NCBI GenBank assembly: GCA_015056865.1
Contig: SVFM01000001.1
Coordinates: 62,001 to 126,000 of the forward strand
Length of the DNA stretch: 64,000 nucleotides
Direction of reading: 5' to 3'
Origin: Lachnospiraceae bacterium
GTDB taxonomy: Bacteria; Bacillota; Clostridia; Lachnospirales; Lachnospiraceae
Part shown: one piece after another, positions 1 through 64,000 of the stretch
How the letters are laid out: each line of letters opens with the position of its first letter
Numbering within the stretch: position 1 is the first letter of the stretch
The notes under the pieces: model-generated
What the model was told of the DNA's origin: nothing
Seen by the model: the letters and a program-made list of their open reading frames with translations, nothing else
The model's database searches: none
Program-made: the position numbers and the translations under genes

Positions 1-77
1 AGGAGCAATTGCAGCAGCGTTTGTCTGAGGTGTTCCAGGACAGTGGTGTGGCAGTATGGGAGTGTGAATTTTGTTAA
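1..77 (+). CDS. C-terminal end of an upstream gene (partial)
   Basis: Reading from base 3, the frame is open to a TAA at 75-77 and encodes 24 residues ending in VAVWECEFC. The stop overlaps the ATG of the next gene (TAATG), the arrangement expected of translationally coupled operon genes, which is the main reason to believe this frame. The start lies outside the window and the tail carries no motif I recognise, so no function is given. Confidence 0.55.
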   Translation, partial: EQLQQRLSEVFQDSGVAVWECEFC

Positions 78-604
78 TGGAAAAGGGAATTTATACACAG
101 GACGGTATTTATCTTCGCCTGATGAGGGAAGAGGATACAGAGGATATTGTGCGCTGGCGAAACAGTGATGCGGTGCGGCAGAGATTTATTTACAGGGGTA
201 TTTTTACTGAGGAGACACACCGCAATTGGATACGTACAATGGTGGAACCGGGCAAAGTGGTGCAGGCCATGATCTGTGAAAGCGCCACAGACAAGGCCGT
301 GGGATCCGTGTATATCCGGGATATAGACCGGACCCACAGCAAGGGTGAGTACGGAATCTTTATAGGGGAAGATTCGGCCAGAGGCAGAGGAATCGGAACT
401 GCTGCGGCCAGGCTTATGATCCGTTATGCCTTTGAAGAACTGGGGCTACACCGCTTGTTTTTGCGTGTGCTGGCTGACAATGTGCAGGCTATTTCCAGCT
501 ATGAAAAAGCCGGATTTCAAAGAGAGGCCTATTTGAGGGAAGATGTTTTTCTGGATGGTAAGTATCAGGATGTGATCCTGATGGCGATAATCAATAAGAG
601 GTGA
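77..604 (+). CDS. GNAT-family N-acetyltransferase, RimJ/RimL type
   Basis: A 175-residue protein of the GNAT fold, predicted to transfer an acetyl group from acetyl-CoA to an amine in the cytoplasm. The acetyl-CoA pyrophosphate-binding motif RGRGIGTAA is near residue 102, followed by the usual helix and the 'LRVLADNVQAISSYEKAGF' end motif of the family. The ATG at 77 overlaps the preceding stop (TAATG); a TTG at 71 in the same frame has a slightly better-spaced GGGAG (58-62) and is the alternative start. It lies 7 bases before a polyprenyl-phosphate sugar transferase, so an amino-sugar substrate is plausible, for example the 4-amino sugar expected from the WecE-type aminotransferase at 17.2 kb. 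That link is inference; many RimL-like proteins act on protein N-termini or small amines. Confidence 0.85.
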   Translation: MEKGIYTQDGIYLRLMREEDTEDIVRWRNSDAVRQRFIYRGIFTEETHRNWIRTMVEPGKVVQAMICESATDKAVGSVYIRDIDRTHSKGEYGIFIGEDSARGRGIGTAAARLMIRYAFEELGLHRLFLRVLADNVQAISSYEKAGFQREAYLREDVFLDGKYQDVILMAIINKR

Positions 605-611
605 GCAGTAA

Positions 612-1550
612 ATGAAAAAGGTAAGTTTTGTGATCCCGTGCTACCGATCAGAGCACACCATTGGTCATGTAATAAAAGAGATTGATGATACCATGCAAGA
701 GCTCAATCGTTTTGAGTATGAGATCATTTTGGTCAATGACTGTTCTCCGGATGGAACCTTCCTTGCGATCCGGAAATTGTGTGAAGAAAAAAAGTATATT
801 AAGGGAATCAATTTTGCGAAAAACTTTGGCCAGCATGCTGCACTGATGGCAGGCCTTCGTCACGCTCAGGGAGATTATGTGGTCTGCCTGGATGACGATG
901 GACAGACGCCGGCAGATGAGGTTGGTAAATTGCTTAATAAGCTGGAGGAGGGATACGATGCAGTATATGCCTCTTACGGGCATAAGAAGCATTCCCTGTT
1001 TCGCAATCTAGGCAGCCGGGTGAATGACTGGATGACCAGGGTGATGCTGGGGAAACCCAAGGAGCTTTTTATTTCCAGTTATTTTGCGGTGCAGCGGTAT
1101 ATCGTGGATGACATGATCCGTTATGAAAACTCATATCCCTATGTGATCGGTCTGGTGTTACGGGCCACCAAAAATATTACCAACGTGCCGGTACAGCATA
1201 GAGAACGGGAGGAAGGACGCTCCGGTTATACCATGAAAAAGCTGTTGGGGCTATGGTTTAATGGGTTTACCGCCTTTTCTGTGAAACCGCTGCGGATCGC
1301 TACCTGCATTGGGATCATTTGTGCCGGAGCCGGTTTTGCTTACGGTATCTATACGGTCATCAAGAAATTTGTAAATCCGAATGTGCCACTGGGCTTTAGC
1401 TCCATGATGGCAGCCATCGTATTCTTGGGTGGAATGGTCATGGTGATGCTGGGACTGATCGGTGAATACATTGGAAGAATCTATATCAGCATGAACAATT
1501 CTCCTCAGTATGTGATCCGGGAACGGATCAATATCGAGAAGGAGCTGTAA
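612..1550 (+). CDS. GT2 polyprenyl-phosphate sugar transferase (GtrB/DPM1-like)
   Basis: 312 residues. The N-terminal two thirds is a GT2 (GT-A fold) domain with VIPCYRSE at the start, the nucleotide-binding VNDCSPDGT and the metal-binding DDD at residues 94-96. The C-terminus has two hydrophobic segments (about 225-250 and 262-290), the layout of GtrB/ArnC/DPM1 enzymes. These move a sugar from a nucleotide donor to undecaprenyl phosphate on the inner membrane face, supplying GT-C transferases outside. AGAGGTGAG precedes the ATG. A multi-membrane protein follows 18 bases downstream and is the natural partner that would use the lipid-linked sugar. Which sugar is carried cannot be read from the sequence. 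Confidence 0.88.
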   Translation: MKKVSFVIPCYRSEHTIGHVIKEIDDTMQELNRFEYEIILVNDCSPDGTFLAIRKLCEEKKYIKGINFAKNFGQHAALMAGLRHAQGDYVVCLDDDGQTPADEVGKLLNKLEEGYDAVYASYGHKKHSLFRNLGSRVNDWMTRVMLGKPKELFISSYFAVQRYIVDDMIRYENSYPYVIGLVLRATKNITNVPVQHREREEGRSGYTMKKLLGLWFNGFTAFSVKPLRIATCIGIICAGAGFAYGIYTVIKKFVNPNVPLGFSSMMAAIVFLGGMVMVMLGLIGEYIGRIYISMNNSPQYVIRERINIEKEL

Positions 1551-1568
1551 TAGAAAGGAGAGTAGGGA

Positions 1569-3299
1569 ATGAGAAAGCTGCTGGGCAAAAGGAATACTGT
1601 TATCATATATGGATTGGTATTATGTGTGCTGGCGGCTATTACAGTGATCTGTCCGCCCTACTACTCTATGAACGATGATGTTATGATGAAAAGCATTCTG
1701 TCAGGTACCTATACGGGAGTGCCTGATGGACATGCAGTTTATATGAAATATCCTCTTACCGGTTTGATAAGCCTGTTGTACCGTTTAACCGGGGCTGTAT
1801 CTTGGTTCGATCTGTTTATGGCGGGAAGTCTGTGGATTTCAATAGGGGCAGTGATCACCAGGACTTTAAAGAAAACAGCCGGGTGTGTAAGAGAGAAGAA
1901 AATCCTTCTGGTCAGTGCAGCTGCCAGTTTATGTGTGGCCCTATTTTTTCCCCAGTTGCTCACCATGCACTATACCTTGGTAGCAGCCATTGTGGGGAGC
2001 TGCGCCGTATTTTTGGTCACAACCGGTGGAGGATATTTTTGGGTGGTTTTGCTGGTTTTGTGCTATTGTATCCGCAGTCAGGTTTTTTTTCTGACACTCC
2101 CTTTTTTGCTGGTGGCGGTGCTGTGGTATCTACTTAGCCGGTGGCACGACAAGGAAAGAAAAAAACTGCTTTTAGTACAGATAGCCGCCTTGTTTATAGG
2201 AATCCTGGTCTGTATGCTGTGGAATGGACTGATGTACAGTGCAAAGGATTGGCAGCAGTATCTGGATTATAATGATAGCAGAACCCGATTGTATGATTAT
2301 GAGAAACTGCTTCCCTATGAAGAAAATGAGGCTTTTTTTGAGCAGGCGGGGATCAGTGCCAAGGAGCATCGTTTGTTGGATGAATATGGACTGGTGTTGG
2401 ATGGGGACATAGGCCGGGATATGTTGGAGAAGGCTGCAGATATAACGGCAGAGAAAAAGGCCGGTCAGACAGAGCTGATGCAGGAATTGGTGGGCTGTGT
2501 CAAGGAGTATTATTATCATGTGCGCTATAACGACCTTCCTTATAATCTGCTGATGGTGGCGGGATATTTGTTGACGCTGGCCATATTGATCCGGAAGAGA
2601 CAAGTTTTGAAAGGTTTGTTGCTGGGCTGTATGGCCGGTGGCAGGAGTTTGATCTGGATCTATCTTATTTGGCGGGGACGTTTTCCCGAGAGAGTGTACG
2701 TTTCCTTGTACTTCTTGGATCTGATGATCCTGGCAGGGATGCTGGTGGAATTGTTCTGCACGTCCTCACAAGATCCTAAAAATAAAAAAGTGTCTTTAGG
2801 CAGGTATTTGCCCGGCATTCTTGGAGGTTTGACGTGTGCCGGGCTTTTGGTGATCGGTGCCGGGCAACTGGAAATTATGAAGGATAGGACCCGGGAACAG
2901 GCGGAAAGACAAAAGCGCTGGGATGCAATGGTAGAATATACAAAGGGTCAAGAGGATACTCTTTGTATTCTGGATGTATATTCTATGGTTGACTATACGG
3001 ACAAAGTGTGGAGCACCGGACAGGGGCGGGAAAAGTATCTTCTGGCCGGTGGCTGGATGAGTGGCTCGCCGTTGCTGCAGGAACGCTTGAGAAATGCAAA
3101 GGACGGCGGAGTATTATTGGAAAGGGCGGCAGACCGGGGGGATTGCTGCTATATCATTGGTACAGACCGGGGAATAGATTGGCTGCAGGAATATTGTACC
3201 ACGCGTTTTGAAGGATTTTATTTAGAAAAAACGGATACGATCAGCCTGGATGGTAAAGATATTTTTTATGTGTATCGTCCGGTAAAAACTTTAAGATAA
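1569..3299 (+). CDS. Multi-membrane GT-C-like protein, function unknown
   Basis: 576 residues with about ten hydrophobic segments and a C-terminal soluble region of about 130 residues. The first external loop carries YYSMNDDVMM (near residue 37); acidic pairs in this loop are the usual catalytic site of GT-C glycosyltransferases, which take sugars from polyprenyl phosphates outside the membrane. The start has AAGGAG about 8 bases upstream, and the gene sits directly behind a GtrB-like transferase. I do not recognise a named family with certainty; GT-C transferase is a structural guess from topology and loop chemistry, and a polymer-modifying or purely structural role is possible. Confidence 0.7.
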   Translation: MRKLLGKRNTVIIYGLVLCVLAAITVICPPYYSMNDDVMMKSILSGTYTGVPDGHAVYMKYPLTGLISLLYRLTGAVSWFDLFMAGSLWISIGAVITRTLKKTAGCVREKKILLVSAAASLCVALFFPQLLTMHYTLVAAIVGSCAVFLVTTGGGYFWVVLLVLCYCIRSQVFFLTLPFLLVAVLWYLLSRWHDKERKKLLLVQIAALFIGILVCMLWNGLMYSAKDWQQYLDYNDSRTRLYDYEKLLPYEENEAFFEQAGISAKEHRLLDEYGLVLDGDIGRDMLEKAADITAEKKAGQTELMQELVGCVKEYYYHVRYNDLPYNLLMVAGYLLTLAILIRKRQVLKGLLLGCMAGGRSLIWIYLIWRGRFPERVYVSLYFLDLMILAGMLVELFCTSSQDPKNKKVSLGRYLPGILGGLTCAGLLVIGAGQLEIMKDRTREQAERQKRWDAMVEYTKGQEDTLCILDVYSMVDYTDKVWSTGQGREKYLLAGGWMSGSPLLQERLRNAKDGGVLLERAADRGDCCYIIGTDRGIDWLQEYCTTRFEGFYLEKTDTISLDGKDIFYVYRPVKTLR

Positions 3300-3316
3300 G
3301 ATTGGGGTACTGACAA

Positions 3317-4786
3317 ATGCTTTTCAATTCCTATGTTTTCCTGCTTGCCTTTTTGCCGATTGTGTGGCTATTGTACTTTGGGTTTAACAAGTGCAAATGG
3401 TTTCGTGTTGCACAGTTTTCTTTGATTGCGGCATCTTTTGTGTTTTATGGGTATCAGGACTGGCGTCTCTGCCTGCTGCTTGCCGCCAGTATCTGCGTCA
3501 ACTATGGGCTGCATTTGATCTTGGTGCGCCCTGCACTGAGACAGAACATCAGGAAAATGGTCTTGGTGGTTGGTATCTTAAGTAATCTGGGTATTCTTTT
3601 CTATTTTAAATATCTTGATTTTGCCATTGTAAATTTTAATTTCCTGACGGGAAGTGATGTAGCGTTAAGATATATAGCACTTCCTCTTGGAATCAGTTTC
3701 TATACATTTCAGCAGTTATCTTTTGTTGTAGACAGTTATCGCAGGGAAATGGAAAAGTACCGTTTCCTGGATTATGCGCTGTTTGTTTCTTTTTTTCCCC
3801 AATTGGTGGCGGGTCCGATCGTGCTTCACAGCGAAATGGTTCCCCAGTTCGTAGATCGAAACAGAAAAAAGCCTGATTATGAGAGTATGATGGCAGGTAT
3901 GGAGTATCTGATCTGGGGTCTGGCTAAAAAGGTACTCCTTGCGGACAGTTTTGGACGGATGTGGGATGCCGGGACTGTATCTATCAGAGGTCTGAACAGT
4001 TTAAGTGCGGTTGCTGTTATGCTGGCCTATACTCTGGAAATCTATTTTGACTTTAGCGGGTACTGCGATATGGCCATCGGCATAGGAAAGCTGTTTCGCA
4101 TTGATATCCCTATCAACTTTGATTCTCCTTACAAGGCGCGAAATATTGCACAGTTCTGGAAAAAATGGCACATCACACTGCACAGATTTCTCACCACCTA
4201 TCTTTATATACCATTGGGAGGAAACCGCAAGGGAAAGTGGAGAACCTGCCTGAATGTGATGATCGTGTTTACTATAAGTGGTTTGTGGCATGGGGCAGAC
4301 TGGACCTTTGTGGTCTGGGGGATACTCCATGGGAGCATGATAGTCTTATATAGGCTACAGAGAAAAAGAGCAGATGCTTTGCCCGGCTGGCTGTCCTGGC
4401 TACTCACTTTTGGATTTGTCAATGTAGCCTGGCTGTTTTTTGCAGCGCAGGACATGCTGCAGCCTTTTAAGCTAATGTATATGATGGTGCTTGGGGGCTT
4501 TGGTGGATTTACACAAGGGATTGTAAATGCGGTCTGCGAGAAAAATATTCTGGTGGTGTTTTTAGATTACTTTTGCAGTGAGGGGATGATGTCTTTGATC
4601 AACCAGTTGATCACGACAGGTTGGTTTATAGGCGGATTGCTTTTATGTGTGAAGGCACCGTCTACCCATGAAATCGTTGCAGCAAAGCATCGAAGACAGG
4701 GGTATTTTCTGTGGCTGGCCCTGCTTTTTGTCTGGTCTGTCACAAAATTGTCATTGGTGTCCAAATTTATTTACTTTAACTTTTAA
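3317..4786 (+). CDS. MBOAT-family O-acyltransferase (DltB/AlgI/PatA-like)
   Basis: 489 residues, polytopic throughout, with family features in order: MLFNSYVFLLAFLP at the start, LPLGISFYTFQQLSFVVD near residue 135, FFPQLVAGPI near 160, 'NFDSPYKARNIAQFWKKWHITLHRFL' near 260, and the MBOAT histidine in GLWHGADW (His325). MBOAT proteins pass acyl groups, usually acetyl, across the membrane for O-acylation of glycans or teichoic acids. The next gene (5023-6057) encodes a membrane-anchored SGNH protein, so the two form the usual MBOAT-SGNH acylation pair (as PatA/PatB, AlgI/AlgJ, DltB/DltD). The intergenic space between them holds palindrome copy A. Confidence 0.93.
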   Translation: MLFNSYVFLLAFLPIVWLLYFGFNKCKWFRVAQFSLIAASFVFYGYQDWRLCLLLAASICVNYGLHLILVRPALRQNIRKMVLVVGILSNLGILFYFKYLDFAIVNFNFLTGSDVALRYIALPLGISFYTFQQLSFVVDSYRREMEKYRFLDYALFVSFFPQLVAGPIVLHSEMVPQFVDRNRKKPDYESMMAGMEYLIWGLAKKVLLADSFGRMWDAGTVSIRGLNSLSAVAVMLAYTLEIYFDFSGYCDMAIGIGKLFRIDIPINFDSPYKARNIAQFWKKWHITLHRFLTTYLYIPLGGNRKGKWRTCLNVMIVFTISGLWHGADWTFVVWGILHGSMIVLYRLQRKRADALPGWLSWLLTFGFVNVAWLFFAAQDMLQPFKLMYMMVLGGFGGFTQGIVNAVCEKNILVVFLDYFCSEGMMSLINQLITTGWFIGGLLLCVKAPSTHEIVAAKHRRQGYFLWLALLFVWSVTKLSLVSKFIYFNF

Positions 4787-4809
4787 ATATATTGGGGTGA
4801 TTGGGAAAC

Positions 4810-4982
4810 AAAACAGTCCGGGGCGCAGGGCCTGATAGATCGATGGCAGGCCCTTGAAAAACGTCAGCACTTGGATTTTTCAAGCAGATCTGCGCAGAAA
4901 AATCCATAGTACTGTTACGTTTTTCACGGAACGAAAGTGTGCCTGCCATCGATCTATCAGGCCCTGCGCCCCGGACTGTTTT
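4810..4982 (+). repeat. Nested palindromic element, copy A (subtype I core)
   Basis: Arms 4810-4851 and 4941-4982 are a perfect 42-base inverted repeat not shared with the other copies. Between them lies an 89-base core beginning CCTTGAAAAACG and ending with CGTTTTTCA and a small hairpin, CAC GGA AC-GAAA-GT GTG, that has a GNRA tetraloop. Inside the core the helices GGATTTTTC/GAAAAATCC and GCAG/CTGC stack toward a short loop. Outside the perfect arms the palindrome continues imperfectly: the stretch just after the MBOAT stop at 4786 still pairs in part with the stretch before the next gene's ribosome binding site near 5010. There is no T-tract, so it is not a classical terminator. Confidence 0.9.
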
Positions 4983-5022
4983 ATTTCCTGATTGCACAAG
5001 ACATTTAAAAAGGAGGTAGCTC

Positions 5023-6057
5023 ATGACGGAGAAAAAAGCTTTTTATAGTTTGGCCGGATATTTGGCGGGAGCATTGGTGCTGGTAGCTCTGGCAGTATTT
5101 CTGGTGGATCCGTTCTATCATTATCATGATGCCTGGTTTGGTATGCCGGTGGTTTTGGAAAATGCGGTGTATCAGACGCCCGGGGCAGCCAGAAACCTGG
5201 AGTATGATAGTGTGATCGTGGGTACTTCAATGACGGAGAATTTTCATGCCAGCTGGTTTGATGAGGCCATGGGCTGGAAAACGTTAAAATTATCCTATTC
5301 CGGGGCAAGAACGGACGATCTTAAGGCAATCTTGGGACAGATATATTCGAACAGAGAAGCACCTGAAAACATTTTGATGGATGTGAATGCCTATCAGTTG
5401 ACAGTGGATCCGAAAACCGCATATGCCATCAGACCGGAATACTTGTATGATGATAAAATAGTGACAGATACCTCCTACCTGTATAATCAGGATGTGCTTC
5501 TGGCGTCTGTGAATAGAGTTTTGGACGGGCTGCATGGAAGAGAAAGCAATTTGGATGAGGCATATACTTGGGAGGATGAGGTTTATTTTGGCAAAGATCA
5601 AGCGTTGGAAACAGAGAGGAAGACTAGGGGTGGGATGGCCTATGAGCCCATAAGCTTGGAAGTATGTGACCAGAATATAGACAACATTCTGCCCTTTATT
5701 GAGGCACACCCGGAGACCACTTTCTATATTTTTTATCCTCCCTACAGTATGCTGTATTGGGAGCGGGAGATGATAGGGGGAAGCTGGGAAGAGATGCTGT
5801 TTTTATATAAACATTCCATAGAACGCTTTCTGGAATATGAGAATGTGAAGGTTTACTATTTCCAGGATGAAAAGGAGATTATCAGCAATCTGGATAACTA
5901 TCGGGATGCTACTCATCATCGTCCGGAGTACAACAAGTATATTTGTGAATGTATTGCGGCGGGGAAGAATCTTTTGACAAAAGAAAACTATGAAGACCGG
6001 ATTCTGGGCATGTATGAATATGTGCAGAAATTTGATTACGAGGTTTTGTGGAAATAA
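5023..6057 (+). CDS. Membrane-anchored SGNH-type O-acyltransferase partner of MBOAT
   Basis: 344 residues. An N-terminal hydrophobic segment (about 11-29) anchors an extracytoplasmic domain. The nucleophile block is VGTSMTEN with Ser69, and the C-terminal Asp-His pair is DATH (Asp295, His298), the arrangement seen in DltD, AlgJ/X and PatB-like proteins. The family transfers acyl groups delivered by the MBOAT protein onto an external polysaccharide or wall polymer. AGGAGG stands about 8 bases before the ATG. Its neighbour 3317-4786 is the MBOAT partner; the two are separated only by palindrome copy A. The acyl group and the acceptor are not evident from sequence. Confidence 0.85.
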   Translation: MTEKKAFYSLAGYLAGALVLVALAVFLVDPFYHYHDAWFGMPVVLENAVYQTPGAARNLEYDSVIVGTSMTENFHASWFDEAMGWKTLKLSYSGARTDDLKAILGQIYSNREAPENILMDVNAYQLTVDPKTAYAIRPEYLYDDKIVTDTSYLYNQDVLLASVNRVLDGLHGRESNLDEAYTWEDEVYFGKDQALETERKTRGGMAYEPISLEVCDQNIDNILPFIEAHPETTFYIFYPPYSMLYWEREMIGGSWEEMLFLYKHSIERFLEYENVKVYYFQDEKEIISNLDNYRDATHHRPEYNKYICECIAAGKNLLTKENYEDRILGMYEYVQKFDYEVLWK

Positions 6058-6135
6058 AACGGAGTGAGGACGGTCTGCGGTTGCAGGAAACTGGCAAATG
6101 TGGTAAAATGAAATTTATTGCTGGAGGGCCGGTAG

Positions 6136-7698
6136 GTGAAGAGAGAAAAGATTTTTTGGTGGATAAAAGAACATGAAAATCTGATCATGGCGTTAATTAT
6201 GATGTTTCTGCCTCTTTTGTGTTGTGTTGTGACATGTGCACTGGAGGGGAAGAGTATTGCTGACGTCTATTTGCCTGCCTCCGAATGGAATGATGAGCTT
6301 TTTTACTTTAAGCAAGTGGAGGGTATTTTAAACTTTGGGTTTCCGCAAGGATATTTTGGGTTTAATGAAAGTCATGCTTTGAAACTTTCCTTTGCGGCCT
6401 GGAGCCCGGTACTGGTATGGCCCTGGCTTTTGTGGGGGCTTTTGTTCGGTTGGAATCTGCAGACCCCTATTTATTGTAATATTGAGCTGATGATGTTGAC
6501 CATGTTTGGTTTTGTACGCTTGGTAAAACCCACCAAGAAACAGCTGGGATTATTGGCTCTTTTGTTTGTGTCCTTTACCCCCTTTACCAGATATATGCTT
6601 TCCGGTATGCCGGAGGTGATCTGCTTTAGTGCGGTAATTTTTGTGTTTTCTCTGGCAATCAGCTATCAGCGCAGGGAGCATATGGCGAAGCTGGTGATTT
6701 TGTTTGCGCTCACGGCGATCATGGTGCTGATGAGACCCTATTTCATTTTATTCATGATTTTCCCGGTTTATTTTGCAGTGAAAAGAAGAAAGTGGCCGGG
6801 ACTTGGCATCTCTGCTCTTGTGGTAGGGGTGACCGGGGTGATCTATATTGCTGTCAATCATTATCTGAGCGCAGAATATTTGGAGCCCTTGTATGAGACC
6901 AATTGGATTTCTGAATTTCTGAATAACGGCATCCTGGCAGGGCTGAAATATGTGTTGTACCGCCTGTGGACGGTAGGAGAAACGTTCTTAAGAATGCTGG
7001 TGGAAAGCTTCCGGAGCGGGCTGGCCACCGGGGCCAGATTTGCGGTGTTTGTACTAGTGATGCTACTCTTGTTCTGGCAGGCGTTTGTCCATTACAGAAA
7101 AAAAGAAAAAGACGAGTTTGTCAGATATCTGTTTTTAGGCATCTGTTTCTTTGGTATGTGGATCGCTTTACTCTTAATGAAAAATCTGCATGATGGTGGC
7201 AAGCATTTACACACCTTTACAGCAGTGGGTATCTTTGCGATCAGCCTGATGAAGACTCGTTTTTACAGAAAGACTATTCTGACCGCGGCGGTATTTGTTT
7301 ATCTTTATGTGATCATGGCAACAAATGCTTATGAATATCAAATTCCTTACGTGACGGAGGAACGAGCCGGGCAGATGGAGGTCTGGGAGAAGGTTTTTGA
7401 TGAACACTTGATGCTGAATACGGCCCAGGTTCCCAACTACGAAAATGCGGCAATCTGGATGTTTGACGATGAAGTGGGAGAGCAAAGGATGTATACTCCC
7501 TGGCAGTATTTGTATGCTTTGCCCGAGGGATTTGGCATCAGCTGCTGCCTGCAGGGATATGTGGTGGACAATTTTTACAATCTGCAGAGTAAGTATCTGG
7601 CAGCACCCACAGGAGGTAAGGTAGATAAAATGTGTGCACAGGCAGGCTTGAATCTGTTGGCAGACAGTGGAGGCATGGTATTTTATGAACTGCATTAA
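6136..7698 (+). CDS. Multi-membrane GT-C-like protein, function unknown
   Basis: 520 residues beginning with GTG (CTGGAGGG about 8 bases upstream). About eleven hydrophobic segments follow a short cytoplasmic N-terminus. The first external loop, near residues 43-57, contains SEWNDELFYFKQVEG, rich in acidic residues as in GT-C enzymes, and the C-terminal 90 residues are soluble. It belongs to the same run of lipid-sugar-dependent membrane proteins as its neighbours and overlaps the start of the next gene by 14 bases. No named family is recognised with confidence; glycosyltransferase is inferred from topology and context only. Confidence 0.68.
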   Translation: MKREKIFWWIKEHENLIMALIMMFLPLLCCVVTCALEGKSIADVYLPASEWNDELFYFKQVEGILNFGFPQGYFGFNESHALKLSFAAWSPVLVWPWLLWGLLFGWNLQTPIYCNIELMMLTMFGFVRLVKPTKKQLGLLALLFVSFTPFTRYMLSGMPEVICFSAVIFVFSLAISYQRREHMAKLVILFALTAIMVLMRPYFILFMIFPVYFAVKRRKWPGLGISALVVGVTGVIYIAVNHYLSAEYLEPLYETNWISEFLNNGILAGLKYVLYRLWTVGETFLRMLVESFRSGLATGARFAVFVLVMLLLFWQAFVHYRKKEKDEFVRYLFLGICFFGMWIALLLMKNLHDGGKHLHTFTAVGIFAISLMKTRFYRKTILTAAVFVYLYVIMATNAYEYQIPYVTEERAGQMEVWEKVFDEHLMLNTAQVPNYENAAIWMFDDEVGEQRMYTPWQYLYALPEGFGISCCLQGYVVDNFYNLQSKYLAAPTGGKVDKMCAQAGLNLLADSGGMVFYELH

Positions 7699-8917
7699 GA
7701 AATGGAATCGGGAAAAGTGGATAGACGTAAGCGTGTTTGCAGTGGGATTTGTGATTTACACAGTGCTCCTGTTTATTTTGTTTCACCGGCAGACACTGGG
7801 AAATGAGCAGGTATATGCATCTGATATGAAGGCCTATATTCTGGAAATGTTGGGGCAAAACACCATGTACAGTTTTCCCTATCCTATCTTTTTTAAGTTG
7901 GGAGCCTTGTTTCATCTGGTACTGAAAAGTCCGGAGTTGTGCATTGCATTGGCGGCCACTGTGCTGAACAGCCTAAGTACCATAGTGCTGAAGATTTATA
8001 TGAATAGAAGTGTGTTATCGGTTGTCGGGGGGGATACTGAAAGGAAAAGGATTCTGAAATCGGTGCTTGTGACAGCGGCAACGTTTTCAATCTTTTTCGT
8101 CTCTATGCTGTATTTCCCCAATAATTATTTGCTTCCGGGGTTACATTTTAAATATGCGGGGATTTTTTCTCCCAATCCTTTTCACAATGCTACTTATATG
8201 GCAACCAGGCCATTTGCGATCGTGGCGTTCTTTCTGTTTGCCCGGATCTTGACCAGATATGAGAAGGAGACAGATTGGAAAGAAAACTTATTGTTTGGCC
8301 TGTTTTTGTTATTGACCACTATGACAAAGCCCAGCTTTACCTTTGTCCTGGTGCCTACGGCAGGCTTGATCATGCTGTATCGATTGTTGAAATGCAGATT
8401 TGGGAATTTCCGGCAGAGCCTCTATCTGGGATTATGTTTTGTACCTACTTTTGGAGTGCTCTTATATCAATTTTTCGGAGTCTTTGTACCAGTAGATGGG
8501 GGAGAGAGAGGAATTGGCTTTGCCTTGGGTAAGGTCTGGAGTATTTACAGCGATAATATTTTCTTCTCTGTAGCCTTAAGCTGTGCTTTTCCGTTGTTGG
8601 TGCTGCTTCTGCATCTGAAGGAATTCAAGAAAAATTCCATGCTGCTCTTTGCCTGGCAGTTATTTGCAGTCAGCTTTTTGGAGGCCTTTGCCATGTTTGA
8701 AAAAGGCTTCCGAATGAAAGATTTCAATTTTTCCTGGGGCTATATGCACGGTTTATTCTTCGTGTTTGTAGCATCCCTTATTGTACTTTTGCGGGATACA
8801 TTCGCCACGAAGAAAAAGTGCTGGCTGCTTGCGGTGCAGTGGCTTTTGTACGCGGCTCACCTGGCGTGCGGGCTGTGGTATTTCAGGGGAATATTCCTGG
8901 GCGGTGCCTGGAGGTAG
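7685..8917 (+). CDS. Multi-membrane GT-C-like protein, function unknown
   Basis: 410 residues from the ATG at 7685, chosen because GGAGG at 7669-7673 is well placed; a GTG at 7667 is in frame but has no ribosome binding site. The start lies inside the end of the previous gene (overlap 14 bases), implying coupling. The protein is hydrophobic throughout with about ten membrane segments; the first external loop contains VYASDMKAYILEMLG and SFPYPIFFKLG, a pattern I associate with GT-C-like proteins of Clostridia. It is shorter than its neighbours and lacks a large soluble tail. Function not established. Confidence 0.68.
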   Translation: MNCIKKWNREKWIDVSVFAVGFVIYTVLLFILFHRQTLGNEQVYASDMKAYILEMLGQNTMYSFPYPIFFKLGALFHLVLKSPELCIALAATVLNSLSTIVLKIYMNRSVLSVVGGDTERKRILKSVLVTAATFSIFFVSMLYFPNNYLLPGLHFKYAGIFSPNPFHNATYMATRPFAIVAFFLFARILTRYEKETDWKENLLFGLFLLLTTMTKPSFTFVLVPTAGLIMLYRLLKCRFGNFRQSLYLGLCFVPTFGVLLYQFFGVFVPVDGGERGIGFALGKVWSIYSDNIFFSVALSCAFPLLVLLLHLKEFKKNSMLLFAWQLFAVSFLEAFAMFEKGFRMKDFNFSWGYMHGLFFVFVASLIVLLRDTFATKKKCWLLAVQWLLYAAHLACGLWYFRGIFLGGAWR

Positions 8918-8979
8918 GCTGCCATAGGGAGTCGCTGGCTCACAGGCAATATGGACAGATTTAGGAGAATAAAAAAGTT

Positions 8980-10722
8980 ATGTTGAAGATCGTAAAGAAA
9001 ATTCAGGTGCTGCTTGACAAAAAACAAAAAAGGACTATGGTGTTTTTGATCATCCTGATGATCATTGGTGCAGTGTTGGAGACGGCCAGTTTGGGTGCTT
9101 TGATCCCGGTGATCCAAACGATCATGCAGGAAAATGCTATTGCCCAGAATGCTTTGTTGCGTGCGCTGTATAAAGGCTTGGGTTGTACATCGGAAAGTCA
9201 GCTGACAATTTATATTATGTTAGCGGTGATTGTGCTTTTTGCTGCGAAAAATCTGTATTTGTATTGGCAGCAAAAATGTATGCTGAAGTTTGTATATGGG
9301 AACCAGTTTGAAACTTCGGAAAGAGTGATGAAAAGTTATCTGCGGAAGAATTACGAATTTTACCTGAACGCTGATACGGCTGTGGTCCAGAGAAACATTA
9401 CTTCCGATGTCAATAATATGTATGGGCTGATACTGGCTCTTTTGACGCTGATTTCTGAGTGTATTGTATTTGTTTGTTTGGCGGTAGTGTGTTTTCTTTC
9501 CGATCCTGTGTTGACAGTTTTGATCGCCGGAGTGTTGGGTTTACTTCTTTTGGTGATCAAAAAGGTGTTGAAACCCATTTTGTACAAAGCGGGAAAGGAC
9601 AATCAGGACTACTATAGTGGTCTGTTCAAATGGATCTCCCAGACCGTACAGGGGATCAAGGAAGTAAAGATAGGCGGCAGAGAAAAATACTTTGTGGATG
9701 AATATGTGAAATGCGGACACGGTTATGTGAATGCAGTACAGAAGTATAGTTTGTACAACAATGTGCCCAAACTTTTGATTGAGGCAGTATGTATTGCCTG
9801 TCTGCTGGGATATGTGATATTTATGATCGCAGTTATGGGAGTAAGTCCCAAAGATATGGGAGCGTCTCTTGCGGCACTTGCGGCTGTAGCCATTCGACTT
9901 TTGCCTTGTGTGAACCGAATCAACAACCAGATCAATAATATCACATACTTTGAACCGTTCCTGATGGGGGTCAGTGATACCCTGCAGGATGATATTGATC
10001 AGAAAAATACGGATATGTCCTTTGCAGAGGGAGAGGCAGAGAAATTGTCTGTGCACAGGGAGATCAGTCTGGAGAATATTACCTATGCATATCCCGGTAC
10101 GGATAAGCTGATTTTTAACGATGCCGGCATGAAGATAAAGGTGGGAGAAGCAGTAGGTATCGTGGGAACTTCCGGTGCGGGGAAAACCACCATTGTAGAT
10201 ATTTTATTAGGCCTTTTGGAGGTGAAAGGCGGTAGGATCTGTGCAGATGGTGTGGATGTACGGGAGAATTATCGGGGATGGCTGAAAAATGTAGGCTACA
10301 TTCCCCAGATGATCTTTATGTTGGATGATACCATACGAAACAATGTGGCGTTTGGAGTGCCCAGTGATAAGATCAGCGAAGAGCGTGTCTGGGAAGTGCT
10401 GCATGAGGCACAATTAGATGAATTTGTCCGTTCTTTGCCAAATGGATTGGATACAGGAATCGGGGAGCGGGGTATCCGCCTGTCCGGTGGGCAGAGACAA
10501 AGGATCGGTATTGCCAGGGCGTTGTATGAGGATCCGGAGGTGTTGATCCTGGATGAAGCAACTTCAGCACTTGACGGAGATACGGAGGCGGCGATTATGG
10601 ATTCCATCAATCACCTGCATGGAAAAAAGACGCTGGTCATTATTGCCCATAGGCTCCAGACCATTGAAAAGTGTGACAGGATTTATCGTGTGGAAAATGG
10701 CAAAGCAATTCAGGAGAGATAG
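8980..10722 (+). CDS. ABC transporter, fused permease-ATPase (PglK/MsbA-like flippase)
   Basis: 580 residues: an N-terminal transmembrane domain of about six helices (1-330) and a C-terminal ATPase. Walker A is GTSGAGKT (about 397-404), the signature LSGGQRQR is near 502 and Walker B with switch is VLILDEATSALD near 520. The half-transporter form, working as a dimer, is that of PglK and MsbA, which flip lipid-linked oligosaccharides or lipids. In this cluster the likely cargo is an undecaprenyl-linked sugar or oligosaccharide needed by the GT-C proteins around it; a drug or lipid exporter is the alternative. A start at 8980 follows TTTAGGAG. Confidence 0.85.
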   Translation: MLKIVKKIQVLLDKKQKRTMVFLIILMIIGAVLETASLGALIPVIQTIMQENAIAQNALLRALYKGLGCTSESQLTIYIMLAVIVLFAAKNLYLYWQQKCMLKFVYGNQFETSERVMKSYLRKNYEFYLNADTAVVQRNITSDVNNMYGLILALLTLISECIVFVCLAVVCFLSDPVLTVLIAGVLGLLLLVIKKVLKPILYKAGKDNQDYYSGLFKWISQTVQGIKEVKIGGREKYFVDEYVKCGHGYVNAVQKYSLYNNVPKLLIEAVCIACLLGYVIFMIAVMGVSPKDMGASLAALAAVAIRLLPCVNRINNQINNITYFEPFLMGVSDTLQDDIDQKNTDMSFAEGEAEKLSVHREISLENITYAYPGTDKLIFNDAGMKIKVGEAVGIVGTSGAGKTTIVDILLGLLEVKGGRICADGVDVRENYRGWLKNVGYIPQMIFMLDDTIRNNVAFGVPSDKISEERVWEVLHEAQLDEFVRSLPNGLDTGIGERGIRLSGGQRQRIGIARALYEDPEVLILDEATSALDGDTEAAIMDSINHLHGKKTLVIIAHRLQTIEKCDRIYRVENGKAIQER

Positions 10723-10732
10723 TTGGAATGCC

Positions 10733-10761
10733 TTGCCTACATAGTTGTTATGAAGTATAAT
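10733..10761 (+). promoter_or_regulatory. Candidate sigma-A promoter for the SGNH gene
   Basis: TTGCCT (10733-10738), a 17-base spacer and TATAAT (10756-10761) lie just after the flippase gene and 36 bases before the SGNH start. This could add an internal promoter to the operon. Only sequence resemblance supports it. Confidence 0.5.
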
Positions 10762-10796
10762 TAACTTGTCGTACAATACAAAAAGGAGTATGTTTG

Positions 10797-11672
10797 GTGA
10801 AAAGGATTGGCACAGCCTGGATCAAAAAAAATGCATATTGGGCAGTTTCCCTGTGTCTGTTTTTGGCAATAGCCGGGTCCGTTGTATTGTATACAAACAA
10901 TAAAAAGCAGGAGTATCAAATGCTCTTTCTGGGAGACAGTATTATCGGAAAGGTTCGAAATGCTGCTAATTTTACGGACATGCTGGAAGAATCTCTGGGG
11001 ATTTCTATTTATAACGGCGCCCTGGGCGGCAGTATGATGGCCAGGCAGAAGGGGGCAGACCGGGCCGCGGATATGTCATCCAGTCTATCTATGGCAGGGC
11101 TGACTGAGGCTATGGTTGCAGAAGATTTCTCTGTCCAGATGGCGTGCGTGGGAGATTATGCGGCCAGGTATTTATCCAAGGATGTTTTTTTGGATACGAT
11201 CCGGGGGCTGTCGGGAGTGGATCTGGAGAAACTGGAGTATATTGTGATCGAACACGGAGTTAATGATTACGCGTCCGGGGTGCCTTTGGACAACCCTGAA
11301 GATCCCATGGATCCATACACTTTTGGAGGTGCTTTGCGCACCGCTCTTACTTTGCTGAGGGAAAAGTGTCCCCATGCCAGGATCATAATCTGTACTCCTA
11401 TTTATTGTTGGTTTCCTGATCTGGGACAGGATTGTGCACAGGCAGATTTTGGCCATGGTATTCTGGAAGATTATGTAAATTTGGAATTGCAGATCGCCCG
11501 GGAATATGATGTGGATGTGATTGACAATTATCACAATAGTGGGATTGGCGGCGAAGGATGCGATTTTGAGGAGTGGTCCGTTTATACCATAGATGGAATG
11601 CATTTGAATGAGTACGGTGAGGAGCTTTTGACGGATGCTCTGGCAGAGCAGATGAAAGGTTGGATAGAATGA
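10797..11672 (+). CDS. Extracytoplasmic SGNH-fold hydrolase/acyltransferase
   Basis: 291 residues from GTG 10797, with AGGAG at 10784-10788 well spaced; a TTG three bases earlier is less likely. A single hydrophobic segment (about 16-32) should anchor it outside the membrane. All SGNH blocks are present: GDSI with Ser48, the block II glycine region YNGALGGSMM, HGVNDY with Asn156, and DGMH with Asp266 and His269. The family includes esterases and acetyltransferases acting on glycans. It stands beside acyltransferase-3 genes (14.2 and 18.3 kb) that could supply acyl groups. It resembles the minus-strand protein at 22.6 kb, which has lost the Ser and Asn. Confidence 0.82.
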   Translation: MKRIGTAWIKKNAYWAVSLCLFLAIAGSVVLYTNNKKQEYQMLFLGDSIIGKVRNAANFTDMLEESLGISIYNGALGGSMMARQKGADRAADMSSSLSMAGLTEAMVAEDFSVQMACVGDYAARYLSKDVFLDTIRGLSGVDLEKLEYIVIEHGVNDYASGVPLDNPEDPMDPYTFGGALRTALTLLREKCPHARIIICTPIYCWFPDLGQDCAQADFGHGILEDYVNLELQIAREYDVDVIDNYHNSGIGGEGCDFEEWSVYTIDGMHLNEYGEELLTDALAEQMKGWIE

Positions 11673-13219
11673 GAACTGGGGATGTATGGATAAAGCTGAA
11701 AAAATTTATGGATACTCCGGCGAGAAACGCCTTTTTTGCTGCGGCTATTTTGGCGTTGTTGGCACATCTGCCCATTATGATGAGTGATATTCCTAATCAT
11801 GATGGACTGGCGAGTGTTTATTTTGATCAGAATATGGTGACCTCCGGCAGATGGTTTTTGACAGTTGCCTGCGGAATCTCTTCTTACTTTACCCTGCCTT
11901 GGCTGATCGGGCTGTTGGGAATATTTTACTTGAGTCTGGCTGCTGTGGTGCTGGTGAAATTTTTGGAACTGAAGCGGACAAGTACGGTGGTGCTGGTCAG
12001 TGGGCTTTTGGTGACGTTCCCTGCCATGGCATCCGTGTTTGCCTATGTGTTTACTTTGGACGGATATATGTTAGGACTGCTTCTGGCGGTGCTGGCTCCT
12101 TTTTGCGTAAAAGCTTATAAGAATGGGTTTGTGTTGGGCGGTGTGTGTCTGGCTTTCAGCCTGGGGATTTATCAGGCGTATCTGCCCTTTGCCATGCTGC
12201 TGAGTTTGTATGGAGTGGTTACGCGATTATTGGAGGAACGCAGTGTTAGGGAAAAAGTTTCAGGAATACTGAAATACATATATATGGGTGGTATCGGCGT
12301 TGGGCTGTATTACTTGTTGCTGCAGGTACTGCTTTTCATCCAGGGGAAGGAATTGGCTTCCTATCAGGGGATCAGTGGTATGGGAACAGTGGAAAAAACC
12401 GGGCTGATAGAAAGTTTAAAGATGATCTATTCGGATTTCGGGGCCTTTACCTTCCGGGGGAATGTGCTGTTTCAGAATCCCTTTTCACTGATCTCTTTGG
12501 TGGTGCTGGTGTTGTTGGCGGCTGTTGCGCTTTTGGGGCTGGTACGCTGCAGAAAATTGTGGAAAAGTCCTTGGTTTTACGTGGCGAGCGTGGTTATCTT
12601 AGCATTGGCGCCTCTTTGCACCAGTGTGATCCTGATCATCTCACCCGATGTGACCTATCATTTGCTGATGCGGCATCAGTGGGTGCTTTACTTGATCCTG
12701 GCGGCGGCTTTTGTGGAGAAGTATTGGACCAGAGAGGGGAAGGCTCTCTGGTCGGCCCAGTGGCTGTTGTTGTTTGCGCTGAGTACTTTGGTGCTTTGTT
12801 ATACAGTGACGGATCAGATCGCTTATTCTAATCTGGAGAAAAAATATGAAAAGACTTATGCACTTTGTGTGAGGCTGGCGGATCGGATGGAGCAGACGCC
12901 GGGGTACGAGAAGGATATGCCGGTGGCTATGATCGGAGTGGTGGGAGATGAGCAGTATCCGGAAACGGATGTGACAGGCCATGTGACCTCCAATATGATT
13001 GGCATGGGGGGCGACTATCTGCTGTATACCAGAACCAATTATCAGGCATTTTTCAAGCATTATCTGGGGATTACCATGGAGCTGGTGTCGGATGAGGAGA
13101 TGCTTAAAATATATGATTCACCCAAGTACAGGGAAATGGGAAGTTTCCCTGCGGCAGATTCGGTGCAGGTGGTGGACGGAGTGTTGTACGTGAAATTAGA
13201 GAACAGAGAGGTAGACTGA
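11669..13219 (+). CDS. GtrII-like membrane glucosyltransferase
   Basis: 516 residues from ATG 11669, which overlaps the previous stop (ATGA). It is polytopic, with the GtrII-type first loop 'IPNHDGLASVYFDQNMVTSGRWFL' near residues 38-60, where acidic residues are followed by the characteristic SGRW. GtrII-type enzymes add glucose from undecaprenyl-phosphate-glucose to a surface polysaccharide outside the membrane. A GtrB-like GT2 begins 1 base after its stop, giving the classical donor-maker plus transferase pair, though no GtrA flippase gene is seen. The ending 'VDGVLYVKLENREVD' is soluble. The exact sugar is inferred from family and unproven. Confidence 0.82.
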   Translation: MRTGDVWIKLKKFMDTPARNAFFAAAILALLAHLPIMMSDIPNHDGLASVYFDQNMVTSGRWFLTVACGISSYFTLPWLIGLLGIFYLSLAAVVLVKFLELKRTSTVVLVSGLLVTFPAMASVFAYVFTLDGYMLGLLLAVLAPFCVKAYKNGFVLGGVCLAFSLGIYQAYLPFAMLLSLYGVVTRLLEERSVREKVSGILKYIYMGGIGVGLYYLLLQVLLFIQGKELASYQGISGMGTVEKTGLIESLKMIYSDFGAFTFRGNVLFQNPFSLISLVVLVLLAAVALLGLVRCRKLWKSPWFYVASVVILALAPLCTSVILIISPDVTYHLLMRHQWVLYLILAAAFVEKYWTREGKALWSAQWLLLFALSTLVLCYTVTDQIAYSNLEKKYEKTYALCVRLADRMEQTPGYEKDMPVAMIGVVGDEQYPETDVTGHVTSNMIGMGGDYLLYTRTNYQAFFKHYLGITMELVSDEEMLKIYDSPKYREMGSFPAADSVQVVDGVLYVKLENREVD

Positions 13220-13220
13220 T

Positions 13221-14162
13221 ATGTTGTCGATTATTCTGCCCTCGTATAACGAGGTGAGCAACATTGGGAATACAGAGAAGGTGCTGCGGGAACTGTTGGA
13301 GAAAGAGCAGATCCCCTATGAGCTGATCTTTGTCAGTGATGGTTCCAAGGATGGAACCTATGAAGAAATTCTCAAGGCAGCAGCCCTGAATCCCTGTGTG
13401 AAAGGGGCTCAGTTTAGCCGTAATTTTGGCAAGGAAGCCGCTATTTTTGCAGGGTTGCAGTTAGCAGACGGAGATGCCTGTGTTGTGATGGACTGTGATC
13501 TGCAGCATCCGCCTCAGGTGATCCTGCAGATGTATGCATTATGGCAGCAGGGGTTTGAGGTGGTGGAAGGCATTAAATCCAGCCGGGGAAAAGAAAGTCT
13601 TGCCCATAAAATGTCCGCGGGATTGTTTTATAAGATTATGAGCAAGCTGATCCGCATTGACATGAATGCTTCCTCGGATTTTAAGTTGCTTGACAGAAAA
13701 GTGGTGGATGTGCTGTGCGGCCTGACGGAGCGCAACACTTTTTTCAGAGCTCTTTCTTTCTGGGCGGGTTTTCGGACTACCACAGTGGAATACGAAGTGC
13801 AGGAGAGAGTGTACGGAGAGAGTAAGTGGTCTTTGTGGAAATTAATGAAGTATGCCATCAGCAATGCTACCTCCTTCAGCACTCTTCCTATGCAGCTGGT
13901 AACAGTGATGGGTGTGCTGTCCATTTTGTTCAGCCTGATACTGGGGATTCAGACCCTGGTAAAATACATTGCGGGTACAGCGGTGGAAGGATTTACCACA
14001 GTGATCCTGCTGGTTCTGATCATCGGTGGATTTATGATGCTGAGTCTGGGAATCATCGGACATTACATCGCAAGGATTTATGAAGAAGTCAAAGGGCGGC
14101 CCAGGTACATCATCAGTCAGATGACGGATAATGTGCGGGGCAAGACGTGTGGACGGGCTTAA
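13221..14162 (+). CDS. GT2 polyprenyl-phosphate sugar transferase (GtrB-like)
   Basis: 313 residues with SIILPSYNEVSNI at the start, VSDGSKDGT in the nucleotide-binding region and the DxD motif MDCDLQHPP (Asp91, Asp93). Two C-terminal membrane segments lie at about 228-252 and 262-288. It starts one base after the GtrII gene and is expected to make the undecaprenyl-phosphate-sugar that GtrII uses. It is a paralogue of the protein at 612-1550, so the cluster has two lipid-sugar charging enzymes, which suggests two different decorations. Confidence 0.9.
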   Translation: MLSIILPSYNEVSNIGNTEKVLRELLEKEQIPYELIFVSDGSKDGTYEEILKAAALNPCVKGAQFSRNFGKEAAIFAGLQLADGDACVVMDCDLQHPPQVILQMYALWQQGFEVVEGIKSSRGKESLAHKMSAGLFYKIMSKLIRIDMNASSDFKLLDRKVVDVLCGLTERNTFFRALSFWAGFRTTTVEYEVQERVYGESKWSLWKLMKYAISNATSFSTLPMQLVTVMGVLSILFSLILGIQTLVKYIAGTAVEGFTTVILLVLIIGGFMMLSLGIIGHYIARIYEEVKGRPRYIISQMTDNVRGKTCGRA

Positions 14163-14178
14163 AAGCAGGAGAGTAGGT

Positions 14179-15336
14179 ATGGAAACAGGGCTGACAAAGA
14201 AAAAAAGCCGCATGGCCAATATGGAGCTGCTTCGCATCGTATCTATGATGTTGATCGTGGTGCTGCACTATCTGGGTAAGAGTGAACTTCTGCCTTCTCT
14301 GGCGGATAAATCTCTGGGCCTGATGGCTTATTATCCCTGGTTTTTTGAGGCCCTCGCCATTGTGGCAGTGAATGTTTATATGCTGATCACCGGGTTCTTT
14401 CTTGCAGATGCACCCTTTAAAGTGAGTCGGCTGATTCGGACGGTGTTGCAGGTGTGGTTTTATGCGGTGATCATCGGGGTGGTGGCCGGTGCTTTTGGAT
14501 TGTTCCCGGCCGAGGGGCTTTGCCTTCATTACCTGCTTTGCCTGGTCTTTCCGGTGTCCATGAATCATTACTGGTTCATGACGGCTTATGTATTTATGAT
14601 TGTTTTTACTCCTTTTGTTGCGGCGGGGGCCAGGGTGCTTGGCAAAAAGCAGCTGCAGATCGTGCTGGCCATATTGCTGATCGTGTTTTCTGTGGTAAAA
14701 TCTGTACTGCCTGTAAGGCTGGACAGTGATATGCTGGGATATGACAGTGTGTGGTATCTGTGTGTCTGCGTGCTGGCAGTATATATCCGGCTGTATGGGA
14801 TCCCGTTTTTGCACACGGTTAAGCGGGGACTGCTCTTGTGGGTGGGTGGTGCTGTTGCAATCTTTTTGGTAACCATGGGGCTGCGGATTGTGTATGTGAA
14901 GACGGATCAGCTGGGAACTGTGCTGAGTATGTGTTATCACTATAATCATATGCTTACGCTGCTGGCTTCTTTGGGGATCTTCAGTGCTTTTTATCGGATG
15001 AAACTATCAGGGGCAAGGGTGACCAAATGGATCCTGCGCGTATCTCCGTACACCCTGGGGGTGTATCTGTTGCATGAGCATCTGGCCCTGAGGTATGCAT
15101 GGCAGGACTGGCTGGGAGCAGGGCAGGCGGCCGGAAGTCCGCTGATGATCCTGTGGATCCTGCTGGCAGTCTGCGTGGTGTTCTTGGCGGGGATCTTGGT
15201 GGATGCGTTGCGCAGTCTGGTGTTTGCAGGTGCGCATAAGGTGTTGTCATTTCTGGCACCCTACAGAAAGCTGGTGGCAGTGGTTGATAACCTGGATGAG
15301 AAAATGCGGGAAAATAAGGAAAGGGATGAGGACTGA
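14179..15336 (+). CDS. Acyltransferase-3 family membrane protein (OafA-like)
   Basis: 385 residues from ATG 14179, supported by AGGAGAG at 14167-14173; an in-frame start at 14131 would overlap the previous gene. The opening 'RMANMELLRIVSMMLIVVLHY' is the acyltransferase-3 motif with its conserved histidine, followed by about ten membrane segments and a charged tail. These enzymes pass acetyl or other acyl groups from cytoplasmic CoA to external glycans. Its TGA overlaps the next ATG (TGATG). Together with the SGNH protein upstream it may form a second O-acylation route besides the MBOAT pair. Confidence 0.87.
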   Translation: METGLTKKKSRMANMELLRIVSMMLIVVLHYLGKSELLPSLADKSLGLMAYYPWFFEALAIVAVNVYMLITGFFLADAPFKVSRLIRTVLQVWFYAVIIGVVAGAFGLFPAEGLCLHYLLCLVFPVSMNHYWFMTAYVFMIVFTPFVAAGARVLGKKQLQIVLAILLIVFSVVKSVLPVRLDSDMLGYDSVWYLCVCVLAVYIRLYGIPFLHTVKRGLLLWVGGAVAIFLVTMGLRIVYVKTDQLGTVLSMCYHYNHMLTLLASLGIFSAFYRMKLSGARVTKWILRVSPYTLGVYLLHEHLALRYAWQDWLGAGQAAGSPLMILWILLAVCVVFLAGILVDALRSLVFAGAHKVLSFLAPYRKLVAVVDNLDEKMRENKERDED

Positions 15337-17168
15337 TGGCGGAGATGAAGAAACAGACTGTCGCTTGGGGCAATTGGTATGAGATCTGCTGTCGATATCT
15401 CTTTCCGGCCATTCTGTTCTTATATCCTTTGCGACATATTCACCTGGGGTTAGATCTGTGGGACACCGGGTATAATTACAGCAATTTTCAATATATGGGG
15501 ATGGAGCACATGGATCCCATGTGGTTGTTCTCTACTTATCTGGCAAATGCAGTGGGATTTCTGCTAAGTAAATTACCCTTTGCGGGAAGTTTGCTGGGAA
15601 TGAATTTTTATACGGGACTCATGGTAAGTGGGTTGGCTCTTCTGGGGTATTATTTTTGCAGCAAGGTATTGGAGATTCCCAGACCTATCGTGTTTTTGGG
15701 AGAGCTTGTGGCCATCAGTCTTTGCTGGTGCCCTACGGCGCTTTTATACAATTACCTCACTTACATTTTGTTTTTTGCAGGGACGGCGCTTTTGTATCTG
15801 GGGCTGGCCAGAGAGCAGAAAAAGTATCTGATCCTGGCCGGGGTGGCACTGGGTACCAATGTGTTTGTGCGGTTCTCCAATCTGCCGGAGGCGGCGCTGA
15901 TCCTGGCTGTCTGGGCCTACGGATGGATCTGTCGTAGCAAGGTGAAAAAAGTGCTGGCTCAGACCGGCTGGTGCATCGGAGGATACGCGGCAGTGGTTGG
16001 GGTGTGGCTGGGGTGGATCTCCCTGCGCTACGGTTTTGGGGAGTATGTGTCCGGGATCCTCAGGCTGTTTGGTATGACAGAAACCGCAACAGACTATAAG
16101 CCCACCTCTATGTTAACCGGTATGTTGCTTCCTTATCTGCAAAATCTGTATTGGGTGAAATGGCTTGTGGTTCTGGTGATAGCGGGAGTGTTTGGTTTCA
16201 TGGTGCTGCCGGGCAGGTTTACCAGGATGAAGAAAATCGGGTTTGCAGGACTTACCTTAAGTGCTGTGGGATGGCTGTATTACAGAGGTTTTTGCAGTCT
16301 GATCTTTTCGGATTATAACGCCATGCTGCGCCCGGGTATTCTATTTTTGATGCTTTGCCTGGTGGTGTGTGGCTTGTTGATACTTGGCCGCAAGACTGCC
16401 AAGGAGACGAAACTGGCGGCAGGTCTGGTGGTCCTGGTGATCCTTTTGACCAGCCTGGGCAGCAACAACGGGGTTTTCCCCAGTCTGAATAATTTGTTTA
16501 TTGCGGCACCCTTTACTCTTTGGCAGATTTATCTGTTCTGCCGTTCAAAAGCAGAGTATGGATTGCCGGGGCTTAAGAAGGTAAAACTGATATTTTATCC
16601 TGCCAAGGCTATGGCGGTGAGCTTTTTGCTGGTGTTTTTGTTCCAGAGTATTGGTTTTGGAACCGGTTTTGTGTTTGTGGAAGCTGCCGGGGCAAAAAAT
16701 ATAGATACAAAAGTAGAAAATAATGATATACTGGAAGGGATATGGATGAGCGCAGATCGGGCAGAGTGGATGACCCAGATCAGCGCCTATGTGTCGGAGC
16801 AGGGGCTTAAGGGCAAGGAAATGATACCTTACGGTGAACTGCCGGCACTGACCTATTATCTGCAGATGCCGCCGGCCTTTAATTCCTGGAGTGATCTGCG
16901 CTCCTATGGGGTGGAGGCCATGGAAGAGGATTTGGAAGAACTAAGGTCTGAGATCGCAGAAGGCAAGGAGAAGCCTGTGGTGATCGTGGAGAATACTTAT
17001 ATGGTATGGGAGAATAGTGGACGGGCCGGCCTGGTAGAAATGGGGTTACCGGAACACAAAGTAACCCAGGTGGAGACCGATGTTAAGTGGGAACTTTTGA
17101 AGAGTTTCATGGAAGAATATTCTTACCGACAGACCTTTGGTAATGAGAAATTTACAGTTTTTGAATAA
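15336..17168 (+). CDS. Multi-membrane GT-C-like protein, function unknown
   Basis: 610 residues, start overlapping the previous stop (TGATG). About twelve hydrophobic segments are followed by a soluble region of about 150 residues. The first external loop is HLGLDLWDTGYNYSNFQ with an acidic pair separated by aromatic residues, compatible with a GT-C active-site loop. No named family is recognised. It lies between an acyltransferase and a sugar aminotransferase and is probably part of the same external glycan-assembly machinery. Confidence 0.7.
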   Translation: MAEMKKQTVAWGNWYEICCRYLFPAILFLYPLRHIHLGLDLWDTGYNYSNFQYMGMEHMDPMWLFSTYLANAVGFLLSKLPFAGSLLGMNFYTGLMVSGLALLGYYFCSKVLEIPRPIVFLGELVAISLCWCPTALLYNYLTYILFFAGTALLYLGLAREQKKYLILAGVALGTNVFVRFSNLPEAALILAVWAYGWICRSKVKKVLAQTGWCIGGYAAVVGVWLGWISLRYGFGEYVSGILRLFGMTETATDYKPTSMLTGMLLPYLQNLYWVKWLVVLVIAGVFGFMVLPGRFTRMKKIGFAGLTLSAVGWLYYRGFCSLIFSDYNAMLRPGILFLMLCLVVCGLLILGRKTAKETKLAAGLVVLVILLTSLGSNNGVFPSLNNLFIAAPFTLWQIYLFCRSKAEYGLPGLKKVKLIFYPAKAMAVSFLLVFLFQSIGFGTGFVFVEAAGAKNIDTKVENNDILEGIWMSADRAEWMTQISAYVSEQGLKGKEMIPYGELPALTYYLQMPPAFNSWSDLRSYGVEAMEEDLEELRSEIAEGKEKPVVIVENTYMVWENSGRAGLVEMGLPEHKVTQVETDVKWELLKSFMEEYSYRQTFGNEKFTVFE

Positions 17169-17188
17169 ACTCAAACAGGAGAAAAAAG

Positions 17189-18316
17189 ATGATCAAATTC
17201 AATGAGCCGCCTTACACCGGTAAGGAACTAGACTATATCAAACGGGCCATAGAAGCACAGAAGATCTGTGGGGACGGCAAGTTTACCCAGATGTGCAATG
17301 GGTGGATCGAGAAGCAGACGGGGACGACCAAGTGCCTGTTGACCACATCCTGCACCCATGCTCTGGAGATGGCGGCCATATTGGCTGATATTAAGGAAGG
17401 CGATGAGGTGATCATGCCGGCGTACACTTTTGTGTCCACAGCAGATGCCTTTGTCATGCGCGGTGCAAAAATTGTGTTCGTGGACATCAGGCCGGATACC
17501 ATGAATATGGATGAAAAGCTGATCGAAGCGGCGATCACCGAAAAGACCAGAGCCATTGCGCCCGTACATTATGCGGGGGTAGCCTGTGAAATGGATACGA
17601 TCATGGAGATTGCTGCAAGACACCATCTGGTGGTGGTGGAGGATGCGGCCCAGGGCGTGATGGCTTCGTACAAGGGACGTGCCTTGGGAACCATCGGCGA
17701 TTTTGGTTGTTTTAGTTTTCATGAGACAAAGAATTACAGCATGGGAGAGGGCGGCGCCCTTTTGATCCGTGATGAGAAAAATGTAGAGAAGGCAGAGATC
17801 ATCCGGGAAAAGGGTACCAACAGAAGTAAATTCCACCGTGGGCAGATTGATAAATATACTTGGGTGGATCTGGGATCCTCCTATCTGCCCAGTGATATGA
17901 ATGCAGCGTATCTTTATGCCCAGCTGGAGATGGCGGAGGAGATAAATAGCGCACGTATGGCCTGTTGGGAACGCTACTACACCAACTTAAAACCGTTGGC
18001 GGAAAGCGGGAAGATCGAACTGCCTTATGTGCCGGAAGAATGTACCCACAATGCCCATATGTTCTACATCAAGGCCAAGGACGTGGAGGAACGTACGGCA
18101 TTTATTGAATATATGAAACAGCAGGGGATCATGTCTGTGTTCCACTACGTGCCTTTGCACACTGCACCTGCGGGAATGTGTTTCGGGCGTTTCCATGGAG
18201 AGGATCGCTATACCACCAAGGAGAGTGATCGTCTGACCAGATTGCCTATGTATTATGGGCTTACGGAGGAGACAGTGGACAGGATTTGTGATAAGGTGAA
18301 GGAGTTTTATAAATAA
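17189..18316 (+). CDS. wecE: dTDP-4-keto-6-deoxysugar aminotransferase (WecE/RffA type)
   Basis: 375 residues of the DegT/DnrJ/EryC1/StrS family, PLP-dependent. FNEPPYTGKELDYIKRAI at the start, TTSCTHALEMAA near residue 51, EDAAQ near 150 and the lysine in FHETKNYSMGEGGAL (Lys181) match the WecE subfamily closely. WecE makes dTDP-4-amino-4,6-dideoxygalactose (dTDP-Fuc4N) from the dTDP-4-keto-6-deoxyglucose produced by RfbB. rfbA and rfbB are present 10 kb downstream and supply the substrate. Product stereochemistry is by family resemblance; a related 4-amino sugar is possible. ACAGGAG lies before the ATG. Confidence 0.9.
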   Translation: MIKFNEPPYTGKELDYIKRAIEAQKICGDGKFTQMCNGWIEKQTGTTKCLLTTSCTHALEMAAILADIKEGDEVIMPAYTFVSTADAFVMRGAKIVFVDIRPDTMNMDEKLIEAAITEKTRAIAPVHYAGVACEMDTIMEIAARHHLVVVEDAAQGVMASYKGRALGTIGDFGCFSFHETKNYSMGEGGALLIRDEKNVEKAEIIREKGTNRSKFHRGQIDKYTWVDLGSSYLPSDMNAAYLYAQLEMAEEINSARMACWERYYTNLKPLAESGKIELPYVPEECTHNAHMFYIKAKDVEERTAFIEYMKQQGIMSVFHYVPLHTAPAGMCFGRFHGEDRYTTKESDRLTRLPMYYGLTEETVDRICDKVKEFYK

Positions 18317-18342
18317 TAAAGAGGGAAAAAGAGGCACAAAGC

Positions 18343-19401
18343 ATGGAGAACGGAACCAAGGAAAGGAAATTTCATATTGATCTGCTGAGAATATTGGCGT
18401 GTTTTGGCGTAATCATGGCACACACAGCTTCACAGTATTGGTATGATCTTCCAGTGGAAAGTTTTCAATGGATGGTTAGTAATTCCTATAATGCGGTGTT
18501 TCGTTTTTGTGTCCCTGTTTTTATCATGATCAGCGGCGCCCTTTTTTTGGGACGCGCCGGAGAGATTGATATCAAGCGGTTGTATCAGAATAATATCTTG
18601 CATTTGGTGGCAGCTTACTGGATCTGGAGTTTGCTTTATGGCCTTTGGGATGGCAGAGCGTGGATTGGAGCAGATGGAGTTGGCCTGTTGGATTGGGTCC
18701 GGGAAATCGTGTACAGCAGAGGACATCTGTGGTTTATTCCTATGTTGGTGGGAATCTATGCCATATTGCCGGTGCTGAAGGGATGGACAGATCATGCTCC
18801 TAAAAAACAGATAGAGTATTTTTTGGTTCTTTTTCTGGTTCTGAACATTGGCATCTTTACACTGCGTATCTGGAATCTGCCCATGACAGTCAATAAATTC
18901 TTGGATTTTTTTGATGTACCGCTGGTAGGCAGTTATGTGGGGTATTTTGTATTGGGGTATTACCTAAGCAAGTATTCTTTGCCGCCATCAAAGAGAAAAC
19001 TCTGCTATTTGCTGGGGCTGGCCGGGGCGGCTGTGGCTGCGGTAGTAAGCAACGTATTGTCCCTGCAAAGGGGATGGGGAGTTGTGGCAGCTTACGATGT
19101 TTACAGTGTGTTTACGATGCTGGTATGTGTTGCATTGTTTGTATTTTTTCAGGAAAAGGTATCCCAAAAGGCTTGGGGGGAGCGGTCACGGAGATGGATC
19201 AAAGAGGTATCTGCCAATACTTTTGGCATCTATGTGCTCCACTTCTTGATTATAGAACTCCTGCAACTGCTGGGATTTGACAGTATGAGTGTGAATAACG
19301 TGGTGGGAATTCCGTTGCTGGCGGTGGTCTGCTTTGTCATCAGCAGTGTGATCATATCTTTGCTCAGAAGAATTCCCTTGGTAGGAAAATATATCTGCTA
19401 A
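18343..19401 (+). CDS. Acyltransferase-3 family membrane protein
   Basis: 352 residues. KFHIDLLRILACFGVIMAH near the start carries the family's conserved arginine and histidine, and about ten membrane segments follow, including FGIYVLHFLIIELL late in the protein, a common feature of WecH/OafA-like members. It would O-acylate a surface glycan or be a WecH-like O-acetyltransferase. It lies 26 bases after the aminotransferase and 21 bases before another membrane protein. The acceptor is unknown. Confidence 0.87.
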   Translation: MENGTKERKFHIDLLRILACFGVIMAHTASQYWYDLPVESFQWMVSNSYNAVFRFCVPVFIMISGALFLGRAGEIDIKRLYQNNILHLVAAYWIWSLLYGLWDGRAWIGADGVGLLDWVREIVYSRGHLWFIPMLVGIYAILPVLKGWTDHAPKKQIEYFLVLFLVLNIGIFTLRIWNLPMTVNKFLDFFDVPLVGSYVGYFVLGYYLSKYSLPPSKRKLCYLLGLAGAAVAAVVSNVLSLQRGWGVVAAYDVYSVFTMLVCVALFVFFQEKVSQKAWGERSRRWIKEVSANTFGIYVLHFLIIELLQLLGFDSMSVNNVVGIPLLAVVCFVISSVIISLLRRIPLVGKYIC

Positions 19402-19422
19402 GGACTGCGAAGAGAGGTTAAG

Positions 19423-20799
19423 ATGCGCAGGGAAATCAAAAAAAGTATATCCGGTCTGTTTGTCATCGGAATGGGAGTTCAGTTCCTCCTGGGGCTTTGT
19501 TGGGCTTTTTCACATTTTTTACAGATGCCGGAGTTTGAGAGGACAACAGAATATATCAGGGCAAGTGAGAATTTGGTGATCGATGAATATATGGGGATTT
19601 TGTATCCTCTATTTATTGCGGGAGCAAAGGGGCTGGAGCAGCTTCTTGGCATCCCGTTTTATTGCTTTTTGTACTTGCTGCAGATTGGGGCAGGGGTCTC
19701 GGCATCCTGTTTTTTTGTGTACAGTTGCCGTAAGGAGAAGAAAAAGGTGTTTTGTCTTTCCAATCTGGCGGCTGCAGTTTTTTTGATGACAGTTCCTATG
19801 GTGTTACAGTGTTATATGGCAGTTTTGCCGGAGGCCTTTTGTTTGTCGGGAAGCTTGGTAATGCTGGGCCTATGTATAGGAGTACTGAAGAGGGAACGAC
19901 CTATGGACCTGCAGTTTTTTCTGATGCTGGGTCTCTTGTGGTGCGGAATGGCACTGTTTCAGCCGGATTATCTGTGGCTGGCCGGACTGCCGGTGCTGTG
20001 GATGCTGGTGGTTTGTGGAATTCGGAAAGGCATCTTTGTCAGAGCCCTTTTGATCAGTCTGGGTGCGCTGCTTTTGATCCTGGGCGTGCGGGGATTTACG
20101 GTGCAGCCGGGCAGTTATGGAAAGATACAGAGGTCTTTGGGGGCGACTATGGTCAGTCGCATGGTCTGGCCTAATTTTTATACAACTTATTTTTTCTGGC
20201 CGGAAGAGATCAAGCAGGTTATGAGCCAAGACCAGGCTTTGAGCATTTCTTTGCATGCAGATCAGGTGCAGAATGTATTTGGTCCCATGGTTGAGAAAGC
20301 CTATGGAAAGCAGGCGGCAAATGGGTATTATTGGGACATGGCAGTGGGGTGTCTCCAGGTTAGGACTAAAGAGATTTTGGTGAGTGTATCTCAGGATCTG
20401 GGGGATTATCTTTGCGTGCCCTGGAGTTTGCTGGAGCAGCTGCAAGGCAGCGGCCGGTCTTATTCCGGGTGGAATTATGCCAGGATGCAGGAGGGGAGCC
20501 CCACCTTGACCAAGTGGTATGTGTATTACAGCTTATGGATGTTCCGTATTGGGATTTTCCTGTGCCTGGGCATAGGAGTGAGACGGCTGATACCTGCCTT
20601 ACAGAGAAAGGAAAGAGGGCGGCTCCGTCCACGGGCCTGGGTGTGCCTGGTGGGCTGTTTTCTACTGGGGACAGTGATATGGTATACCATGTCGGCGGCA
20701 GGGATGATGGATTATCTGCATGTGTCGGTTGTATCCATGCTCTGGTATGCATTTTTGCTTGTGGGATATAAACAGCTGCATGACAGCTGTGAGAAATAG
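19423..20799 (+). CDS. Multi-membrane protein, possibly GT-C-like
   Basis: 458 residues, about ten hydrophobic segments. The first external loop (about residues 30-60) contains EFERTTEYIRASENLVIDEYMG, with several acidic residues and a conserved-looking DEYMGILYPLF. This resembles putative GT-C proteins of Clostridia, but I cannot place it in a named family. AGAGAGG lies before the ATG, and the next gene starts about 11 bases downstream. Confidence 0.62.
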   Translation: MRREIKKSISGLFVIGMGVQFLLGLCWAFSHFLQMPEFERTTEYIRASENLVIDEYMGILYPLFIAGAKGLEQLLGIPFYCFLYLLQIGAGVSASCFFVYSCRKEKKKVFCLSNLAAAVFLMTVPMVLQCYMAVLPEAFCLSGSLVMLGLCIGVLKRERPMDLQFFLMLGLLWCGMALFQPDYLWLAGLPVLWMLVVCGIRKGIFVRALLISLGALLLILGVRGFTVQPGSYGKIQRSLGATMVSRMVWPNFYTTYFFWPEEIKQVMSQDQALSISLHADQVQNVFGPMVEKAYGKQAANGYYWDMAVGCLQVRTKEILVSVSQDLGDYLCVPWSLLEQLQGSGRSYSGWNYARMQEGSPTLTKWYVYYSLWMFRIGIFLCLGIGVRRLIPALQRKERGRLRPRAWVCLVGCFLLGTVIWYTMSAAGMMDYLHVSVVSMLWYAFLLVGYKQLHDSCEK

Positions 20800-20810
20800 A
20801 AGGGGTGCGT

Positions 20811-22638
20811 ATGTTGGCAGTTCAGATATTGATTTTGGCAATTTTATTATTGGCAGTCCCCTCAGTGGTGGGATTGTTTTTTGTGAATATAGGGCCAAGG
20901 GATGGTAAATTGCCCTTTGCCTGGATCAGCGGTCAGATCTTGCTTTGGGCCGGATTTCAGTGTATTTGTGTACCTATGATATTGTCACAGCAGAAGTTTT
21001 CCCGTTTGTGCCTCTTTTTTGGGATATATATAGGGATTATGGTGGCGGCGGCACTTCTGTATTATTTTTTACGAGGCAGGAAAGTGGCACCTCTTAGACT
21101 GGTTTCCGAGAAGGCGATCAGGAAAAAGAGTGACTTGATTTGTTGGATTGTCTTTGGTGTGCTGTTGGTGTTCCAGTTGGTCATGGCAGTGTGCATGGCT
21201 TATGAGGAGGGCGATGACGCCTATTATGTGGCCATGTCTACAGGTACGGTGGGATCTGATCTGATGTATGATAAGATTCCGTATACAGGCGGATATACAG
21301 GGTTGGATGCAAGACATGGTCTAGCACCGTTTCCCATATGGGTAGCCTTTCTGGCAAAGTTGTCCGGCATGCCAGCGGTGACAGTGGCACAGATTGCCCT
21401 CCCCATGGTGCTGATCGTCATGACGTATGTATTATACTATCTGATCGGTAAGATGCTGCTGAAGGGACATGGTTCCATGCTGGGGCTCTTTATGGTGTTT
21501 GTGGAATTGATGGTATTGTTTGGGGGCTATTCGGTTTATACGGCGGAAAACTTTTTGCTGGTGCGTACAGCCCAGGGAAAATCTGTGATTGCCAATCTTA
21601 TTTTCCCCTTTATGTTTTTGCTGATGTACCTCTTGTTGGAGAAGGTGCAAAAGGGAGAGAAACTGAAGGGAAAGCTTTGGGTGCTGGTGGCCTTTACCAT
21701 GCTGTCGGGCTGTCTTTGCAGTACTTTGGGTACGCTCCTCACCTGCCTGCTGTTGGCGGTGGTAGGAGGATGCACGGCAGTCTGCTATCGGAGATGGAAA
21801 TTATTGATTCCCATGGCAACCTGTTGCCTGATCCCGGTAGGCTTTGCGGCATTGTATTTATTGGTGGGATAGAAGGGTTGCAGAACGGAGGAGAATCGTG
21901 GTAGAGATTTTTCAAAATTATGTGGGGACAGGTATGATCGTAGCACTGTTTTTGGTGGCGCTGGTGTATTTGTTCCTGTGTGAAAAGGATAAGAATAAAA
22001 GAATATTGTTTGTATACACACCTGTGATCGTACTGCTGCTTTTCTTTAATCCGCTGTTTTATCGGATTTTTTATGAGATATTGGGAAGCGAGATTTATTT
22101 TCGTATTATCTGGCTCTTGCCGTTGGCAGTTGTGGTAGCTTACGCAGTGGTGCATATGTGTGTCAGGCTGCAGGGGAAGGTCAGGACCGGGTTTGCACTG
22201 ATCTGTGCTGTGGTGTTGATCCTCTCCGGTAAACTGGTATATAGCAGTCCCTTGTACAGTCCGGCGGAAAATACCTATCATGTGCCTCAGAAGGTGGTGG
22301 ATATCTGCGATGCCATCGAAGTGGAGGGCCGTGAAGTTATGGCCGCCTTTCCTACGGAATTTTTGTTGTATGTACGCCAATATACTCAGGGGGTCTGCAT
22401 GCCTTATGGACGGACGGTGCTCATGGGGTACTATGATGATTTTCACGGACTGATCATGTCGGAGGAGATACAGGTGGAGGAATTGGCACAGATGGCTAAG
22501 GCCTCCAAGTGCCACTATGTGATCCTGCCGGAAAAGACAGTCCTGATAGGTGACATGGAAGCCTTTGATTACGAAGTATTTGATAGCATGCACGGTTATG
22601 TGATCTATGTGGATAACAGTATTTATAGGGGGTTGTAA
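20811..22638 (+). pseudogene. DUF6077-like membrane protein gene, probably split by a one-base frameshift
   Basis: Two consecutive frames look like halves of one protein. The first (20811-21872, about 353 residues) has about nine membrane segments and EEGDDAYYVAMSTGTVG, then DARHGLAPFPIWVA, the pattern I associate with DUF6077 proteins; it stops at TAG after ALYLLVG. The second (from 21898, or open from about 21844, to 22638; about 246 residues) has four to five membrane segments and a soluble tail like those at the ends of neighbouring GT-C proteins. Removing one G from the GGG in TTGGTGGGATAG makes a continuous frame. GGAGGAG at 21887-21893 before GTG 21898 means separate translation of the second half remains possible, as does a sequencing error. 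Confidence 0.6.
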
Positions 22639-22639
22639 C

Positions 22640-23632
22640 TTATTCCACCACCGGTTCAGGGAATAATTCCAGAGCATATATAAGTTTTTCGGCAACCAGC
22701 TTCCGCCCCTCTTCGTTCAGGTGAATATGGTCTTTTAGGTAGTCGGGAGCAACTTTTTCGTAAACGCCTCCAAAGAAGTTGTCTACAAAGGACACACTCA
22801 GGTTGTAGGCTGCATCAGCCTGCTTGGCTACATAAGTGGAAAGGTGGCTAAAGCCGTAGTCTTCCAGGTAACTGCTGATGGTAGTGCCGTCCTCCTGCAG
22901 TGCATAAGCATAGGTGGGTGACATAACAATGATCCGGATGTGGGGAAGATAGGTCTGGATCAGTTCAATACCTGCCGCCATGGAACCGGTAAAGCGCTGG
23001 GGATTTGTAAAATTCTCATCATCATTATCTCCCCGGCCGGCCAGATAGTCGCTGCCGTCGTACATGATGGCGATCACATCTACCTTTTCAAAGTCGATGG
23101 ATTCCAGGAGTTTTACTGCCTTCAGAAGGTCCGGATCAGGATCTTCCATGTTTGCAAGTGCACCCTCAATGGGAATTTCATTGTCCATGCAGAACCTGGT
23201 GGTCAGCCAATAAAAACTGAATGCATCCATGGGCTGTACATCTGCCATGAATGTTACTTCCTGGGCAGCCATATAGGAGCCGGGGATGGAACAGTTGTAT
23301 ACTGTTGCCCCTGTCTCTTTTGCCACCAGATTGCAGATATTGGTATTGGAATCCCTGTCATCTGCAAAGGGAGCGTTGCCAAAGCATACCACCGTGGTCT
23401 TGCCGTCATCCACGGGCAGATTTTCCTTGGTGGTCACCAGCGGCAGAATATAGTCCATGGGTTCGGAAACCAGGGCGGAATCAGAGTTGTCTTTGGGTAT
23501 GTCGTCGTTACTGATCACATTACCGTTGATAAAGTTTAAAATCTTGGACACAAAAATTAATATTATGGCAATGATAAATACAAAAAAGCCTATGTGAGCT
23601 GCAATCTGTATCAATCTTTTTTTGTCTTTCAT
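22640..23632 (-). CDS. SGNH-like extracytoplasmic protein lacking the catalytic Ser and Asn
   Basis: 330 residues on the minus strand, convergent with the previous gene and separated from it by one base. An N-terminal anchor (about 13-29) precedes an SGNH-like domain homologous to the protein at 10797-11672. The nucleophile block reads FGNAPFADD, with Ala87 where Ser is expected, and the block III Asn is replaced by Ser194 in YDGSDY. The block II region NCSIPGSYMAA and the final Asp301-His304 in DHIHLNEEG are kept. Such a pattern suggests a binding or accessory protein, not a hydrolase. The ATG follows AGAAAGAGG. Confidence 0.8.
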   Translation of the reverse strand: MKDKKRLIQIAAHIGFFVFIIAIILIFVSKILNFINGNVISNDDIPKDNSDSALVSEPMDYILPLVTTKENLPVDDGKTTVVCFGNAPFADDRDSNTNICNLVAKETGATVYNCSIPGSYMAAQEVTFMADVQPMDAFSFYWLTTRFCMDNEIPIEGALANMEDPDPDLLKAVKLLESIDFEKVDVIAIMYDGSDYLAGRGDNDDENFTNPQRFTGSMAAGIELIQTYLPHIRIIVMSPTYAYALQEDGTTISSYLEDYGFSHLSTYVAKQADAAYNLSVSFVDNFFGGVYEKVAPDYLKDHIHLNEEGRKLVAEKLIYALELFPEPVVE

Positions 23633-23673
23633 AACAAACCTCTTTCTTTTTTTCCTTATTATGTCAAAAATGC

Positions 23674-23692
23674 AATCATGTATGCCATGATT
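23674..23692. promoter_or_regulatory. Operator-like inverted repeat in a divergent intergenic region
   Basis: AATCATG (23674-23680) and CATGATT (23686-23692) form a perfect 7-base inverted repeat with a 5-base spacer, between the divergent SGNH-like gene and the Big_2/GH25 gene. It lies 40 to 60 bases upstream of the minus-strand start. It could be an operator; chance is possible at this length. Confidence 0.3.
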
Positions 23693-23810
23693 CTACTACA
23701 CAATGGAAACTTGTGTCCAGTGTACGAGGAAATATTTAAGAAAAAATAAATAAAAAGATGCTGTTCATAAAAAAATAAGAAACGAGGAGAAAGATAATCG
23801 GCGTTTTAAC

Positions 23811-23839
23811 TTGAAGAAGAGTGGGCGAAATGGTATAAT
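23811..23839 (+). promoter_or_regulatory. Sigma-A-type promoter for the Big_2/GH25 gene
   Basis: TTGAAG (23811-23816), a 17-base spacer and TATAAT (23834-23839) with TGG just before it (extended -10). It lies about 50 bases upstream of the ATG at 23891. This is the clearest promoter in the central cluster and implies transcription independent of the block upstream. Confidence 0.75.
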
Positions 23840-23890
23840 GTCGTATGAATGTTTATTTTTCAAAGGATTCTCAGAAAGGATTATACAGTC

Positions 23891-26800
23891 ATGAAGAAAC
23901 TTTTTGGACGAAAGTCTGAAGCCTATAATGAAGAACTGGAAATGGAGGACTTGGAGTACGATGAATATTCTGACGAATACTCTGAAGAGGAGTATGAAGA
24001 GTATGCGGAAGAGGACGAGTACTTTGAGGATGCAGAGTTCGTAGAAGAAACATATGAGGATCAGGAGTATTATGCCGAGGATGATGGACAGGCTGTATAC
24101 TACGAGGACGAGATATATTACGAAGAGGAACTGGAGTTTGATGACCAGGATACGGTTTACCCGGAGGATGATGAGGAAGATGAGGATTCCCACGGGTTCT
24201 GGTACGGATTGACCCATATGGGACTTATGGATCGTGTCATCATGTTTACCGGTGTGATGGTACTGGCCCTTGCATTGATCGTAGGTGGAGTTTATTTCAG
24301 CGCACGGATCTGGAATGAACAGGTATCCTCCTTTGATTCTGTGGGAAATCAGCTGACCGGGATCACCATGATCGGAGAAACCGGACTGATGGCAGTTGCA
24401 GATGCGGAAGAAGCCAGGATAAATGCTGCAAATAATGCAGATAAAGAAGAGGACAAAGAGTATAACGAGAATGATTATGATAAACAAGTGACGGTAGCTA
24501 TGAATACGACTTCCGTTCAGAAAGATCTGAAGGTGAAATTCGTAAATGAGCGTACCAACAAGCTGATCGGAAATGTGCCGTTTGCGGTGGAGGTGACCAA
24601 CCCCAGCGGTAAGAAGGAAATCTGGACAGATGATGATATGGACGGTATCGTCTATAAGAAGGAGATTGCCGCCGGTAAATACGTGGTGACCCTGCAGAGT
24701 CTGGAGGATGAGAAATACGAGAAGTACGTGATATCCGGCAGCGGCAAGAATGTGACGGTAAAGGATAAGATTGTCTATGAGAAGGTAGAGGTGGAGGACG
24801 AGATCAAGGATGAGTCCGAGGTCAACGCGAAAGAGGAGGATACCGCTCAAAAGGACGTGGTAGTGGAGTCCACCTTGAAGGATACTGTGGTATGGGTAGA
24901 ATCCACCAAGAATACGGATTATATGGCAGTACCCAAGAGCAGTATCAAGGATCCTGCGGTAACTGCCAGTGTGGGAACTGTATTCCTGCGCTTGTCCGGA
25001 TATACCATCAGCGGGGATGCCCAGGGAACAGATACAGTTACCCTGACTCCTACCAGACCCACTGGGACCTATACCGGCTATAGGTTAGAGGAAACGTGGA
25101 GAAGTGGCAGTGATCAGCTTGCTACAGTTACCATGAATGAATCCACAAAGGCCGGCGTGGTGACTGCCAAAGGCGCCGGAGCAGTGACGATCACCTACTC
25201 CTATGCATGGGTACAGGAAGAAGGTGTCAGTACCGGAGATGTGGTGCCCACAACCATGCAGGGGCAGCAGACTTGGAATCTGACCATTCAGTCGGCAGCT
25301 CCTACGCCTTCTGTAACATTGGATAAAAACACTTTGAGCCTGGAAGTGGGTAAAACATATAAGTTAATTGCGACTGTTGTTCCGGAGGGATCGGCGATTA
25401 CCTGGACAACGGATGATAAGGATATTGCTACCGTAGCGGCAGACGGAACTGTAACAGCGGTTGGGCAGGGAACCACAATGATTTCCGCCAGCACGGATCA
25501 GGCTGCAGTGGCTACCTGTATGATAAACGTAACAGCCCCGGCTACGCCTATTACAGCGGTTACTCTTTCTAAGAACACGCTGGCAATTGATCTGTCCGGC
25601 GAGGTAAAGACGGGAGAGCTGACAGCAACAGTAACCGGTACGGGAGAATTCAGCAAGGAAGTGACCTGGAAATCCTCCGATGAGAGCATTGCCAAGGTAA
25701 CTGTGGATGAGACGGGAAAGGCCATCGTAACAGGATTAAAAGCAGGTACCGCAACGATCACTGTGACATCTAAAGCAGATGAGACAAAGTTTGCTTCCTG
25801 TACGGTGACGGTAACAGGCAAGTCTAACACTCCTATTTCAGAGATCACCCTTTCGAAAGAAGAGTTGACCATTGATATGCTTACCGGTAAAGTGACTGCA
25901 GAACTGACAGCAACAGTGACCGGTACCGGAGAATTCAGTAAGGAAGTAACTTGGAAGTCCTCTGATGAAAAAATTGTAAAGGTAACTGTGGATGAGACCG
26001 GTAAAGCAACATTGACCGCTGTGAAGGCGGGAGAAGCAACGATTACCGTAACTTCCAAAGTGGATGAGACCAAATTCGCCACTTGTGCGGTAAAGGTGAC
26101 AGGAGAAGCTGTTACTGCACTTGTTCTGGAGGAGACAGAGGTGAAGGTGCCTGTGTTTACCAAGCTGGAACTGAAAGCCAAGACCACTCCGGAGGGTGGT
26201 AAGATCGTTTGGACTTCAGATAAGAAAGAAATTGCAACGGTAGACGAAAAGGGCGTTGTGACGGGCGTGAAGGAAGGTACTGCAGTGATCACTGCTACCT
26301 GTGGAACCCTGACTGCAAAATGTACCGTGAAGGTTACCAAGCTGATGACCCTCGATAAGATCACACTTACGGTGATCGTGGGAGGAGAAGGAACCGTCAA
26401 GGTAACTGTGGCCGATGACGGAAAGGGTAAGGTAACGGCAGCTTCAGCAGATACCAGCGCGGTAACCGTAAGTGTAAAGGATAATGTGGTTACATACAAG
26501 GGCATTTCCGCCAAGAATTCTGTTGGTACCACCATTGCATATACAACCGCTACAGGACAGATCGTTTATCAGGATGTGATGGTCAGCGTAGTTTCCAATA
26601 CGGATAAGCTGAAAAATAACAAAGGTCAGGTGCTTTACGTGAAGAATGCCGAGGGCAAGTATGTGGAAGCTGCAGCCTCCGACTATTATAAATACGATAC
26701 CTTCTATCTGCCTTACACCAAGTATACAGGCTGGCAGACGATCAATGGAAAGGTTTACTTCTATAATGTGGACGGCAAGGCGGTAACCGGTACGCAGGTC

Positions 26801-27448
26801 ATTCAGGGAGCAGAGTATACTTTTGCGGCGGATGGCAGCTTGATGACCGGAAGTGGTGTTATGGGTATTGACGTTTCCAAGTGGAACGGCACTATTGATT
26901 GGAATGCGGTAAAGAATTCGGGTGTATCCTATGTGATCATCCGATGCGGTTATCGAGGATCTTCCAACGGTTCGTTGATCATAGATCCTAAGTACCATAC
27001 CAATATCAAGGGAGCCACAGCGGCGGGGCTGAAGGTCGGTGTCTATTTCTTCAGTCAGGCATTGGATGAGATAGAGGCGGTGGAAGAGGCTTCCATGGTG
27101 CTCAGCCTGATCAAGGATTATAAGATATCCTATCCGGTATTTTTGGATGTGGAGAGCAGCGGCGGCCGGGCAGATAAGATTGACAGTACTACCCGGACCA
27201 AGGTGATCAAGGCCTTTTGTGAGACCATAGAGAAGGAAGGTTACACGGCTGGTGTATATGCCAACAAGACTTGGTTGGAGAAGAAGATGGATGCGGTGCA
27301 GCTTGAAAAATATGTGATTTGGCTGGCACAGTATGCAGCAGAACCTACTTATACGAAAACAAGATATGATATATGGCAGTATAAGGATACCGGAAAGGTG
27401 AGCGGTATCAGCGGTAAGGTGGATCTGAATCTGAGCTATTGGGAATAA
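23891..27448 (+). CDS. Membrane-anchored Big_2-domain protein with C-terminal GH25 lysozyme domain
   Basis: 1185 residues from ATG 23891 (AGAAAGGA upstream; the in-frame ATG at 23849 lies only ten bases after the -10 and has no ribosome binding site). Order: a cytoplasmic tail very rich in Glu, Asp and Tyr (about 10-100); one membrane segment (about 115-138); a linker and an unassigned region with a Cna_B-like look (about 205-285); Big_2-type Ig-like repeats (about 473-820), two of them nearly identical; a short glucan/choline-binding-like repeat region with GWQTINGKVYFYNVDGKAV (about 945-965); and a GH25 muramidase-like domain (about 991-1185) with MGIDVSKWNGTIDW and the acidic FLDVE motif. 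It should cleave or bind peptidoglycan outside the cell. Placement amid glycan genes suggests wall remodelling during polymer attachment. Confidence 0.9.
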   Translation: MKKLFGRKSEAYNEELEMEDLEYDEYSDEYSEEEYEEYAEEDEYFEDAEFVEETYEDQEYYAEDDGQAVYYEDEIYYEEELEFDDQDTVYPEDDEEDEDSHGFWYGLTHMGLMDRVIMFTGVMVLALALIVGGVYFSARIWNEQVSSFDSVGNQLTGITMIGETGLMAVADAEEARINAANNADKEEDKEYNENDYDKQVTVAMNTTSVQKDLKVKFVNERTNKLIGNVPFAVEVTNPSGKKEIWTDDDMDGIVYKKEIAAGKYVVTLQSLEDEKYEKYVISGSGKNVTVKDKIVYEKVEVEDEIKDESEVNAKEEDTAQKDVVVESTLKDTVVWVESTKNTDYMAVPKSSIKDPAVTASVGTVFLRLSGYTISGDAQGTDTVTLTPTRPTGTYTGYRLEETWRSGSDQLATVTMNESTKAGVVTAKGAGAVTITYSYAWVQEEGVSTGDVVPTTMQGQQTWNLTIQSAAPTPSVTLDKNTLSLEVGKTYKLIATVVPEGSAITWTTDDKDIATVAADGTVTAVGQGTTMISASTDQAAVATCMINVTAPATPITAVTLSKNTLAIDLSGEVKTGELTATVTGTGEFSKEVTWKSSDESIAKVTVDETGKAIVTGLKAGTATITVTSKADETKFASCTVTVTGKSNTPISEITLSKEELTIDMLTGKVTAELTATVTGTGEFSKEVTWKSSDEKIVKVTVDETGKATLTAVKAGEATITVTSKVDETKFATCAVKVTGEAVTALVLEETEVKVPVFTKLELKAKTTPEGGKIVWTSDKKEIATVDEKGVVTGVKEGTAVITATCGTLTAKCTVKVTKLMTLDKITLTVIVGGEGTVKVTVADDGKGKVTAASADTSAVTVSVKDNVVTYKGISAKNSVGTTIAYTTATGQIVYQDVMVSVVSNTDKLKNNKGQVLYVKNAEGKYVEAAASDYYKYDTFYLPYTKYTGWQTINGKVYFYNVDGKAVTGTQVIQGAEYTFAADGSLMTGSGVMGIDVSKWNGTIDWNAVKNSGVSYVIIRCGYRGSSNGSLIIDPKYHTNIKGATAAGLKVGVYFFSQALDEIEAVEEASMVLSLIKDYKISYPVFLDVESSGGRADKIDSTTRTKVIKAFCETIEKEGYTAGVYANKTWLEKKMDAVQLEKYVIWLAQYAAEPTYTKTRYDIWQYKDTGKVSGISGKVDLNLSYWE
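25553..26104 (+). repeat. Tandem near-identical Big_2 repeats inside the GH25 protein gene
   Basis: Two consecutive units of about 92 codons, starting near 25553 and 25838, share long identical stretches in protein (TGTGEFSKEVTWKSSDE, KVTVDETGKA, ATITVTSK, DETKFA). Earlier and later Big_2 units are more diverged, so this pair looks like a recent internal duplication. Confidence 0.85.
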
Positions 27449-27478
27449 TCTACATAAAGCGAGAGAATGGAGAAAAGT

Positions 27479-28561
27479 ATGAGAACCTATCTGGTAACAG
27501 GCGGCGCCGGATTTATCGGCTCTAACTACATTCATTATATGTTTAAAAAGTATGGGGAGGAGATTCGTATCATCAATGTGGATGCACTCACCTATGCAGG
27601 CAATCTGGAAAACCTGAAGGATGTTGCAGACAGGCAGAATTACACCTTCGTGAAGGCTGATATCTGTGACAAAGAGGCCATTCGCAAGGTATTTGCGGAA
27701 AATGACATTGACAGGGTGGTGCATTTTGCAGCGGAAAGCCATGTGGATCGAAGCATCCGTAATCCTGAGGTGTTTGTTCAGACCAACGTGCTGGGCACTT
27801 TGGTTATGCTTAACTGCGCAAAGGAGGCCTGGGAACTGCCGGACGGCAGCTTTAAGGAAGGGAAAAAATTTCTGCATGTTTCCACAGATGAGGTGTATGG
27901 TTCCCTGCCGGAGGATGAAAATGCCTTCTTTTACGAGACTACGCCTTATGATCCCCACAGCCCTTATTCTGCCAGCAAGGCCAGTTCCGATATGCTGGTA
28001 AAATCCTATATGGATACCTATAAGTTCCCAGCTAACATTACGAATTGCTCCAACAATTACGGCCCCTATCAGTTTCCGGAGAAATTTATTCCCCTGGTGA
28101 TCAACAATGCCCTTCAGGGGAAGAAGCTGCCGGTTTATGGGGATGGCAAGAATGTGCGTGACTGGTTGTACGTGGAAGACCACGCGAAGGCCATAGATAT
28201 GGTGCAGGAGCAGGGCCGGCTGTTTGAAACCTACAATGTGGGTGGCCACAACGAAAAGCAGAACATCGAAATTCTCCACATCATTCTGGATACGCTGCAG
28301 GAGTTGTTGCCCCCGTCAGATCCCAGAAAGACATGGATCAATGAGGAACTGATCACTTATGTGACAGACCGCAAGGGCCATGACCGCAGGTACGCCATTG
28401 CTCCGGATAAGATCAAGGCGGAGATTGGCTGGGAACCGGAGACCATGTTTAAGGAAGGAATCCGAAAGACCATAAAGTGGTACTTTGAGCATGAGGACTG
28501 GATGCAGAACGTGACCAGTGGAGACTACCAGAAGTATTACAACGAAATGTATGAAAAATAA
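27479..28561 (+). CDS. rfbB: dTDP-glucose 4,6-dehydratase
   Basis: 360 residues from ATG 27479, where GGAG at 27469-27472 is well spaced; an in-frame ATG at 27467 has a weaker site. It is an NAD-dependent short-chain dehydrogenase of the extended type: TGGAGFIGSNY (residues 7-17), HFAAESHVDRS near 80, and the catalytic YSASK with Tyr163 and Lys167. It converts dTDP-glucose to dTDP-4-keto-6-deoxyglucose, the shared substrate of RfbC and the WecE-type aminotransferase. Palindrome copy B separates it from rfbA. Confidence 0.96.
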   Translation: MRTYLVTGGAGFIGSNYIHYMFKKYGEEIRIINVDALTYAGNLENLKDVADRQNYTFVKADICDKEAIRKVFAENDIDRVVHFAAESHVDRSIRNPEVFVQTNVLGTLVMLNCAKEAWELPDGSFKEGKKFLHVSTDEVYGSLPEDENAFFYETTPYDPHSPYSASKASSDMLVKSYMDTYKFPANITNCSNNYGPYQFPEKFIPLVINNALQGKKLPVYGDGKNVRDWLYVEDHAKAIDMVQEQGRLFETYNVGGHNEKQNIEILHIILDTLQELLPPSDPRKTWINEELITYVTDRKGHDRRYAIAPDKIKAEIGWEPETMFKEGIRKTIKWYFEHEDWMQNVTSGDYQKYYNEMYEK

Positions 28562-28636
28562 ACTATGATGGGGACGGCAGGACACCGTTCCCATTCGTTG
28601 ATGAATCCTGTAGATGAAATTGAGTGTAAAATAAGG

Positions 28637-28792
28637 CTGAGGCACCGGAGCTTATGTTTTAATAAAAGGCCCTTGAAAAACCTCAGCACTTGAATTTTCC
28701 AAGCAGTTCTGCGCTGGAAAATTCTTAGTACTGCTAGGTTTTTCACGGAGCGAAAGCGTGCCTGAATTAAAACATAAGCTCCGGTGCCTCAG
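28637..28792 (+). repeat. Nested palindromic element, copy B (subtype I core)
   Basis: Perfect 27-base arms 28637-28663 and 28766-28792 with a sequence unique to this locus. The core between them carries the same design as copy A but with swapped pairs: AAAAACC/GGTTTTT in place of AAAAACG/CGTTTTT, and GAATTTTCC/GGAAAATTC in place of GGATTTTTC/GAAAAATCC. The 3' hairpin GC-GAAA-GC is present. Outside the perfect arms, 28598-28636 still pairs imperfectly with 28793-28832 (for example TTGATGAATCCTGT against ACAGCATTCCTCAA), so nearly the whole intergenic region is one quasi-palindrome. No T-tract. Confidence 0.9.
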
Positions 28793-28845
28793 GCTTCTTT
28801 CGCTCCCGATTTTATCACAGCATTCCTCAAAGAAAGGAGACTATT

Positions 28846-29715
28846 ATGAAGGGTATTATTTTGGCGGGAGGTTCGGGAACACGGCTGTACCCGCTTACCA
28901 AGGCAATCTCTAAGCAGATCATGCCGGTGTATGACAAGCCCATGATCTATTATCCGCTTTCCACATTGATGCTGGCAGGGATCCGGGAGATACTGATCAT
29001 CTCCACACCCAGGGATCTGCCTGTATTTCAGGAACTTTTGGGGGATGGCAGTCAGCTTGGCATGGAGTTATCCTATGCGGTGCAGGAGTATCCCAGAGGG
29101 CTGGCGGATGCGTTTCTCATCGGCGAGCAGTTTATCGGCCATGACAGGGTTGCCCTGGTGCTGGGGGATAATATCTTTTACGGACAGAGCTTTTCTAAGG
29201 TTTTGCAAAAAGTGGCAGCCAGAGAAAAGGGTGCGACCATCTTCGGCTATTATGTGAGGGATCCCAGAGAGTACGGTGTGGTGGAATTTGATGAAAACGG
29301 CAGGGCCATTTCTATTGAGGAAAAGCCGGAGCATCCTAAGAGCAACTACGCGGTGCCGGGACTGTATTTTTATGACAATGATGTGGTGGAGATTGCGAAA
29401 AATGTAAAGCCCTCCGCTCGCGGCGAGATTGAGATTACCAGTATCAATAACGAGTATTTGCAGCGGGGAAGTCTGCAGGTGGAGACTCTGGGAAGAGGCT
29501 TTGCGTGGTTGGATACAGGCAGTCATGATACCCTTTTGGATGCCGCCGATTTTGTGGCAGCCTTCCAGAAAAGGCAGGGACTTTACATCTCCTGCATCGA
29601 GGAGATCGCGTTTAGACGGGGCTTTATTAACAGGGAGCAGCTGTTAAAGCTGGCAGAGCCTTTGATGAAGACCAATTACGGAAAATATCTGGTAGAGGTT
29701 GCAAACGGCCTCTGA
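28846..29715 (+). CDS. rfbA: Glucose-1-phosphate thymidylyltransferase
   Basis: 289 residues, the usual length. [18 protein letters not shown] is the nucleotidyltransferase signature, with [17 protein letters not shown] next and the VLGDNIFYG loop near residue 105. It makes dTDP-glucose from dTTP and glucose 1-phosphate, which PgcA (38.98 kb) provides. AAAGGAG stands 8 bases before the ATG. rfbC follows 24 bases downstream. Confidence 0.97.
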
Positions 29716-29739
29716 TAGACCACGGAAAGGGCAGGAGAA

Positions 29740-30306
29740 ATGGGCAAGATTACAGTGGAAACATGCCATATAGAAGGGTTGAAGATCATTACCCCTCAGG
29801 TGTTCGGAGATGCCAGAGGGTATTTTATGGAGACCTATAATTACAATGATTACAAGGAAGCAGGCATTGAAGATGTGTTTGTGCAGGACAACCAGTCAGC
29901 TTCCAAAAAAGGAGTTTTGCGTGGACTGCATTTTCAGATCAATCATCCTCAGGGCAAGCTGGTAAGAGCTATTCGTGGGGAAGTGTTTGACGTGGCGGTG
30001 GATCTGCGGGAAGGCTCTGCTACCTTTGGACAGTGGTATGGCGTGCTGTTGTCGGAGGAAAATAAGAAGCAGTTTTACGTACCCAAGCATTTTGCACACG
30101 GCTTTGTGGTACTGTCAGAATATGCAGAGTTTGCCTACAAATGTACGGACTTTTATCATCCGGGAGATGAGGGCGGCCTTTTGTGGAATGACCCCGCCAT
30201 CGGTGTAAAATGGCCCATTCCGGGGGATATGGAGCTGATTTTCTCTGAGAAGGATACCAAGTGGGGCGGCCTGGAAGAATATGTAAAAGAGCGCCATGGG
30301 CGATAA
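29740..30306 (+). CDS. rfbC: dTDP-4-dehydrorhamnose 3,5-epimerase
   Basis: 188 residues of the RmlC cupin family. GDARGYFMETYN, VQDNQSASKKGVLRGLHFQ with the catalytic-base histidine, and KHFAHGFVVLS are all present. It epimerises dTDP-4-keto-6-deoxyglucose at C3 and C5 toward dTDP-L-rhamnose. The reductase RfbD that normally finishes this path is not in the window, so it is either elsewhere or this organism diverts the product. Its 3' end abuts or overlaps the start of the Wzm-type gene. Confidence 0.96.
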   Translation: MGKITVETCHIEGLKIITPQVFGDARGYFMETYNYNDYKEAGIEDVFVQDNQSASKKGVLRGLHFQINHPQGKLVRAIRGEVFDVAVDLREGSATFGQWYGVLLSEENKKQFYVPKHFAHGFVVLSEYAEFAYKCTDFYHPGDEGGLLWNDPAIGVKWPIPGDMELIFSEKDTKWGGLEEYVKERHGR

Positions 30307-30319
30307 GTGGAGGCGTCAG

Positions 30320-31315
30320 GTGAAAAGTCGTAGAATATCCAAAAAGCTGGGGATCACAGTTTTTTGTGTGCTGGCTCTTGGGATGGGGCTGATCATAGCC
30401 CTGCATCACAATCCGCTGGCAGATCCCCGGGAAGAGTTGATCAAAAAAATCATATCCTGCAGCGTGATCCTGATCTCCTGCATTTTGTTTTGGCGGCTTT
30501 ATGATAAGCTTGTCGTGCTTCCGGCGGAGCTGTACCAGAGCAGACGGTTGATCTGGAAGCTTGCGAAGAACGACTTTAAGAAACGTTATGCGGGCTCTTA
30601 TCTGGGCGCGGTTTGGGCTATGGTCCAGCCGGTGGTAACGGTGGTCATGTACTGGATCATTTTTGAGAAGGTGTTTGGAGGCAGCGGCCCCAGAGGCGAG
30701 CAGGGGGTTGAGGTGCCTTTCCTGTTGTTTTTGACAGCCGGACTGGTTCCCTGGTTTTATTTCAATGAGGCTTTGACCAATGGAACCAATGCACTGCTGG
30801 AATACAATTATCTGGTAAAAAAAGTGGTGTTTAAGATCAGCATCCTGCCCATCATCAAGGTGATTGCGGCCACCTTTATTCATGCGTTCTTTGTATGCAT
30901 TCTGCTGGTGGTGGCAGGTGGCTATGGATATTACCCCAATCTATACACACTGCAGCTTTTGTATTACAGCGCCTGCCTGTTTATTTTTGTGCTGGCGCTA
31001 AGTTACACCACCTGCGCGCTGGTAGTGTTTTTCAGGGATCTGTCCCAGATCATTTCCATTGCACTCCAGATCGGTATGTGGATGACGCCGATCATGTGGA
31101 ATATTGAGGAGTTTCAAAACCCCTGGGTGGTGCTGTTAAAGCTTAATCCTCTGGTGTATATTGTAAGCGGATACCGCAGTGCCATTTACGAGCACACCTG
31201 GTTTTGGGAGGACTTTTATTCCACCATGTATTTCTGGATCATCACGATGGTGCTGTTTGGCCTGGGAGCCCTGATCTTTAAGCGGCTGAAGGTACATTTT
31301 GCGGACGTGTTGTAG
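30320..31315 (+). CDS. ABC-2 type polysaccharide export permease (Wzm/TagG-like)
   Basis: 331 residues from GTG 30320 with GGAGG at 30309-30313; an in-frame ATG at 30296 inside rfbC is the alternative and has a poorer site. The N-terminus has two extra hydrophobic stretches, then LIWKLAKNDFKKRYAGSYLG and GAVWAMVQPV, the entry to the ABC-2 membrane domain of six helices. With the next gene it forms a Wzm/Wzt exporter that moves a finished undecaprenyl-linked polymer across the membrane. In Gram-positives the closest known counterparts export teichoic acids or rhamnan polymers. Confidence 0.92.
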   Translation: MKSRRISKKLGITVFCVLALGMGLIIALHHNPLADPREELIKKIISCSVILISCILFWRLYDKLVVLPAELYQSRRLIWKLAKNDFKKRYAGSYLGAVWAMVQPVVTVVMYWIIFEKVFGGSGPRGEQGVEVPFLLFLTAGLVPWFYFNEALTNGTNALLEYNYLVKKVVFKISILPIIKVIAATFIHAFFVCILLVVAGGYGYYPNLYTLQLLYYSACLFIFVLALSYTTCALVVFFRDLSQIISIALQIGMWMTPIMWNIEEFQNPWVVLLKLNPLVYIVSGYRSAIYEHTWFWEDFYSTMYFWIITMVLFGLGALIFKRLKVHFADVL

Positions 31316-31328
31316 GGAGCTTTTGAGA

Positions 31329-32648
31329 ATGAAACAAAAACAGGCGGCCATATCGGTCAAAAATGTAAAAAAAGTATATAAGCTGTATGACAAACCCTCC
31401 GACAGGCTAAAGGAAACCTTTGGACTGGCCAAGGGGAAGGGCAAGGAGCACTATGCCCTAAAGGGCGTCAGTATGGACATTTACCAGGGGGAGACTGTGG
31501 GGATCATCGGCACCAATGGATCCGGCAAGTCTACCATACTGAAGATCATTACAGGCGTGTTAAACCCCAGCCAAGGAGAAGTGGTAACCAGCGGGCGCGT
31601 TTCGGCCTTGCTTGAGTTGGGAGCAGGCTTTAACCAGGAATATAACGGCATTGAAAATGTATATTTAAACGGTACCATGATGGGGTTTTCGGAAAAGGAG
31701 ATCCAGGAGAGGCTACCGGAGATTTTAAAATTTGCGGATATTGGTGATTATGTATATCAGCCGGTAAAAACCTATTCCAGCGGCATGTTTGTGCGGCTGG
31801 CTTTTGCGGTGGCCATCAATATTGATCCGGAGATTTTGATCGTGGACGAGGCACTTTCCGTGGGCGATGTGTTTTTTCAGGCAAAGTGCTATCACAAGTT
31901 TGAGGAATTTAAAAAGCAGGGTAAGACCATTGTATTTGTGAGCCATGACTTAAGCACCATCAGCAAGTACTGCGACAGGGTGTTTCTGTTAAACCAGGGA
32001 GAGCTTTTGGGACAGGGCAGCGCCAAGGACATGATCGATGCCTACAAGCGCGTGCTGGTGGGTCAATATGAGGTGGCGGAGCAGACAGGGGAGCAGGATT
32101 TGTTATCTGACAGCAGTGTCAGAATGGCGGCCGGACAGGCCATGGGACAAAATCCGGAAAAATTAGAGTATGGCACCAAGCAGGCCTGGATCACGGAGTT
32201 TTATATTACAGATGACAAAAATGTGAGAACTACGGCGGTGATCAAGGGAACGGAATTCACCCTGCACATGAAGGTGGAATTTAAAGAGCGGCTGGTGGCT
32301 CCGATCTTTGCCTTTGCTTTTAAGAATATCAAAGGAACGGAGATTACCGGAACCAACAGTATGATTGAAAAGGCCTTTTTGGAGCCGGTGGAGGCGGGCA
32401 GTGTGAAGGAGGTAACCTTCCGGCAGCAGATGAATCTGCAAGGGGGAGAGTACTTGCTTTCCCTGGGAGTGACCGGCTATAAGGGCAGTGAGTTTGAAGT
32501 GTATCACAGATTATATGATGTGTTAAATGTGACAGTTGTGTCAGATAAGGATACAGTAGGATTTTTTGATATGAATTCCGTGGTAAATGTTACGGATGGG
32601 GCTAGAAAAGGCGATGAGAAGATAGTTTCCTACAGGCAGGAGGCATAG
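31329..32648 (+). CDS. ABC polysaccharide exporter ATPase with C-terminal carbohydrate-binding-type domain (Wzt-like)
   Basis: 439 residues from ATG 31329 (GGGAG at 31315-31319). The ATPase has GTNGSGKS (Walker A), TYSSGMFVRLAFA (signature) and EILIVDEALSVGD (Walker B), as in TagH/Wzt proteins. After about residue 270 a separate domain begins, with EYGTKQAWITEFYITDD and a beta-rich tail typical of the Wzt C-terminal domain. In O-antigen systems that domain binds the terminal modification of the polymer and gates export. Its presence next to a WbdD-like terminator fits that mechanism. Confidence 0.92.
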   Translation: MKQKQAAISVKNVKKVYKLYDKPSDRLKETFGLAKGKGKEHYALKGVSMDIYQGETVGIIGTNGSGKSTILKIITGVLNPSQGEVVTSGRVSALLELGAGFNQEYNGIENVYLNGTMMGFSEKEIQERLPEILKFADIGDYVYQPVKTYSSGMFVRLAFAVAINIDPEILIVDEALSVGDVFFQAKCYHKFEEFKKQGKTIVFVSHDLSTISKYCDRVFLLNQGELLGQGSAKDMIDAYKRVLVGQYEVAEQTGEQDLLSDSSVRMAAGQAMGQNPEKLEYGTKQAWITEFYITDDKNVRTTAVIKGTEFTLHMKVEFKERLVAPIFAFAFKNIKGTEITGTNSMIEKAFLEPVEAGSVKEVTFRQQMNLQGGEYLLSLGVTGYKGSEFEVYHRLYDVLNVTVVSDKDTVGFFDMNSVVNVTDGARKGDEKIVSYRQEA

Positions 32649-32658
32649 CAGAGACAGT

Positions 32659-34728
32659 ATGACAGAGAATAAAAAAGTGGAACAGATTGGAAAAATCAAG
32701 TTGGATCTTACCCTTTATCCGGGACAGGATCTGTACTGTGACGGTGCCATCGAGGATGAACTGTTGGAGCTTGTAAAGACTTATCCCAAGGAGGAGTTCC
32801 CTCGACTGATCGAGGAGAAAAAAAGCTGGCCGGTGCTGTATCATCTATCGCCCCTGCGGGAGAATATTGTGGACTGGATTCCTATGAAGTCCGGCGTCAA
32901 GGTGCTGGAAGTGGGGTCCGGCTGCGGTGCCATCACCGGAGCCTTGTCAAGAAAGGCCGGGGAGCTGACCTGCGTTGAACTTTCCAAAAAGCGGAGTCTG
33001 ATCAATGCTTACCGGAACCAAAGCTGTGAAAATGTGACCATCCATGTGGGGAACTTTGCGGATATAGAGCCAAACCTTCCCCGGGATTATGATTATATCT
33101 GCCTGATCGGTGTGTTTGAGTATGGGCAGAGCTATATTCAGGGGGAGCATCCCTATGAGACCTTTCTGAAGACGCTGCTTAAGCATCTGGCCCCGGAGGG
33201 CAGACTGATCATTGCCATTGAAAATAAATACGGGCTGAAATACTTTGCGGGATGCCAGGAGGATCATCTGGGCACTTATTTCGGCGGAATTGAAAATTAT
33301 AAGCCGGGGGACGGAGTCAGAACCTTTGGCCGAAGAGGTCTGGAGAAAATTTTTGAAGCTTGTGATGTGCAGGATTATTCCTTTTATTATCCCTATCCGG
33401 ACTATAAGTTTATGACAAAGCTTTACTCCGATGCATATCTGCCCGGTAAGGGGGAATTGTCCCAAAATATCTGTAATTATGATCGGGATCGGATGGTACT
33501 GTTTGATGAGACCAGGGCCTTTGACGGTGTGATAGAGGAGGAGCTTTTTTCGGTGTTTGCCAATTCTTACCTTGTGGTATTGGGGCAGGCGCCGGAGGTA
33601 AAATATGTAAAGTATTCCAATGACAGGGCACCCGAATATCAGATACGCACCCAGATCAGTGAGGATGCGAAGGGGCAGATTCTTGTGACCAAGCACCCCT
33701 TATCTGAGGAAGCCCTTGAGCATATCCGCAGTCTGGAGGCGGCTTATTGTGGCCTGAGACAGCGTTATGAGGGCAGCGGACTATTGGTCAACCGCTGTGA
33801 GCTGTGCCAGGAGGAGGGGCAGCTGTGGGCCTCCTTTGAATATGTGCCGGGAGTGCCCCTAGGGGAGCTTTTGGACCGGTGTCTTAAGAAAAACGATCTG
33901 GAAGGATTTTATGGTCTGTTTAGGGAATATGTAAAGCGGATCGGTTACAACAGCGACTATCCCGTGTCGGATTTTGATATGGTATTTTCCAACATTCTGG
34001 TGCAGGGCGATACATGGACCTTGATCGATTATGAATGGACCTTTGGCAAGGAGGTAGCGCCTGCGGAGCTGGCCTATCGGGCAGTACACTGCTACCTGAT
34101 GGAGGATCCCGGGCGAGAGAGCCTTGATTTGGAGCGCATGAAGAAAGAACTGGGGATCACGGATGAGCAGGCCAGAGAGTATCAGGAGCAGGAGATAGAA
34201 TTCCAGAAATTTGTCACCGGGCAGCGAAAGGCCATGAGCCAGATTCGGGAGCTGGTGGGAGGCAGAGTGCTGACCCCTGTCAAATGGATGGAGCATGATC
34301 TGGCAGGCGGCGACGTGCTGCGCATGCAGGTGTACGAAGACAAAGGAGAAGGGTACAGTGAGGAGAGATCCTACTTTGTGCCGGAGGCGTACCGCAGTGA
34401 GCATTGGATCGAGACGGAGCTGACTGTGGACAGGCAGGTACGCATGCTGCGTATCGATCCGGCTATGGACAGCTGCGTGGTTAAGATACATGAGCTGACC
34501 TGGAACGGCACGCCTGTGCCTGTAAAAGGAAGAAAAATGATGGTTACCAACGGCAGAGTTGCAAATGACAAAAGTGTCATTTTTGCCACCCAGGACCCGA
34601 ACATCAACCTTAGGGTGGGGGAGCTGCCGGGGCAGGAGCAAAATAAGCTGAAGGTGCGGATGGAGGTCAGAAGAATCCCGAAGGATATGGCTGAGGATCT
34701 GGCCGCATCGGTGAAGAAACTGATATAG
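32659..34728 (+). CDS. WbdD-like methyltransferase-kinase, probable polymer chain terminator
   Basis: 689 residues with two catalytic domains in the WbdD order. A class I SAM methyltransferase at about 55-260 has VLEVGSGCGAITG (from residue 82) and a GRLIIAIENKYGLKYF strand. A kinase-like domain at about 330-480 has DFDMVFSN (Asp440 and Asn445, matching the HxDxxxxN catalytic loop) and LIDYEW (Asp457, the DFG-like metal site). The C-terminal 200 residues are unassigned. WbdD caps O-antigen chains by phosphorylating and methylating the last sugar and so sets chain length; the cap is recognised by Wzt. The gene directly follows Wzm/Wzt here. The role is inferred from domains and position. Confidence 0.75.
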   Translation: MTENKKVEQIGKIKLDLTLYPGQDLYCDGAIEDELLELVKTYPKEEFPRLIEEKKSWPVLYHLSPLRENIVDWIPMKSGVKVLEVGSGCGAITGALSRKAGELTCVELSKKRSLINAYRNQSCENVTIHVGNFADIEPNLPRDYDYICLIGVFEYGQSYIQGEHPYETFLKTLLKHLAPEGRLIIAIENKYGLKYFAGCQEDHLGTYFGGIENYKPGDGVRTFGRRGLEKIFEACDVQDYSFYYPYPDYKFMTKLYSDAYLPGKGELSQNICNYDRDRMVLFDETRAFDGVIEEELFSVFANSYLVVLGQAPEVKYVKYSNDRAPEYQIRTQISEDAKGQILVTKHPLSEEALEHIRSLEAAYCGLRQRYEGSGLLVNRCELCQEEGQLWASFEYVPGVPLGELLDRCLKKNDLEGFYGLFREYVKRIGYNSDYPVSDFDMVFSNILVQGDTWTLIDYEWTFGKEVAPAELAYRAVHCYLMEDPGRESLDLERMKKELGITDEQAREYQEQEIEFQKFVTGQRKAMSQIRELVGGRVLTPVKWMEHDLAGGDVLRMQVYEDKGEGYSEERSYFVPEAYRSEHWIETELTVDRQVRMLRIDPAMDSCVVKIHELTWNGTPVPVKGRKMMVTNGRVANDKSVIFATQDPNINLRVGELPGQEQNKLKVRMEVRRIPKDMAEDLAASVKKLI

Positions 34729-34733
34729 ATTTG

Positions 34734-36698
34734 ATGGAGCAGGGCGTGAGCGTAAAGGAAATCTTAAAGCAAGCAGTAAAAAAGAAATTGACGGACAGAT
34801 GCGATCAGAACTATGACCGCATCTATTCCTGTGCGCAAAAAAAGACGGCCTATAAAGAGGCCATTGTCGCCGCGCAAGAAAGGCAGTGGCAAAGGTGGCA
34901 GCAGGAAACAAAGGACTTGCAGCTGCCCGTATATTATATATTAAAGTATTCCTGGGAAAAGCCTCTGGGGATAAGAGATGTGCTGGAAAAAAGTGAACAA
35001 AACCAAGTACTGGTGCTTTTTTTGGATGAAAGATGTACGCTCTCAGAGCATGCACTGGATTATATAAGGGGCTGGTTTGCCGGACATAGGGAGACGTTAC
35101 TTCTTTATGGGGATGAGGATGTGCAGGATTCTAAGGGCGTTAGGAGCGCTCCCTGGCTAAAGCCCGACTGGTCTCCGGATCTGCTGTATGAGATGTTTTA
35201 CCCCGGCGGCGTGTTCGCAGTGGAGCGAAAACTCCTTCAAAAGCTGGAAGAGCAGAGAAAAGAAGCAAGTGAAAAAGAATCGTTGCAGGTTCATCAGCTG
35301 TTTTACAGACTGGCAAAGCTGGCCGGAGGCTATGCGCCGGCAAAAGCCCAGAGGGAAGGCTTACAGGCTATCGCTCATATTCCGACGATTTTGTGTCACC
35401 ACCGGGACGAGGAGGCCTACCACAGTTACCTGGACAGCAGCATCTCCAGGCAGGCAAATGCTTTTAAAGGCAAGGTTTCCATTGTGATTCCCTCCAAGGA
35501 TCAGCCTGTGGTACTGGCCAGAAATCTGGCTTCCCTGGAGCGCACCGTTTCTCCCCAAAAGGCGGAGATTATTTTGGTGGACAACGGCAGCAGCCCGGAA
35601 AATCAGGCAAAAGTTCAAAAAATGACACAAGAGTCATGTTTTGACATTCAATATATTTACGAGTCCATGGACTTTCATTTTTCCAAAATGTGCAACCTGG
35701 GGGCAGTCCGGGCAAGTGGGGAGCTGCTGTTATTTTTGAACGATGATGTGGAAGCCATCCGGGAGGGGTGGCTGGAGGAAATGGCGGCTGCGGCCATGGA
35801 GCCCTACGCGGGAGCGGTGGGGGCTAAGCTTTTGTATCCTGGGACAAGGAAGATCCAGCACGCGGGCATTGTAAATCTGCCTATGGGACCTGTGCACAAG
35901 CTGCAGTTTTGTGAGGATGACAGGTCGTATTATTTCAATCGGAACCGGGTGGCTGTCAATGTGCTGGCAGTGACCGGCGCCTGTCTCATGGTCTCAAGGG
36001 ACAAGTTTATCAGCTGCGGCGGCTTTCCGGAGGAACTGCCGGTGGCCTTTAATGATGTGAGTCTATGTTTTTCCCTGTGGGAGCAGGGGTATTATAATGT
36101 AGTATTAGACCGATTGGAGCTGTACCATCATGAATCCTTAAGCAGAGGCGGGGATGAAAGCTGCGAGAAGGCAGAAAGACTGGCCGGAGAGCGCCGCAAG
36201 CTGTATAGGCGCCATCCTGATCTGGAGGGCAGGGATCCTTTTTATCATCCCTGGCTGAATCGGTTGGTTTTGGACATGGAGATCGCGGCAGCGCCGGAGG
36301 AAACAATGAATTTGCCTCAAACGGTCAAGTCTCAAAAACGCCCGCTTCCCAAGGGCGCGCGTTTAGAGCCCGGGCTGTTTGTGCGCATAGAGCGGCTTAC
36401 AGAGCAGATGTGTGCAGGATATTCTTTCATGTTGGGAGATGACAATGCCTGCTATGAAAAGTGGCTGTTGTGGGAGGAGCAAAAGTCCGGACAAATCTAT
36501 CAGGCAAAGCTTGTGCCAAAGCTGCGCTCTGATCTGCAGCGCAACATGCCGGATCAAAAAAATGTGGGTATGTGTGGCTTTGCGGTGCAGGTGCAGGGAC
36601 TTCCCGCCGGGCACTATCGGATCGGCGTGCTGGCCCATAATAAAGTGACGAGAGTTTCGTACCTGAATTGGAGTAATAGAAGCTTACAGATACAATAA
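34734..36698 (+). CDS. GT2 glycosyltransferase with partial N-terminal GT2-like domain
   Basis: 654 residues. The central GT2 domain (about 248-480) has VSIVIPSKDQ, LVDNGSS and the metal site LNDDVE. The N-terminal 230 residues look like only the second half of another GT2, with YGDEDVQD and WLKPDWSPDLLYEMFYPGG, normally found after the nucleotide-binding half that is missing here. A C-terminal beta-rich domain of about 110 residues follows. It begins 5 bases after the WbdD-like gene and has no clear ribosome binding site, suggesting coupling. It likely adds sugars to the exported polymer on the cytoplasmic face. Confidence 0.85.
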   Translation: MEQGVSVKEILKQAVKKKLTDRCDQNYDRIYSCAQKKTAYKEAIVAAQERQWQRWQQETKDLQLPVYYILKYSWEKPLGIRDVLEKSEQNQVLVLFLDERCTLSEHALDYIRGWFAGHRETLLLYGDEDVQDSKGVRSAPWLKPDWSPDLLYEMFYPGGVFAVERKLLQKLEEQRKEASEKESLQVHQLFYRLAKLAGGYAPAKAQREGLQAIAHIPTILCHHRDEEAYHSYLDSSISRQANAFKGKVSIVIPSKDQPVVLARNLASLERTVSPQKAEIILVDNGSSPENQAKVQKMTQESCFDIQYIYESMDFHFSKMCNLGAVRASGELLLFLNDDVEAIREGWLEEMAAAAMEPYAGAVGAKLLYPGTRKIQHAGIVNLPMGPVHKLQFCEDDRSYYFNRNRVAVNVLAVTGACLMVSRDKFISCGGFPEELPVAFNDVSLCFSLWEQGYYNVVLDRLELYHHESLSRGGDESCEKAERLAGERRKLYRRHPDLEGRDPFYHPWLNRLVLDMEIAAAPEETMNLPQTVKSQKRPLPKGARLEPGLFVRIERLTEQMCAGYSFMLGDDNACYEKWLLWEEQKSGQIYQAKLVPKLRSDLQRNMPDQKNVGMCGFAVQVQGLPAGHYRIGVLAHNKVTRVSYLNWSNRSLQIQ

Positions 36699-36736
36699 AG
36701 ACAGCGGCTTAGCTGTTTCGGGGATGGGGTGTAGAG

Positions 36737-38695
36737 ATGGATTATAAAGAGGCATATGAAAAAGAACATTTGAAAAATGCGGATCTGGCAGGCCGGATCG
36801 CAGATCTGGAAGCAAAGAACGAGGAGCTGGAGTTTAAGCTTGGCCGCATTAAGAACAATCCCTTGTGGAAGGTCAGCAAGCCGGCGCGCAGCGCCGTTCA
36901 TTATGTGCTGCGGCAAAAGGAGCGCCTGGCAAACTGCGGCGGACCTAAGGGTGTGGTAGCCAAGCTGGGATACAAAAAGCGGGAAAAGCAGGCCATGAAG
37001 CAATTTGGCACGGACAGCTTTCCGGATGAGGAGCAAAGAAAGCTGGAGCGGGAAAGTGTCTTTCCCCGCATGGTCAAGATCAGTATTCTGGTCCCTTTAT
37101 GGAACAATCGCAGGGAGTTTCAGGTGGAGATGCTGGAATGCATCATGAATCAGACCTACCAGAACTGGGAGCTTTGTCTGGCGGACGGTTCCGATGCGGA
37201 GCATGCTTATATAGAAGAGATCTGCAGGGAGTATGCGGCCAAGGCCGATGGCCGTATCGTATATCGGAAGCTGGAAAAAAATCTGGGCATTGCAGGCAAT
37301 ACCAATGAGTGCCTGAAGCTGGCTACCGGGGAATATATCGGCCTGTTTGATCAGGACGACATTTTACATCCTTCCGCCTTGTATGAGTATGTGAAGGCCA
37401 TCAATGAAAAGGACGCGGATTATCTGTACTGCGACGAGACTACCTTTAAGGGCGGGGATATCAATAAGATGCTGACCATGCATTTTAAACCGGATTATGC
37501 GCCGGATAATCTGCGGGCCAACAATTATATCTGTCATTTCAGCGTGTTTGCCAGAACGCTGCTGGAGGGAACAGAGTTGTTTCGCTCTAAATTTGACGGC
37601 AGCCAGGATCACGACATGATCCTGCGGCTGACGGACAATGCAAAGAAGGTGGTGCATGTGCCCAGACTTTTGTATTATTGGAGAAGTCACTCAGGCAGTG
37701 TGGCCTCCGGCATTCAGGCCAAGCCCTACGCTATTGAGGGAGCCAGAGGTGCGGTGGCAGATCATCTGCGGCATCACAGTTTTGAGAATTTTAAGATTGA
37801 AAGCACCAAGGCCTTTGCCACCATCTTTCGGATCCGGTATCAGATCCTGGGCAATCCCAAGATATCCATCGTGATCCCCAACAAGGATCATGTGGAGGAT
37901 CTGCGAAGATGTGTAAGCTCCATCCTGGAGAAATCCACTTATGACAATTATGAGATTCTGGTGGTGGAAAACAACAGTCAAACTTCGGAAATCCTTGCCT
38001 GCTATCAGGAATTGCAGGAGAAGCATGGGGACAAAATAAAGATAGTGACCTATGAGGGAAGTTTTAACTACTCGGCCATCAACAACCTGGGCATCCGTCA
38101 TGCCACGGGAGAGTATATTGTACTTTTGAACAATGACACAGAGGTGATCACAGTCAATTGGCTGGAGGAATTGCTCATGTATGCCCAGAGACAGGATGTG
38201 GGTGCAGTGGGAGCCAAACTCTACTACGGTGACAAGACCATCCAGCACGCCGGGGTAGTGATCGGCCTGGGGGCTCACAGGACCGCGGGACATACCCATT
38301 ACAAGCAGCCAAGGCAGAATCTGGGCTACATGGGCAGGCTTTGTTATGCCCAGAATGTGACGGCAGTTACCGGTGCCTGTCTGATGGTAAAAAAATCCCT
38401 GTATGAGGCGGTTGGCGGCCTGGATGAGGAGTTTGCAGTTTCCTTAAATGATGTAGATCTGTGTCTGAAGCTGCGCCGGGCGGGATATCTGAATGTGTTT
38501 ACTCCTTTTGCAGAGCTGTATCACTACGAATCCATTTCCAGGGGACTGGATGATCAGGGCGAGAAGGCAGCCCGCTATGAAAAGGAGTCAGAACGCTTCC
38601 GGGAGAAATGGAAGGAGCAGCTGCAGCAGGGGGATCCCTACTACAACCCTAACTTTTCTTTGGACAGAAGTGATTTTTCTTTAAAAATAAACTAA
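36737..38695 (+). CDS. Dual-domain GT2 glycosyltransferase with N-terminal coiled coil
   Basis: 652 residues. A short coiled coil (about 10-35, LAGRIADLEAKNEELEFKL) ends in NNPLWKVSKPAR, a motif common in clostridial glycan transferases. GT2 domain 1 (about 113-340) has ISILVPLWNN and FDQDD; domain 2 (about 374-600) has ISIVIPNKDH, VVENNS and LNNDTEV. The pairing suggests a processive or two-linkage polymerase for the exported chain. It ends just upstream of palindrome copy C. Confidence 0.9.
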   Translation: MDYKEAYEKEHLKNADLAGRIADLEAKNEELEFKLGRIKNNPLWKVSKPARSAVHYVLRQKERLANCGGPKGVVAKLGYKKREKQAMKQFGTDSFPDEEQRKLERESVFPRMVKISILVPLWNNRREFQVEMLECIMNQTYQNWELCLADGSDAEHAYIEEICREYAAKADGRIVYRKLEKNLGIAGNTNECLKLATGEYIGLFDQDDILHPSALYEYVKAINEKDADYLYCDETTFKGGDINKMLTMHFKPDYAPDNLRANNYICHFSVFARTLLEGTELFRSKFDGSQDHDMILRLTDNAKKVVHVPRLLYYWRSHSGSVASGIQAKPYAIEGARGAVADHLRHHSFENFKIESTKAFATIFRIRYQILGNPKISIVIPNKDHVEDLRRCVSSILEKSTYDNYEILVVENNSQTSEILACYQELQEKHGDKIKIVTYEGSFNYSAINNLGIRHATGEYIVLLNNDTEVITVNWLEELLMYAQRQDVGAVGAKLYYGDKTIQHAGVVIGLGAHRTAGHTHYKQPRQNLGYMGRLCYAQNVTAVTGACLMVKKSLYEAVGGLDEEFAVSLNDVDLCLKLRRAGYLNVFTPFAELYHYESISRGLDDQGEKAARYEKESERFREKWKEQLQQGDPYYNPNFSLDRSDFSLKIN

Positions 38696-38708
38696 GGTTT
38701 GATATAAT
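38680..38708 (+). promoter_or_regulatory. Weak candidate promoter upstream of palindrome copy C
   Basis: TTTAAA (38680-38685), a 17-base spacer and a perfect TATAAT (38703-38708) overlap the end of the dual GT2 gene. A start site about 7 bases further on would lie at the outer edge of palindrome C, making the whole element the 5' leader of the phosphoglucomutase mRNA. The -35 is poor. Confidence 0.35.
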
Positions 38709-38718
38709 AAACGTACAG

Positions 38719-38950
38719 TAAAGTGTCATAGTACCAAGGGAAGACTTTTATTTCCCCGCCGGCAGCCCACAGGTCTCCAGGAAGGACCCTTGAAAAACGC
38801 CGGTGCTTAACGAGCTCAGGTACAGCGCATAGTGCTGTGCCGCGAGTTTAGCATCCGCTGCGTTTTTCACGGAGCGAGAGCGCGTCCGAATGAGACCTGT
38901 GGGCTGCCGATGGGGAGATAAAAATCTTCCCTTGGTGCCATGATACTTTA
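38719..38950 (+). repeat. Nested palindromic element, copy C (subtype II core)
   Basis: Arms 38719-38777 and 38892-38950 match at 52 of 59 positions, and all seven differences are transitions; four of them would still pair as G-U in RNA. The core is subtype II: CCCTTGAAAAACG at the start, an inner GGTACAGC/GCTGTGCC hairpin, then CGTTTTTCACGG and a GC-GAGA-GC tetraloop hairpin. The inner part differs in sequence from copies A, B and D but folds to the same design. The arms fill nearly all the space between the dual GT2 gene and pgcA. Confidence 0.88.
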
Positions 38951-38980
38951 TAGTACTAATTATTCAAGGAGATGGTGTGA

Positions 38981-40702
38981 ATGAGTTATAAGGAGCAATT
39001 TGATTTTTGGCTGGAAAGTGATTATTTTGATCAGGATACAAAAGAGGAGCTTTTAGCGATCCGTGACAATGAAAAGGAAATCGAGGATCGTTTTTACAAG
39101 GATCTGGAGTTTGGCACAGGAGGCCTTAGAGGCATTATCGGTGCGGGAACCAACCGGATGAATTTTTACACAGTAAGAAAGGCTACCCAGGGGCTGGCCA
39201 ATTATATTTTAAAACAGGGCGGCGGGGAAAAAGGGGTTGCCATTGCCTACGATTCCAGACGCATGTCTCCCGAGTTTGCTGATACGGCGGCTTTGTGTCT
39301 GGCGGCCAATGGGATCAAGGCCTATGTGTTTGATGCCCTGCGTCCCACTCCGGAATTGTCCTTTGCCCTGCGCAGGCTGGGATGCATTTCCGGTATTGTG
39401 GTAACGGCAAGCCACAATCCTCCGGAATACAACGGGTATAAGGTGTATTGGGAGGATGGTGCCCAGGTGACTGCTCCCAAGGATAAAGAGATCATTGAGG
39501 AAGTAAATGCTATTACGGATTATAATCTGGTAAAGACCATGGATAAGGAGACTGCTGTCAGTCACGGGCTCTATCAGGTGATCGGTCAGGACATCGACGA
39601 TGCCTATATGGCAGAGCTGAAAAAGCAGATCATTCATCCGGAGGTGATTGCCCGGGTGGCAGGGGAGATGAAGATCGTGTACACCCCTTTGTGTGGCACC
39701 GGTAATGTGCCTGTAAGGCGGGTGCTTTCAGAACTTGGCTTTACCAATGTCTATGTGGTGCCTGAGCAGGAGAATCCGGATCCCGAGTTTACTACCCTGG
39801 ATTATCCCAACCCGGAGGATCCCAAGGCCTTTACTTATGCTTTGAGATTGGCAAAGGAGAAGGATGCGGATATCGTGCTTGCCACGGATCCGGATGCAGA
39901 CCGTCTGGGCGTATATGCTAAGGACACAAAGACCGGACAGTATGTTCCTTTTACCGGCAATATGTCCGGTATGCTGCTGGCAGAATATATTTTGAGAGAA
40001 AAGACTGCAACAGGTACCATGCCGGAGGATCCGGCGCTGGTAACCACCATTGTAACCACCAACATGACCCAGCCTATCACCCGGGCTTACGGGGTAAAGC
40101 TGATCGAGGTACTCACCGGCTTTAAGTTTATCGGTGAGCAGATCAAGCTGTTTGAGCAGACCGGCTGTAACAACTACGTGTTTGGCCTGGAGGAGAGTTA
40201 TGGATGTCTGGTGGGTACCCATGCCAGGGATAAAGATGCCATTGCGGCAGTGATGTGTCTGTGCGAGGTGGCAGCATATTGCAAGGATCAGGGAAAGACC
40301 CTGTGGGATATGATGCTGGAAATGTACGAGAAGTATGGTTACTACAAAGAGGGACAGTACACCATTACCTTAAAGGGCGTAGACGGCTCCAGACAGATTG
40401 CACAGATCATGAACAAGCTGCGGGAAAATCCCCCCAAGGCCTTCGGAGATCTGCAGGTGCTTCGGTTCCGGGATTATCAGACCGGCAAGGTGCTTGATAT
40501 GACGACCGGGAAAGAAGGAACCACGGGGCTGCCGAAATCCAATGTGCTTTATTTCGAACTGCCGGATGACTTTTGGTGTTGTGTTCGTCCCTCCGGCACA
40601 GAGCCTAAGATCAAGTTCTACATTGGAGTAAAGGGCAGCGGCCTTGAAGATGCACAGGAAAAAATGGAGAAGCTCACAGAAGATATTAAAGCCAATGTAT
40701 AG
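38981..40702 (+). CDS. pgcA: Phosphoglucomutase (PgcA-type alpha-D-phosphohexomutase)
   Basis: 573 residues, the expected length. The phosphoserine loop is VVTASHNPPEYNGYKVYW with Ser144; the metal loop DPDADRLG is near residue 305; the sugar-binding GLEESYGCL near 405 and the C-terminal phosphate-binding RPSGTEPKIKFY complete the four-domain enzyme. It interconverts glucose 6-phosphate and glucose 1-phosphate, feeding RfbA and UDP-glucose synthesis. AAGGAG lies about 10 bases before the ATG, after palindrome copy C. The next GT2 gene starts only 3 bases after its stop. Confidence 0.95.
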   Translation: MSYKEQFDFWLESDYFDQDTKEELLAIRDNEKEIEDRFYKDLEFGTGGLRGIIGAGTNRMNFYTVRKATQGLANYILKQGGGEKGVAIAYDSRRMSPEFADTAALCLAANGIKAYVFDALRPTPELSFALRRLGCISGIVVTASHNPPEYNGYKVYWEDGAQVTAPKDKEIIEEVNAITDYNLVKTMDKETAVSHGLYQVIGQDIDDAYMAELKKQIIHPEVIARVAGEMKIVYTPLCGTGNVPVRRVLSELGFTNVYVVPEQENPDPEFTTLDYPNPEDPKAFTYALRLAKEKDADIVLATDPDADRLGVYAKDTKTGQYVPFTGNMSGMLLAEYILREKTATGTMPEDPALVTTIVTTNMTQPITRAYGVKLIEVLTGFKFIGEQIKLFEQTGCNNYVFGLEESYGCLVGTHARDKDAIAAVMCLCEVAAYCKDQGKTLWDMMLEMYEKYGYYKEGQYTITLKGVDGSRQIAQIMNKLRENPPKAFGDLQVLRFRDYQTGKVLDMTTGKEGTTGLPKSNVLYFELPDDFWCCVRPSGTEPKIKFYIGVKGSGLEDAQEKMEKLTEDIKANV

Positions 40703-40705
40703 CCT

Positions 40706-42070
40706 ATGAGTAAAATCAGTATTGCAAATCTGAAAAAGACAATTTATTATCTGAAAAGAAACGGGCTGCGGGATACCTATCTTGCAGCCCTGGAACGTTT
40801 CCGGGAAAAAGGCAGTGGAGTGTGTGCCACATATAAGGAGCTGACAGAGGAAGAAAAGCAAAGGCAGCGCCTTACAGCATGGCAAAGAAGACCGCTTTTC
40901 AGTATTTTGGTTCCCACCTACAAGACCCCTTCTGTTTATCTGCGGGCCATGATCGATTCGGTGCTGGACCAGACCTATGAGAACCTGGAACTGATCCTGG
41001 CCGATGCCAGCGGTGATGACAGTGTGAAAGGCGTTGTGGATACCTATGAAGATGAGCGTATCGTTTACATTGCCCTGGAACAAAACGGCGGCATTTCAGA
41101 GAACACCAATGCAGCCTTGGAACGTGCCCGGGGAGAGTATGTAGGGCTGTTGGATCATGATGACCTGTTGACCTCGGATGCCCTGTATGAGATGGCCAGG
41201 CAGATTGAAACAGCCCATCAGGCAGGGATCAGCGCCGGTCTTTTGTACTCAGATGAGGACAAGTGTGACGAGACCGGGACCAAGTTTTATGAGGGTCACA
41301 GTAAGATGGATTTCAACTTGGACTTGTTACTGTCCAATAATTACATCTGCCATTTTTTGGTGTTGCACCGGGAACTGGCTCAAAGCGTGAGCCTGCGAAA
41401 GGACTTTGACGGAGCCCAGGACTTTGATCTGGTGCTGCGGTGCGCGGCAAGACTGATGCAGGAAAGAGAGCGGATTTTTCATATCCCTAAGACATTGTAC
41501 CACTGGAGATGTCATCAGGCTTCCACGGCGGCCAATCCAAAGAGCAAATTGTATGCCTATGAAGCCGGGGGCAGGGCGGTAACCTCATTTCTGGATACCA
41601 TGGACTGGAAGGCGACAGTGGTTCCGTTGAAACATCTGGGATTTTACCGGGTGGATTATTCGGAAACCCTGTTTGAGGATAGAAAGGACTTGGGGGCAGT
41701 AGGAGGTCCCCTCTGGAATCATAAGAATGAAATGACAGGCGGCATCTATGATGAGGCGGGCAAATGTCCTTATCAGGGGCTGCGAAAGGGCTTTAGCGGC
41801 TATATGCACAGGGCGGCACTGCAGCAGGAGGCCTATGCCGTAGATGTGAGAAATGTGGTGCTGCGGCCCCAACTGTGGGAGGTCTTTGAGCAGGTAACGG
41901 GGATTCCTTATCTGCAGCGCAGGCAGCATCTGGCCGGAGTGCAAGTGACAGAGGAAGTCTGCAGAAACCAAAGCTTGAGTCTGGCAAAAGAAATACATGA
42001 GAAAGGGTACAGGATCCTATGGGATCCGGAGTTTGAGGATGAAGGTAACGGTTGTTATTCCAAATTATAA
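40706..42070 (+). CDS. GT2 glycosyltransferase
   Basis: 454 residues. After about 65 residues of charged leader the GT2 domain has FSILVPTYKTP, LADASGDDSV and the LDHDDLL metal site near residue 150, then YSDEDKCDETG and FHIPKTLYHWRCHQASTA, typical of WcaA-like glycan transferases. The start lies 3 bases after pgcA without a separate ribosome binding site. It overlaps the start of the next GT2 gene by 32 bases, so the two are probably translationally coupled and act in the same chain. Confidence 0.9.
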   Translation: MSKISIANLKKTIYYLKRNGLRDTYLAALERFREKGSGVCATYKELTEEEKQRQRLTAWQRRPLFSILVPTYKTPSVYLRAMIDSVLDQTYENLELILADASGDDSVKGVVDTYEDERIVYIALEQNGGISENTNAALERARGEYVGLLDHDDLLTSDALYEMARQIETAHQAGISAGLLYSDEDKCDETGTKFYEGHSKMDFNLDLLLSNNYICHFLVLHRELAQSVSLRKDFDGAQDFDLVLRCAARLMQERERIFHIPKTLYHWRCHQASTAANPKSKLYAYEAGGRAVTSFLDTMDWKATVVPLKHLGFYRVDYSETLFEDRKDLGAVGGPLWNHKNEMTGGIYDEAGKCPYQGLRKGFSGYMHRAALQQEAYAVDVRNVVLRPQLWEVFEQVTGIPYLQRRQHLAGVQVTEEVCRNQSLSLAKEIHEKGYRILWDPEFEDEGNGCYSKL

Positions 42071-43013
42071 TGGGATGAAATATTTGGAAAACTGTATAGA
42101 GGCCCTGATGACTCAGACGGGGCCGGAATTACAGATCATTGTGGTAGACAATGGATCCAGCGACAGCAGTGTGAATTTTTTGAAAAGGCGATACCCCCAA
42201 GTGTGGATCAAGGAACAGTCCATAAACACCGGCTTTTGTCATGCCGTTAATGTGGGTATCAGGAACTGCCATACAAAATATGTGATTCTGCTAAACAACG
42301 ATACCCAGGTACTGCCCGGATTTATACAGGCTCTTGTGGACGTTATGGAAAAGCCGGGCAATGAGAAGGTGTTTTCCGCAAGCGCCCAAATGCTGGATAT
42401 GAATAACCCGGAGCTGATCGATGATGCGGGGGATCTGGTGTGCGCCTTGGGCTGGGCCTTTGCAAGAGGAAAAGGCAAGCCGGCCGAGAAGTATGATAAG
42501 CCTAAGGAAGTGTTTGCGGCCTGCGCAGGTGCAGCCATCTATCGCAGAAATGTGTTTGAATGTATTGGTTTTTTTGATGAATCTCACTTTGCCTATCTGG
42601 AGGATATCGATATTGCATATCGGGCCAAGATCCAAGGATATCGCAATGTGTACGAACCTGCCGCCAAAGTGCTGCATGCAGGAAGTGCATCCAGTGGATC
42701 CAGATACAATCCTTTTAAGACCAAACTGACTACAGCAAATAATATCTACACGTTTTGGAAAAATATGCCTATTATACAGTGGTTGTTCAACCTGCCCCTT
42801 CTTTTGCTGGGGTATTTGATCAAGGCCCTGTTCTTTTACCGAAAAGGTCTCTGGGAGCCATATGTTAAGGGGAGCCGGGCAGGTGTGTCCAGGTGTCGTT
42901 CCAAGTTAGGCAAAAAGCACAAAGTGAAGTTTCGATGGAGGTATATAGGAAATTATCTGCGGATCCAGCTTATCTTGTGGAAGAATCTTTTCTTGCTTTT
43001 CAGGGAAAAATGA
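42039..43013 (+). CDS. GT2 glycosyltransferase (rhamnosyltransferase-like)
   Basis: 324 residues from ATG 42039, with GGAG at 42028-42031; an in-frame ATG at 41997 would give a deeper overlap and non-conserved extra residues. Motifs: VTVVIPNYNGMKYLENCI at the start, VVDNGSSDSS, LLNNDTQV near residue 85 and FFDESHFAYLEDIDIAYRA, the WbbL-type C-terminal half. A hydrophobic pair near 245-268 may hold it to the membrane. Rhamnosyltransferase is a family-level guess; the needed dTDP-rhamnose reductase is not in the window. Confidence 0.9.
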   Translation: MKVTVVIPNYNGMKYLENCIEALMTQTGPELQIIVVDNGSSDSSVNFLKRRYPQVWIKEQSINTGFCHAVNVGIRNCHTKYVILLNNDTQVLPGFIQALVDVMEKPGNEKVFSASAQMLDMNNPELIDDAGDLVCALGWAFARGKGKPAEKYDKPKEVFAACAGAAIYRRNVFECIGFFDESHFAYLEDIDIAYRAKIQGYRNVYEPAAKVLHAGSASSGSRYNPFKTKLTTANNIYTFWKNMPIIQWLFNLPLLLLGYLIKALFFYRKGLWEPYVKGSRAGVSRCRSKLGKKHKVKFRWRYIGNYLRIQLILWKNLFLLFREK

Positions 43014-43058
43014 TAATTGCTTTTAAAAGCCCAGATTTTGCCACAGGGTAAAATTCAG

Positions 43059-43087
43059 TTGTATTTTTTTGTATCTTATTGTAAAAT
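43059..43087 (+). promoter_or_regulatory. Candidate promoter for the initiating sugar phosphotransferase
   Basis: TTGTAT (43059-43064), a 17-base spacer and TAAAAT (43082-43087) in an AT-rich stretch between two genes. It lies about 30 bases before the ATG at 43119. Resemblance only. Confidence 0.4.
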
Positions 43088-43118
43088 ACTGGGTAGATGT
43101 GTAAACTGGGTGGCGTGT

Positions 43119-44531
43119 ATGATAAAGGATAATCAGAAAATTTTCAACAGGCTGCAGTTATTGTTGGATGCCGTTATCGTGGCGGCTTCCTATATGCTTG
43201 CCTGGTATATAAAATTTCATATCATAGACCGGATCAGAGGCGCCGAGGGAGTCGGTGCTCTCTCTATGAGGGAATATTTTGGTGTACTGGTATTTATTGT
43301 GCCTGTGTATATGGTGCTTTATTACTACTGCAATGTGTATACGCCGAAAAGGACTGTCAGACGTCGGTATGAGATCCTGGATATTCTCAAGGCCAATACC
43401 ATAGGCCTGTTGATTTTTATCGTGGCTCTGTATGTGCTCAAGCAGATGCACATATCCAGAGAGATGATCTTTATTTTTTATGTACTGAATGTCTGCTTTA
43501 CCTCTTTGTTTAAGATCGTGGTACGAAGACTGTTAAAAACATTCCGCAAAAAGGGATACAACCTGAAGCATATTTTGCTGGTAGGCTATTCCAGGGCGGC
43601 GGAGGAGTATATTGACAGGATCCTGGGAAACCCGGAGTGGGGTTATGTGGCCTGCGGCATCTTGGATGACAGTGTGCCTGCCGGAACATTGTACCGGGGG
43701 ATCAAGGTGCTGGGCAGAGTGGACAACCTGCATGTGATCCTGCCGGAGAACAAGTTGGACGAGATATCCATCACCCTGTCCCTGAAGGATTATGATCGTT
43801 TGGAAGAGATTGTGGATATCTGTGAAAAATCCGGTGTACACACCAAATTTATTCCGGACTATATGAGTCTGATACCCAGTAAGCCTTATACGGAAGATTT
43901 GATGGGGCTTCCGGCTATCAATATCCGTCACGTGCCCTTGACCAATACCGGGAATATGATCATCAAAAGACTTGTGGATATTCTGGGTTCTTTGTTTGGG
44001 TTGATCTTTCTTTCTCCCGTTATGTTGATCTGTGCTTTTTTGGTGAAATTTACCAGCAAAGGCCCGGTAATCTTTAAGCAGGAGCGGGTGGGACTGCACA
44101 ACAAAAATTTTTATATGTATAAGTTCCGCAGCATGAGACAGCAGCAGGACTGCGAGGAAAAGAAGGGCTGGACCGTAAAGAATGATCCCCGTGTGACCAA
44201 GGTGGGAAAGGTATTGCGCAAAACAAGTCTTGACGAATTACCTCAATTGATTAATATATTAAAGGGGGACATGAGTCTGGTAGGTCCCAGACCGGAGCGT
44301 CCTCAGTTTGTAGCAAAGTTTAAGGAAGAGATTCCCAGATATATGGTGAAACATCAGGTCAGGCCGGGTCTTACCGGATGGGCCCAGATCAATGGATATC
44401 GAGGAGACAGTTCTATTAAGCGTAGAGTGGAATATGATCTGTATTACATCGAGAACTGGTCCTTATGGATGGATATAAAAATAATTTTCCTGACTTTCTT
44501 TACAGGATTTATTAATAAAAATGCATATTAA
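43119..44531 (+). CDS. Undecaprenyl-phosphate sugar phosphotransferase (WcaJ/CpsE/WbaP-like)
   Basis: 470 residues from ATG 43119; the frame is open upstream to 43017 but those codons look like leader and lack a ribosome binding site. Four to five N-terminal membrane segments, a Rossmann-like central domain (ILLVGYSRAAEEYIDRIL near residue 155) and the C-terminal bacterial sugar transferase with 'KRLVDILGSLFGLIFLSPVML', VIFKQERVG, YKFRSM, LRKTSLDELPQL and VGPRPE. It transfers a sugar 1-phosphate, often glucose, to undecaprenyl phosphate, the first step of polymer synthesis. This is the only initiating enzyme seen in the window. Confidence 0.94.
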   Translation: MIKDNQKIFNRLQLLLDAVIVAASYMLAWYIKFHIIDRIRGAEGVGALSMREYFGVLVFIVPVYMVLYYYCNVYTPKRTVRRRYEILDILKANTIGLLIFIVALYVLKQMHISREMIFIFYVLNVCFTSLFKIVVRRLLKTFRKKGYNLKHILLVGYSRAAEEYIDRILGNPEWGYVACGILDDSVPAGTLYRGIKVLGRVDNLHVILPENKLDEISITLSLKDYDRLEEIVDICEKSGVHTKFIPDYMSLIPSKPYTEDLMGLPAINIRHVPLTNTGNMIIKRLVDILGSLFGLIFLSPVMLICAFLVKFTSKGPVIFKQERVGLHNKNFYMYKFRSMRQQQDCEEKKGWTVKNDPRVTKVGKVLRKTSLDELPQLINILKGDMSLVGPRPERPQFVAKFKEEIPRYMVKHQVRPGLTGWAQINGYRGDSSIKRRVEYDLYYIENWSLWMDIKIIFLTFFTGFINKNAY

Positions 44532-44570
44532 AACATATGTGGGAGAACATAAACGTAAGGAGAAAAAATC

Positions 44571-45758
44571 ATGTCAACAGATGCAAATCGTGGCAAAAGA
44601 ACACAGACTAAAAGCAGGACAAACAAAAAGAAAAAGAGCAAAAAGGGTCGTATCATACTGTTTGCTGTAGAACTCTTGATCATTGTGGGTATGCTGATCG
44701 TACTCTGGAAGCTCAGAGACTTTGGTAACCAAAGTATTTCCCGCGTGGAGTTTAAACCCGGTGAGATTGTGGTAAACCAGCAGGTACAGGAGAATGTGCA
44801 GCTAAAGGGTTATCGCAATATTGCCCTGTTTGGTGTGGATTCCAGAAACGGAAGTTTGGGAAGAAGAGATGAAAATGGTAAAAAAACAGAATCTGCCACC
44901 CTTAGCGACTCCATTATCATAGCATCCATCAATATGGATACAGGGGATGTAAAGCTGGTTTCTGTATACCGTGACACCTACTTAAACCTGATGAGTTATA
45001 AGAATGATGAGTCCTATAAGAATCTCACTGACGGTAAGTACAGCAAATGTAATTCCGCTTATTCTGCAGGTGGCCCTGCACAAGCAATCAACATGCTGAA
45101 TACCAATCTGGACCTTAACATTGAAGATTTTGTGACCGTGGGATTTGAAGGCCTGAAGAATGCCATTGATGAGCTGGGTGGCGTGTGGATCGAAGTAGAC
45201 AGCGCAGAGATCAAGCATATTAACAATTATCAGATGACCATGGCTAAGGATTTGGATTGTGATTATAAATCCGTCACCAAGACCGGCTATCAGAAGCTGG
45301 ATGGTCTGCAGGCAGTGGCTTACTGCCGTATCCGTTATACAGGCGGAAGTGACTATAAACGTGCAGAGAGACAACGGGAGGTCATTCAGGCTATCGTGGA
45401 GGAAGCCAGACAGGCAAATGTGGAGACCCTGATAAAGATTGCCAATAAGATCACAGAGTCGGATGTGGTATATACTTCCCTTGACTTGGAGGATATTACA
45501 AGCCTGATCAAGGATATTGCAAAATATAAGATCGTAGAGGAGGGTGGTTTCCCTCTGGAGACTTACAGAGGTACTGCAGACATGGGTGATTCCGGAAACT
45601 GCGTTTTGACCTTGGATTTGGAGAAAAACGTACAGTGGCTGCATGGGTTCTTGTTTGAGGATGAGGATTACAAGGTTTCGGAGAATGTCTCTGACATTTC
45701 CGATCAGATTCGTCAAAAGATATCTAAATATGAGCCTAATATGAAGTATCCTGAATAA
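44571..45758 (+). CDS. LytR-CpsA-Psr (LCP) family wall-polymer ligase
   Basis: 395 residues. A basic N-terminus and one membrane segment (about 27-46) put the LCP domain outside the cell. The domain contains NIALFGVDSRN, LSDSIIIASINMDTGDVKLVSVYRDT, the FVTVGFEGLKNAIDELGGV stretch and YCRIRYTGGSDYKRAERQREVI, all typical. LCP enzymes move polymers from undecaprenyl pyrophosphate to peptidoglycan, so it likely finishes what the phosphotransferase, GT2s and Wzm/Wzt begin. AAGGAG lies well before the ATG. A structured region and a terminator follow. Confidence 0.95.
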   Translation: MSTDANRGKRTQTKSRTNKKKKSKKGRIILFAVELLIIVGMLIVLWKLRDFGNQSISRVEFKPGEIVVNQQVQENVQLKGYRNIALFGVDSRNGSLGRRDENGKKTESATLSDSIIIASINMDTGDVKLVSVYRDTYLNLMSYKNDESYKNLTDGKYSKCNSAYSAGGPAQAINMLNTNLDLNIEDFVTVGFEGLKNAIDELGGVWIEVDSAEIKHINNYQMTMAKDLDCDYKSVTKTGYQKLDGLQAVAYCRIRYTGGSDYKRAERQREVIQAIVEEARQANVETLIKIANKITESDVVYTSLDLEDITSLIKDIAKYKIVEEGGFPLETYRGTADMGDSGNCVLTLDLEKNVQWLHGFLFEDEDYKVSENVSDISDQIRQKISKYEPNMKYPE

Positions 45759-45835
45759 TAAGCGCTACAAAGTGATTTCTGCCGCCGTGCCGGGTATGCC
45801 ATACCAGGTACAGGCGGCAAACGCGCTTAGCGCAG

Positions 45836-45863
45836 AGAATTTCGCAAAGCGAAATTCTTTTTT
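45836..45863 (+). terminator. Rho-independent terminator after the LCP gene
   Basis: AGAATTTCGC (45836-45845), loop AAA, GCGAAATTCT (45849-45858), then a run of T. Upstream (45781-45818) a second, imperfect hairpin begins with GCCGCC and ends with GGCGGC. This marks the end of the main export operon; the next GT2 gene starts 29 bases later. Confidence 0.85.
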
Positions 45864-45891
45864 ATAGTAGAAATAAATGGAGAAAAGCAGC

Positions 45892-46839
45892 ATGTATTCA
45901 ATTGATGTGATCATTCCTACATACAAGCCGGACAAGTCCTTTCTGGAATTGGTAGAGCGCCTGTGCACACAGACTTTGCCTGTTAACCGGATCATTGTCA
46001 TGAATACGGAAGAAAAATATTATGAGGAATTGATTTACGGATCGAAAATCTCGGAAAAATATAAAGAGAAGGTGCAAGTGCATCATCTATCCAAAAGAGA
46101 GTTTGATCATGGTGGGACCCGGCATATGGCCGTAAAGAAATCTCAGACAGATGTATTTGTGATGATGACCCAGGACGCTATGCCTGTGGATGAACATTTG
46201 CTGGAGAACCTGATAGCACCATTGGAAGAGGAAGGCTGTGCCGTTTCCTATGCAAGACAGCTGCCCGGTCCGGACTGTGGCATGTTGGAGCAGATTACCC
46301 GGGAGTTTAATTATCCTGCCCAGTCCCACATACAGTCAGCGGAGCAGCTGGCACAGAAGGGTATCAAAACGTATTTTTGCTCCAATGTATGTGCAGCATA
46401 CAAAAGAAAGATATATGATGAATCAGGTGGATTTATCAGACATACTATTTTTAATGAGGATATGATCTATGCGGCCGGTGCCGTGAAGTCAGGTTATCAT
46501 ATTGCCTACGCTGCCAAGGCCCAGGTTTATCATTCCCACAGCTATACAAACGGACAGCAGTTTCGGCGCAACTTTGACCTGGGGGTGTCTCAGGCACAGA
46601 ATCCGCAGGTGTTTGCAGGCGTATCTTCTGAAAAGGAAGGGAAACGCATGGTAAAGACAGCGGCCGGTCGGTTGAGGAAGGCACGTCGGTGGAGAGAACT
46701 TCTGCATTTTTATGTGCAATGCTTTTGGAAGTATACAGGATATCTTATGGGTAAACACTACCGCAGGCTGCCACGCAGACTGGTTTTGAAATGCACCATG
46801 AGCCCTGGTTATTTTAAGGGAAGCGGGTGCCGGTCTTGA
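45892..46839 (+). CDS. GT2 glycosyltransferase (rhamnosyltransferase-like)
   Basis: 315 residues from ATG 45892, with GGAG at 45879-45882; the in-frame ATG at 45877 has no good site. It begins SIDVIIPTYKPDKSFLELV, has SKREFDHGGTRHMAV and VMMTQDAMPV (the family's replacement of DxD), and FNEDMIYAAGAVKSGYHIAY in the acceptor half. This set is usual in rhamnosyltransferases of Gram-positive surface glycans, but the sugar is not certain. It follows the terminator and its stop is just before palindrome copy D. Confidence 0.88.
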   Translation: MYSIDVIIPTYKPDKSFLELVERLCTQTLPVNRIIVMNTEEKYYEELIYGSKISEKYKEKVQVHHLSKREFDHGGTRHMAVKKSQTDVFVMMTQDAMPVDEHLLENLIAPLEEEGCAVSYARQLPGPDCGMLEQITREFNYPAQSHIQSAEQLAQKGIKTYFCSNVCAAYKRKIYDESGGFIRHTIFNEDMIYAAGAVKSGYHIAYAAKAQVYHSHSYTNGQQFRRNFDLGVSQAQNPQVFAGVSSEKEGKRMVKTAAGRLRKARRWRELLHFYVQCFWKYTGYLMGKHYRRLPRRLVLKCTMSPGYFKGSGCRS

Positions 46840-46842
46840 CAA

Positions 46843-46951
46843 AGGCACGCTCTCGCTCCTTGAAAAACGTCAGTACTTGAATTTTTCAAGTAGGCTTACG
46901 CCGAAAAATTCTTAGTACTGCTACGTTTTTTCATGGAGCGAAAGCGTGCCT
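46843..46951 (+). repeat. Nested palindromic element, copy D (subtype I core, no locus-specific arms)
   Basis: The core (CTTGAAAAACG ... CGTTTTTTCATGG, inner GAATTTTTC/GAAAAATTC, tip GTA/TAC, 3' GC-GAAA-GC hairpin) matches copies A and B. Here the left side AGGCACGCTCTCGCTCC (46843-46859) pairs 16 of 17 with the core's own 3' end GGAGCGAAAGCGTGCCT (46935-46951), and no long unique arms follow. The left edge is 3 bases from the GT2 stop. The tip change GCAG/CTGC to GTAG/TTAC keeps most pairs. Confidence 0.85.
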
Positions 46952-47026
46952 GAACAGTTCTCTCAGGCCCCTACAGCTCAAACAGCAGAATTTCTCAAAC
47001 ATTATTTTAAGAAAGGAAAACATCAT

Positions 47027-48853
47027 ATGTGCGGTATCGTTGGTTACATCGGAGGAAAGCAGGCGGCTCCCATCCTATTGGACGGGTTGTCCAGGCTGGA
47101 ATACAGAGGATACGATTCTGCAGGAATGGCGGTTTTTGATGGGGTCAAAATTCATGTTTGCAAAGCAGCAGGCAGGCTTAGGATTTTGGAGAATCTGACC
47201 CAAGGGGGAGAGGCCATGCCCGGTCATGCAGGGATTGGGCATACCAGATGGGCAACCCACGGACTGCCAAATGATATAAACTCTCATCCCCACCTGAATC
47301 GGGAGGGGACCATTGCACTGGTGCACAATGGTATTATTGAAAACTATATTGTGCTCAAGCAGAAGTTGCTGAATAAGGGTTATGAATTTTGTTCCCAGAC
47401 GGACACGGAAGTGCTTGCACATTTGTTGGATTACTATTATAGAGGAAATCCTCTGGAGGCTATCACCAAGGTGTTGCACCGGGTAGAAGGTTCTTATGCG
47501 CTGGGGATCATGTTTGCGGATTTTCCCGGTGAGATTTATGCGGTCCGTAAAGACAGTCCTTTGATCGTGGGACACAATGAGGACGGATGTTTTATCGCAT
47601 CAGATGTGCCGGCCATATTGAAACACACCAGAAAGGTATACTATGTAGACAATCAGGAGATCGTGAAACTGTATACCGATCAGATACAGTTTTACACTGT
47701 GGACGGGGAGGAACTGGTCAAGGAGCCCACTGTCATAGGCTGGGATATGAATGCAGCCGAGAAGTCCGGCTACGAACATTTTATGCTCAAAGAAATCTAT
47801 GAGCAGCCTGCAACTGTAGCCGATACTGTTTCTCCCAGAATCAAGGATCATGATATTGTCATTGAAGAACTGGACATGACAGAGGAAGAGCTGCAAGGGA
47901 TTAGTAGAATCCACATTGTGGCCTGCGGCTCCGCTTATCACGCCGGAGTGACCGCAAAATACGTAATAGAAGATTTGGCCAGAGTACCGGTGGAGGTGGA
48001 TCTGGCGTCTGAATTTCGCTATCGCAACCCTATTCTGGAGCCGGATTCCTTGGTAGTGGTTGTCAGTCAGTCGGGAGAGACTGCGGATACGCTGGCCGCT
48101 CTTCGAGAGGCAAAGGCCAGGGGGGTTAAGATATTAGGGATTGTAAATGTGGTGGGAAGTTCCATTGCCAGAGAGGCAGACTGTGTAATGTATACCTGGG
48201 CAGGACCGGAGATTGCGGTCGCCACCACTAAGGCATACAGTGCCCAGCTGGTGGCATTGTACCTGCTGGCCATTCGTCTGGGAAGAGCCCGGGGTACCAT
48301 AGATGATGGGCTGCTTGGGAGTTTGCTGACAGATCTCCGCAGACTGCCGGAGCAGATCAGAATGTTACTGGGACAAAAGGAAAAGATACAGCGGTTTGCC
48401 AATCGCTATGTAGGGGCAAAGGATATTTTCTTTATCGGCAGAGGGATCGATTATGCCATTTCTCTGGAAGGATCCCTAAAGCTAAAAGAAATTTCCTATA
48501 TTCACTCCGAAGGTTATGCAGCAGGAGAACTGAAACACGGAACCATTTCCCTGATTGAAGAGGGGACTCTGGTGGTGGCCATTTCCACCCAGCCAAGGCT
48601 GTACCAGAAAACCATCAGTAATATTGTAGAGGTGAAGTCCCGAGGTGCCTTTGTTCTGGCCCTTACCGGTGAGGATAACAAAGAGATGGAAAAGGTTGGG
48701 GATTATGTGCTCTATATTCCAAAGACCAATCCCTACTTTGTCAATTCATTGGCCATCGTTCCCTTGCAACTCTTTGGTTACTATGTGGCCGTGGGCAGGG
48801 GGTGCGATGTAGATAAGCCCAGAAACCTGGCAAAATCTGTGACAGTAGAATAA
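47027..48853 (+). CDS. glmS: Glutamine-fructose-6-phosphate aminotransferase
   Basis: 608 residues, the standard length, from ATG 47027 so that Cys2 (MCGIVGYIGG) is the N-terminal nucleophile of the glutaminase domain; the frame is open upstream to 46946 but a start there would bury the cysteine. ATHGLPNDINSHPH and the two SIS domains (CGSAYHAGVTAKYV, VVSQSGETADT, LKLKEISYIHSEGYAAGELKHG) follow. It makes glucosamine 6-phosphate for peptidoglycan and amino-sugar glycans. AGAAAGGA precedes the start. No glmS ribozyme is visible; copy D lies in its place. Confidence 0.97.
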   Translation: MCGIVGYIGGKQAAPILLDGLSRLEYRGYDSAGMAVFDGVKIHVCKAAGRLRILENLTQGGEAMPGHAGIGHTRWATHGLPNDINSHPHLNREGTIALVHNGIIENYIVLKQKLLNKGYEFCSQTDTEVLAHLLDYYYRGNPLEAITKVLHRVEGSYALGIMFADFPGEIYAVRKDSPLIVGHNEDGCFIASDVPAILKHTRKVYYVDNQEIVKLYTDQIQFYTVDGEELVKEPTVIGWDMNAAEKSGYEHFMLKEIYEQPATVADTVSPRIKDHDIVIEELDMTEEELQGISRIHIVACGSAYHAGVTAKYVIEDLARVPVEVDLASEFRYRNPILEPDSLVVVVSQSGETADTLAALREAKARGVKILGIVNVVGSSIAREADCVMYTWAGPEIAVATTKAYSAQLVALYLLAIRLGRARGTIDDGLLGSLLTDLRRLPEQIRMLLGQKEKIQRFANRYVGAKDIFFIGRGIDYAISLEGSLKLKEISYIHSEGYAAGELKHGTISLIEEGTLVVAISTQPRLYQKTISNIVEVKSRGAFVLALTGEDNKEMEKVGDYVLYIPKTNPYFVNSLAIVPLQLFGYYVAVGRGCDVDKPRNLAKSVTVE

Positions 48854-48854
48854 G

Positions 48855-49096
48855 AAATACCTTACTCCCGGGCAGGTGCATATCTGCCACCCTAGCCTTC
48901 CCCCGGCGGCCCCTTGCAATATAGGACCCTTGAAAGACGCCGGTGCTTGACGAGGTCAGGCAAAATGAAGGCGTTTTGTCTCGAGTCTAGCATCCGTTGC
49001 GTCTTTCACGGAGCGAAAGCGTGTCCTATATTGCAAGGGGCCGCCGGGGGAAGGCTAGGGCGACTGATATGGTTTCTGCCCAGAAGTAAGATATTT
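48855..49096 (+). repeat. Nested palindromic element, copy E (subtype II core)
   Basis: Perfect 38-base arms 48890-48927 and 49023-49060, continuing imperfectly outward to about 48855 and 49096 (AAATACCTTACT against AGTAAGATATTT matches 11 of 12). The core is subtype II with compensatory changes relative to copy C: GAAAGACG/CGTCTTTC for AAAAACG/CGTTTTT, and GGCAAAAT/GTTTTGTC for GGTACAGC/GCTGTGCC. The GC-GAAA-GC hairpin is intact. It begins 2 bases after the glmS stop. The remaining 100 bases before the HtrA gene are AT-rich and hold no gene I can see; a TATACT at 49142 has no good -35 partner. Confidence 0.9.
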
Positions 49097-49197
49097 ATGA
49101 AATTCTCATATTTCTTTCACAGAATAAACACATTTACGTTTTATACTCAAACCATAGCAACAAAACAATGGTGAGAGTAAGAAAGAGGTAATATATT

Positions 49198-50577
49198 ATG
49201 TACGAAAATGATAACATGAATTCAGAGCAGAATAATGTATATCAGACATCCCAGACAATGCCGGAAATGCGTCTGAATATCCAGCCTCCGCAAAAGCCGA
49301 AAAAGCAGGGCGGTGCGGGGAAGTATTTTAAGAAGCTTCTGGCCAGCATCAGCTTTGGTCTTTGCTTTGGTCTTTTTACCGGCTTGGGCCTGTATGCGGT
49401 CTGCGAGGGCACAGGCGTGCTGGAGAATATAAGCCGGGCTGACGAGGATGAGATACGGCAGGTGGTGGAAGAGGCTCTGGATGATCAGGTTGGCAAGGGT
49501 TGGCTTTCCTCCGGCATCGAGACAGAGAAACCCAATGTACAATCTTCCTCAGGGATTGATGTGACCCAGACCATAACGGCTATCACATCAGATGTTTCTG
49601 AAGTGGTGGAAGAGGTGATGCCTGCTATGGTATCCATTAAAAATGAATATGTGCAGCAATACAGTTATTTTGGAAAACCCATGTCCCAGACCTACACTTC
49701 CAGCGGTTCCGGTATCATTGTAGGTGAAAACGATACAGAGCTTTTGATCGCAACCAATCATCATGTGATTGAGGATGCGGATAAACTGACGGTGGTCTTT
49801 ATCGATGGTTCAGAGATTGAGGCGGTGTGGAAGGGCAGTGATTCCGAAATGGACCTGGCAGTGATCGCCATTCCTCTGGCAAACCTGACGGATGAGGTGA
49901 AAGGGGCCATCTCTATTGCAAAGCTGGGTGATTCCGATAGCCTGCAGTTGGGACAACCGGTGATCGCTATCGGCAATGCATTGGGTATCGGACAGTCTGT
50001 ATCCGGCGGTTATGTCAGTGCATTAAACAGAGAATTGACCATGAGCGATGGTTCCAAAGGAACCTTTATTCAGACAGATGCTGCGATCAATCAGGGGAAT
50101 TCCGGCGGTGCTTTACTCAACATCAAAGGGGAAGTGATCGGTATCAATTCCAACAAAATCGGAGGCGAACTGGTAGAGGGTATGGGATTTGCCATTCCCA
50201 TTTCCGCAGCACAGCCTATTCTGGAGGAGCTGATGGCCAAGGTGACCAGAACCGAGGTGGCAGACCAGCAGGGATACATTGGTATTCGGTTGCAGACGGT
50301 TACTCGGGAGGATGCCCAGAGATACGGAATGACCACAGGCATCTATGTGTATGAGGTTCTGGAAGATTCTGCAGCCAGCAGGGCAGGACTTTTGCACGGT
50401 GACATTATCACAAAATTTGACGGTACCCGGGTAGAGTCCAACGAGGAATTGCAGGAGCTGCTGGTCTACTACAACGTAGAAGAAACTGTTGAACTCACGA
50501 TCATGCGCAGAAATCAGCTGGGCAAATATGAGGAGATGAAATTGCCCATCACGTTGGGAGAAAAACCGGCAGAATAG
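49198..50577 (+). CDS. HtrA/DegP-like membrane-anchored serine protease
   Basis: 459 residues. A cytoplasmic N-terminus of about 45 residues precedes one membrane segment (about 48-70) and an S1C trypsin-like domain with His189 in TNHHVIED, Asp219 in EMDLAVI and Ser302 in GNSGGALL. One PDZ domain (about 358-450) ends the protein. It degrades or refolds damaged proteins at the outer face of the membrane. AAAGAGG stands before the ATG. Neighbours are glmS upstream and clpX downstream, a quality-control setting. Confidence 0.95.
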   Translation: MYENDNMNSEQNNVYQTSQTMPEMRLNIQPPQKPKKQGGAGKYFKKLLASISFGLCFGLFTGLGLYAVCEGTGVLENISRADEDEIRQVVEEALDDQVGKGWLSSGIETEKPNVQSSSGIDVTQTITAITSDVSEVVEEVMPAMVSIKNEYVQQYSYFGKPMSQTYTSSGSGIIVGENDTELLIATNHHVIEDADKLTVVFIDGSEIEAVWKGSDSEMDLAVIAIPLANLTDEVKGAISIAKLGDSDSLQLGQPVIAIGNALGIGQSVSGGYVSALNRELTMSDGSKGTFIQTDAAINQGNSGGALLNIKGEVIGINSNKIGGELVEGMGFAIPISAAQPILEELMAKVTRTEVADQQGYIGIRLQTVTREDAQRYGMTTGIYVYEVLEDSAASRAGLLHGDIITKFDGTRVESNEELQELLVYYNVEETVELTIMRRNQLGKYEEMKLPITLGEKPAE

Positions 50578-50615
50578 CCTTAAGTATACAGAAAAATAAA
50601 AACACTTTACCAAGT

Positions 50616-50642
50616 CCCCGCCGGAAATCCGACAGGGATTTT
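50616..50642 (+). terminator. Candidate hairpin between htrA-like gene and clpX
   Basis: An imperfect stem, ACCAAGTCCCCGCCGGA against TCCGACAGGGATTTTGGT, lies 35 bases after the protease stop. The T content after it is low, so it may be a weak terminator or an RNA-processing hairpin. Confidence 0.45.
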
Positions 50643-50673
50643 GGTGTGTCTCACTTAAAAGAAAGGAATTACA

Positions 50674-52128
50674 ATGGGGGATCAGGATAACAGAGACGAT
50701 TTTAATTTAACAGAGGATACTTCCGCCAAGGACAAGGAAACTACAGAGGATACCTATGAAGATGTGTGCTTTATTTGTCGGCGCCCGGAGAGTAAGACGG
50801 GAAAAATGTTTAAACTTCCCAACAACATTACCGTGTGCAACGACTGCATGCACAAGACCATGGAGACCGTCAGTCAGTTTGACTATCAGGGCATGTTAAA
50901 CCCGGCGGATTTGGAAAACCTTAGCAAAAACGGCGGTTTTCCCAATATTAGATTTGTAAATATCTCAGATCTACAGGGGGAAGGAGGTATCCCTAATAAG
51001 CAAAAGATCAAAAAGAAAAAGAAGGAAGAGCAGCCAGAGCCAGTATTGAATATCAAGGATATTCCGGCGCCCCATAAGATTAAAGCCAGTCTGGATGATT
51101 ATGTAGTAGGGCAGGAGTACGCCAAGAAAGTGATCTCAGTGGCAGTTTATAATCACTATAAGCGTGTGGCCACAGGCACCATGGATGAGATTGAGATTGA
51201 AAAATCCAACATGCTGATGATAGGACCTACCGGCTGTGGCAAGACCTATCTGGTGAAGACCCTGGCCAAGCTTTTAGATGTGCCCCTGGCCATTGCAGAT
51301 GCCACCTCCCTGACAGAGGCAGGCTATATCGGTGACGATATTGAGAGTGTTATCTCCAAGCTGCTGGCAGCAGCGGACAATGATGTGGAGAAGGCGGAGC
51401 GGGGGATTGTATTTATCGATGAGATTGACAAGATCGCCAAAAAGAAAAATACCACCTCCCGGGATGTGAGCGGTGAGTCTGTGCAGCAGGGCATGTTGAA
51501 ACTTTTAGAAGGGGCTGATATCGAGGTGCCTGTAGGGGCCAACAGTAAAAATGCCATGGTACCCCTCACCACAGTCAATACCAGAAATATACTTTTCATC
51601 TGCGGTGGTGCTTTCCCGGATTTGGAGCAGATCATCAAAGAGAGGCTGACCAAGTCTTCTGCCATCGGCTTTAACGGGGAACTGAAGGATAAATACGACA
51701 ATGATAAAAATATTCTTTCCAAGGTAACGGTGGAGGATATTCGCAAGTTTGGTATGATCCCGGAGTTTATCGGTCGTTTACCTATTATTTTTACCCTGCA
51801 GGGATTGTCAGAAGAGATGATGGTACAGATCCTAAGTGAGCCCAAGAACGCCATTCTTAAGCAGTATCAAAAGCTCCTGGAGCTGGATGAGGTGAAGCTG
51901 GAGTTCACAGAGGGGGCCTTGCAGGCCATTGCCAAAAAGGCTATGGAAAAAGAGACCGGTGCCCGTGCCCTTCGGTCTATTATTGAAGAATTTATGCTGG
52001 ATATTATGTATGAGATTCCAAAGGATGACAATATCGGCAAAGTAACTATTACCAAAGAATATATCGAAGGAACAGGCGGCCCCATGATTGAGATCAGGAC
52101 GGCGTATCTGCCTGTAAAAGAAGATTAA
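50674..52128 (+). CDS. clpX: ATP-dependent Clp protease ATP-binding subunit ClpX
   Basis: 484 residues, about 60 longer than usual because of an acidic N-terminal extension of about 30 residues and a longer linker with a KKKKKEE stretch before the ATPase. The C4 zinc-binding domain has CFIC and CNDC (about 33-59). The AAA+ module has GPTGCGKT, IVFIDEIDKIAKK, the RERLTKSSAIGF region (where an RKH-like pore loop would be expected but is not obvious) and GARALRSIIEEFMLDIMYE in the small domain. ClpX unfolds substrates for ClpP. No clpP or lon is adjacent. Confidence 0.95.
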   Translation: MGDQDNRDDFNLTEDTSAKDKETTEDTYEDVCFICRRPESKTGKMFKLPNNITVCNDCMHKTMETVSQFDYQGMLNPADLENLSKNGGFPNIRFVNISDLQGEGGIPNKQKIKKKKKEEQPEPVLNIKDIPAPHKIKASLDDYVVGQEYAKKVISVAVYNHYKRVATGTMDEIEIEKSNMLMIGPTGCGKTYLVKTLAKLLDVPLAIADATSLTEAGYIGDDIESVISKLLAAADNDVEKAERGIVFIDEIDKIAKKKNTTSRDVSGESVQQGMLKLLEGADIEVPVGANSKNAMVPLTTVNTRNILFICGGAFPDLEQIIKERLTKSSAIGFNGELKDKYDNDKNILSKVTVEDIRKFGMIPEFIGRLPIIFTLQGLSEEMMVQILSEPKNAILKQYQKLLELDEVKLEFTEGALQAIAKKAMEKETGARALRSIIEEFMLDIMYEIPKDDNIGKVTITKEYIEGTGGPMIEIRTAYLPVKED

Positions 52129-52135
52129 AAGACTG

Positions 52136-52177
52136 CCCCCGCCCCGCCGGAGTTTACCGGTGTCAGGCGGGGGTTTT
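52136..52177 (+). terminator. Rho-independent terminator after clpX
   Basis: CCCCCGCC (52136-52143) pairs with GGCGGGGG (52166-52173), enclosing a smaller GCCGG/CCGGT stem, and is followed by TTTT. It ends 38 bases before the S8 protease start. Confidence 0.85.
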
Positions 52178-52215
52178 GCTGCATAGAATGTAAAAAAGAT
52201 TGTGGGGAGAGCATC

Positions 52216-53928
52216 ATGGATTGCAAAGATATGATACTTTCCAACGATTTTGCGGATGTGATACTGGATTTTTCCCTGGGAGCCGTAGATCTGCCTCAGG
52301 AGGATCCGGATGATTACTGTACCATTTCAATCACAGATGACAAGTTGATTGCATACACCCGCAGGATCGGCACCGGTCAGGAAATGTCCCTGAGTGTGTA
52401 CGCCTATCGCTATATGCCTACCTTATATGGGTTGATGCAAAATGAGTTTGACACCTTAAGTTTGGACGCCACAGGGGTTACACAGGTACAGCGGCCGCCT
52501 CTGGAACTGACTGGGAAAGGCGTTCTGATAGCCTTTATTGATACCGGGATAGATTATACCCTGCCGGTATTTCGAGATGCAGCAGGAAACAGCCGGATAT
52601 TGGCTATCTGGGACCAGACAGTGCAGACAGGCACCCCGCCGGAGGGGCTGCTTTATGGCAGTGAGTATACCAGAGAGGATCTGCAACAGGCCCTTGCAAG
52701 CCAGGATCCCTACTCCATTGTGCCCAGCAGGGATGAGAACGGCCATGGCACTGCCATAGCCAGTGTGGCGGCAGGAAGCAGGATTTCAGAAAGAGAAGAA
52801 TTTCTGGGGGTGGCTCCTGATGCAGACATTCTGGTGGTCAAGTTAAAGGAGTGTAAGCCTTATCTGAGAGAATATTATATGATCAGCAGCGAAGCACCGG
52901 CATATGCGGAAAATGATATTATGCTGGCGCTGAAATATGTACAGTCTTATCTGGTTCCTTTTCAGCGGCCAGTGGTAGTGTGTCTGGGTCTGGGGACCAA
53001 CTGGGGAGACCACACCGGCAGTGCACCTCTGGGCAGATATTTGAATGAAACCGCTATTCGTCGGAATATGGGGATCGTGGTGTGCGGAGGAAACGAGGGA
53101 AATACCAGACATCATTTCAAAGGAAGGCTGGAGGTTGGGAGTCCATCACCGGAAAATTATCAAGATGTGGAGATCCGGGTAGGAGAAGGAGAAAACGGAT
53201 TTTTTATGGAGCTATGGGGAAGTGTGCCGGATACGTTGGACATTGATATTACTTCTCCCGGTGGAGAAAGTGTGCAGGGAACCGTTCTGGGCCTGGGGCA
53301 AAGTGTGACCTACCGGTTTATTTATGAGAGAACCCGGGTGTCTGTGTTCAACATCCTGGTAGAGGCGGCAGCCGGGGAACAGTTGATTATTTTGCGCTTT
53401 ATGCAGCCCACTGCCGGTGTGTGGCGGATCCGGGTCAGTGCCAGGGAAACGGTGCAGAACGGCAATTTTAATGTTTGGCTGCCCATCACTCAATTTCTCA
53501 CCGCTGAAACCTATTTTCTTGAGGCCAGCCCGGATACTACTTTGACAGAACCTTCCCTGGCCAGCAATGTGATCACAGTATCCACCTACGATGCCGTGAA
53601 CAACAGCTTTTATCCTGCATCCGGAAGGGGCTATGCCAGAGATAATCGGATCAAGCCGGAGTTGGCAGCACCGGGAGTTGATATACCTACAATAAATGGG
53701 CGCCGCACGGGAAGCAGCATGGCGGCGGCTATCACAGCGGGGACGGTGGCCCAGTTTATGGAGTGGGCGGTGACCAGACAAAACAGGCCTTTTGTGACCA
53801 GCCTGGAAATCAGAAATTATCTGATACGAGGTGCCCAGCGGACACCATCCGTCTCTTATCCGGATCAGGAGTGGGGGTACGGCAGGCTCAACATTGCAGA
53901 AACTTTTGATGCTTTGGCAGGAGTATAG
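52216..53928 (+). CDS. S8 (subtilisin-like) protease, Csp-like family of Clostridia
   Basis: 570 residues with the full catalytic triad: Asp109 in FIDTGID, His177 in GHGTAIAS and Ser501 in GSSMAAA. A jelly-roll-like insertion of about 200 residues sits between the central domain and the serine, as in CspA/B/C spore-germination proteases of clostridia. There is no signal peptide; the first 100 residues may act as a short prodomain. It could process a spore or wall hydrolase; a housekeeping intracellular role is also possible. GGGGAGAG precedes the ATG. Confidence 0.88.
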   Translation: MDCKDMILSNDFADVILDFSLGAVDLPQEDPDDYCTISITDDKLIAYTRRIGTGQEMSLSVYAYRYMPTLYGLMQNEFDTLSLDATGVTQVQRPPLELTGKGVLIAFIDTGIDYTLPVFRDAAGNSRILAIWDQTVQTGTPPEGLLYGSEYTREDLQQALASQDPYSIVPSRDENGHGTAIASVAAGSRISEREEFLGVAPDADILVVKLKECKPYLREYYMISSEAPAYAENDIMLALKYVQSYLVPFQRPVVVCLGLGTNWGDHTGSAPLGRYLNETAIRRNMGIVVCGGNEGNTRHHFKGRLEVGSPSPENYQDVEIRVGEGENGFFMELWGSVPDTLDIDITSPGGESVQGTVLGLGQSVTYRFIYERTRVSVFNILVEAAAGEQLIILRFMQPTAGVWRIRVSARETVQNGNFNVWLPITQFLTAETYFLEASPDTTLTEPSLASNVITVSTYDAVNNSFYPASGRGYARDNRIKPELAAPGVDIPTINGRRTGSSMAAAITAGTVAQFMEWAVTRQNRPFVTSLEIRNYLIRGAQRTPSVSYPDQEWGYGRLNIAETFDALAGV

Positions 53929-53952
53929 ATTGAACAGAAAAATAGATTTCGG

Positions 53953-53981
53953 TTGAAATAGGATGCCTGCGGCTGTATAAT
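53953..53981 (+). promoter_or_regulatory. Sigma-A-type promoter for the PHP gene
   Basis: TTGAAA (53953-53958), a 17-base spacer and TATAAT (53976-53981), 35 bases before the ATG at 54017 and its AGAGGAG site. Confidence 0.7.
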
Positions 53982-54016
53982 CATTTTATCTTTTGTAGAG
54001 AGGAGATTTACAGGCC

Positions 54017-54790
54017 ATGAAAAACAACATTCCACAAGCCGTGCAAGAGTATTTGTCCGCTTATCGCTATAAAATAGAACTTCACGCCCACACCATGCCG
54101 GGTTCCATCTGCGGCGAACTGACACCAAAGGATATGATTCAAAGATTGCAGGAGCAGCATTATGACGCAGTTGTGATCACCAATCATTTTTATGAGGGGG
54201 CGCCCTTCATGAAGGCTCAGGATCCGGTGGCAACTTATATGGAAGATTATTATGCTACCAAAGAAGAGGGCGCAAAAAACGGTATTCAGGTCCTTTTAGG
54301 TGCTGAATACCGTTTTACAGAAAACGTGAACGATTATCTGGTTTATGGAGTGGATGAGGCAATGCTCCGGGAAACCGTCACAAGATTTGACATGGGCATT
54401 GAGGCCTTTTATCGGGAATATCACAGGCAGGACCGTCTGATCCTGCAGGCCCATCCTTTTCGTAACGGCATGACCATGGTGAAGGCGGAATACCTGGATG
54501 GGATCGAGACCATGAACATGCATCCCAATCATAATTCCCGGGTGGCAGTTGCAAATCGCTATGCCAGGGAGAAGGAGTTCCCGGTAACCGTTGCGGGTAC
54601 AGACCTGCATCATCCCGGACATGAGGGTTGCTGTGCCCTGCGTGCGAAGGTGCTGCCGGAGACGGAGGGGCAATTGGTGGAGCTGCTGCGAAGTAGAGAT
54701 TATCTTTTTGAAATTGGGGGCAGGCCCATGCTGCCTTATGCATGCTGGGAGGTAAGTTCTGACAGGCAGGCCTCCAATACTTCAAAATAG
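54017..54790 (+). CDS. PHP-domain phosphoesterase
   Basis: 257 residues. The PHP motifs are present: ELHAHTMPGSICGELTPKD near residue 18, VVITNHF near 52, LLGAEYRF near 93, LILQAHPFRNGM near 138 and GTDLHH near 195, giving the metal-binding His/Asp set. PHP proteins hydrolyse phosphoesters, for example histidinol phosphate, nucleotides or tyrosine-phosphate; the substrate cannot be told. The 3' end overlaps that of aroA on the other strand by 55 bases. Confidence 0.85.
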   Translation: MKNNIPQAVQEYLSAYRYKIELHAHTMPGSICGELTPKDMIQRLQEQHYDAVVITNHFYEGAPFMKAQDPVATYMEDYYATKEEGAKNGIQVLLGAEYRFTENVNDYLVYGVDEAMLRETVTRFDMGIEAFYREYHRQDRLILQAHPFRNGMTMVKAEYLDGIETMNMHPNHNSRVAVANRYAREKEFPVTVAGTDLHHPGHEGCCALRAKVLPETEGQLVELLRSRDYLFEIGGRPMLPYACWEVSSDRQASNTSK

Positions 54791-56082
54791 TTTTCAAAGG
54801 TTTTGCGGCAGCACAAGGGGTCATTGATGGTAATGCCCGGTACCCGCAGACCGATCAGAGAAAAGCCCATGGCCATGCGGTGATCCTCGTAGGTGTCCAC
54901 AGAGCAGGGCACTGGTGTGCCCGGATAGATGGTGATGCCATCGGTATGTTCCACACAACGGATGCCCATTTTGGACAATTCCGTCACAATGGCATGGATG
55001 CGATCACTTTCCTGATGGCGGATGTGGCCGATGCCAGTGATGGTGGTAAGGCTGTCTGCAAAAGGAGCAATGGCCGCCAGGGTAATGGCCTGATCCGAAA
55101 AGGCGGACATGTCCGTCTTGATGCCTTTTAGATGTCCGTCAGCCGGACCGGTAATGCAAAGACCTTCAGAAGTCTCGCTGCAGGAACAGCCCATTTGGAC
55201 CAGCAGATCCAAAAAGCGGATGTCTCCCTGCAGGGAGTCTTTTTTGATGTGGCGGACGGTCACGGAGATGCCAAGCAAGGCTGCCATGGCATAAAAATAG
55301 CAGGCGGCTGACAAGTCAGGCTCGATCTGATAATCCAAAGGTACATAAGACTGGCCGGCAGGTATGCAATAGAGGGTAGTGTCGCCCGGTTTCTTTTCCG
55401 TAGCAACGCCGAATTGCTCCATCATCCGGCAGGTCATGTCAATGTAGGACATGCCGTGGGTGCCCAGTACCTGAATCTCCATGGGGTGTTCAGCCAGACA
55501 GGAGGCGATCAGCAGTGCACTTAAAAACTGGCTACTGTCTCCGATATCTACGCTGATCCGGGAGCATCCAAAACCCTGACCTTCCAGAGTAAAGGGGAAA
55601 TATCCCGGCTGTTCGTCAAAGCGGACCCTGCATCCCAGAGTCTCCAAGGCTTGTAGTAAGGGGGCCATGGGCCTGCGGCGCATTTGAGGTGAGGCATCCA
55701 GATGCCAGGTGCCGGGGCTGATGCCCAGATAGGCAGTCAAAAATCTGGCGGCAGTGCCGGCGCTGCCCACATAGATGGAACCCTTGTCCCGGGGCAGGCG
55801 GCCATCAAGGCCGGTTACAATAATTTGATTTTCTTCCTCATTCACCTGAGTGGAAAAGCCCAAATCTTGAATACATTTTAAAAAATGACGGGAGTCATCA
55901 CTGAACAATGCACCCCGCAAAGTGCTGGTGCCCTGTGCCAGCGTGGCAAGCAAAAGGGCTCGGTTGGTAATGCTCTTTGAGCCGGGCACAGATACGGTCA
56001 GCTGCGTTTGCTTTATTTCATTCGGAGCCGGGTAGGGAACTTTGTATGCGCCGCCAGGGGATAAATTCTTCTTTTCTTCCAT
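54736..56082 (-). CDS. aroA: 3-phosphoshikimate 1-carboxyvinyltransferase (EPSP synthase)
   Basis: 448 residues on the minus strand, starting at MEEKKNLSPGG (ATG at 56082). An in-frame ATG at 56130 lies within the predicted -10 box and cannot be in the mRNA. Motifs: VPGSKSITNRALLLA near residue 34, VGSAGTAARFLTA near 107, DGDSSQFLSALL-like IGDSSQFLSALL, and EDHRMAMGFSLIGL near the end, followed by KTFENYF. It joins PEP to shikimate 3-phosphate in the shikimate pathway. Its tail overlaps the convergent PHP gene. No other aro genes are nearby. Confidence 0.95.
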   Translation of the reverse strand: MEEKKNLSPGGAYKVPYPAPNEIKQTQLTVSVPGSKSITNRALLLATLAQGTSTLRGALFSDDSRHFLKCIQDLGFSTQVNEEENQIIVTGLDGRLPRDKGSIYVGSAGTAARFLTAYLGISPGTWHLDASPQMRRRPMAPLLQALETLGCRVRFDEQPGYFPFTLEGQGFGCSRISVDIGDSSQFLSALLIASCLAEHPMEIQVLGTHGMSYIDMTCRMMEQFGVATEKKPGDTTLYCIPAGQSYVPLDYQIEPDLSAACYFYAMAALLGISVTVRHIKKDSLQGDIRFLDLLVQMGCSCSETSEGLCITGPADGHLKGIKTDMSAFSDQAITLAAIAPFADSLTTITGIGHIRHQESDRIHAIVTELSKMGIRCVEHTDGITIYPGTPVPCSVDTYEDHRMAMGFSLIGLRVPGITINDPLCCRKTFENYFEVLEACLSELTSQHA

Positions 56083-56125
56083 AATCTTATATTGTCCTCG
56101 GTTGTGAAGTTTTCGTACATTCATT

Positions 56126-56154
56126 ATCATACGTTTTTTTCAGGGGGATGTCAA
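56126..56154 (-). promoter_or_regulatory. Strong sigma-A-type promoter for aroA
   Basis: On the minus strand: TTGACA (56149-56154), a 17-base spacer and TATGAT (56126-56131). The -35 is perfect. Transcription would start near 56119 and give a leader of about 37 bases. It is back to back with the promoter of the FAD oxidoreductase gene. Confidence 0.8.
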
Positions 56155-56174
56155 TTGCGGCAGCATTGTTTTAA

Positions 56175-56203
56175 TTGACTTGCCTTGGGATTTATATTAA
56201 AAT
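56175..56203 (+). promoter_or_regulatory. Candidate promoter for the FAD oxidoreductase operon
   Basis: TTGACT (56175-56180), a 17-base spacer and TAAAAT (56198-56203), 60 bases before the ATG at 56263. It diverges from the aroA promoter 20 bases away. Confidence 0.6.
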
Positions 56204-56262
56204 TGTCATATATATCAGCACGTCAGGCATGAAAGTTAGAAGAAAAAGCAGGAAAAAATATT

Positions 56263-57822
56263 ATGAAAAAAGTTTTGATCATCGGTGCCGGTCCGGCAGG
56301 GTTGACAGCTGCATATGAGTTATTGAGCCAAAGTAAGGATGTCAGTGTGGTTATTTTGGAAGAAGAGCATGTAGCGGGAGGTATTTCCAAGACAGTGCGC
56401 TGCGACGGTAACCGCATGGATCTGGGTGGACATCGATTTTTTTCCAAGGATCAGGAAGTGATGGAATGGTGGAAGAAGGTGATGCCTCTGCAGGGTGCAG
56501 CTTCTCTGGATGACAAGTTGCTGGGAAGAGAGAGCAAAGTGTTCCCGGGCGGGCCGGATCCACAGGATGAGGATCGGGTGATGTTGCTGCGCCGCAGGAT
56601 CAGCCGGATTTATTATAAAAAGAAGTTTTTTGATTATCCCATCAGCATGAAGTGGTCCACTATCCGCAATATGGGTGTTTGGTGTACCTTGAAAGCGGGC
56701 TGCAGTTATCTGGCTTCCTGTATCTGCAAAAAGAAAGAGGACTGCCTGGAGAATTTTTACAGGAATCGTTTTGGCAAAGTGCTTTACTCTATGTTTTTTG
56801 AAGGATATACGGAGAAGTTATGGGGGCGCCATCCCAGAGAAATCTCCGCAGACTGGGGAGCGCAACGGGTAAAGGGCTTGTCTATTCTGGCCATTTTGAA
56901 GGATATTTGCAGAAAGGTGTTGCCCGGTAAAAAGAACGGCAAGGTAGAGACCTCTCTGATCGAAGAGTTTTGGTACCCCAAACATGGCCCCGGCCAGCTT
57001 TGGGAAACGGTGGCAGAGCAGGTGCAGCAGATGGGTGGTGAACTGCGCTACGGCTGTAAGGTGACCGGAATAGAACGGTCCGCAGACGGCAGCATCAGTG
57101 CGGTGTGCTACGAAGAAAATGGACAGGTTAAGCGACAGGAGGCAGATGTATTCCTTTCCAGTATGCCGGTCAAGGATCTGGTGGCAGGGATGAAGTTTGC
57201 AGTGCCTGATGAGATCGGCAGGATTGCTGCAGGTCTGCCCTACAGGGATTTTGTGACAGTGGGACTTTTGGTACCCAAGTTGAATTTGAAGAATGAGACC
57301 CAGATCAAGACCCTGAACGATCTGGTGCCGGACTGCTGGATTTATGTGCAGGATACAGGGGTGAAGCTTGGCAGGATCCAGATCTTCAACAACTGGTCGC
57401 CTTATATGGTGGAGGATCCGGAGAATACAGTGTTTATCGGACTGGAATACTTCTGCAGTGAAGGAGATGACTTCTGGAATATGACCCGGGAGGAGTGTGT
57501 TTCTTTTGCTGTGAAGGAGCTGGTTTCCATGGGTGTGCTCAAGTCGGAGAGTGTTGTGCTACAGTCCCATAGAGAACAGGTCAAAAAGGCTTACCCTGCT
57601 TATTTTGATACCTATGATGAGATGGACAAGCTGATCGCCTGGCTGAATGAATTCGGCAATCTGTATTGCATCGGCAGAAACGGCCAGCACAGATACAATA
57701 ACATGGATCATTCCATGGCCACAGCTTTTGAGGCGGTAAAAAATATTTTAAGCGGCGAAAGCCGGAAGGACAATATTTGGAATGTTAATACGGAGCAGGA
57801 GTATCATGAAGAGCGAAAATAG
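56263..57822 (+). CDS. FAD/NAD(P)-dependent oxidoreductase, UGM/protoporphyrinogen-oxidase-like
   Basis: 519 residues. [18 protein letters not shown] is the FAD-binding GxGxxG fold, then VAGGISKTV and [14 protein letters not shown] central region has [15 protein letters not shown] [17 protein letters not shown], and the C-terminus has [22 protein letters not shown], resembling UDP-galactopyranose mutase-like amine-oxidase-fold proteins often found with glycosyltransferases. It is followed by two GT-C-like genes with overlaps, so a role in modifying a nucleotide or lipid sugar is plausible. The reaction is not established. Confidence 0.8.
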
Positions 57823-59461
57823 AATTTTTCCGGTGTCGCTGCTTGTGATGCTGGCTGTGATGGTCCTGTTTCGGCAGGATGCCTTATACAAAATACCGGT
57901 ATGGGTGTGGATTACCATATCGGTGTTTGTTGTGTGCAGTAATTTGTTTCTTTTCCTACAAAAGAAAAAAGTGTCAAAAAATTGGCTATCGGCCAGCATC
58001 TGCAGCATCCCTTTATTATTTGCTATCCAATGGGGGTGTTATTTCCGGGACCATTTCAAGAAAGATGAGACCGTGATCCTGTGGAGCACGGTGGCCCTGG
58101 GGGTGTTGCTGGCAGTAGGCCTGATCTATCTGTTTTTTATACGGCCCATAGATGAGGATACTGTTTTCTTACTCCTGTTTAGCGGTCTTTTGATCCGGGT
58201 GTTTTATGTGGTCATGACCCAGGCCAACTATTATCAGAATGACATGGGTAAGCTGGTCTCCGGAGGGGATGGCCATCTGGGCTATATCTATACCATATAT
58301 GAGACCGGTAAGCTGCCGGATAGGCTGATGTATCAATTCTATCATCCGCCCCTGCATCATATGGTTGCAGCCGGAGTGATGAGGATTGCCACACTCCTGG
58401 GGGCAAATGCCGCCAAGGCGGACGAGATCATCCAGTGTCTTTCCTTGTTCTATGTGACGGCTTCTCTGGGCCTGATGAATAAGATTGCACTGCGCCTGAA
58501 GATCTCAGCCAAGGCAAGAGCGGTGGCAGTGGGACTTGGAGGCTTTTTGCCCTACGGCGTTATGATGTCCGGGGCAGTAAACAATGACCCCCTTATGACC
58601 TTGCTTGTGATGGCGTTTATTTATTTTACAATGAAGTGGTATGAAAAGCCCACCATACCCAATATCATCCCAATGGCACTCTGTATCGGCGGGGGAATGA
58701 TGTCGAAGATGTCAGCGGTTCTGATCGCACCGGCAGGTGCTATTGTCATGCTTGTAAAGCTGTGGCAGGAGCGCAGGGCCTTTGGCCGGTATGTGAAACA
58801 GTTTTTGGTATTTGGTGTGATAGCTTTTCCCCTTGGACTGTGGCACTCTATCCGGAATATGATCCTGTTTCATCTGCCCCTTGGCTATGTGCCGGGACCG
58901 GCTGCGGAAAAGCAGCTGATCACGGATAACAGCCTTTGGACCAGATTGTTTGATCTTACCGGGCAGCTGGAGCAGTACAGCCTTCGCTGGAACAGGCATG
59001 AGGCGCTTTTAGATCACAATATTTTTACAGCGGTGACCAAATGTACTGTTTTTGGAGAAAGTGATTATTACAGGCGAAATCCCATTGTGGAGGGTGTGGG
59101 AACCGTGATGTTTTGGCTGACAGCGGTTTTATTCGTGACACTGCTTGTTGGTGGGATCCTATGGCTGAAAAAAGGGAAATCCAAGACCCTGTGGAAGGTG
59201 TTTTTTTCTGTGGGAGCGGGCACCATCCTGTTCTCCTATATTAAGTTTTGTTTTGATTACCCCTATGTCTGCACCATGAATGTGCGCTATGTGATGGCAG
59301 CTATTTATATTGGGCTGGTGGCCCTTGCTGCCGGCAGTGATGCCCTGACCGGCAGGCGGCCGGATAAGGCAGGAAAGGGCGGCGTGGCATTGAGGGTGTT
59401 CACGGTAGTTTATATGGTATGCTGCAGTTTGTTAATGTTAAATTTCAGTTATTTGACGTAG
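57806..59461 (+). CDS. GT-C membrane glycosyltransferase, PMT/ArnT-like
   Basis: 551 residues from ATG 57806 with AGGAG at 57797-57801; it overlaps the previous gene by 17 bases. About twelve membrane segments. The loop near residue 175 has [17 protein letters not shown], the HPPL motif of the PMT_2/GT39/GT83-type transferases, preceded by [20 protein letters not shown] with acidic residues. These enzymes use polyprenyl-phosphate sugars outside the membrane. The acceptor may be a glycan, lipid or protein. Confidence 0.8.
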
Positions 59462-59487
59462 AATCGAAGCATGGAAGGGCGAAAAAA

Positions 59488-61179
59488 GTGAGAGACCAAA
59501 TCAGACGATTAAAAGAAGATATTCAGAGATTTTTGCAGAATAAAGTTTTCTTGATTCTGTTGCTGCTCACTGCTGTGGGCTGTTATGGATTTAAGCTGAT
59601 GCATCCAACCATCGGAATCGATGATACGCCTTATGCCGATTATTTTTCGGATGGACTTGCGGTAGTGGTGGGCAGATGGGTCATGTATCTGTTGAATCGT
59701 TTTTTGAATATTGGGGATTTTGCACCCTTTCTTACAGACTTTGCAGGGGTGCTGTTGCTGATTGTAGCAGCAGTGTTGTGGAGTGTGGTGTTTTACAGGA
59801 TCTTCCGGGACAATATCCCCGCCTGGGGATATCTGGTGTTTGCCTGTCTGTTTTTGTCCAATCCCTTGATCAGCGAGGTCTATACTTATTTCCTGCACAA
59901 CGGAATTGCCACAGGCTATGTGTGCAGTGCCATCGCAATACTTGGGTTTCAGGAGCTTTTGGAGCGGCAACGGATGAAAGACAGATTGGGCCCTTTTTTG
60001 GTGGCGGCCGTGGGCTGCTGGGTGGCCGTTGGCTGTTATGAATCCTTTGCGGTGGTGTTTTTGGTGGCAGCCGTGTTGGTGCTGATCGCCAGACGTATCT
60101 GCGGGAAAAAGGATAAGCCGGTGCGTTCCATATTGTTTGCCGGTGCTGCTTTGGTAGCTGCAATTGTACTGCGCAGTCTGATGGTGAATCTGCTGATCCA
60201 AGTGTTCTCCCTACAGCATCTGCAGGAGGATGGGGTGCGCCGCTCTCTGACAGAGATACTGGGCTGGATCGGAGATCCGAAGCTGAGAGCGGAATTTACC
60301 ATGGCTCTTAAGCGGCTTTTTGTCATGTATGGAGTGTTTGCTTATCACTACCTGCCTATATGGATGTATGTGGTTGCCTGTATGATCTTTGGGCTTTATT
60401 CTCTCTGGTGTTTCCTGCGCCGAAAGGATCTGTGGATCCTGGTCTATATGGTGGGCGCTTTTGTAGCATCCTGGATACTGATCCTGGTGGAAGGGAAGGT
60501 GACATTATACCGGGCCTGCCAGTTTTTGCCTCTGTTTTCCGCCTTTGCTTTTCTTTTACTTATTTATGCGGGGCGCAAACTGTGGGAACTGCCTACACAG
60601 GCATCGGCAGTCTGGAAGAAGCGGGTTCGGGATCTGGCGGTTGGTCTTTGTATGGCTGCGGCCTTTGTGGCTGTGTGGAACCAGACTGCAGATATGAACA
60701 AATGGTTTTATGTGGATTACAGGAAATATGAGGATGCCAGGGAGACGGCAGGTAATATTGCCCTGGAGTTGGAAAAGGACTATGATACTTCCAAGCCTTT
60801 GGTGTTTATCGGGGACTACTATGTGCCCATGGAGATTATCCAGGATGCTTATGTTCCCATCGGTTCCAAAACCTTTTACAAGATGAATCGAATCACTTCC
60901 ATGATCGATGAGCATCTGCTGGAAAAATTTTATCGGAGAAATAATGTGTGGGTCGCCCAGACCCCGTCCCTGTCGGTACTCAGCTGGGGGATGACTGCCT
61001 TTGACGGCAATCAGGAGTTGATTCAGTTTCTGAAGATGCACGGTCACACTTTTGTGGCAACAGAAGGGGAAGATTTTATCCACCAGGTGCTGATGGATAA
61101 TCTGGACATGCCCGCCTGGCCAAAACAGGGCTCTATACGGGAGGAAGAGGAATATATTATCATCAACTTTGGATTCTGA
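59488..61179 (+). CDS. GtrII-like membrane glycosyltransferase
   Basis: 563 residues from GTG 59488 (GGAAGGG upstream); the longer open frame back to 59419 overlaps the previous gene. The first external loop has IGIDDTPYADYFSDG and VVVGRWVMYLLNRFL, the acidic-plus-GRW pattern of GtrII-type glucosyltransferases, followed by about ten membrane segments and a soluble end. It is a second GtrII paralogue besides 11669-13219. No GtrB gene is adjacent, so its lipid donor would come from the paralogues in the first block. Confidence 0.8.
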   Translation: MRDQIRRLKEDIQRFLQNKVFLILLLLTAVGCYGFKLMHPTIGIDDTPYADYFSDGLAVVVGRWVMYLLNRFLNIGDFAPFLTDFAGVLLLIVAAVLWSVVFYRIFRDNIPAWGYLVFACLFLSNPLISEVYTYFLHNGIATGYVCSAIAILGFQELLERQRMKDRLGPFLVAAVGCWVAVGCYESFAVVFLVAAVLVLIARRICGKKDKPVRSILFAGAALVAAIVLRSLMVNLLIQVFSLQHLQEDGVRRSLTEILGWIGDPKLRAEFTMALKRLFVMYGVFAYHYLPIWMYVVACMIFGLYSLWCFLRRKDLWILVYMVGAFVASWILILVEGKVTLYRACQFLPLFSAFAFLLLIYAGRKLWELPTQASAVWKKRVRDLAVGLCMAAAFVAVWNQTADMNKWFYVDYRKYEDARETAGNIALELEKDYDTSKPLVFIGDYYVPMEIIQDAYVPIGSKTFYKMNRITSMIDEHLLEKFYRRNNVWVAQTPSLSVLSWGMTAFDGNQELIQFLKMHGHTFVATEGEDFIHQVLMDNLDMPAWPKQGSIREEEEYIIINFGF

Positions 61180-61182
61180 AAA

Positions 61183-61220
61183 AATCCCCTGATGGTTTAA
61201 ATCAGAACCATCGGGGGATT
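61183..61220. terminator. Bidirectional terminator between the GtrII-like gene and degV
   Basis: AATCCCCTGATGGTT (61183-61197) and AACCATCGGGGGATT (61206-61220) pair at 14 of 15 positions plus a G-U. For minus-strand transcripts the stem is followed by a run of T; for plus-strand ones the tail is weaker. Confidence 0.85.
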
Positions 61221-61223
61221 GAT

Positions 61224-62078
61224 TTATTCGGCGTAAAACAATATGCCCAAAGTGCCGGGGCCGCAGTGGCTGGAGATCACGCCGCCGGCTCTGGTTTCGT
61301 AAATGTTCTCGAAGTGGTTAAGGCCTGCCAGATATTCCCTGACAGAGTCCAGAACCGCCCGGTTGCATCCAGAATGGGTAAGGAATACCACGGCTGGATC
61401 GGCCTTCAACAAATCTTCTTTCAATTCTTCCGCATATTTCAAAATGACAGAAGCTTGCTTGCCGCGGAATTTCTTGGCCACCTTCATGGCGCCGTTTTCC
61501 ACGACGATTTCCGGCTTCAGATTTAAAGCATTGCCCAGCAGTGCGGTAACGGCGCTGCATCTGCCGCCTCTGGCCAGATAGGTCAGGGTTTCTACCACGA
61601 AGCTGGCGCGGGCCTTATCCCTGCGGGATTCTATCAGAGAGACAATCTCCTGTGCAGTTTTGCCTTCCCGTGCCAATTGGGCTGCATAGAGTAGTTGCAG
61701 GCCGATACCGGTGGAAAGGTTCATGGAGTCGATTACATGTATCTTATCCGTATAATCCGCATCTTCCGCATACAGGCGGATCACATTGCAGGTGGTGCTC
61801 ATCTTCTCAGAAATACCCAGGTAAATAATCTCATCACCAGCATCAATAAAAGGTCTCAGTACCTTTTCAACATATTCGAAAGTGATGGCAGAAGTCTTAG
61901 GCGTAGTCCTGTTGGCATCTGCCCATTCATAAATCTGATCCGGAGTGACCTCCACCCCATCATAGTAACTTTTGTCATTCATGACAATACACAGGGGGAT
62001 CACACTGATTTCATATTGTTCCAAAAGCTCCTTAGACAGATCACAGGTACTGTCTGCCACAATTCTAACTTGTCCCAT
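61224..62078 (-). CDS. DegV-family fatty-acid-binding protein
   Basis: 284 residues on the minus strand, from ATG at 62078 (AAGGA 8 bases upstream); 14 more in-frame codons to 62120 lack a site. It begins VRIVADSTCDLSKELLEQY, has YLGISEKMSTTCNVI-type lipid head-group loop and SRRDKARASFVVETLTYLARGGRCS. DegV/FakB proteins hold fatty acids for phosphorylation by FakA. Which lipid is bound is unknown and no fakA is adjacent. Confidence 0.93.
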   Translation of the reverse strand: MGQVRIVADSTCDLSKELLEQYEISVIPLCIVMNDKSYYDGVEVTPDQIYEWADANRTTPKTSAITFEYVEKVLRPFIDAGDEIIYLGISEKMSTTCNVIRLYAEDADYTDKIHVIDSMNLSTGIGLQLLYAAQLAREGKTAQEIVSLIESRRDKARASFVVETLTYLARGGRCSAVTALLGNALNLKPEIVVENGAMKVAKKFRGKQASVILKYAEELKEDLLKADPAVVFLTHSGCNRAVLDSVREYLAGLNHFENIYETRAGGVISSHCGPGTLGILFYAE

Positions 62079-62134
62079 AATTGTATTCCTTACTCTCTCC
62101 CTTTTTTCGCCTATGTTCAAAAATACGCATTTTT

Positions 62135-62163
62135 ATTATAATTGTTTTCACAAAATAATGCAA
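62135..62163 (-). promoter_or_regulatory. Sigma-A-type promoter for degV
   Basis: On the minus strand: TTGCAT (62158-62163), a 17-base spacer and TATAAT (62135-62140), about 57 bases before the ATG. It is divergent from the csoR promoter 10 bases away. Confidence 0.7.
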
Positions 62164-62173
62164 GATAATAATC

Positions 62174-62202
62174 TTGCCAGATACCCCATGGGGGTATATA
62201 AT
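62174..62202 (+). promoter_or_regulatory. csoR promoter with embedded CsoR operator
   Basis: TTGCCA (62174-62179), a 17-base spacer and TATAAT (62197-62202). The spacer holds the palindrome ATACCCCATGGGGGTAT (62181-62197), a CsoR/DUF156 type box (TACCCC...GGGGTA). Bound repressor would block RNA polymerase directly, so copper or another thiophilic metal should induce csoR and copA together. Confidence 0.85.
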
Positions 62203-62244
62203 AAAGGTGATATGTAAATGATCTATAAAGGAGGAAAAGGCCTG

Positions 62245-62550
62245 ATGGAGACAAAGGGGACAGCGTGCCAATGCAAGACGAAGGAACGTCCTGACAGTGA
62301 ATATAAAGACCTGATCCATCGTCTGAACCGGATAGAGGGGCAGGTCCGGGGAATACGAGGCATGGTAGAAAAGAATGCCTATTGTATTGATATTCTGGTG
62401 CAAGTAACAGCGGTGAGTGCTGCACTAAGTAGTTTTAACAAGGTATTGTTGGAAAATCATATCAGGACTTGTGTGGTGGAGGACGTACGGGAAGGCAAAG
62501 AAGAAGCAGTGGAAGAATTGCTTACCACGCTGCAGAAACTGATGAAATAA
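62245..62550 (+). CDS. csoR: CsoR-family metal-sensing repressor
   Basis: 101 residues from ATG 62245 (AAAGGAGG at 62227-62234). The DUF156 four-helix fold has [17 protein letters not shown] and the Cu(I) ligands Cys47, His72 and Cys76, with the same spacing as the classical CsoR C-x24-H-x3-C. Two extra cysteines (8, 10) lie in the flexible N-terminus. It represses its own promoter, whose operator is directly upstream, and releases it on copper binding. The P-type ATPase gene follows 23 bases downstream. Confidence 0.93.
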
Positions 62551-62573
62551 AAAGAAAATGTAGAGAGGTTTGT

Positions 62574-64000
62574 ATGACACAATATACTGTTACCGGGATG
62601 AGCTGCGCAGCATGCAGCGCACGTGTAGAGAAGGCGGTGGGAAAAGTACCCGGTGTAACCGCATGCTCAGTAAGTCTGTTGACCAATTCCATGAGTGTGG
62701 AGGGCAGCGCCCCTGAGCAGGATGTTATAAAAGCAGTTCAGGATGCAGGATATGGGGCATCCATAAAAGGAGAAAAGAAGTCTCCCTCCGGGGAAACCTC
62801 CCAGAGCGGAGAAGACCTGTTAAAGGACAGGGAGACGCCGGTATTAAAAAAGAGATTGGTAGCATCCATAGGGTTTCTGTTGATCCTGATGTACTTGTCC
62901 ATGGGACATATGATGTGGGATTGGCCCCTGCCGGCTTTTCTGGCAGAGAATCATGTTGCTTTGGGGCTGTTGCAGCTGTTGTTGACCGGGATCATCCTGG
63001 TGATCAATCAGAAGTTTTTTATCAGCGGATTTCAGAGTCTGTTACACAGAGCCCCCAATATGGATACCCTGGTTGCACTGGGGGCCGGAGCGGCTTTTGT
63101 ATACAGTACCTATGCATTGTTTGCTATGACGGATGCCCAGATGCGGGGAGATGCTGAGGGCGTGATGGCCTTTATGCATGAGCTCTATTTTGAATCGGCG
63201 GCTATGATATTGACCTTGATCACAGTGGGGAAAATGTTGGAAGCCAGATCCAAGGGAAAGACCACTGATGCGCTGAAAAGCCTGATGAAGCTTGCTCCTA
63301 AGAGTGCCACCGTGTTAAAGGACGGCAGGGAGACCAATGTGTCTGTAAGTCAGGTCCGTAGGGGAGATATTTTTGTAGTAAGGCCCGGTGAAAGTATCCC
63401 TGTGGATGGTTTGGTAATAGAGGGCTGTAGTGCGGTAAATGAGTCTGCGCTGACCGGAGAAAGTATTCCGGTGGATAAGGCAGTGGGAGATACGGTGTCG
63501 GCAGCTACAGTGAACCAGTCCGGTTTTTTAAAGTGCCAGGCATCCAGAGTGGGTGAGGATACTACCTTGTCCCAGATCATCAAAATGGTCAGTGATGCGG
63601 CGGCCACCAAGGCTCCCATTGCCAAGGTGGCAGACCGGGTCTCCGGTATCTTCGTGCCTGTGGTACTGGGGATCGCATTTCTTACGGTTTTGCTCTGGCT
63701 GCTTGCAGGAGAGAGTGTGGGTTTTGCACTGGCCAGAGGGATTTCTGTGTTGGTGATCAGTTGTCCCTGCGCCCTGGGGCTGGCCACACCTGTGGCTGTC
63801 ATGGTGGGCAGTGGTGTGGGTGCCAGAAACGGGATACTTTTTAAAACAGCGGTTTCCTTGGAAAAAGCCGGAAAGGTGGATATTGTAGCCCTGGACAAGA
63901 CCGGAACCATTACCCTGGGAGAACCCAAGGTGACAGATCTGCTGCCGGCAGCAGGGGTGACTACATCTTGTCTGTTGGAGATGGCTTATGCCCTGGAGCA
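62574..64000 (+). CDS. copA: Copper-translocating P1B-type ATPase (partial, runs off the window)
   Basis: 475 residues are visible; the end is outside. One N-terminal heavy-metal domain has GMSCAACS (Cys11, Cys14). Then membrane segments, the actuator loop with LTGES, the ion-path motif SCPCALG and the phosphorylation site LDKTGTI near residue 443. The CPC motif with one MxCxxC domain fits Cu(I) export. Together with csoR it forms a copper-resistance operon. AGAGAGG precedes the ATG. Confidence 0.95.

Follow-up and report, generated by a model that had tools for sequence, protein, structure and literature searches.

Palindromic intergenic repeats of Lachnospiraceae with a conserved folded core and signs of mobility

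In this study, we analysed five structured intergenic elements in a window of 64,000 nucleotides from the genome of a Lachnospiraceae bacterium (G000). The reading that we favour, at a probability of about two in three, is that they belong to a new family of non-autonomous mobile palindromic repeats, with a folded single-strand core under selection and flanking arms shaped by template switching. What is recognised would be one strand of the core in folded form, either as single-stranded DNA at replication or as RNA, and the arms would merely hold the palindrome together. A putative trans-acting enzyme would spread the element in bursts, after which the copies would stay and purifying selection would maintain the core. 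The arms would drift almost neutrally yet stay largely complementary because replication, as we propose, switches template between them, so that one arm is copied from the other. Both halves of the explanation are needed, since conservation in place is not expected of a purely selfish element, nor spread in bursts of one that serves only the host. The repeat occurs in about 40% of the sampled genera (118/298) of Lachnospiraceae, a dominant gut and rumen family, and at more than 100 places in some genomes. It also provides a natural test of covariation as proof of functional RNA: its arms covary without strand bias, and its core carries strand-specific structure.

All five copies reported by the first-pass annotation were found at their positions on the + strand, and its division into two subtypes (A, B, D and C, E) was borne out. 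Element A (subtype 1, 4781..5010, locus L010) lies between ORFs 3317-4786 and 5023-6057; private inverted arms of about 70 nt, with 61/70 aligned columns complementary, carry its core (4847-4945) at their tip. Element B (subtype 1, 28591..28837, core 28666-28764, locus L009) lies between ORFs 27467-28561 and 28846-29715 and has private arms of about 72 nt (60/73 columns complementary). Private arms of about 78 nt (66/79 columns) flank element C (subtype 2, 38699..38967, core 38783-38888, locus L038), which is placed between ORFs 36737-38695 and 38981-40702. Element E (subtype 2, 48855..49096, core 48923-49027, locus L034) has private arms of about 72 nt (63/73 columns), and its 242 bases match their own reverse strand at 73% by BLAST. 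Element D (subtype 1, rearranged, 46844..46952, core 46853-46952, locus L027) is without private long arms, its arm score of 7.0 being below the shuffled maximum of 11.5. Except for one mismatch, its 5' side (46844-46859) is complementary to the strand of its GNRA mini-hairpin (46935-46950), so that the element folds without the side hairpin. The annotation described cores of about 90-115 bases; the full elements have roughly double that length, with a further inverted repeat of 70-80 nt in A, B, C and E whose sequence is private to each copy. The compensatory changes are real, with a double change at 14 of the 36 consensus pairs among the five copies.

The core consists of a long hairpin with conserved bulges, a GNRA mini-hairpin and a three-way junction. 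Two conserved features interrupt the imperfect long hairpin, a 2-nt bulge (CT) and a TT/TA internal loop around CGGTAC/GTACCG; CTTGAAAAACG by itself occurred 31 times, compared with 6 for the reversed control. A GNRA loop was present in all 50 G000 copies and in register in 101/103 copies family-wide, the remaining two being out of register. A second inverted repeat of 26-90 nt encloses the core in 49/50 G000 copies, giving a total palindrome of 151-284 nt. The centre of the element is best conserved and the ends vary between lineages; by eye, no constant short tag was seen outside the core and no regular T tract adjoining it. T-rich stretches were seen by eye after some of the long GC-rich intergenic hairpins.

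A covariance model built from the five window copies, as the annotation had proposed, found all five again and 45 further places in G000 (best other E-value 9e-25). The 50 copies were counted after antisense matches to the same hairpins had been removed from 78 matches, and all of these roughly 50 copies are intergenic. Eisenbergiella tayi DSM 26961 gave 134 matches, with at least 104 distinct places among the matches listed; the match counts of E. tayi and CE91-St56 may include antisense matches to the same hairpin. With a covariance model, the family was found in 119/299 sampled Lachnospiraceae genomes and 118/298 genera, and a class-wide sample was positive in 8/291 genomes, all eight Lachnospiraceae. 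Since 14 candidates were scored per genome in the family-wide survey, copy numbers are lower bounds and weak families may be missed. In one scan, 80 of at least 120 stretches were among the matches listed; L096 and L122 look like chance. As far as sampled, the element is confined to Lachnospiraceae, and its hosts include many gut and rumen bacteria. Viral or plasmid carriage was rejected, as 11 pattern matches on viral contigs lacked the hairpin; blastn with one element each against plasmid and phage sequences gave no match.

The annotation did not recognise a known family, and Rfam release 15 likewise gave no match at gathering threshold over the whole window. At a relaxed E-value, seven loci matched only MIR162_2 (42.2 bits, threshold 103) and mir-5881 (24.8 bits, threshold 87). 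No description of this repeat family was found in the searched literature, and it is apparently undescribed. The mobile or repeat motif MRSC-65-2 is presented in the available text of PMC11109978 as one long stem carrying UYCCGG, from diverse phyla. Our repeat is likewise covarying and structured, with dozens of copies per genome and possible relevance as DNA, but it is set apart from that description by its three-way junction, its other conserved motifs and its occurrence, as far as sampled, in one family.

The results also supported the earlier suggestion of a family of mobile hairpins. Besides the roughly 50 dispersed copies in G000, other genomes carry near-identical copies at unrelated places, and the site of element D is element-free in 7/7 syntenic relatives, which have about 18-50 nt there instead (lengths by eye). 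The dispersed near-identical copies and the empty site D indicate insertion. Six copies in G217 share the core and the arms up to a common end, GTAACAGTTCAGCC, with unrelated flanks, and four of them are complete on both sides; in G017 and G022 the shared outer end is close to AGGYRWTTGCGAAAC. Target duplication could not be shown in the measured elements, and TA was present on both sides in 4 of 14. Correia elements, RUP and ERIC are short non-autonomous intergenic repeats too, and our elements, like them, share an outer end within some lineages. Unlike MITEs as generally known, ours are best conserved at the centre and have lineage-specific ends. IS630-like MITEs have terminal inverted repeats with a TA duplication and a DDE_3 transposase; our elements showed no demonstrable target duplication and no linked IS630-type transposase. 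DDE_3 was found in 2/27 genomes (G001, G006), but not in G000 or G017, and an IS630 partner is therefore doubtful. Bacterial MITE-like repeats, including Correia elements, RUP and ERIC, are reviewed in PMC2229807, of which part was available. An autonomous partner gene between close copy pairs (on C25, C34, C1 and C21) was rejected, as the genes there look like ordinary metabolic or housekeeping ones by eye. G022 carries short core-less palindromes with the same ends as the elements (L272-L275); these suggested that the element enters hairpins already present, at their tip, an idea that was not adopted because the short palindromes may equally be deletion products.

Pairing in the core exceeded both controls. 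Double changes were seen at 33/36 core pairs among 102 distinct copies, and pairing reached 92.1% compared with 69.7% after shuffling (0/500 shuffles as high) and at most 50.7% in the alignment-shift control. Core mismatches comprised 71 G.U and 24 A.C; the G.U excess rests partly on related copies, because G000 alone gave 32 and 24, with 12 purine and 16 pyrimidine mismatches in the same count. In the lower P2 stem (helix 3), the family-wide alignment gave 64 purine-purine and 14 pyrimidine mismatches. We then compared a sister-species pair. At nine loci, core identity was 759/773 (98.2%), compared with 1839/2103 (87.4%) in the other noncoding DNA of these loci (p 1e-22) and 93.3% in coding DNA (p 8e-10). 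This test covers one species pair and ten loci; the core identity of 98.2% becomes 96.0% when the outlier pair L400/L397 (core 66/86, conservation not shown) is included. The core was also conserved where both neighbouring genes run against it (L382 86/86, L384 85/86, L401 84/85), and single changes between ortholog cores involved G.U six times and A.C once. Homogenisation by conversion between copies was rejected, as cores of copies within G341 are on average 70.7% and at most 82.8% identical, compared with 96.5-100% for 8/10 ortholog cores. The folded core thus seems, from these comparisons, to be kept by natural selection. The annotation's proposal of selection on a folded RNA therefore survives as selection on a folded strand, for the core only, and is not supported for the outer arms, whose pairing is better fitted by template switching.

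Mismatches in the arms are strand-symmetric (G.U 139 vs A.C 120, p 0.26; purine 63 vs pyrimidine 48, p 0.18). Arms matched their own partner better than the corresponding arm of other copies in E. tayi (0.94 vs 0.52), in G000 subtype 1 (0.85 vs 0.45) and in G229 (0.69 vs 0.48). In the inner 20 nt of G217 the values were 0.875 for the own partner and 0.867 for another copy's, so that this genome shows no visible arm correction. These analyses kept 18 of 20 E. tayi loci and the 4 of six G217 copies that pass the motif/flank rule; the similarity and mismatch counts excluded L052 and L056-L058, and one copy without arms was dropped from the latter. Asymmetric core features were rewritten in three of the 50 G000 copies, L027 (element D), L032 and L058, which look rewritten by template switching; the same motif scan found no rewritten core in the other loci examined at that stage. 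Since the mismatches are strand-symmetric and three copies look rewritten, the covariation of the arms is weak as evidence for RNA, and the pairing of the arms looks largely like a by-product of DNA copying. Template switching in replication explains multi-base compensatory changes without observed intermediates in RNA stems, according to the available part of PMC8794818; the likeness lies in such changes, but that account concerns RNA genes and ours dispersed intergenic palindromes. In G229 the arms differ at about half of the positions 20-50 nt out although the cores are 97% alike, which counts against our explanation because it is faster than neutral drift alone predicts. We rejected the idea that every insertion builds its arms out of target DNA, because in E. 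tayi, G017, G217 and G000 the arms of different copies can be aligned in part (partly by eye) and are therefore at least partly inherited; the outermost part may be newly formed at insertion.

The strand-specific features of the core could also mark a structured regulatory or trans-acting RNA, in which a read-through transcript would fold into the three-way junction with its GNRA loop, work as a processing site, mRNA stabiliser or small RNA, and have been spread and kept for that. The near-universal GNRA loop, the G.U excess in cores and orthologs, the purine-purine excess in lower P2, the in-place conservation between sister species and the covariation above both controls fit this account, although template switching could also give the covariation. 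The gene context fits it less well. Co-orientation with genes, which the annotation saw in all five window copies, is a sampling effect, because orientation is mixed over the 50 G000 copies (flanking gene pairs ++ 22, -- 13, -+ 12, +- 3). No clear rule appeared over 118 copies either (++ 53, -- 35, -+ 18, +- 12; ++ vs -- p 0.07), the downstream gene being co-oriented in 71/118 (p 0.03); this count took in 63 of 71 contig copies (8 near a locus end were left out), and 7 more copies and one of G341 fell at an edge. A dedicated promoter was rejected as inconsistent, promoter-like sites being present in sense in 22/63 and in antisense in 15/63. The weak orientation bias and the lack of a consistent promoter speak against a simple cis role in mRNA. 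Cores are conserved in antisense settings too, and some strongly polymorphic core pairs lack a G.U intermediate (columns 27/159 of alignment A5, from which element D was left out: UA 53, CG 49, nothing else). We therefore regard this account as unlikely. A role as bidirectional intrinsic terminators, or as insulators that separate transcription units, would match the long GC-rich intergenic hairpins and the T-rich stretch after some of them, but is improbable: just 12/118 copies lie between convergent genes and 88/118 within co-directional pairs, no T tract regularly adjoins the core, and a terminator does not require conserved bulges or a GNRA loop.

The behaviour of the arms bears on another possibility, a retro-mobile RNA whose transcript folds back on the core and self-primes reverse transcription, so that the second arm is an error-prone fresh copy of the first. 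It would explain arms that are private yet complementary and that diverge outward in E. tayi and G229 with cores much more alike. We consider it very improbable, as G217 copies have ordinary inherited arms with unshared mismatches and ortholog arms of the sister-species pair behave like neutral DNA. REP units carry a conserved tetranucleotide at one end, and REP/REPIN-type mobilisation by a RAYT (Y1) transposase would fit intergenic, palindromic repeats that exist in dozens of copies and at times form oppositely oriented pairs, like the divergent copy pairs of G017 and some other genomes. The available parts of PMC3116915, PMC8266576 and PMC3733652 describe REP/REPIN elements and RAYT (TnpA-REP) transposases, with REP units as palindromes of 20-40 bp (PMC3733652); our nested palindrome of 151-284 nt with its three-way junction and GNRA mini-hairpin differs from these. 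Y1_Tnp (PF01797) was present in 10/27 genomes, G000 among them, and was not found by Pfam in G017, G012, G022, G018, G013 and G074, several of them copy-rich, although a gene may have been missed in G017, G012 and G074 because these genomes are incomplete (completeness 87%, 73% and 73%). We accordingly rejected a Y1/RAYT partner, and this origin is hardly credible.

Returning to the favoured reading of a mobile palindrome with a selected core, purifying selection makes it probable that the core binds to a host factor or has some other local action, whichever way it is oriented. More tentatively, the core might be a host-functional, dispersed and orientation-independent structural site, folded as RNA or as single-stranded DNA at the fork. 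It would enter a locus as a mobile palindrome, be kept there more strictly than coding DNA and have a dedicated Lachnospiraceae binding factor. The in-place conservation makes a search for such a factor worthwhile. A strand bias relative to replication in CE91-St56 was rejected: 16/25 copies among the matches listed (of 31) run against the fork by hand count, which is not significant and assumes that the record starts at the origin. Long near-perfect palindromes are usually unstable, so their coexistence with SbcD-like genes is surprising. Copy-rich G022 had no SbcD-like gene and G017 only sub-threshold matches; at E 1e-5 such genes were found in 23/25 genomes, and in 15 of these, among them E. 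tayi and G000, the match exceeded the curated cut-off.

The first-pass annotation had described five structured intergenic elements with compensatory base changes, and copies A to E were all found where it had placed them in the window. RNAalifold on the five copies gave 36 pairs, 14 of them changed on both sides, in agreement with the reported paired changes; the Rfam search that the annotation proposed left the window without a match at the gathering score. We searched the 2.53 Mb genome that contains the window, as C38:62001-126000, with a covariance model built from these copies. The search returned 78 matches at E values up to 10, which came to 50 distinct places (L009-L058), a few of them truncated, once antisense matches to the same hairpins were removed. 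Under the overlap rule applied, none of the 50 overlapped a predicted gene.

Read 5' to 3', the core opens with a few arm pairs and CC. Its lower stem is free in sequence (A has AAAAACG/CGTTTTT) and leads to a short stem built around CGGTAC/GTACCG, whose 3' side carries a 2-nt bulge (CT). Next come a TT/TA internal loop, an upper hairpin that is likewise free in sequence and a mini-hairpin, GAGCGNRAGCG, before the strand returns into the arm. The GNRA loop was present in 50/50 copies, L050 being counted by eye (its GAAA was offset by one base in the scripted count). Beyond the core, 49 of 50 copies carried an additional inverted repeat (26-90 nt), its sequence varying between copies; it was set back from the core in L056 and missing from window copy D (L027). 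Arm scores were 16-62 in these 49 copies and 7 in D, with maxima of 9-13 for 50 shuffled right flanks. The total length of the 49 was 151-284 nt. Four cores of genome G017 (L075, L266, L285 and L287) contained one more small hairpin (AAAGTCATGC...GCATGACTT), inserted close to the TT internal loop. By eye, some elements (L079, L106, L135 and L302) were themselves enclosed by a different outer inverted repeat, related to CAATGTCATTAAGTTAA, which may reflect nested palindrome families.

Elsewhere in the genus the five-copy model matched 15 of 24 genomes; among 16 genomes from the order's other families it matched none. A second model, built from 103 copies, matched 119 of the 299 family genomes searched, covering 118 of 298 genera; in a class-wide sample it matched 8 of 291 genomes, all eight in the same family. 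A pattern scan of public genomes found at least 120 stretches, and most of the 80 listed records were titled Lachnospiraceae or named by genera of that family (we take Eisenbergiella, Butyrivibrio, Pseudobutyrivibrio, Mediterraneibacter and Robinsoniella to be such), while two of the 80 look like chance. E. tayi DSM 26961 had 134 matches, with at least 104 distinct places among the matches listed, CE91-St56 had 31 and M. catenae 26. Plasmids and phages, searched with one element each, gave no match. Contig ends lay less than 300 bases from the copy at 5 or more of the 104 listed places of genome G138 and at 7 of 14 in G217; the palindromes may therefore interrupt assemblies, so that copies may be undercounted.

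Further homologues also covaried, with double changes at 33 of the 36 pairs over 102 distinct copies. Pairing cells reached 92.1% in these copies, against 69.7% when shuffled (0 of 500 reached the observed value), and sliding the alignment gave no more than 50.7%. In palindromes of this kind, double changes are nevertheless weak evidence for RNA if template switching acts, because this mechanism, which PMC8794818 proposes for RNA stems, can make them. At 20-50 nt out, between-copy similarity of the arms was well below complementarity to their own partner in E. tayi (0.52 vs 0.94), subtype 1 of the window's genome (0.45 vs 0.85) and G229 (0.48 vs 0.69); G217 showed no difference (0.87 vs 0.86). 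In G229, core pairs gave 48 double and 0 single differences over 58 close sequence pairs (comparisons not independent); single changes do occur in E. tayi and the window's genome. The asymmetric core was rewritten as a complement in 3 of 50 copies, namely L032, which lost the bulge and internal loop, L027, in which the 5' side is complementary to the copy's own mini-hairpin strand, and the truncated L058; a motif scan over the other loci gave no further case. The persisting bulges and GNRA branch, which template switching would erase, point to selection.

Arm mismatches were counted in 79 copies drawn from five sets: G.U occurred about as often as A.C (139 vs 120, p 0.26), and purine about as often as pyrimidine mismatches (63 vs 48, p 0.18). 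Such a lack of strand preference would be expected of pairing that arises at the DNA level. The core had 71 G.U vs 24 A.C (p 1.5e-6; copies are related, and the window's genome alone gave 32 vs 24), with 12 purine and 16 pyrimidine mismatches. In the family-wide alignment, summed counts were 41 G.U vs 16 A.C in helices 1-4 and 6, and 64 purine vs 14 pyrimidine mismatches in helix 3. The core thus appears to be selected as one folded strand, given the excess of G.U over A.C and the GNRA loop in all 50 copies.

We compared two congeneric species, G341 and G612, whose flanking coding DNA is 93.7% identical, and assessed orthology for the ten element sites common to both (among 13 and 12 matches). 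Core identity was 825/859, or 759/773 (98.2%) once the aberrant L400/L397 pair is set aside; at the same nine sites, coding identity was 93.3% (p 8e-10) and other noncoding identity 87.4% (p 1e-22), the latter flattered by leaving out gaps. Arms at the ten sites were 88.9% identical at 0-25 nt and 84.3% at 25-50 nt. Conversion between copies does not account for core conservation, since core paralogs in G341 averaged only 70.7% (maximum 82.8%). Conservation also held where both flanking genes run opposite to the core (L382, L384 and L401; L388 less so, 81/86). L400 and L397 differed by four double, three single and nine unpaired changes, either through replacement by another copy or through clustered template switching.

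At site D, seven relatives (coding identity at most 75%) had both neighbours in order with only about 18-50 nt between them, by eye, and no element, compared with a gap of 187 nt in the window's genome. Six G217 copies, two cut on one side by a contig end, matched one another through core and arms as far as a shared end (GTAACAGTTCAGCC / GGCTGAACTGTTAC, few differences), beyond which the flanks were unrelated; there the moving unit is the whole palindrome. G229 had twelve copies with cores 97% alike, and G252 three head-to-tail copies spaced 187 bp apart (L378, G252:C21:12100-13250). G017 and G022 had another common outer end, close to AGGYRWTTGCGAAAC. Four core-less palindromes of 74-85 bp in G022 (L272-L275) shared outer ends with full elements and are either empty precursors or deletion products. 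Y1_Tnp was not found in several copy-rich genomes, DDE_3 occurred in only 2 of 27, and no enzyme was linked to the elements.

Co-orientation with neighbouring genes, noted by the first-pass annotation, held for the five window copies and failed as a rule. Flanking orientations were ++ 22, -- 13, -+ 12 and +- 3 for the 50 copies, and ++ 53, -- 35, -+ 18 and +- 12 for 118 copies, the total once 56 copies of other records and 12 of G341 are added. The downstream gene was co-oriented in 71 of 118 (p 0.03) and the upstream gene in 65 (p 0.31); ++ vs -- gave p 0.07. Promoter-like sites lay on the sense side in 22/63 and on the antisense side in 15/63. With orientations this mixed, the co-orientation in the window is mostly a small-sample effect, and a weak sense bias may still be present.

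We favour, at a probability of roughly two thirds, a mobile non-autonomous palindrome with a folded single-strand core under selection; confidence is slightly lowered by the few rewritten cores and the one misfit among ten ortholog loci. Such a palindrome would spread in bursts, purifying selection would keep the core of old copies and not their arms, and the core would serve as a single-strand recognition site bound by a putative factor. That strand is somewhat more likely DNA than RNA, given how little pattern there is in orientation and promoters; the GNRA loop and G.U pairs keep an RNA reading in play. A search of the literature available gave no description of the motif, which may stand unnamed in the candidate microbiome RNA supplement of PMC8040213.

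The window also contains two direct repeats of 210 nt, 76% identical (25609-25818 and 25894-26103), within an ORF at 23849-27448 (1199 aa); at a guess, these are repeated domains of a surface protein.
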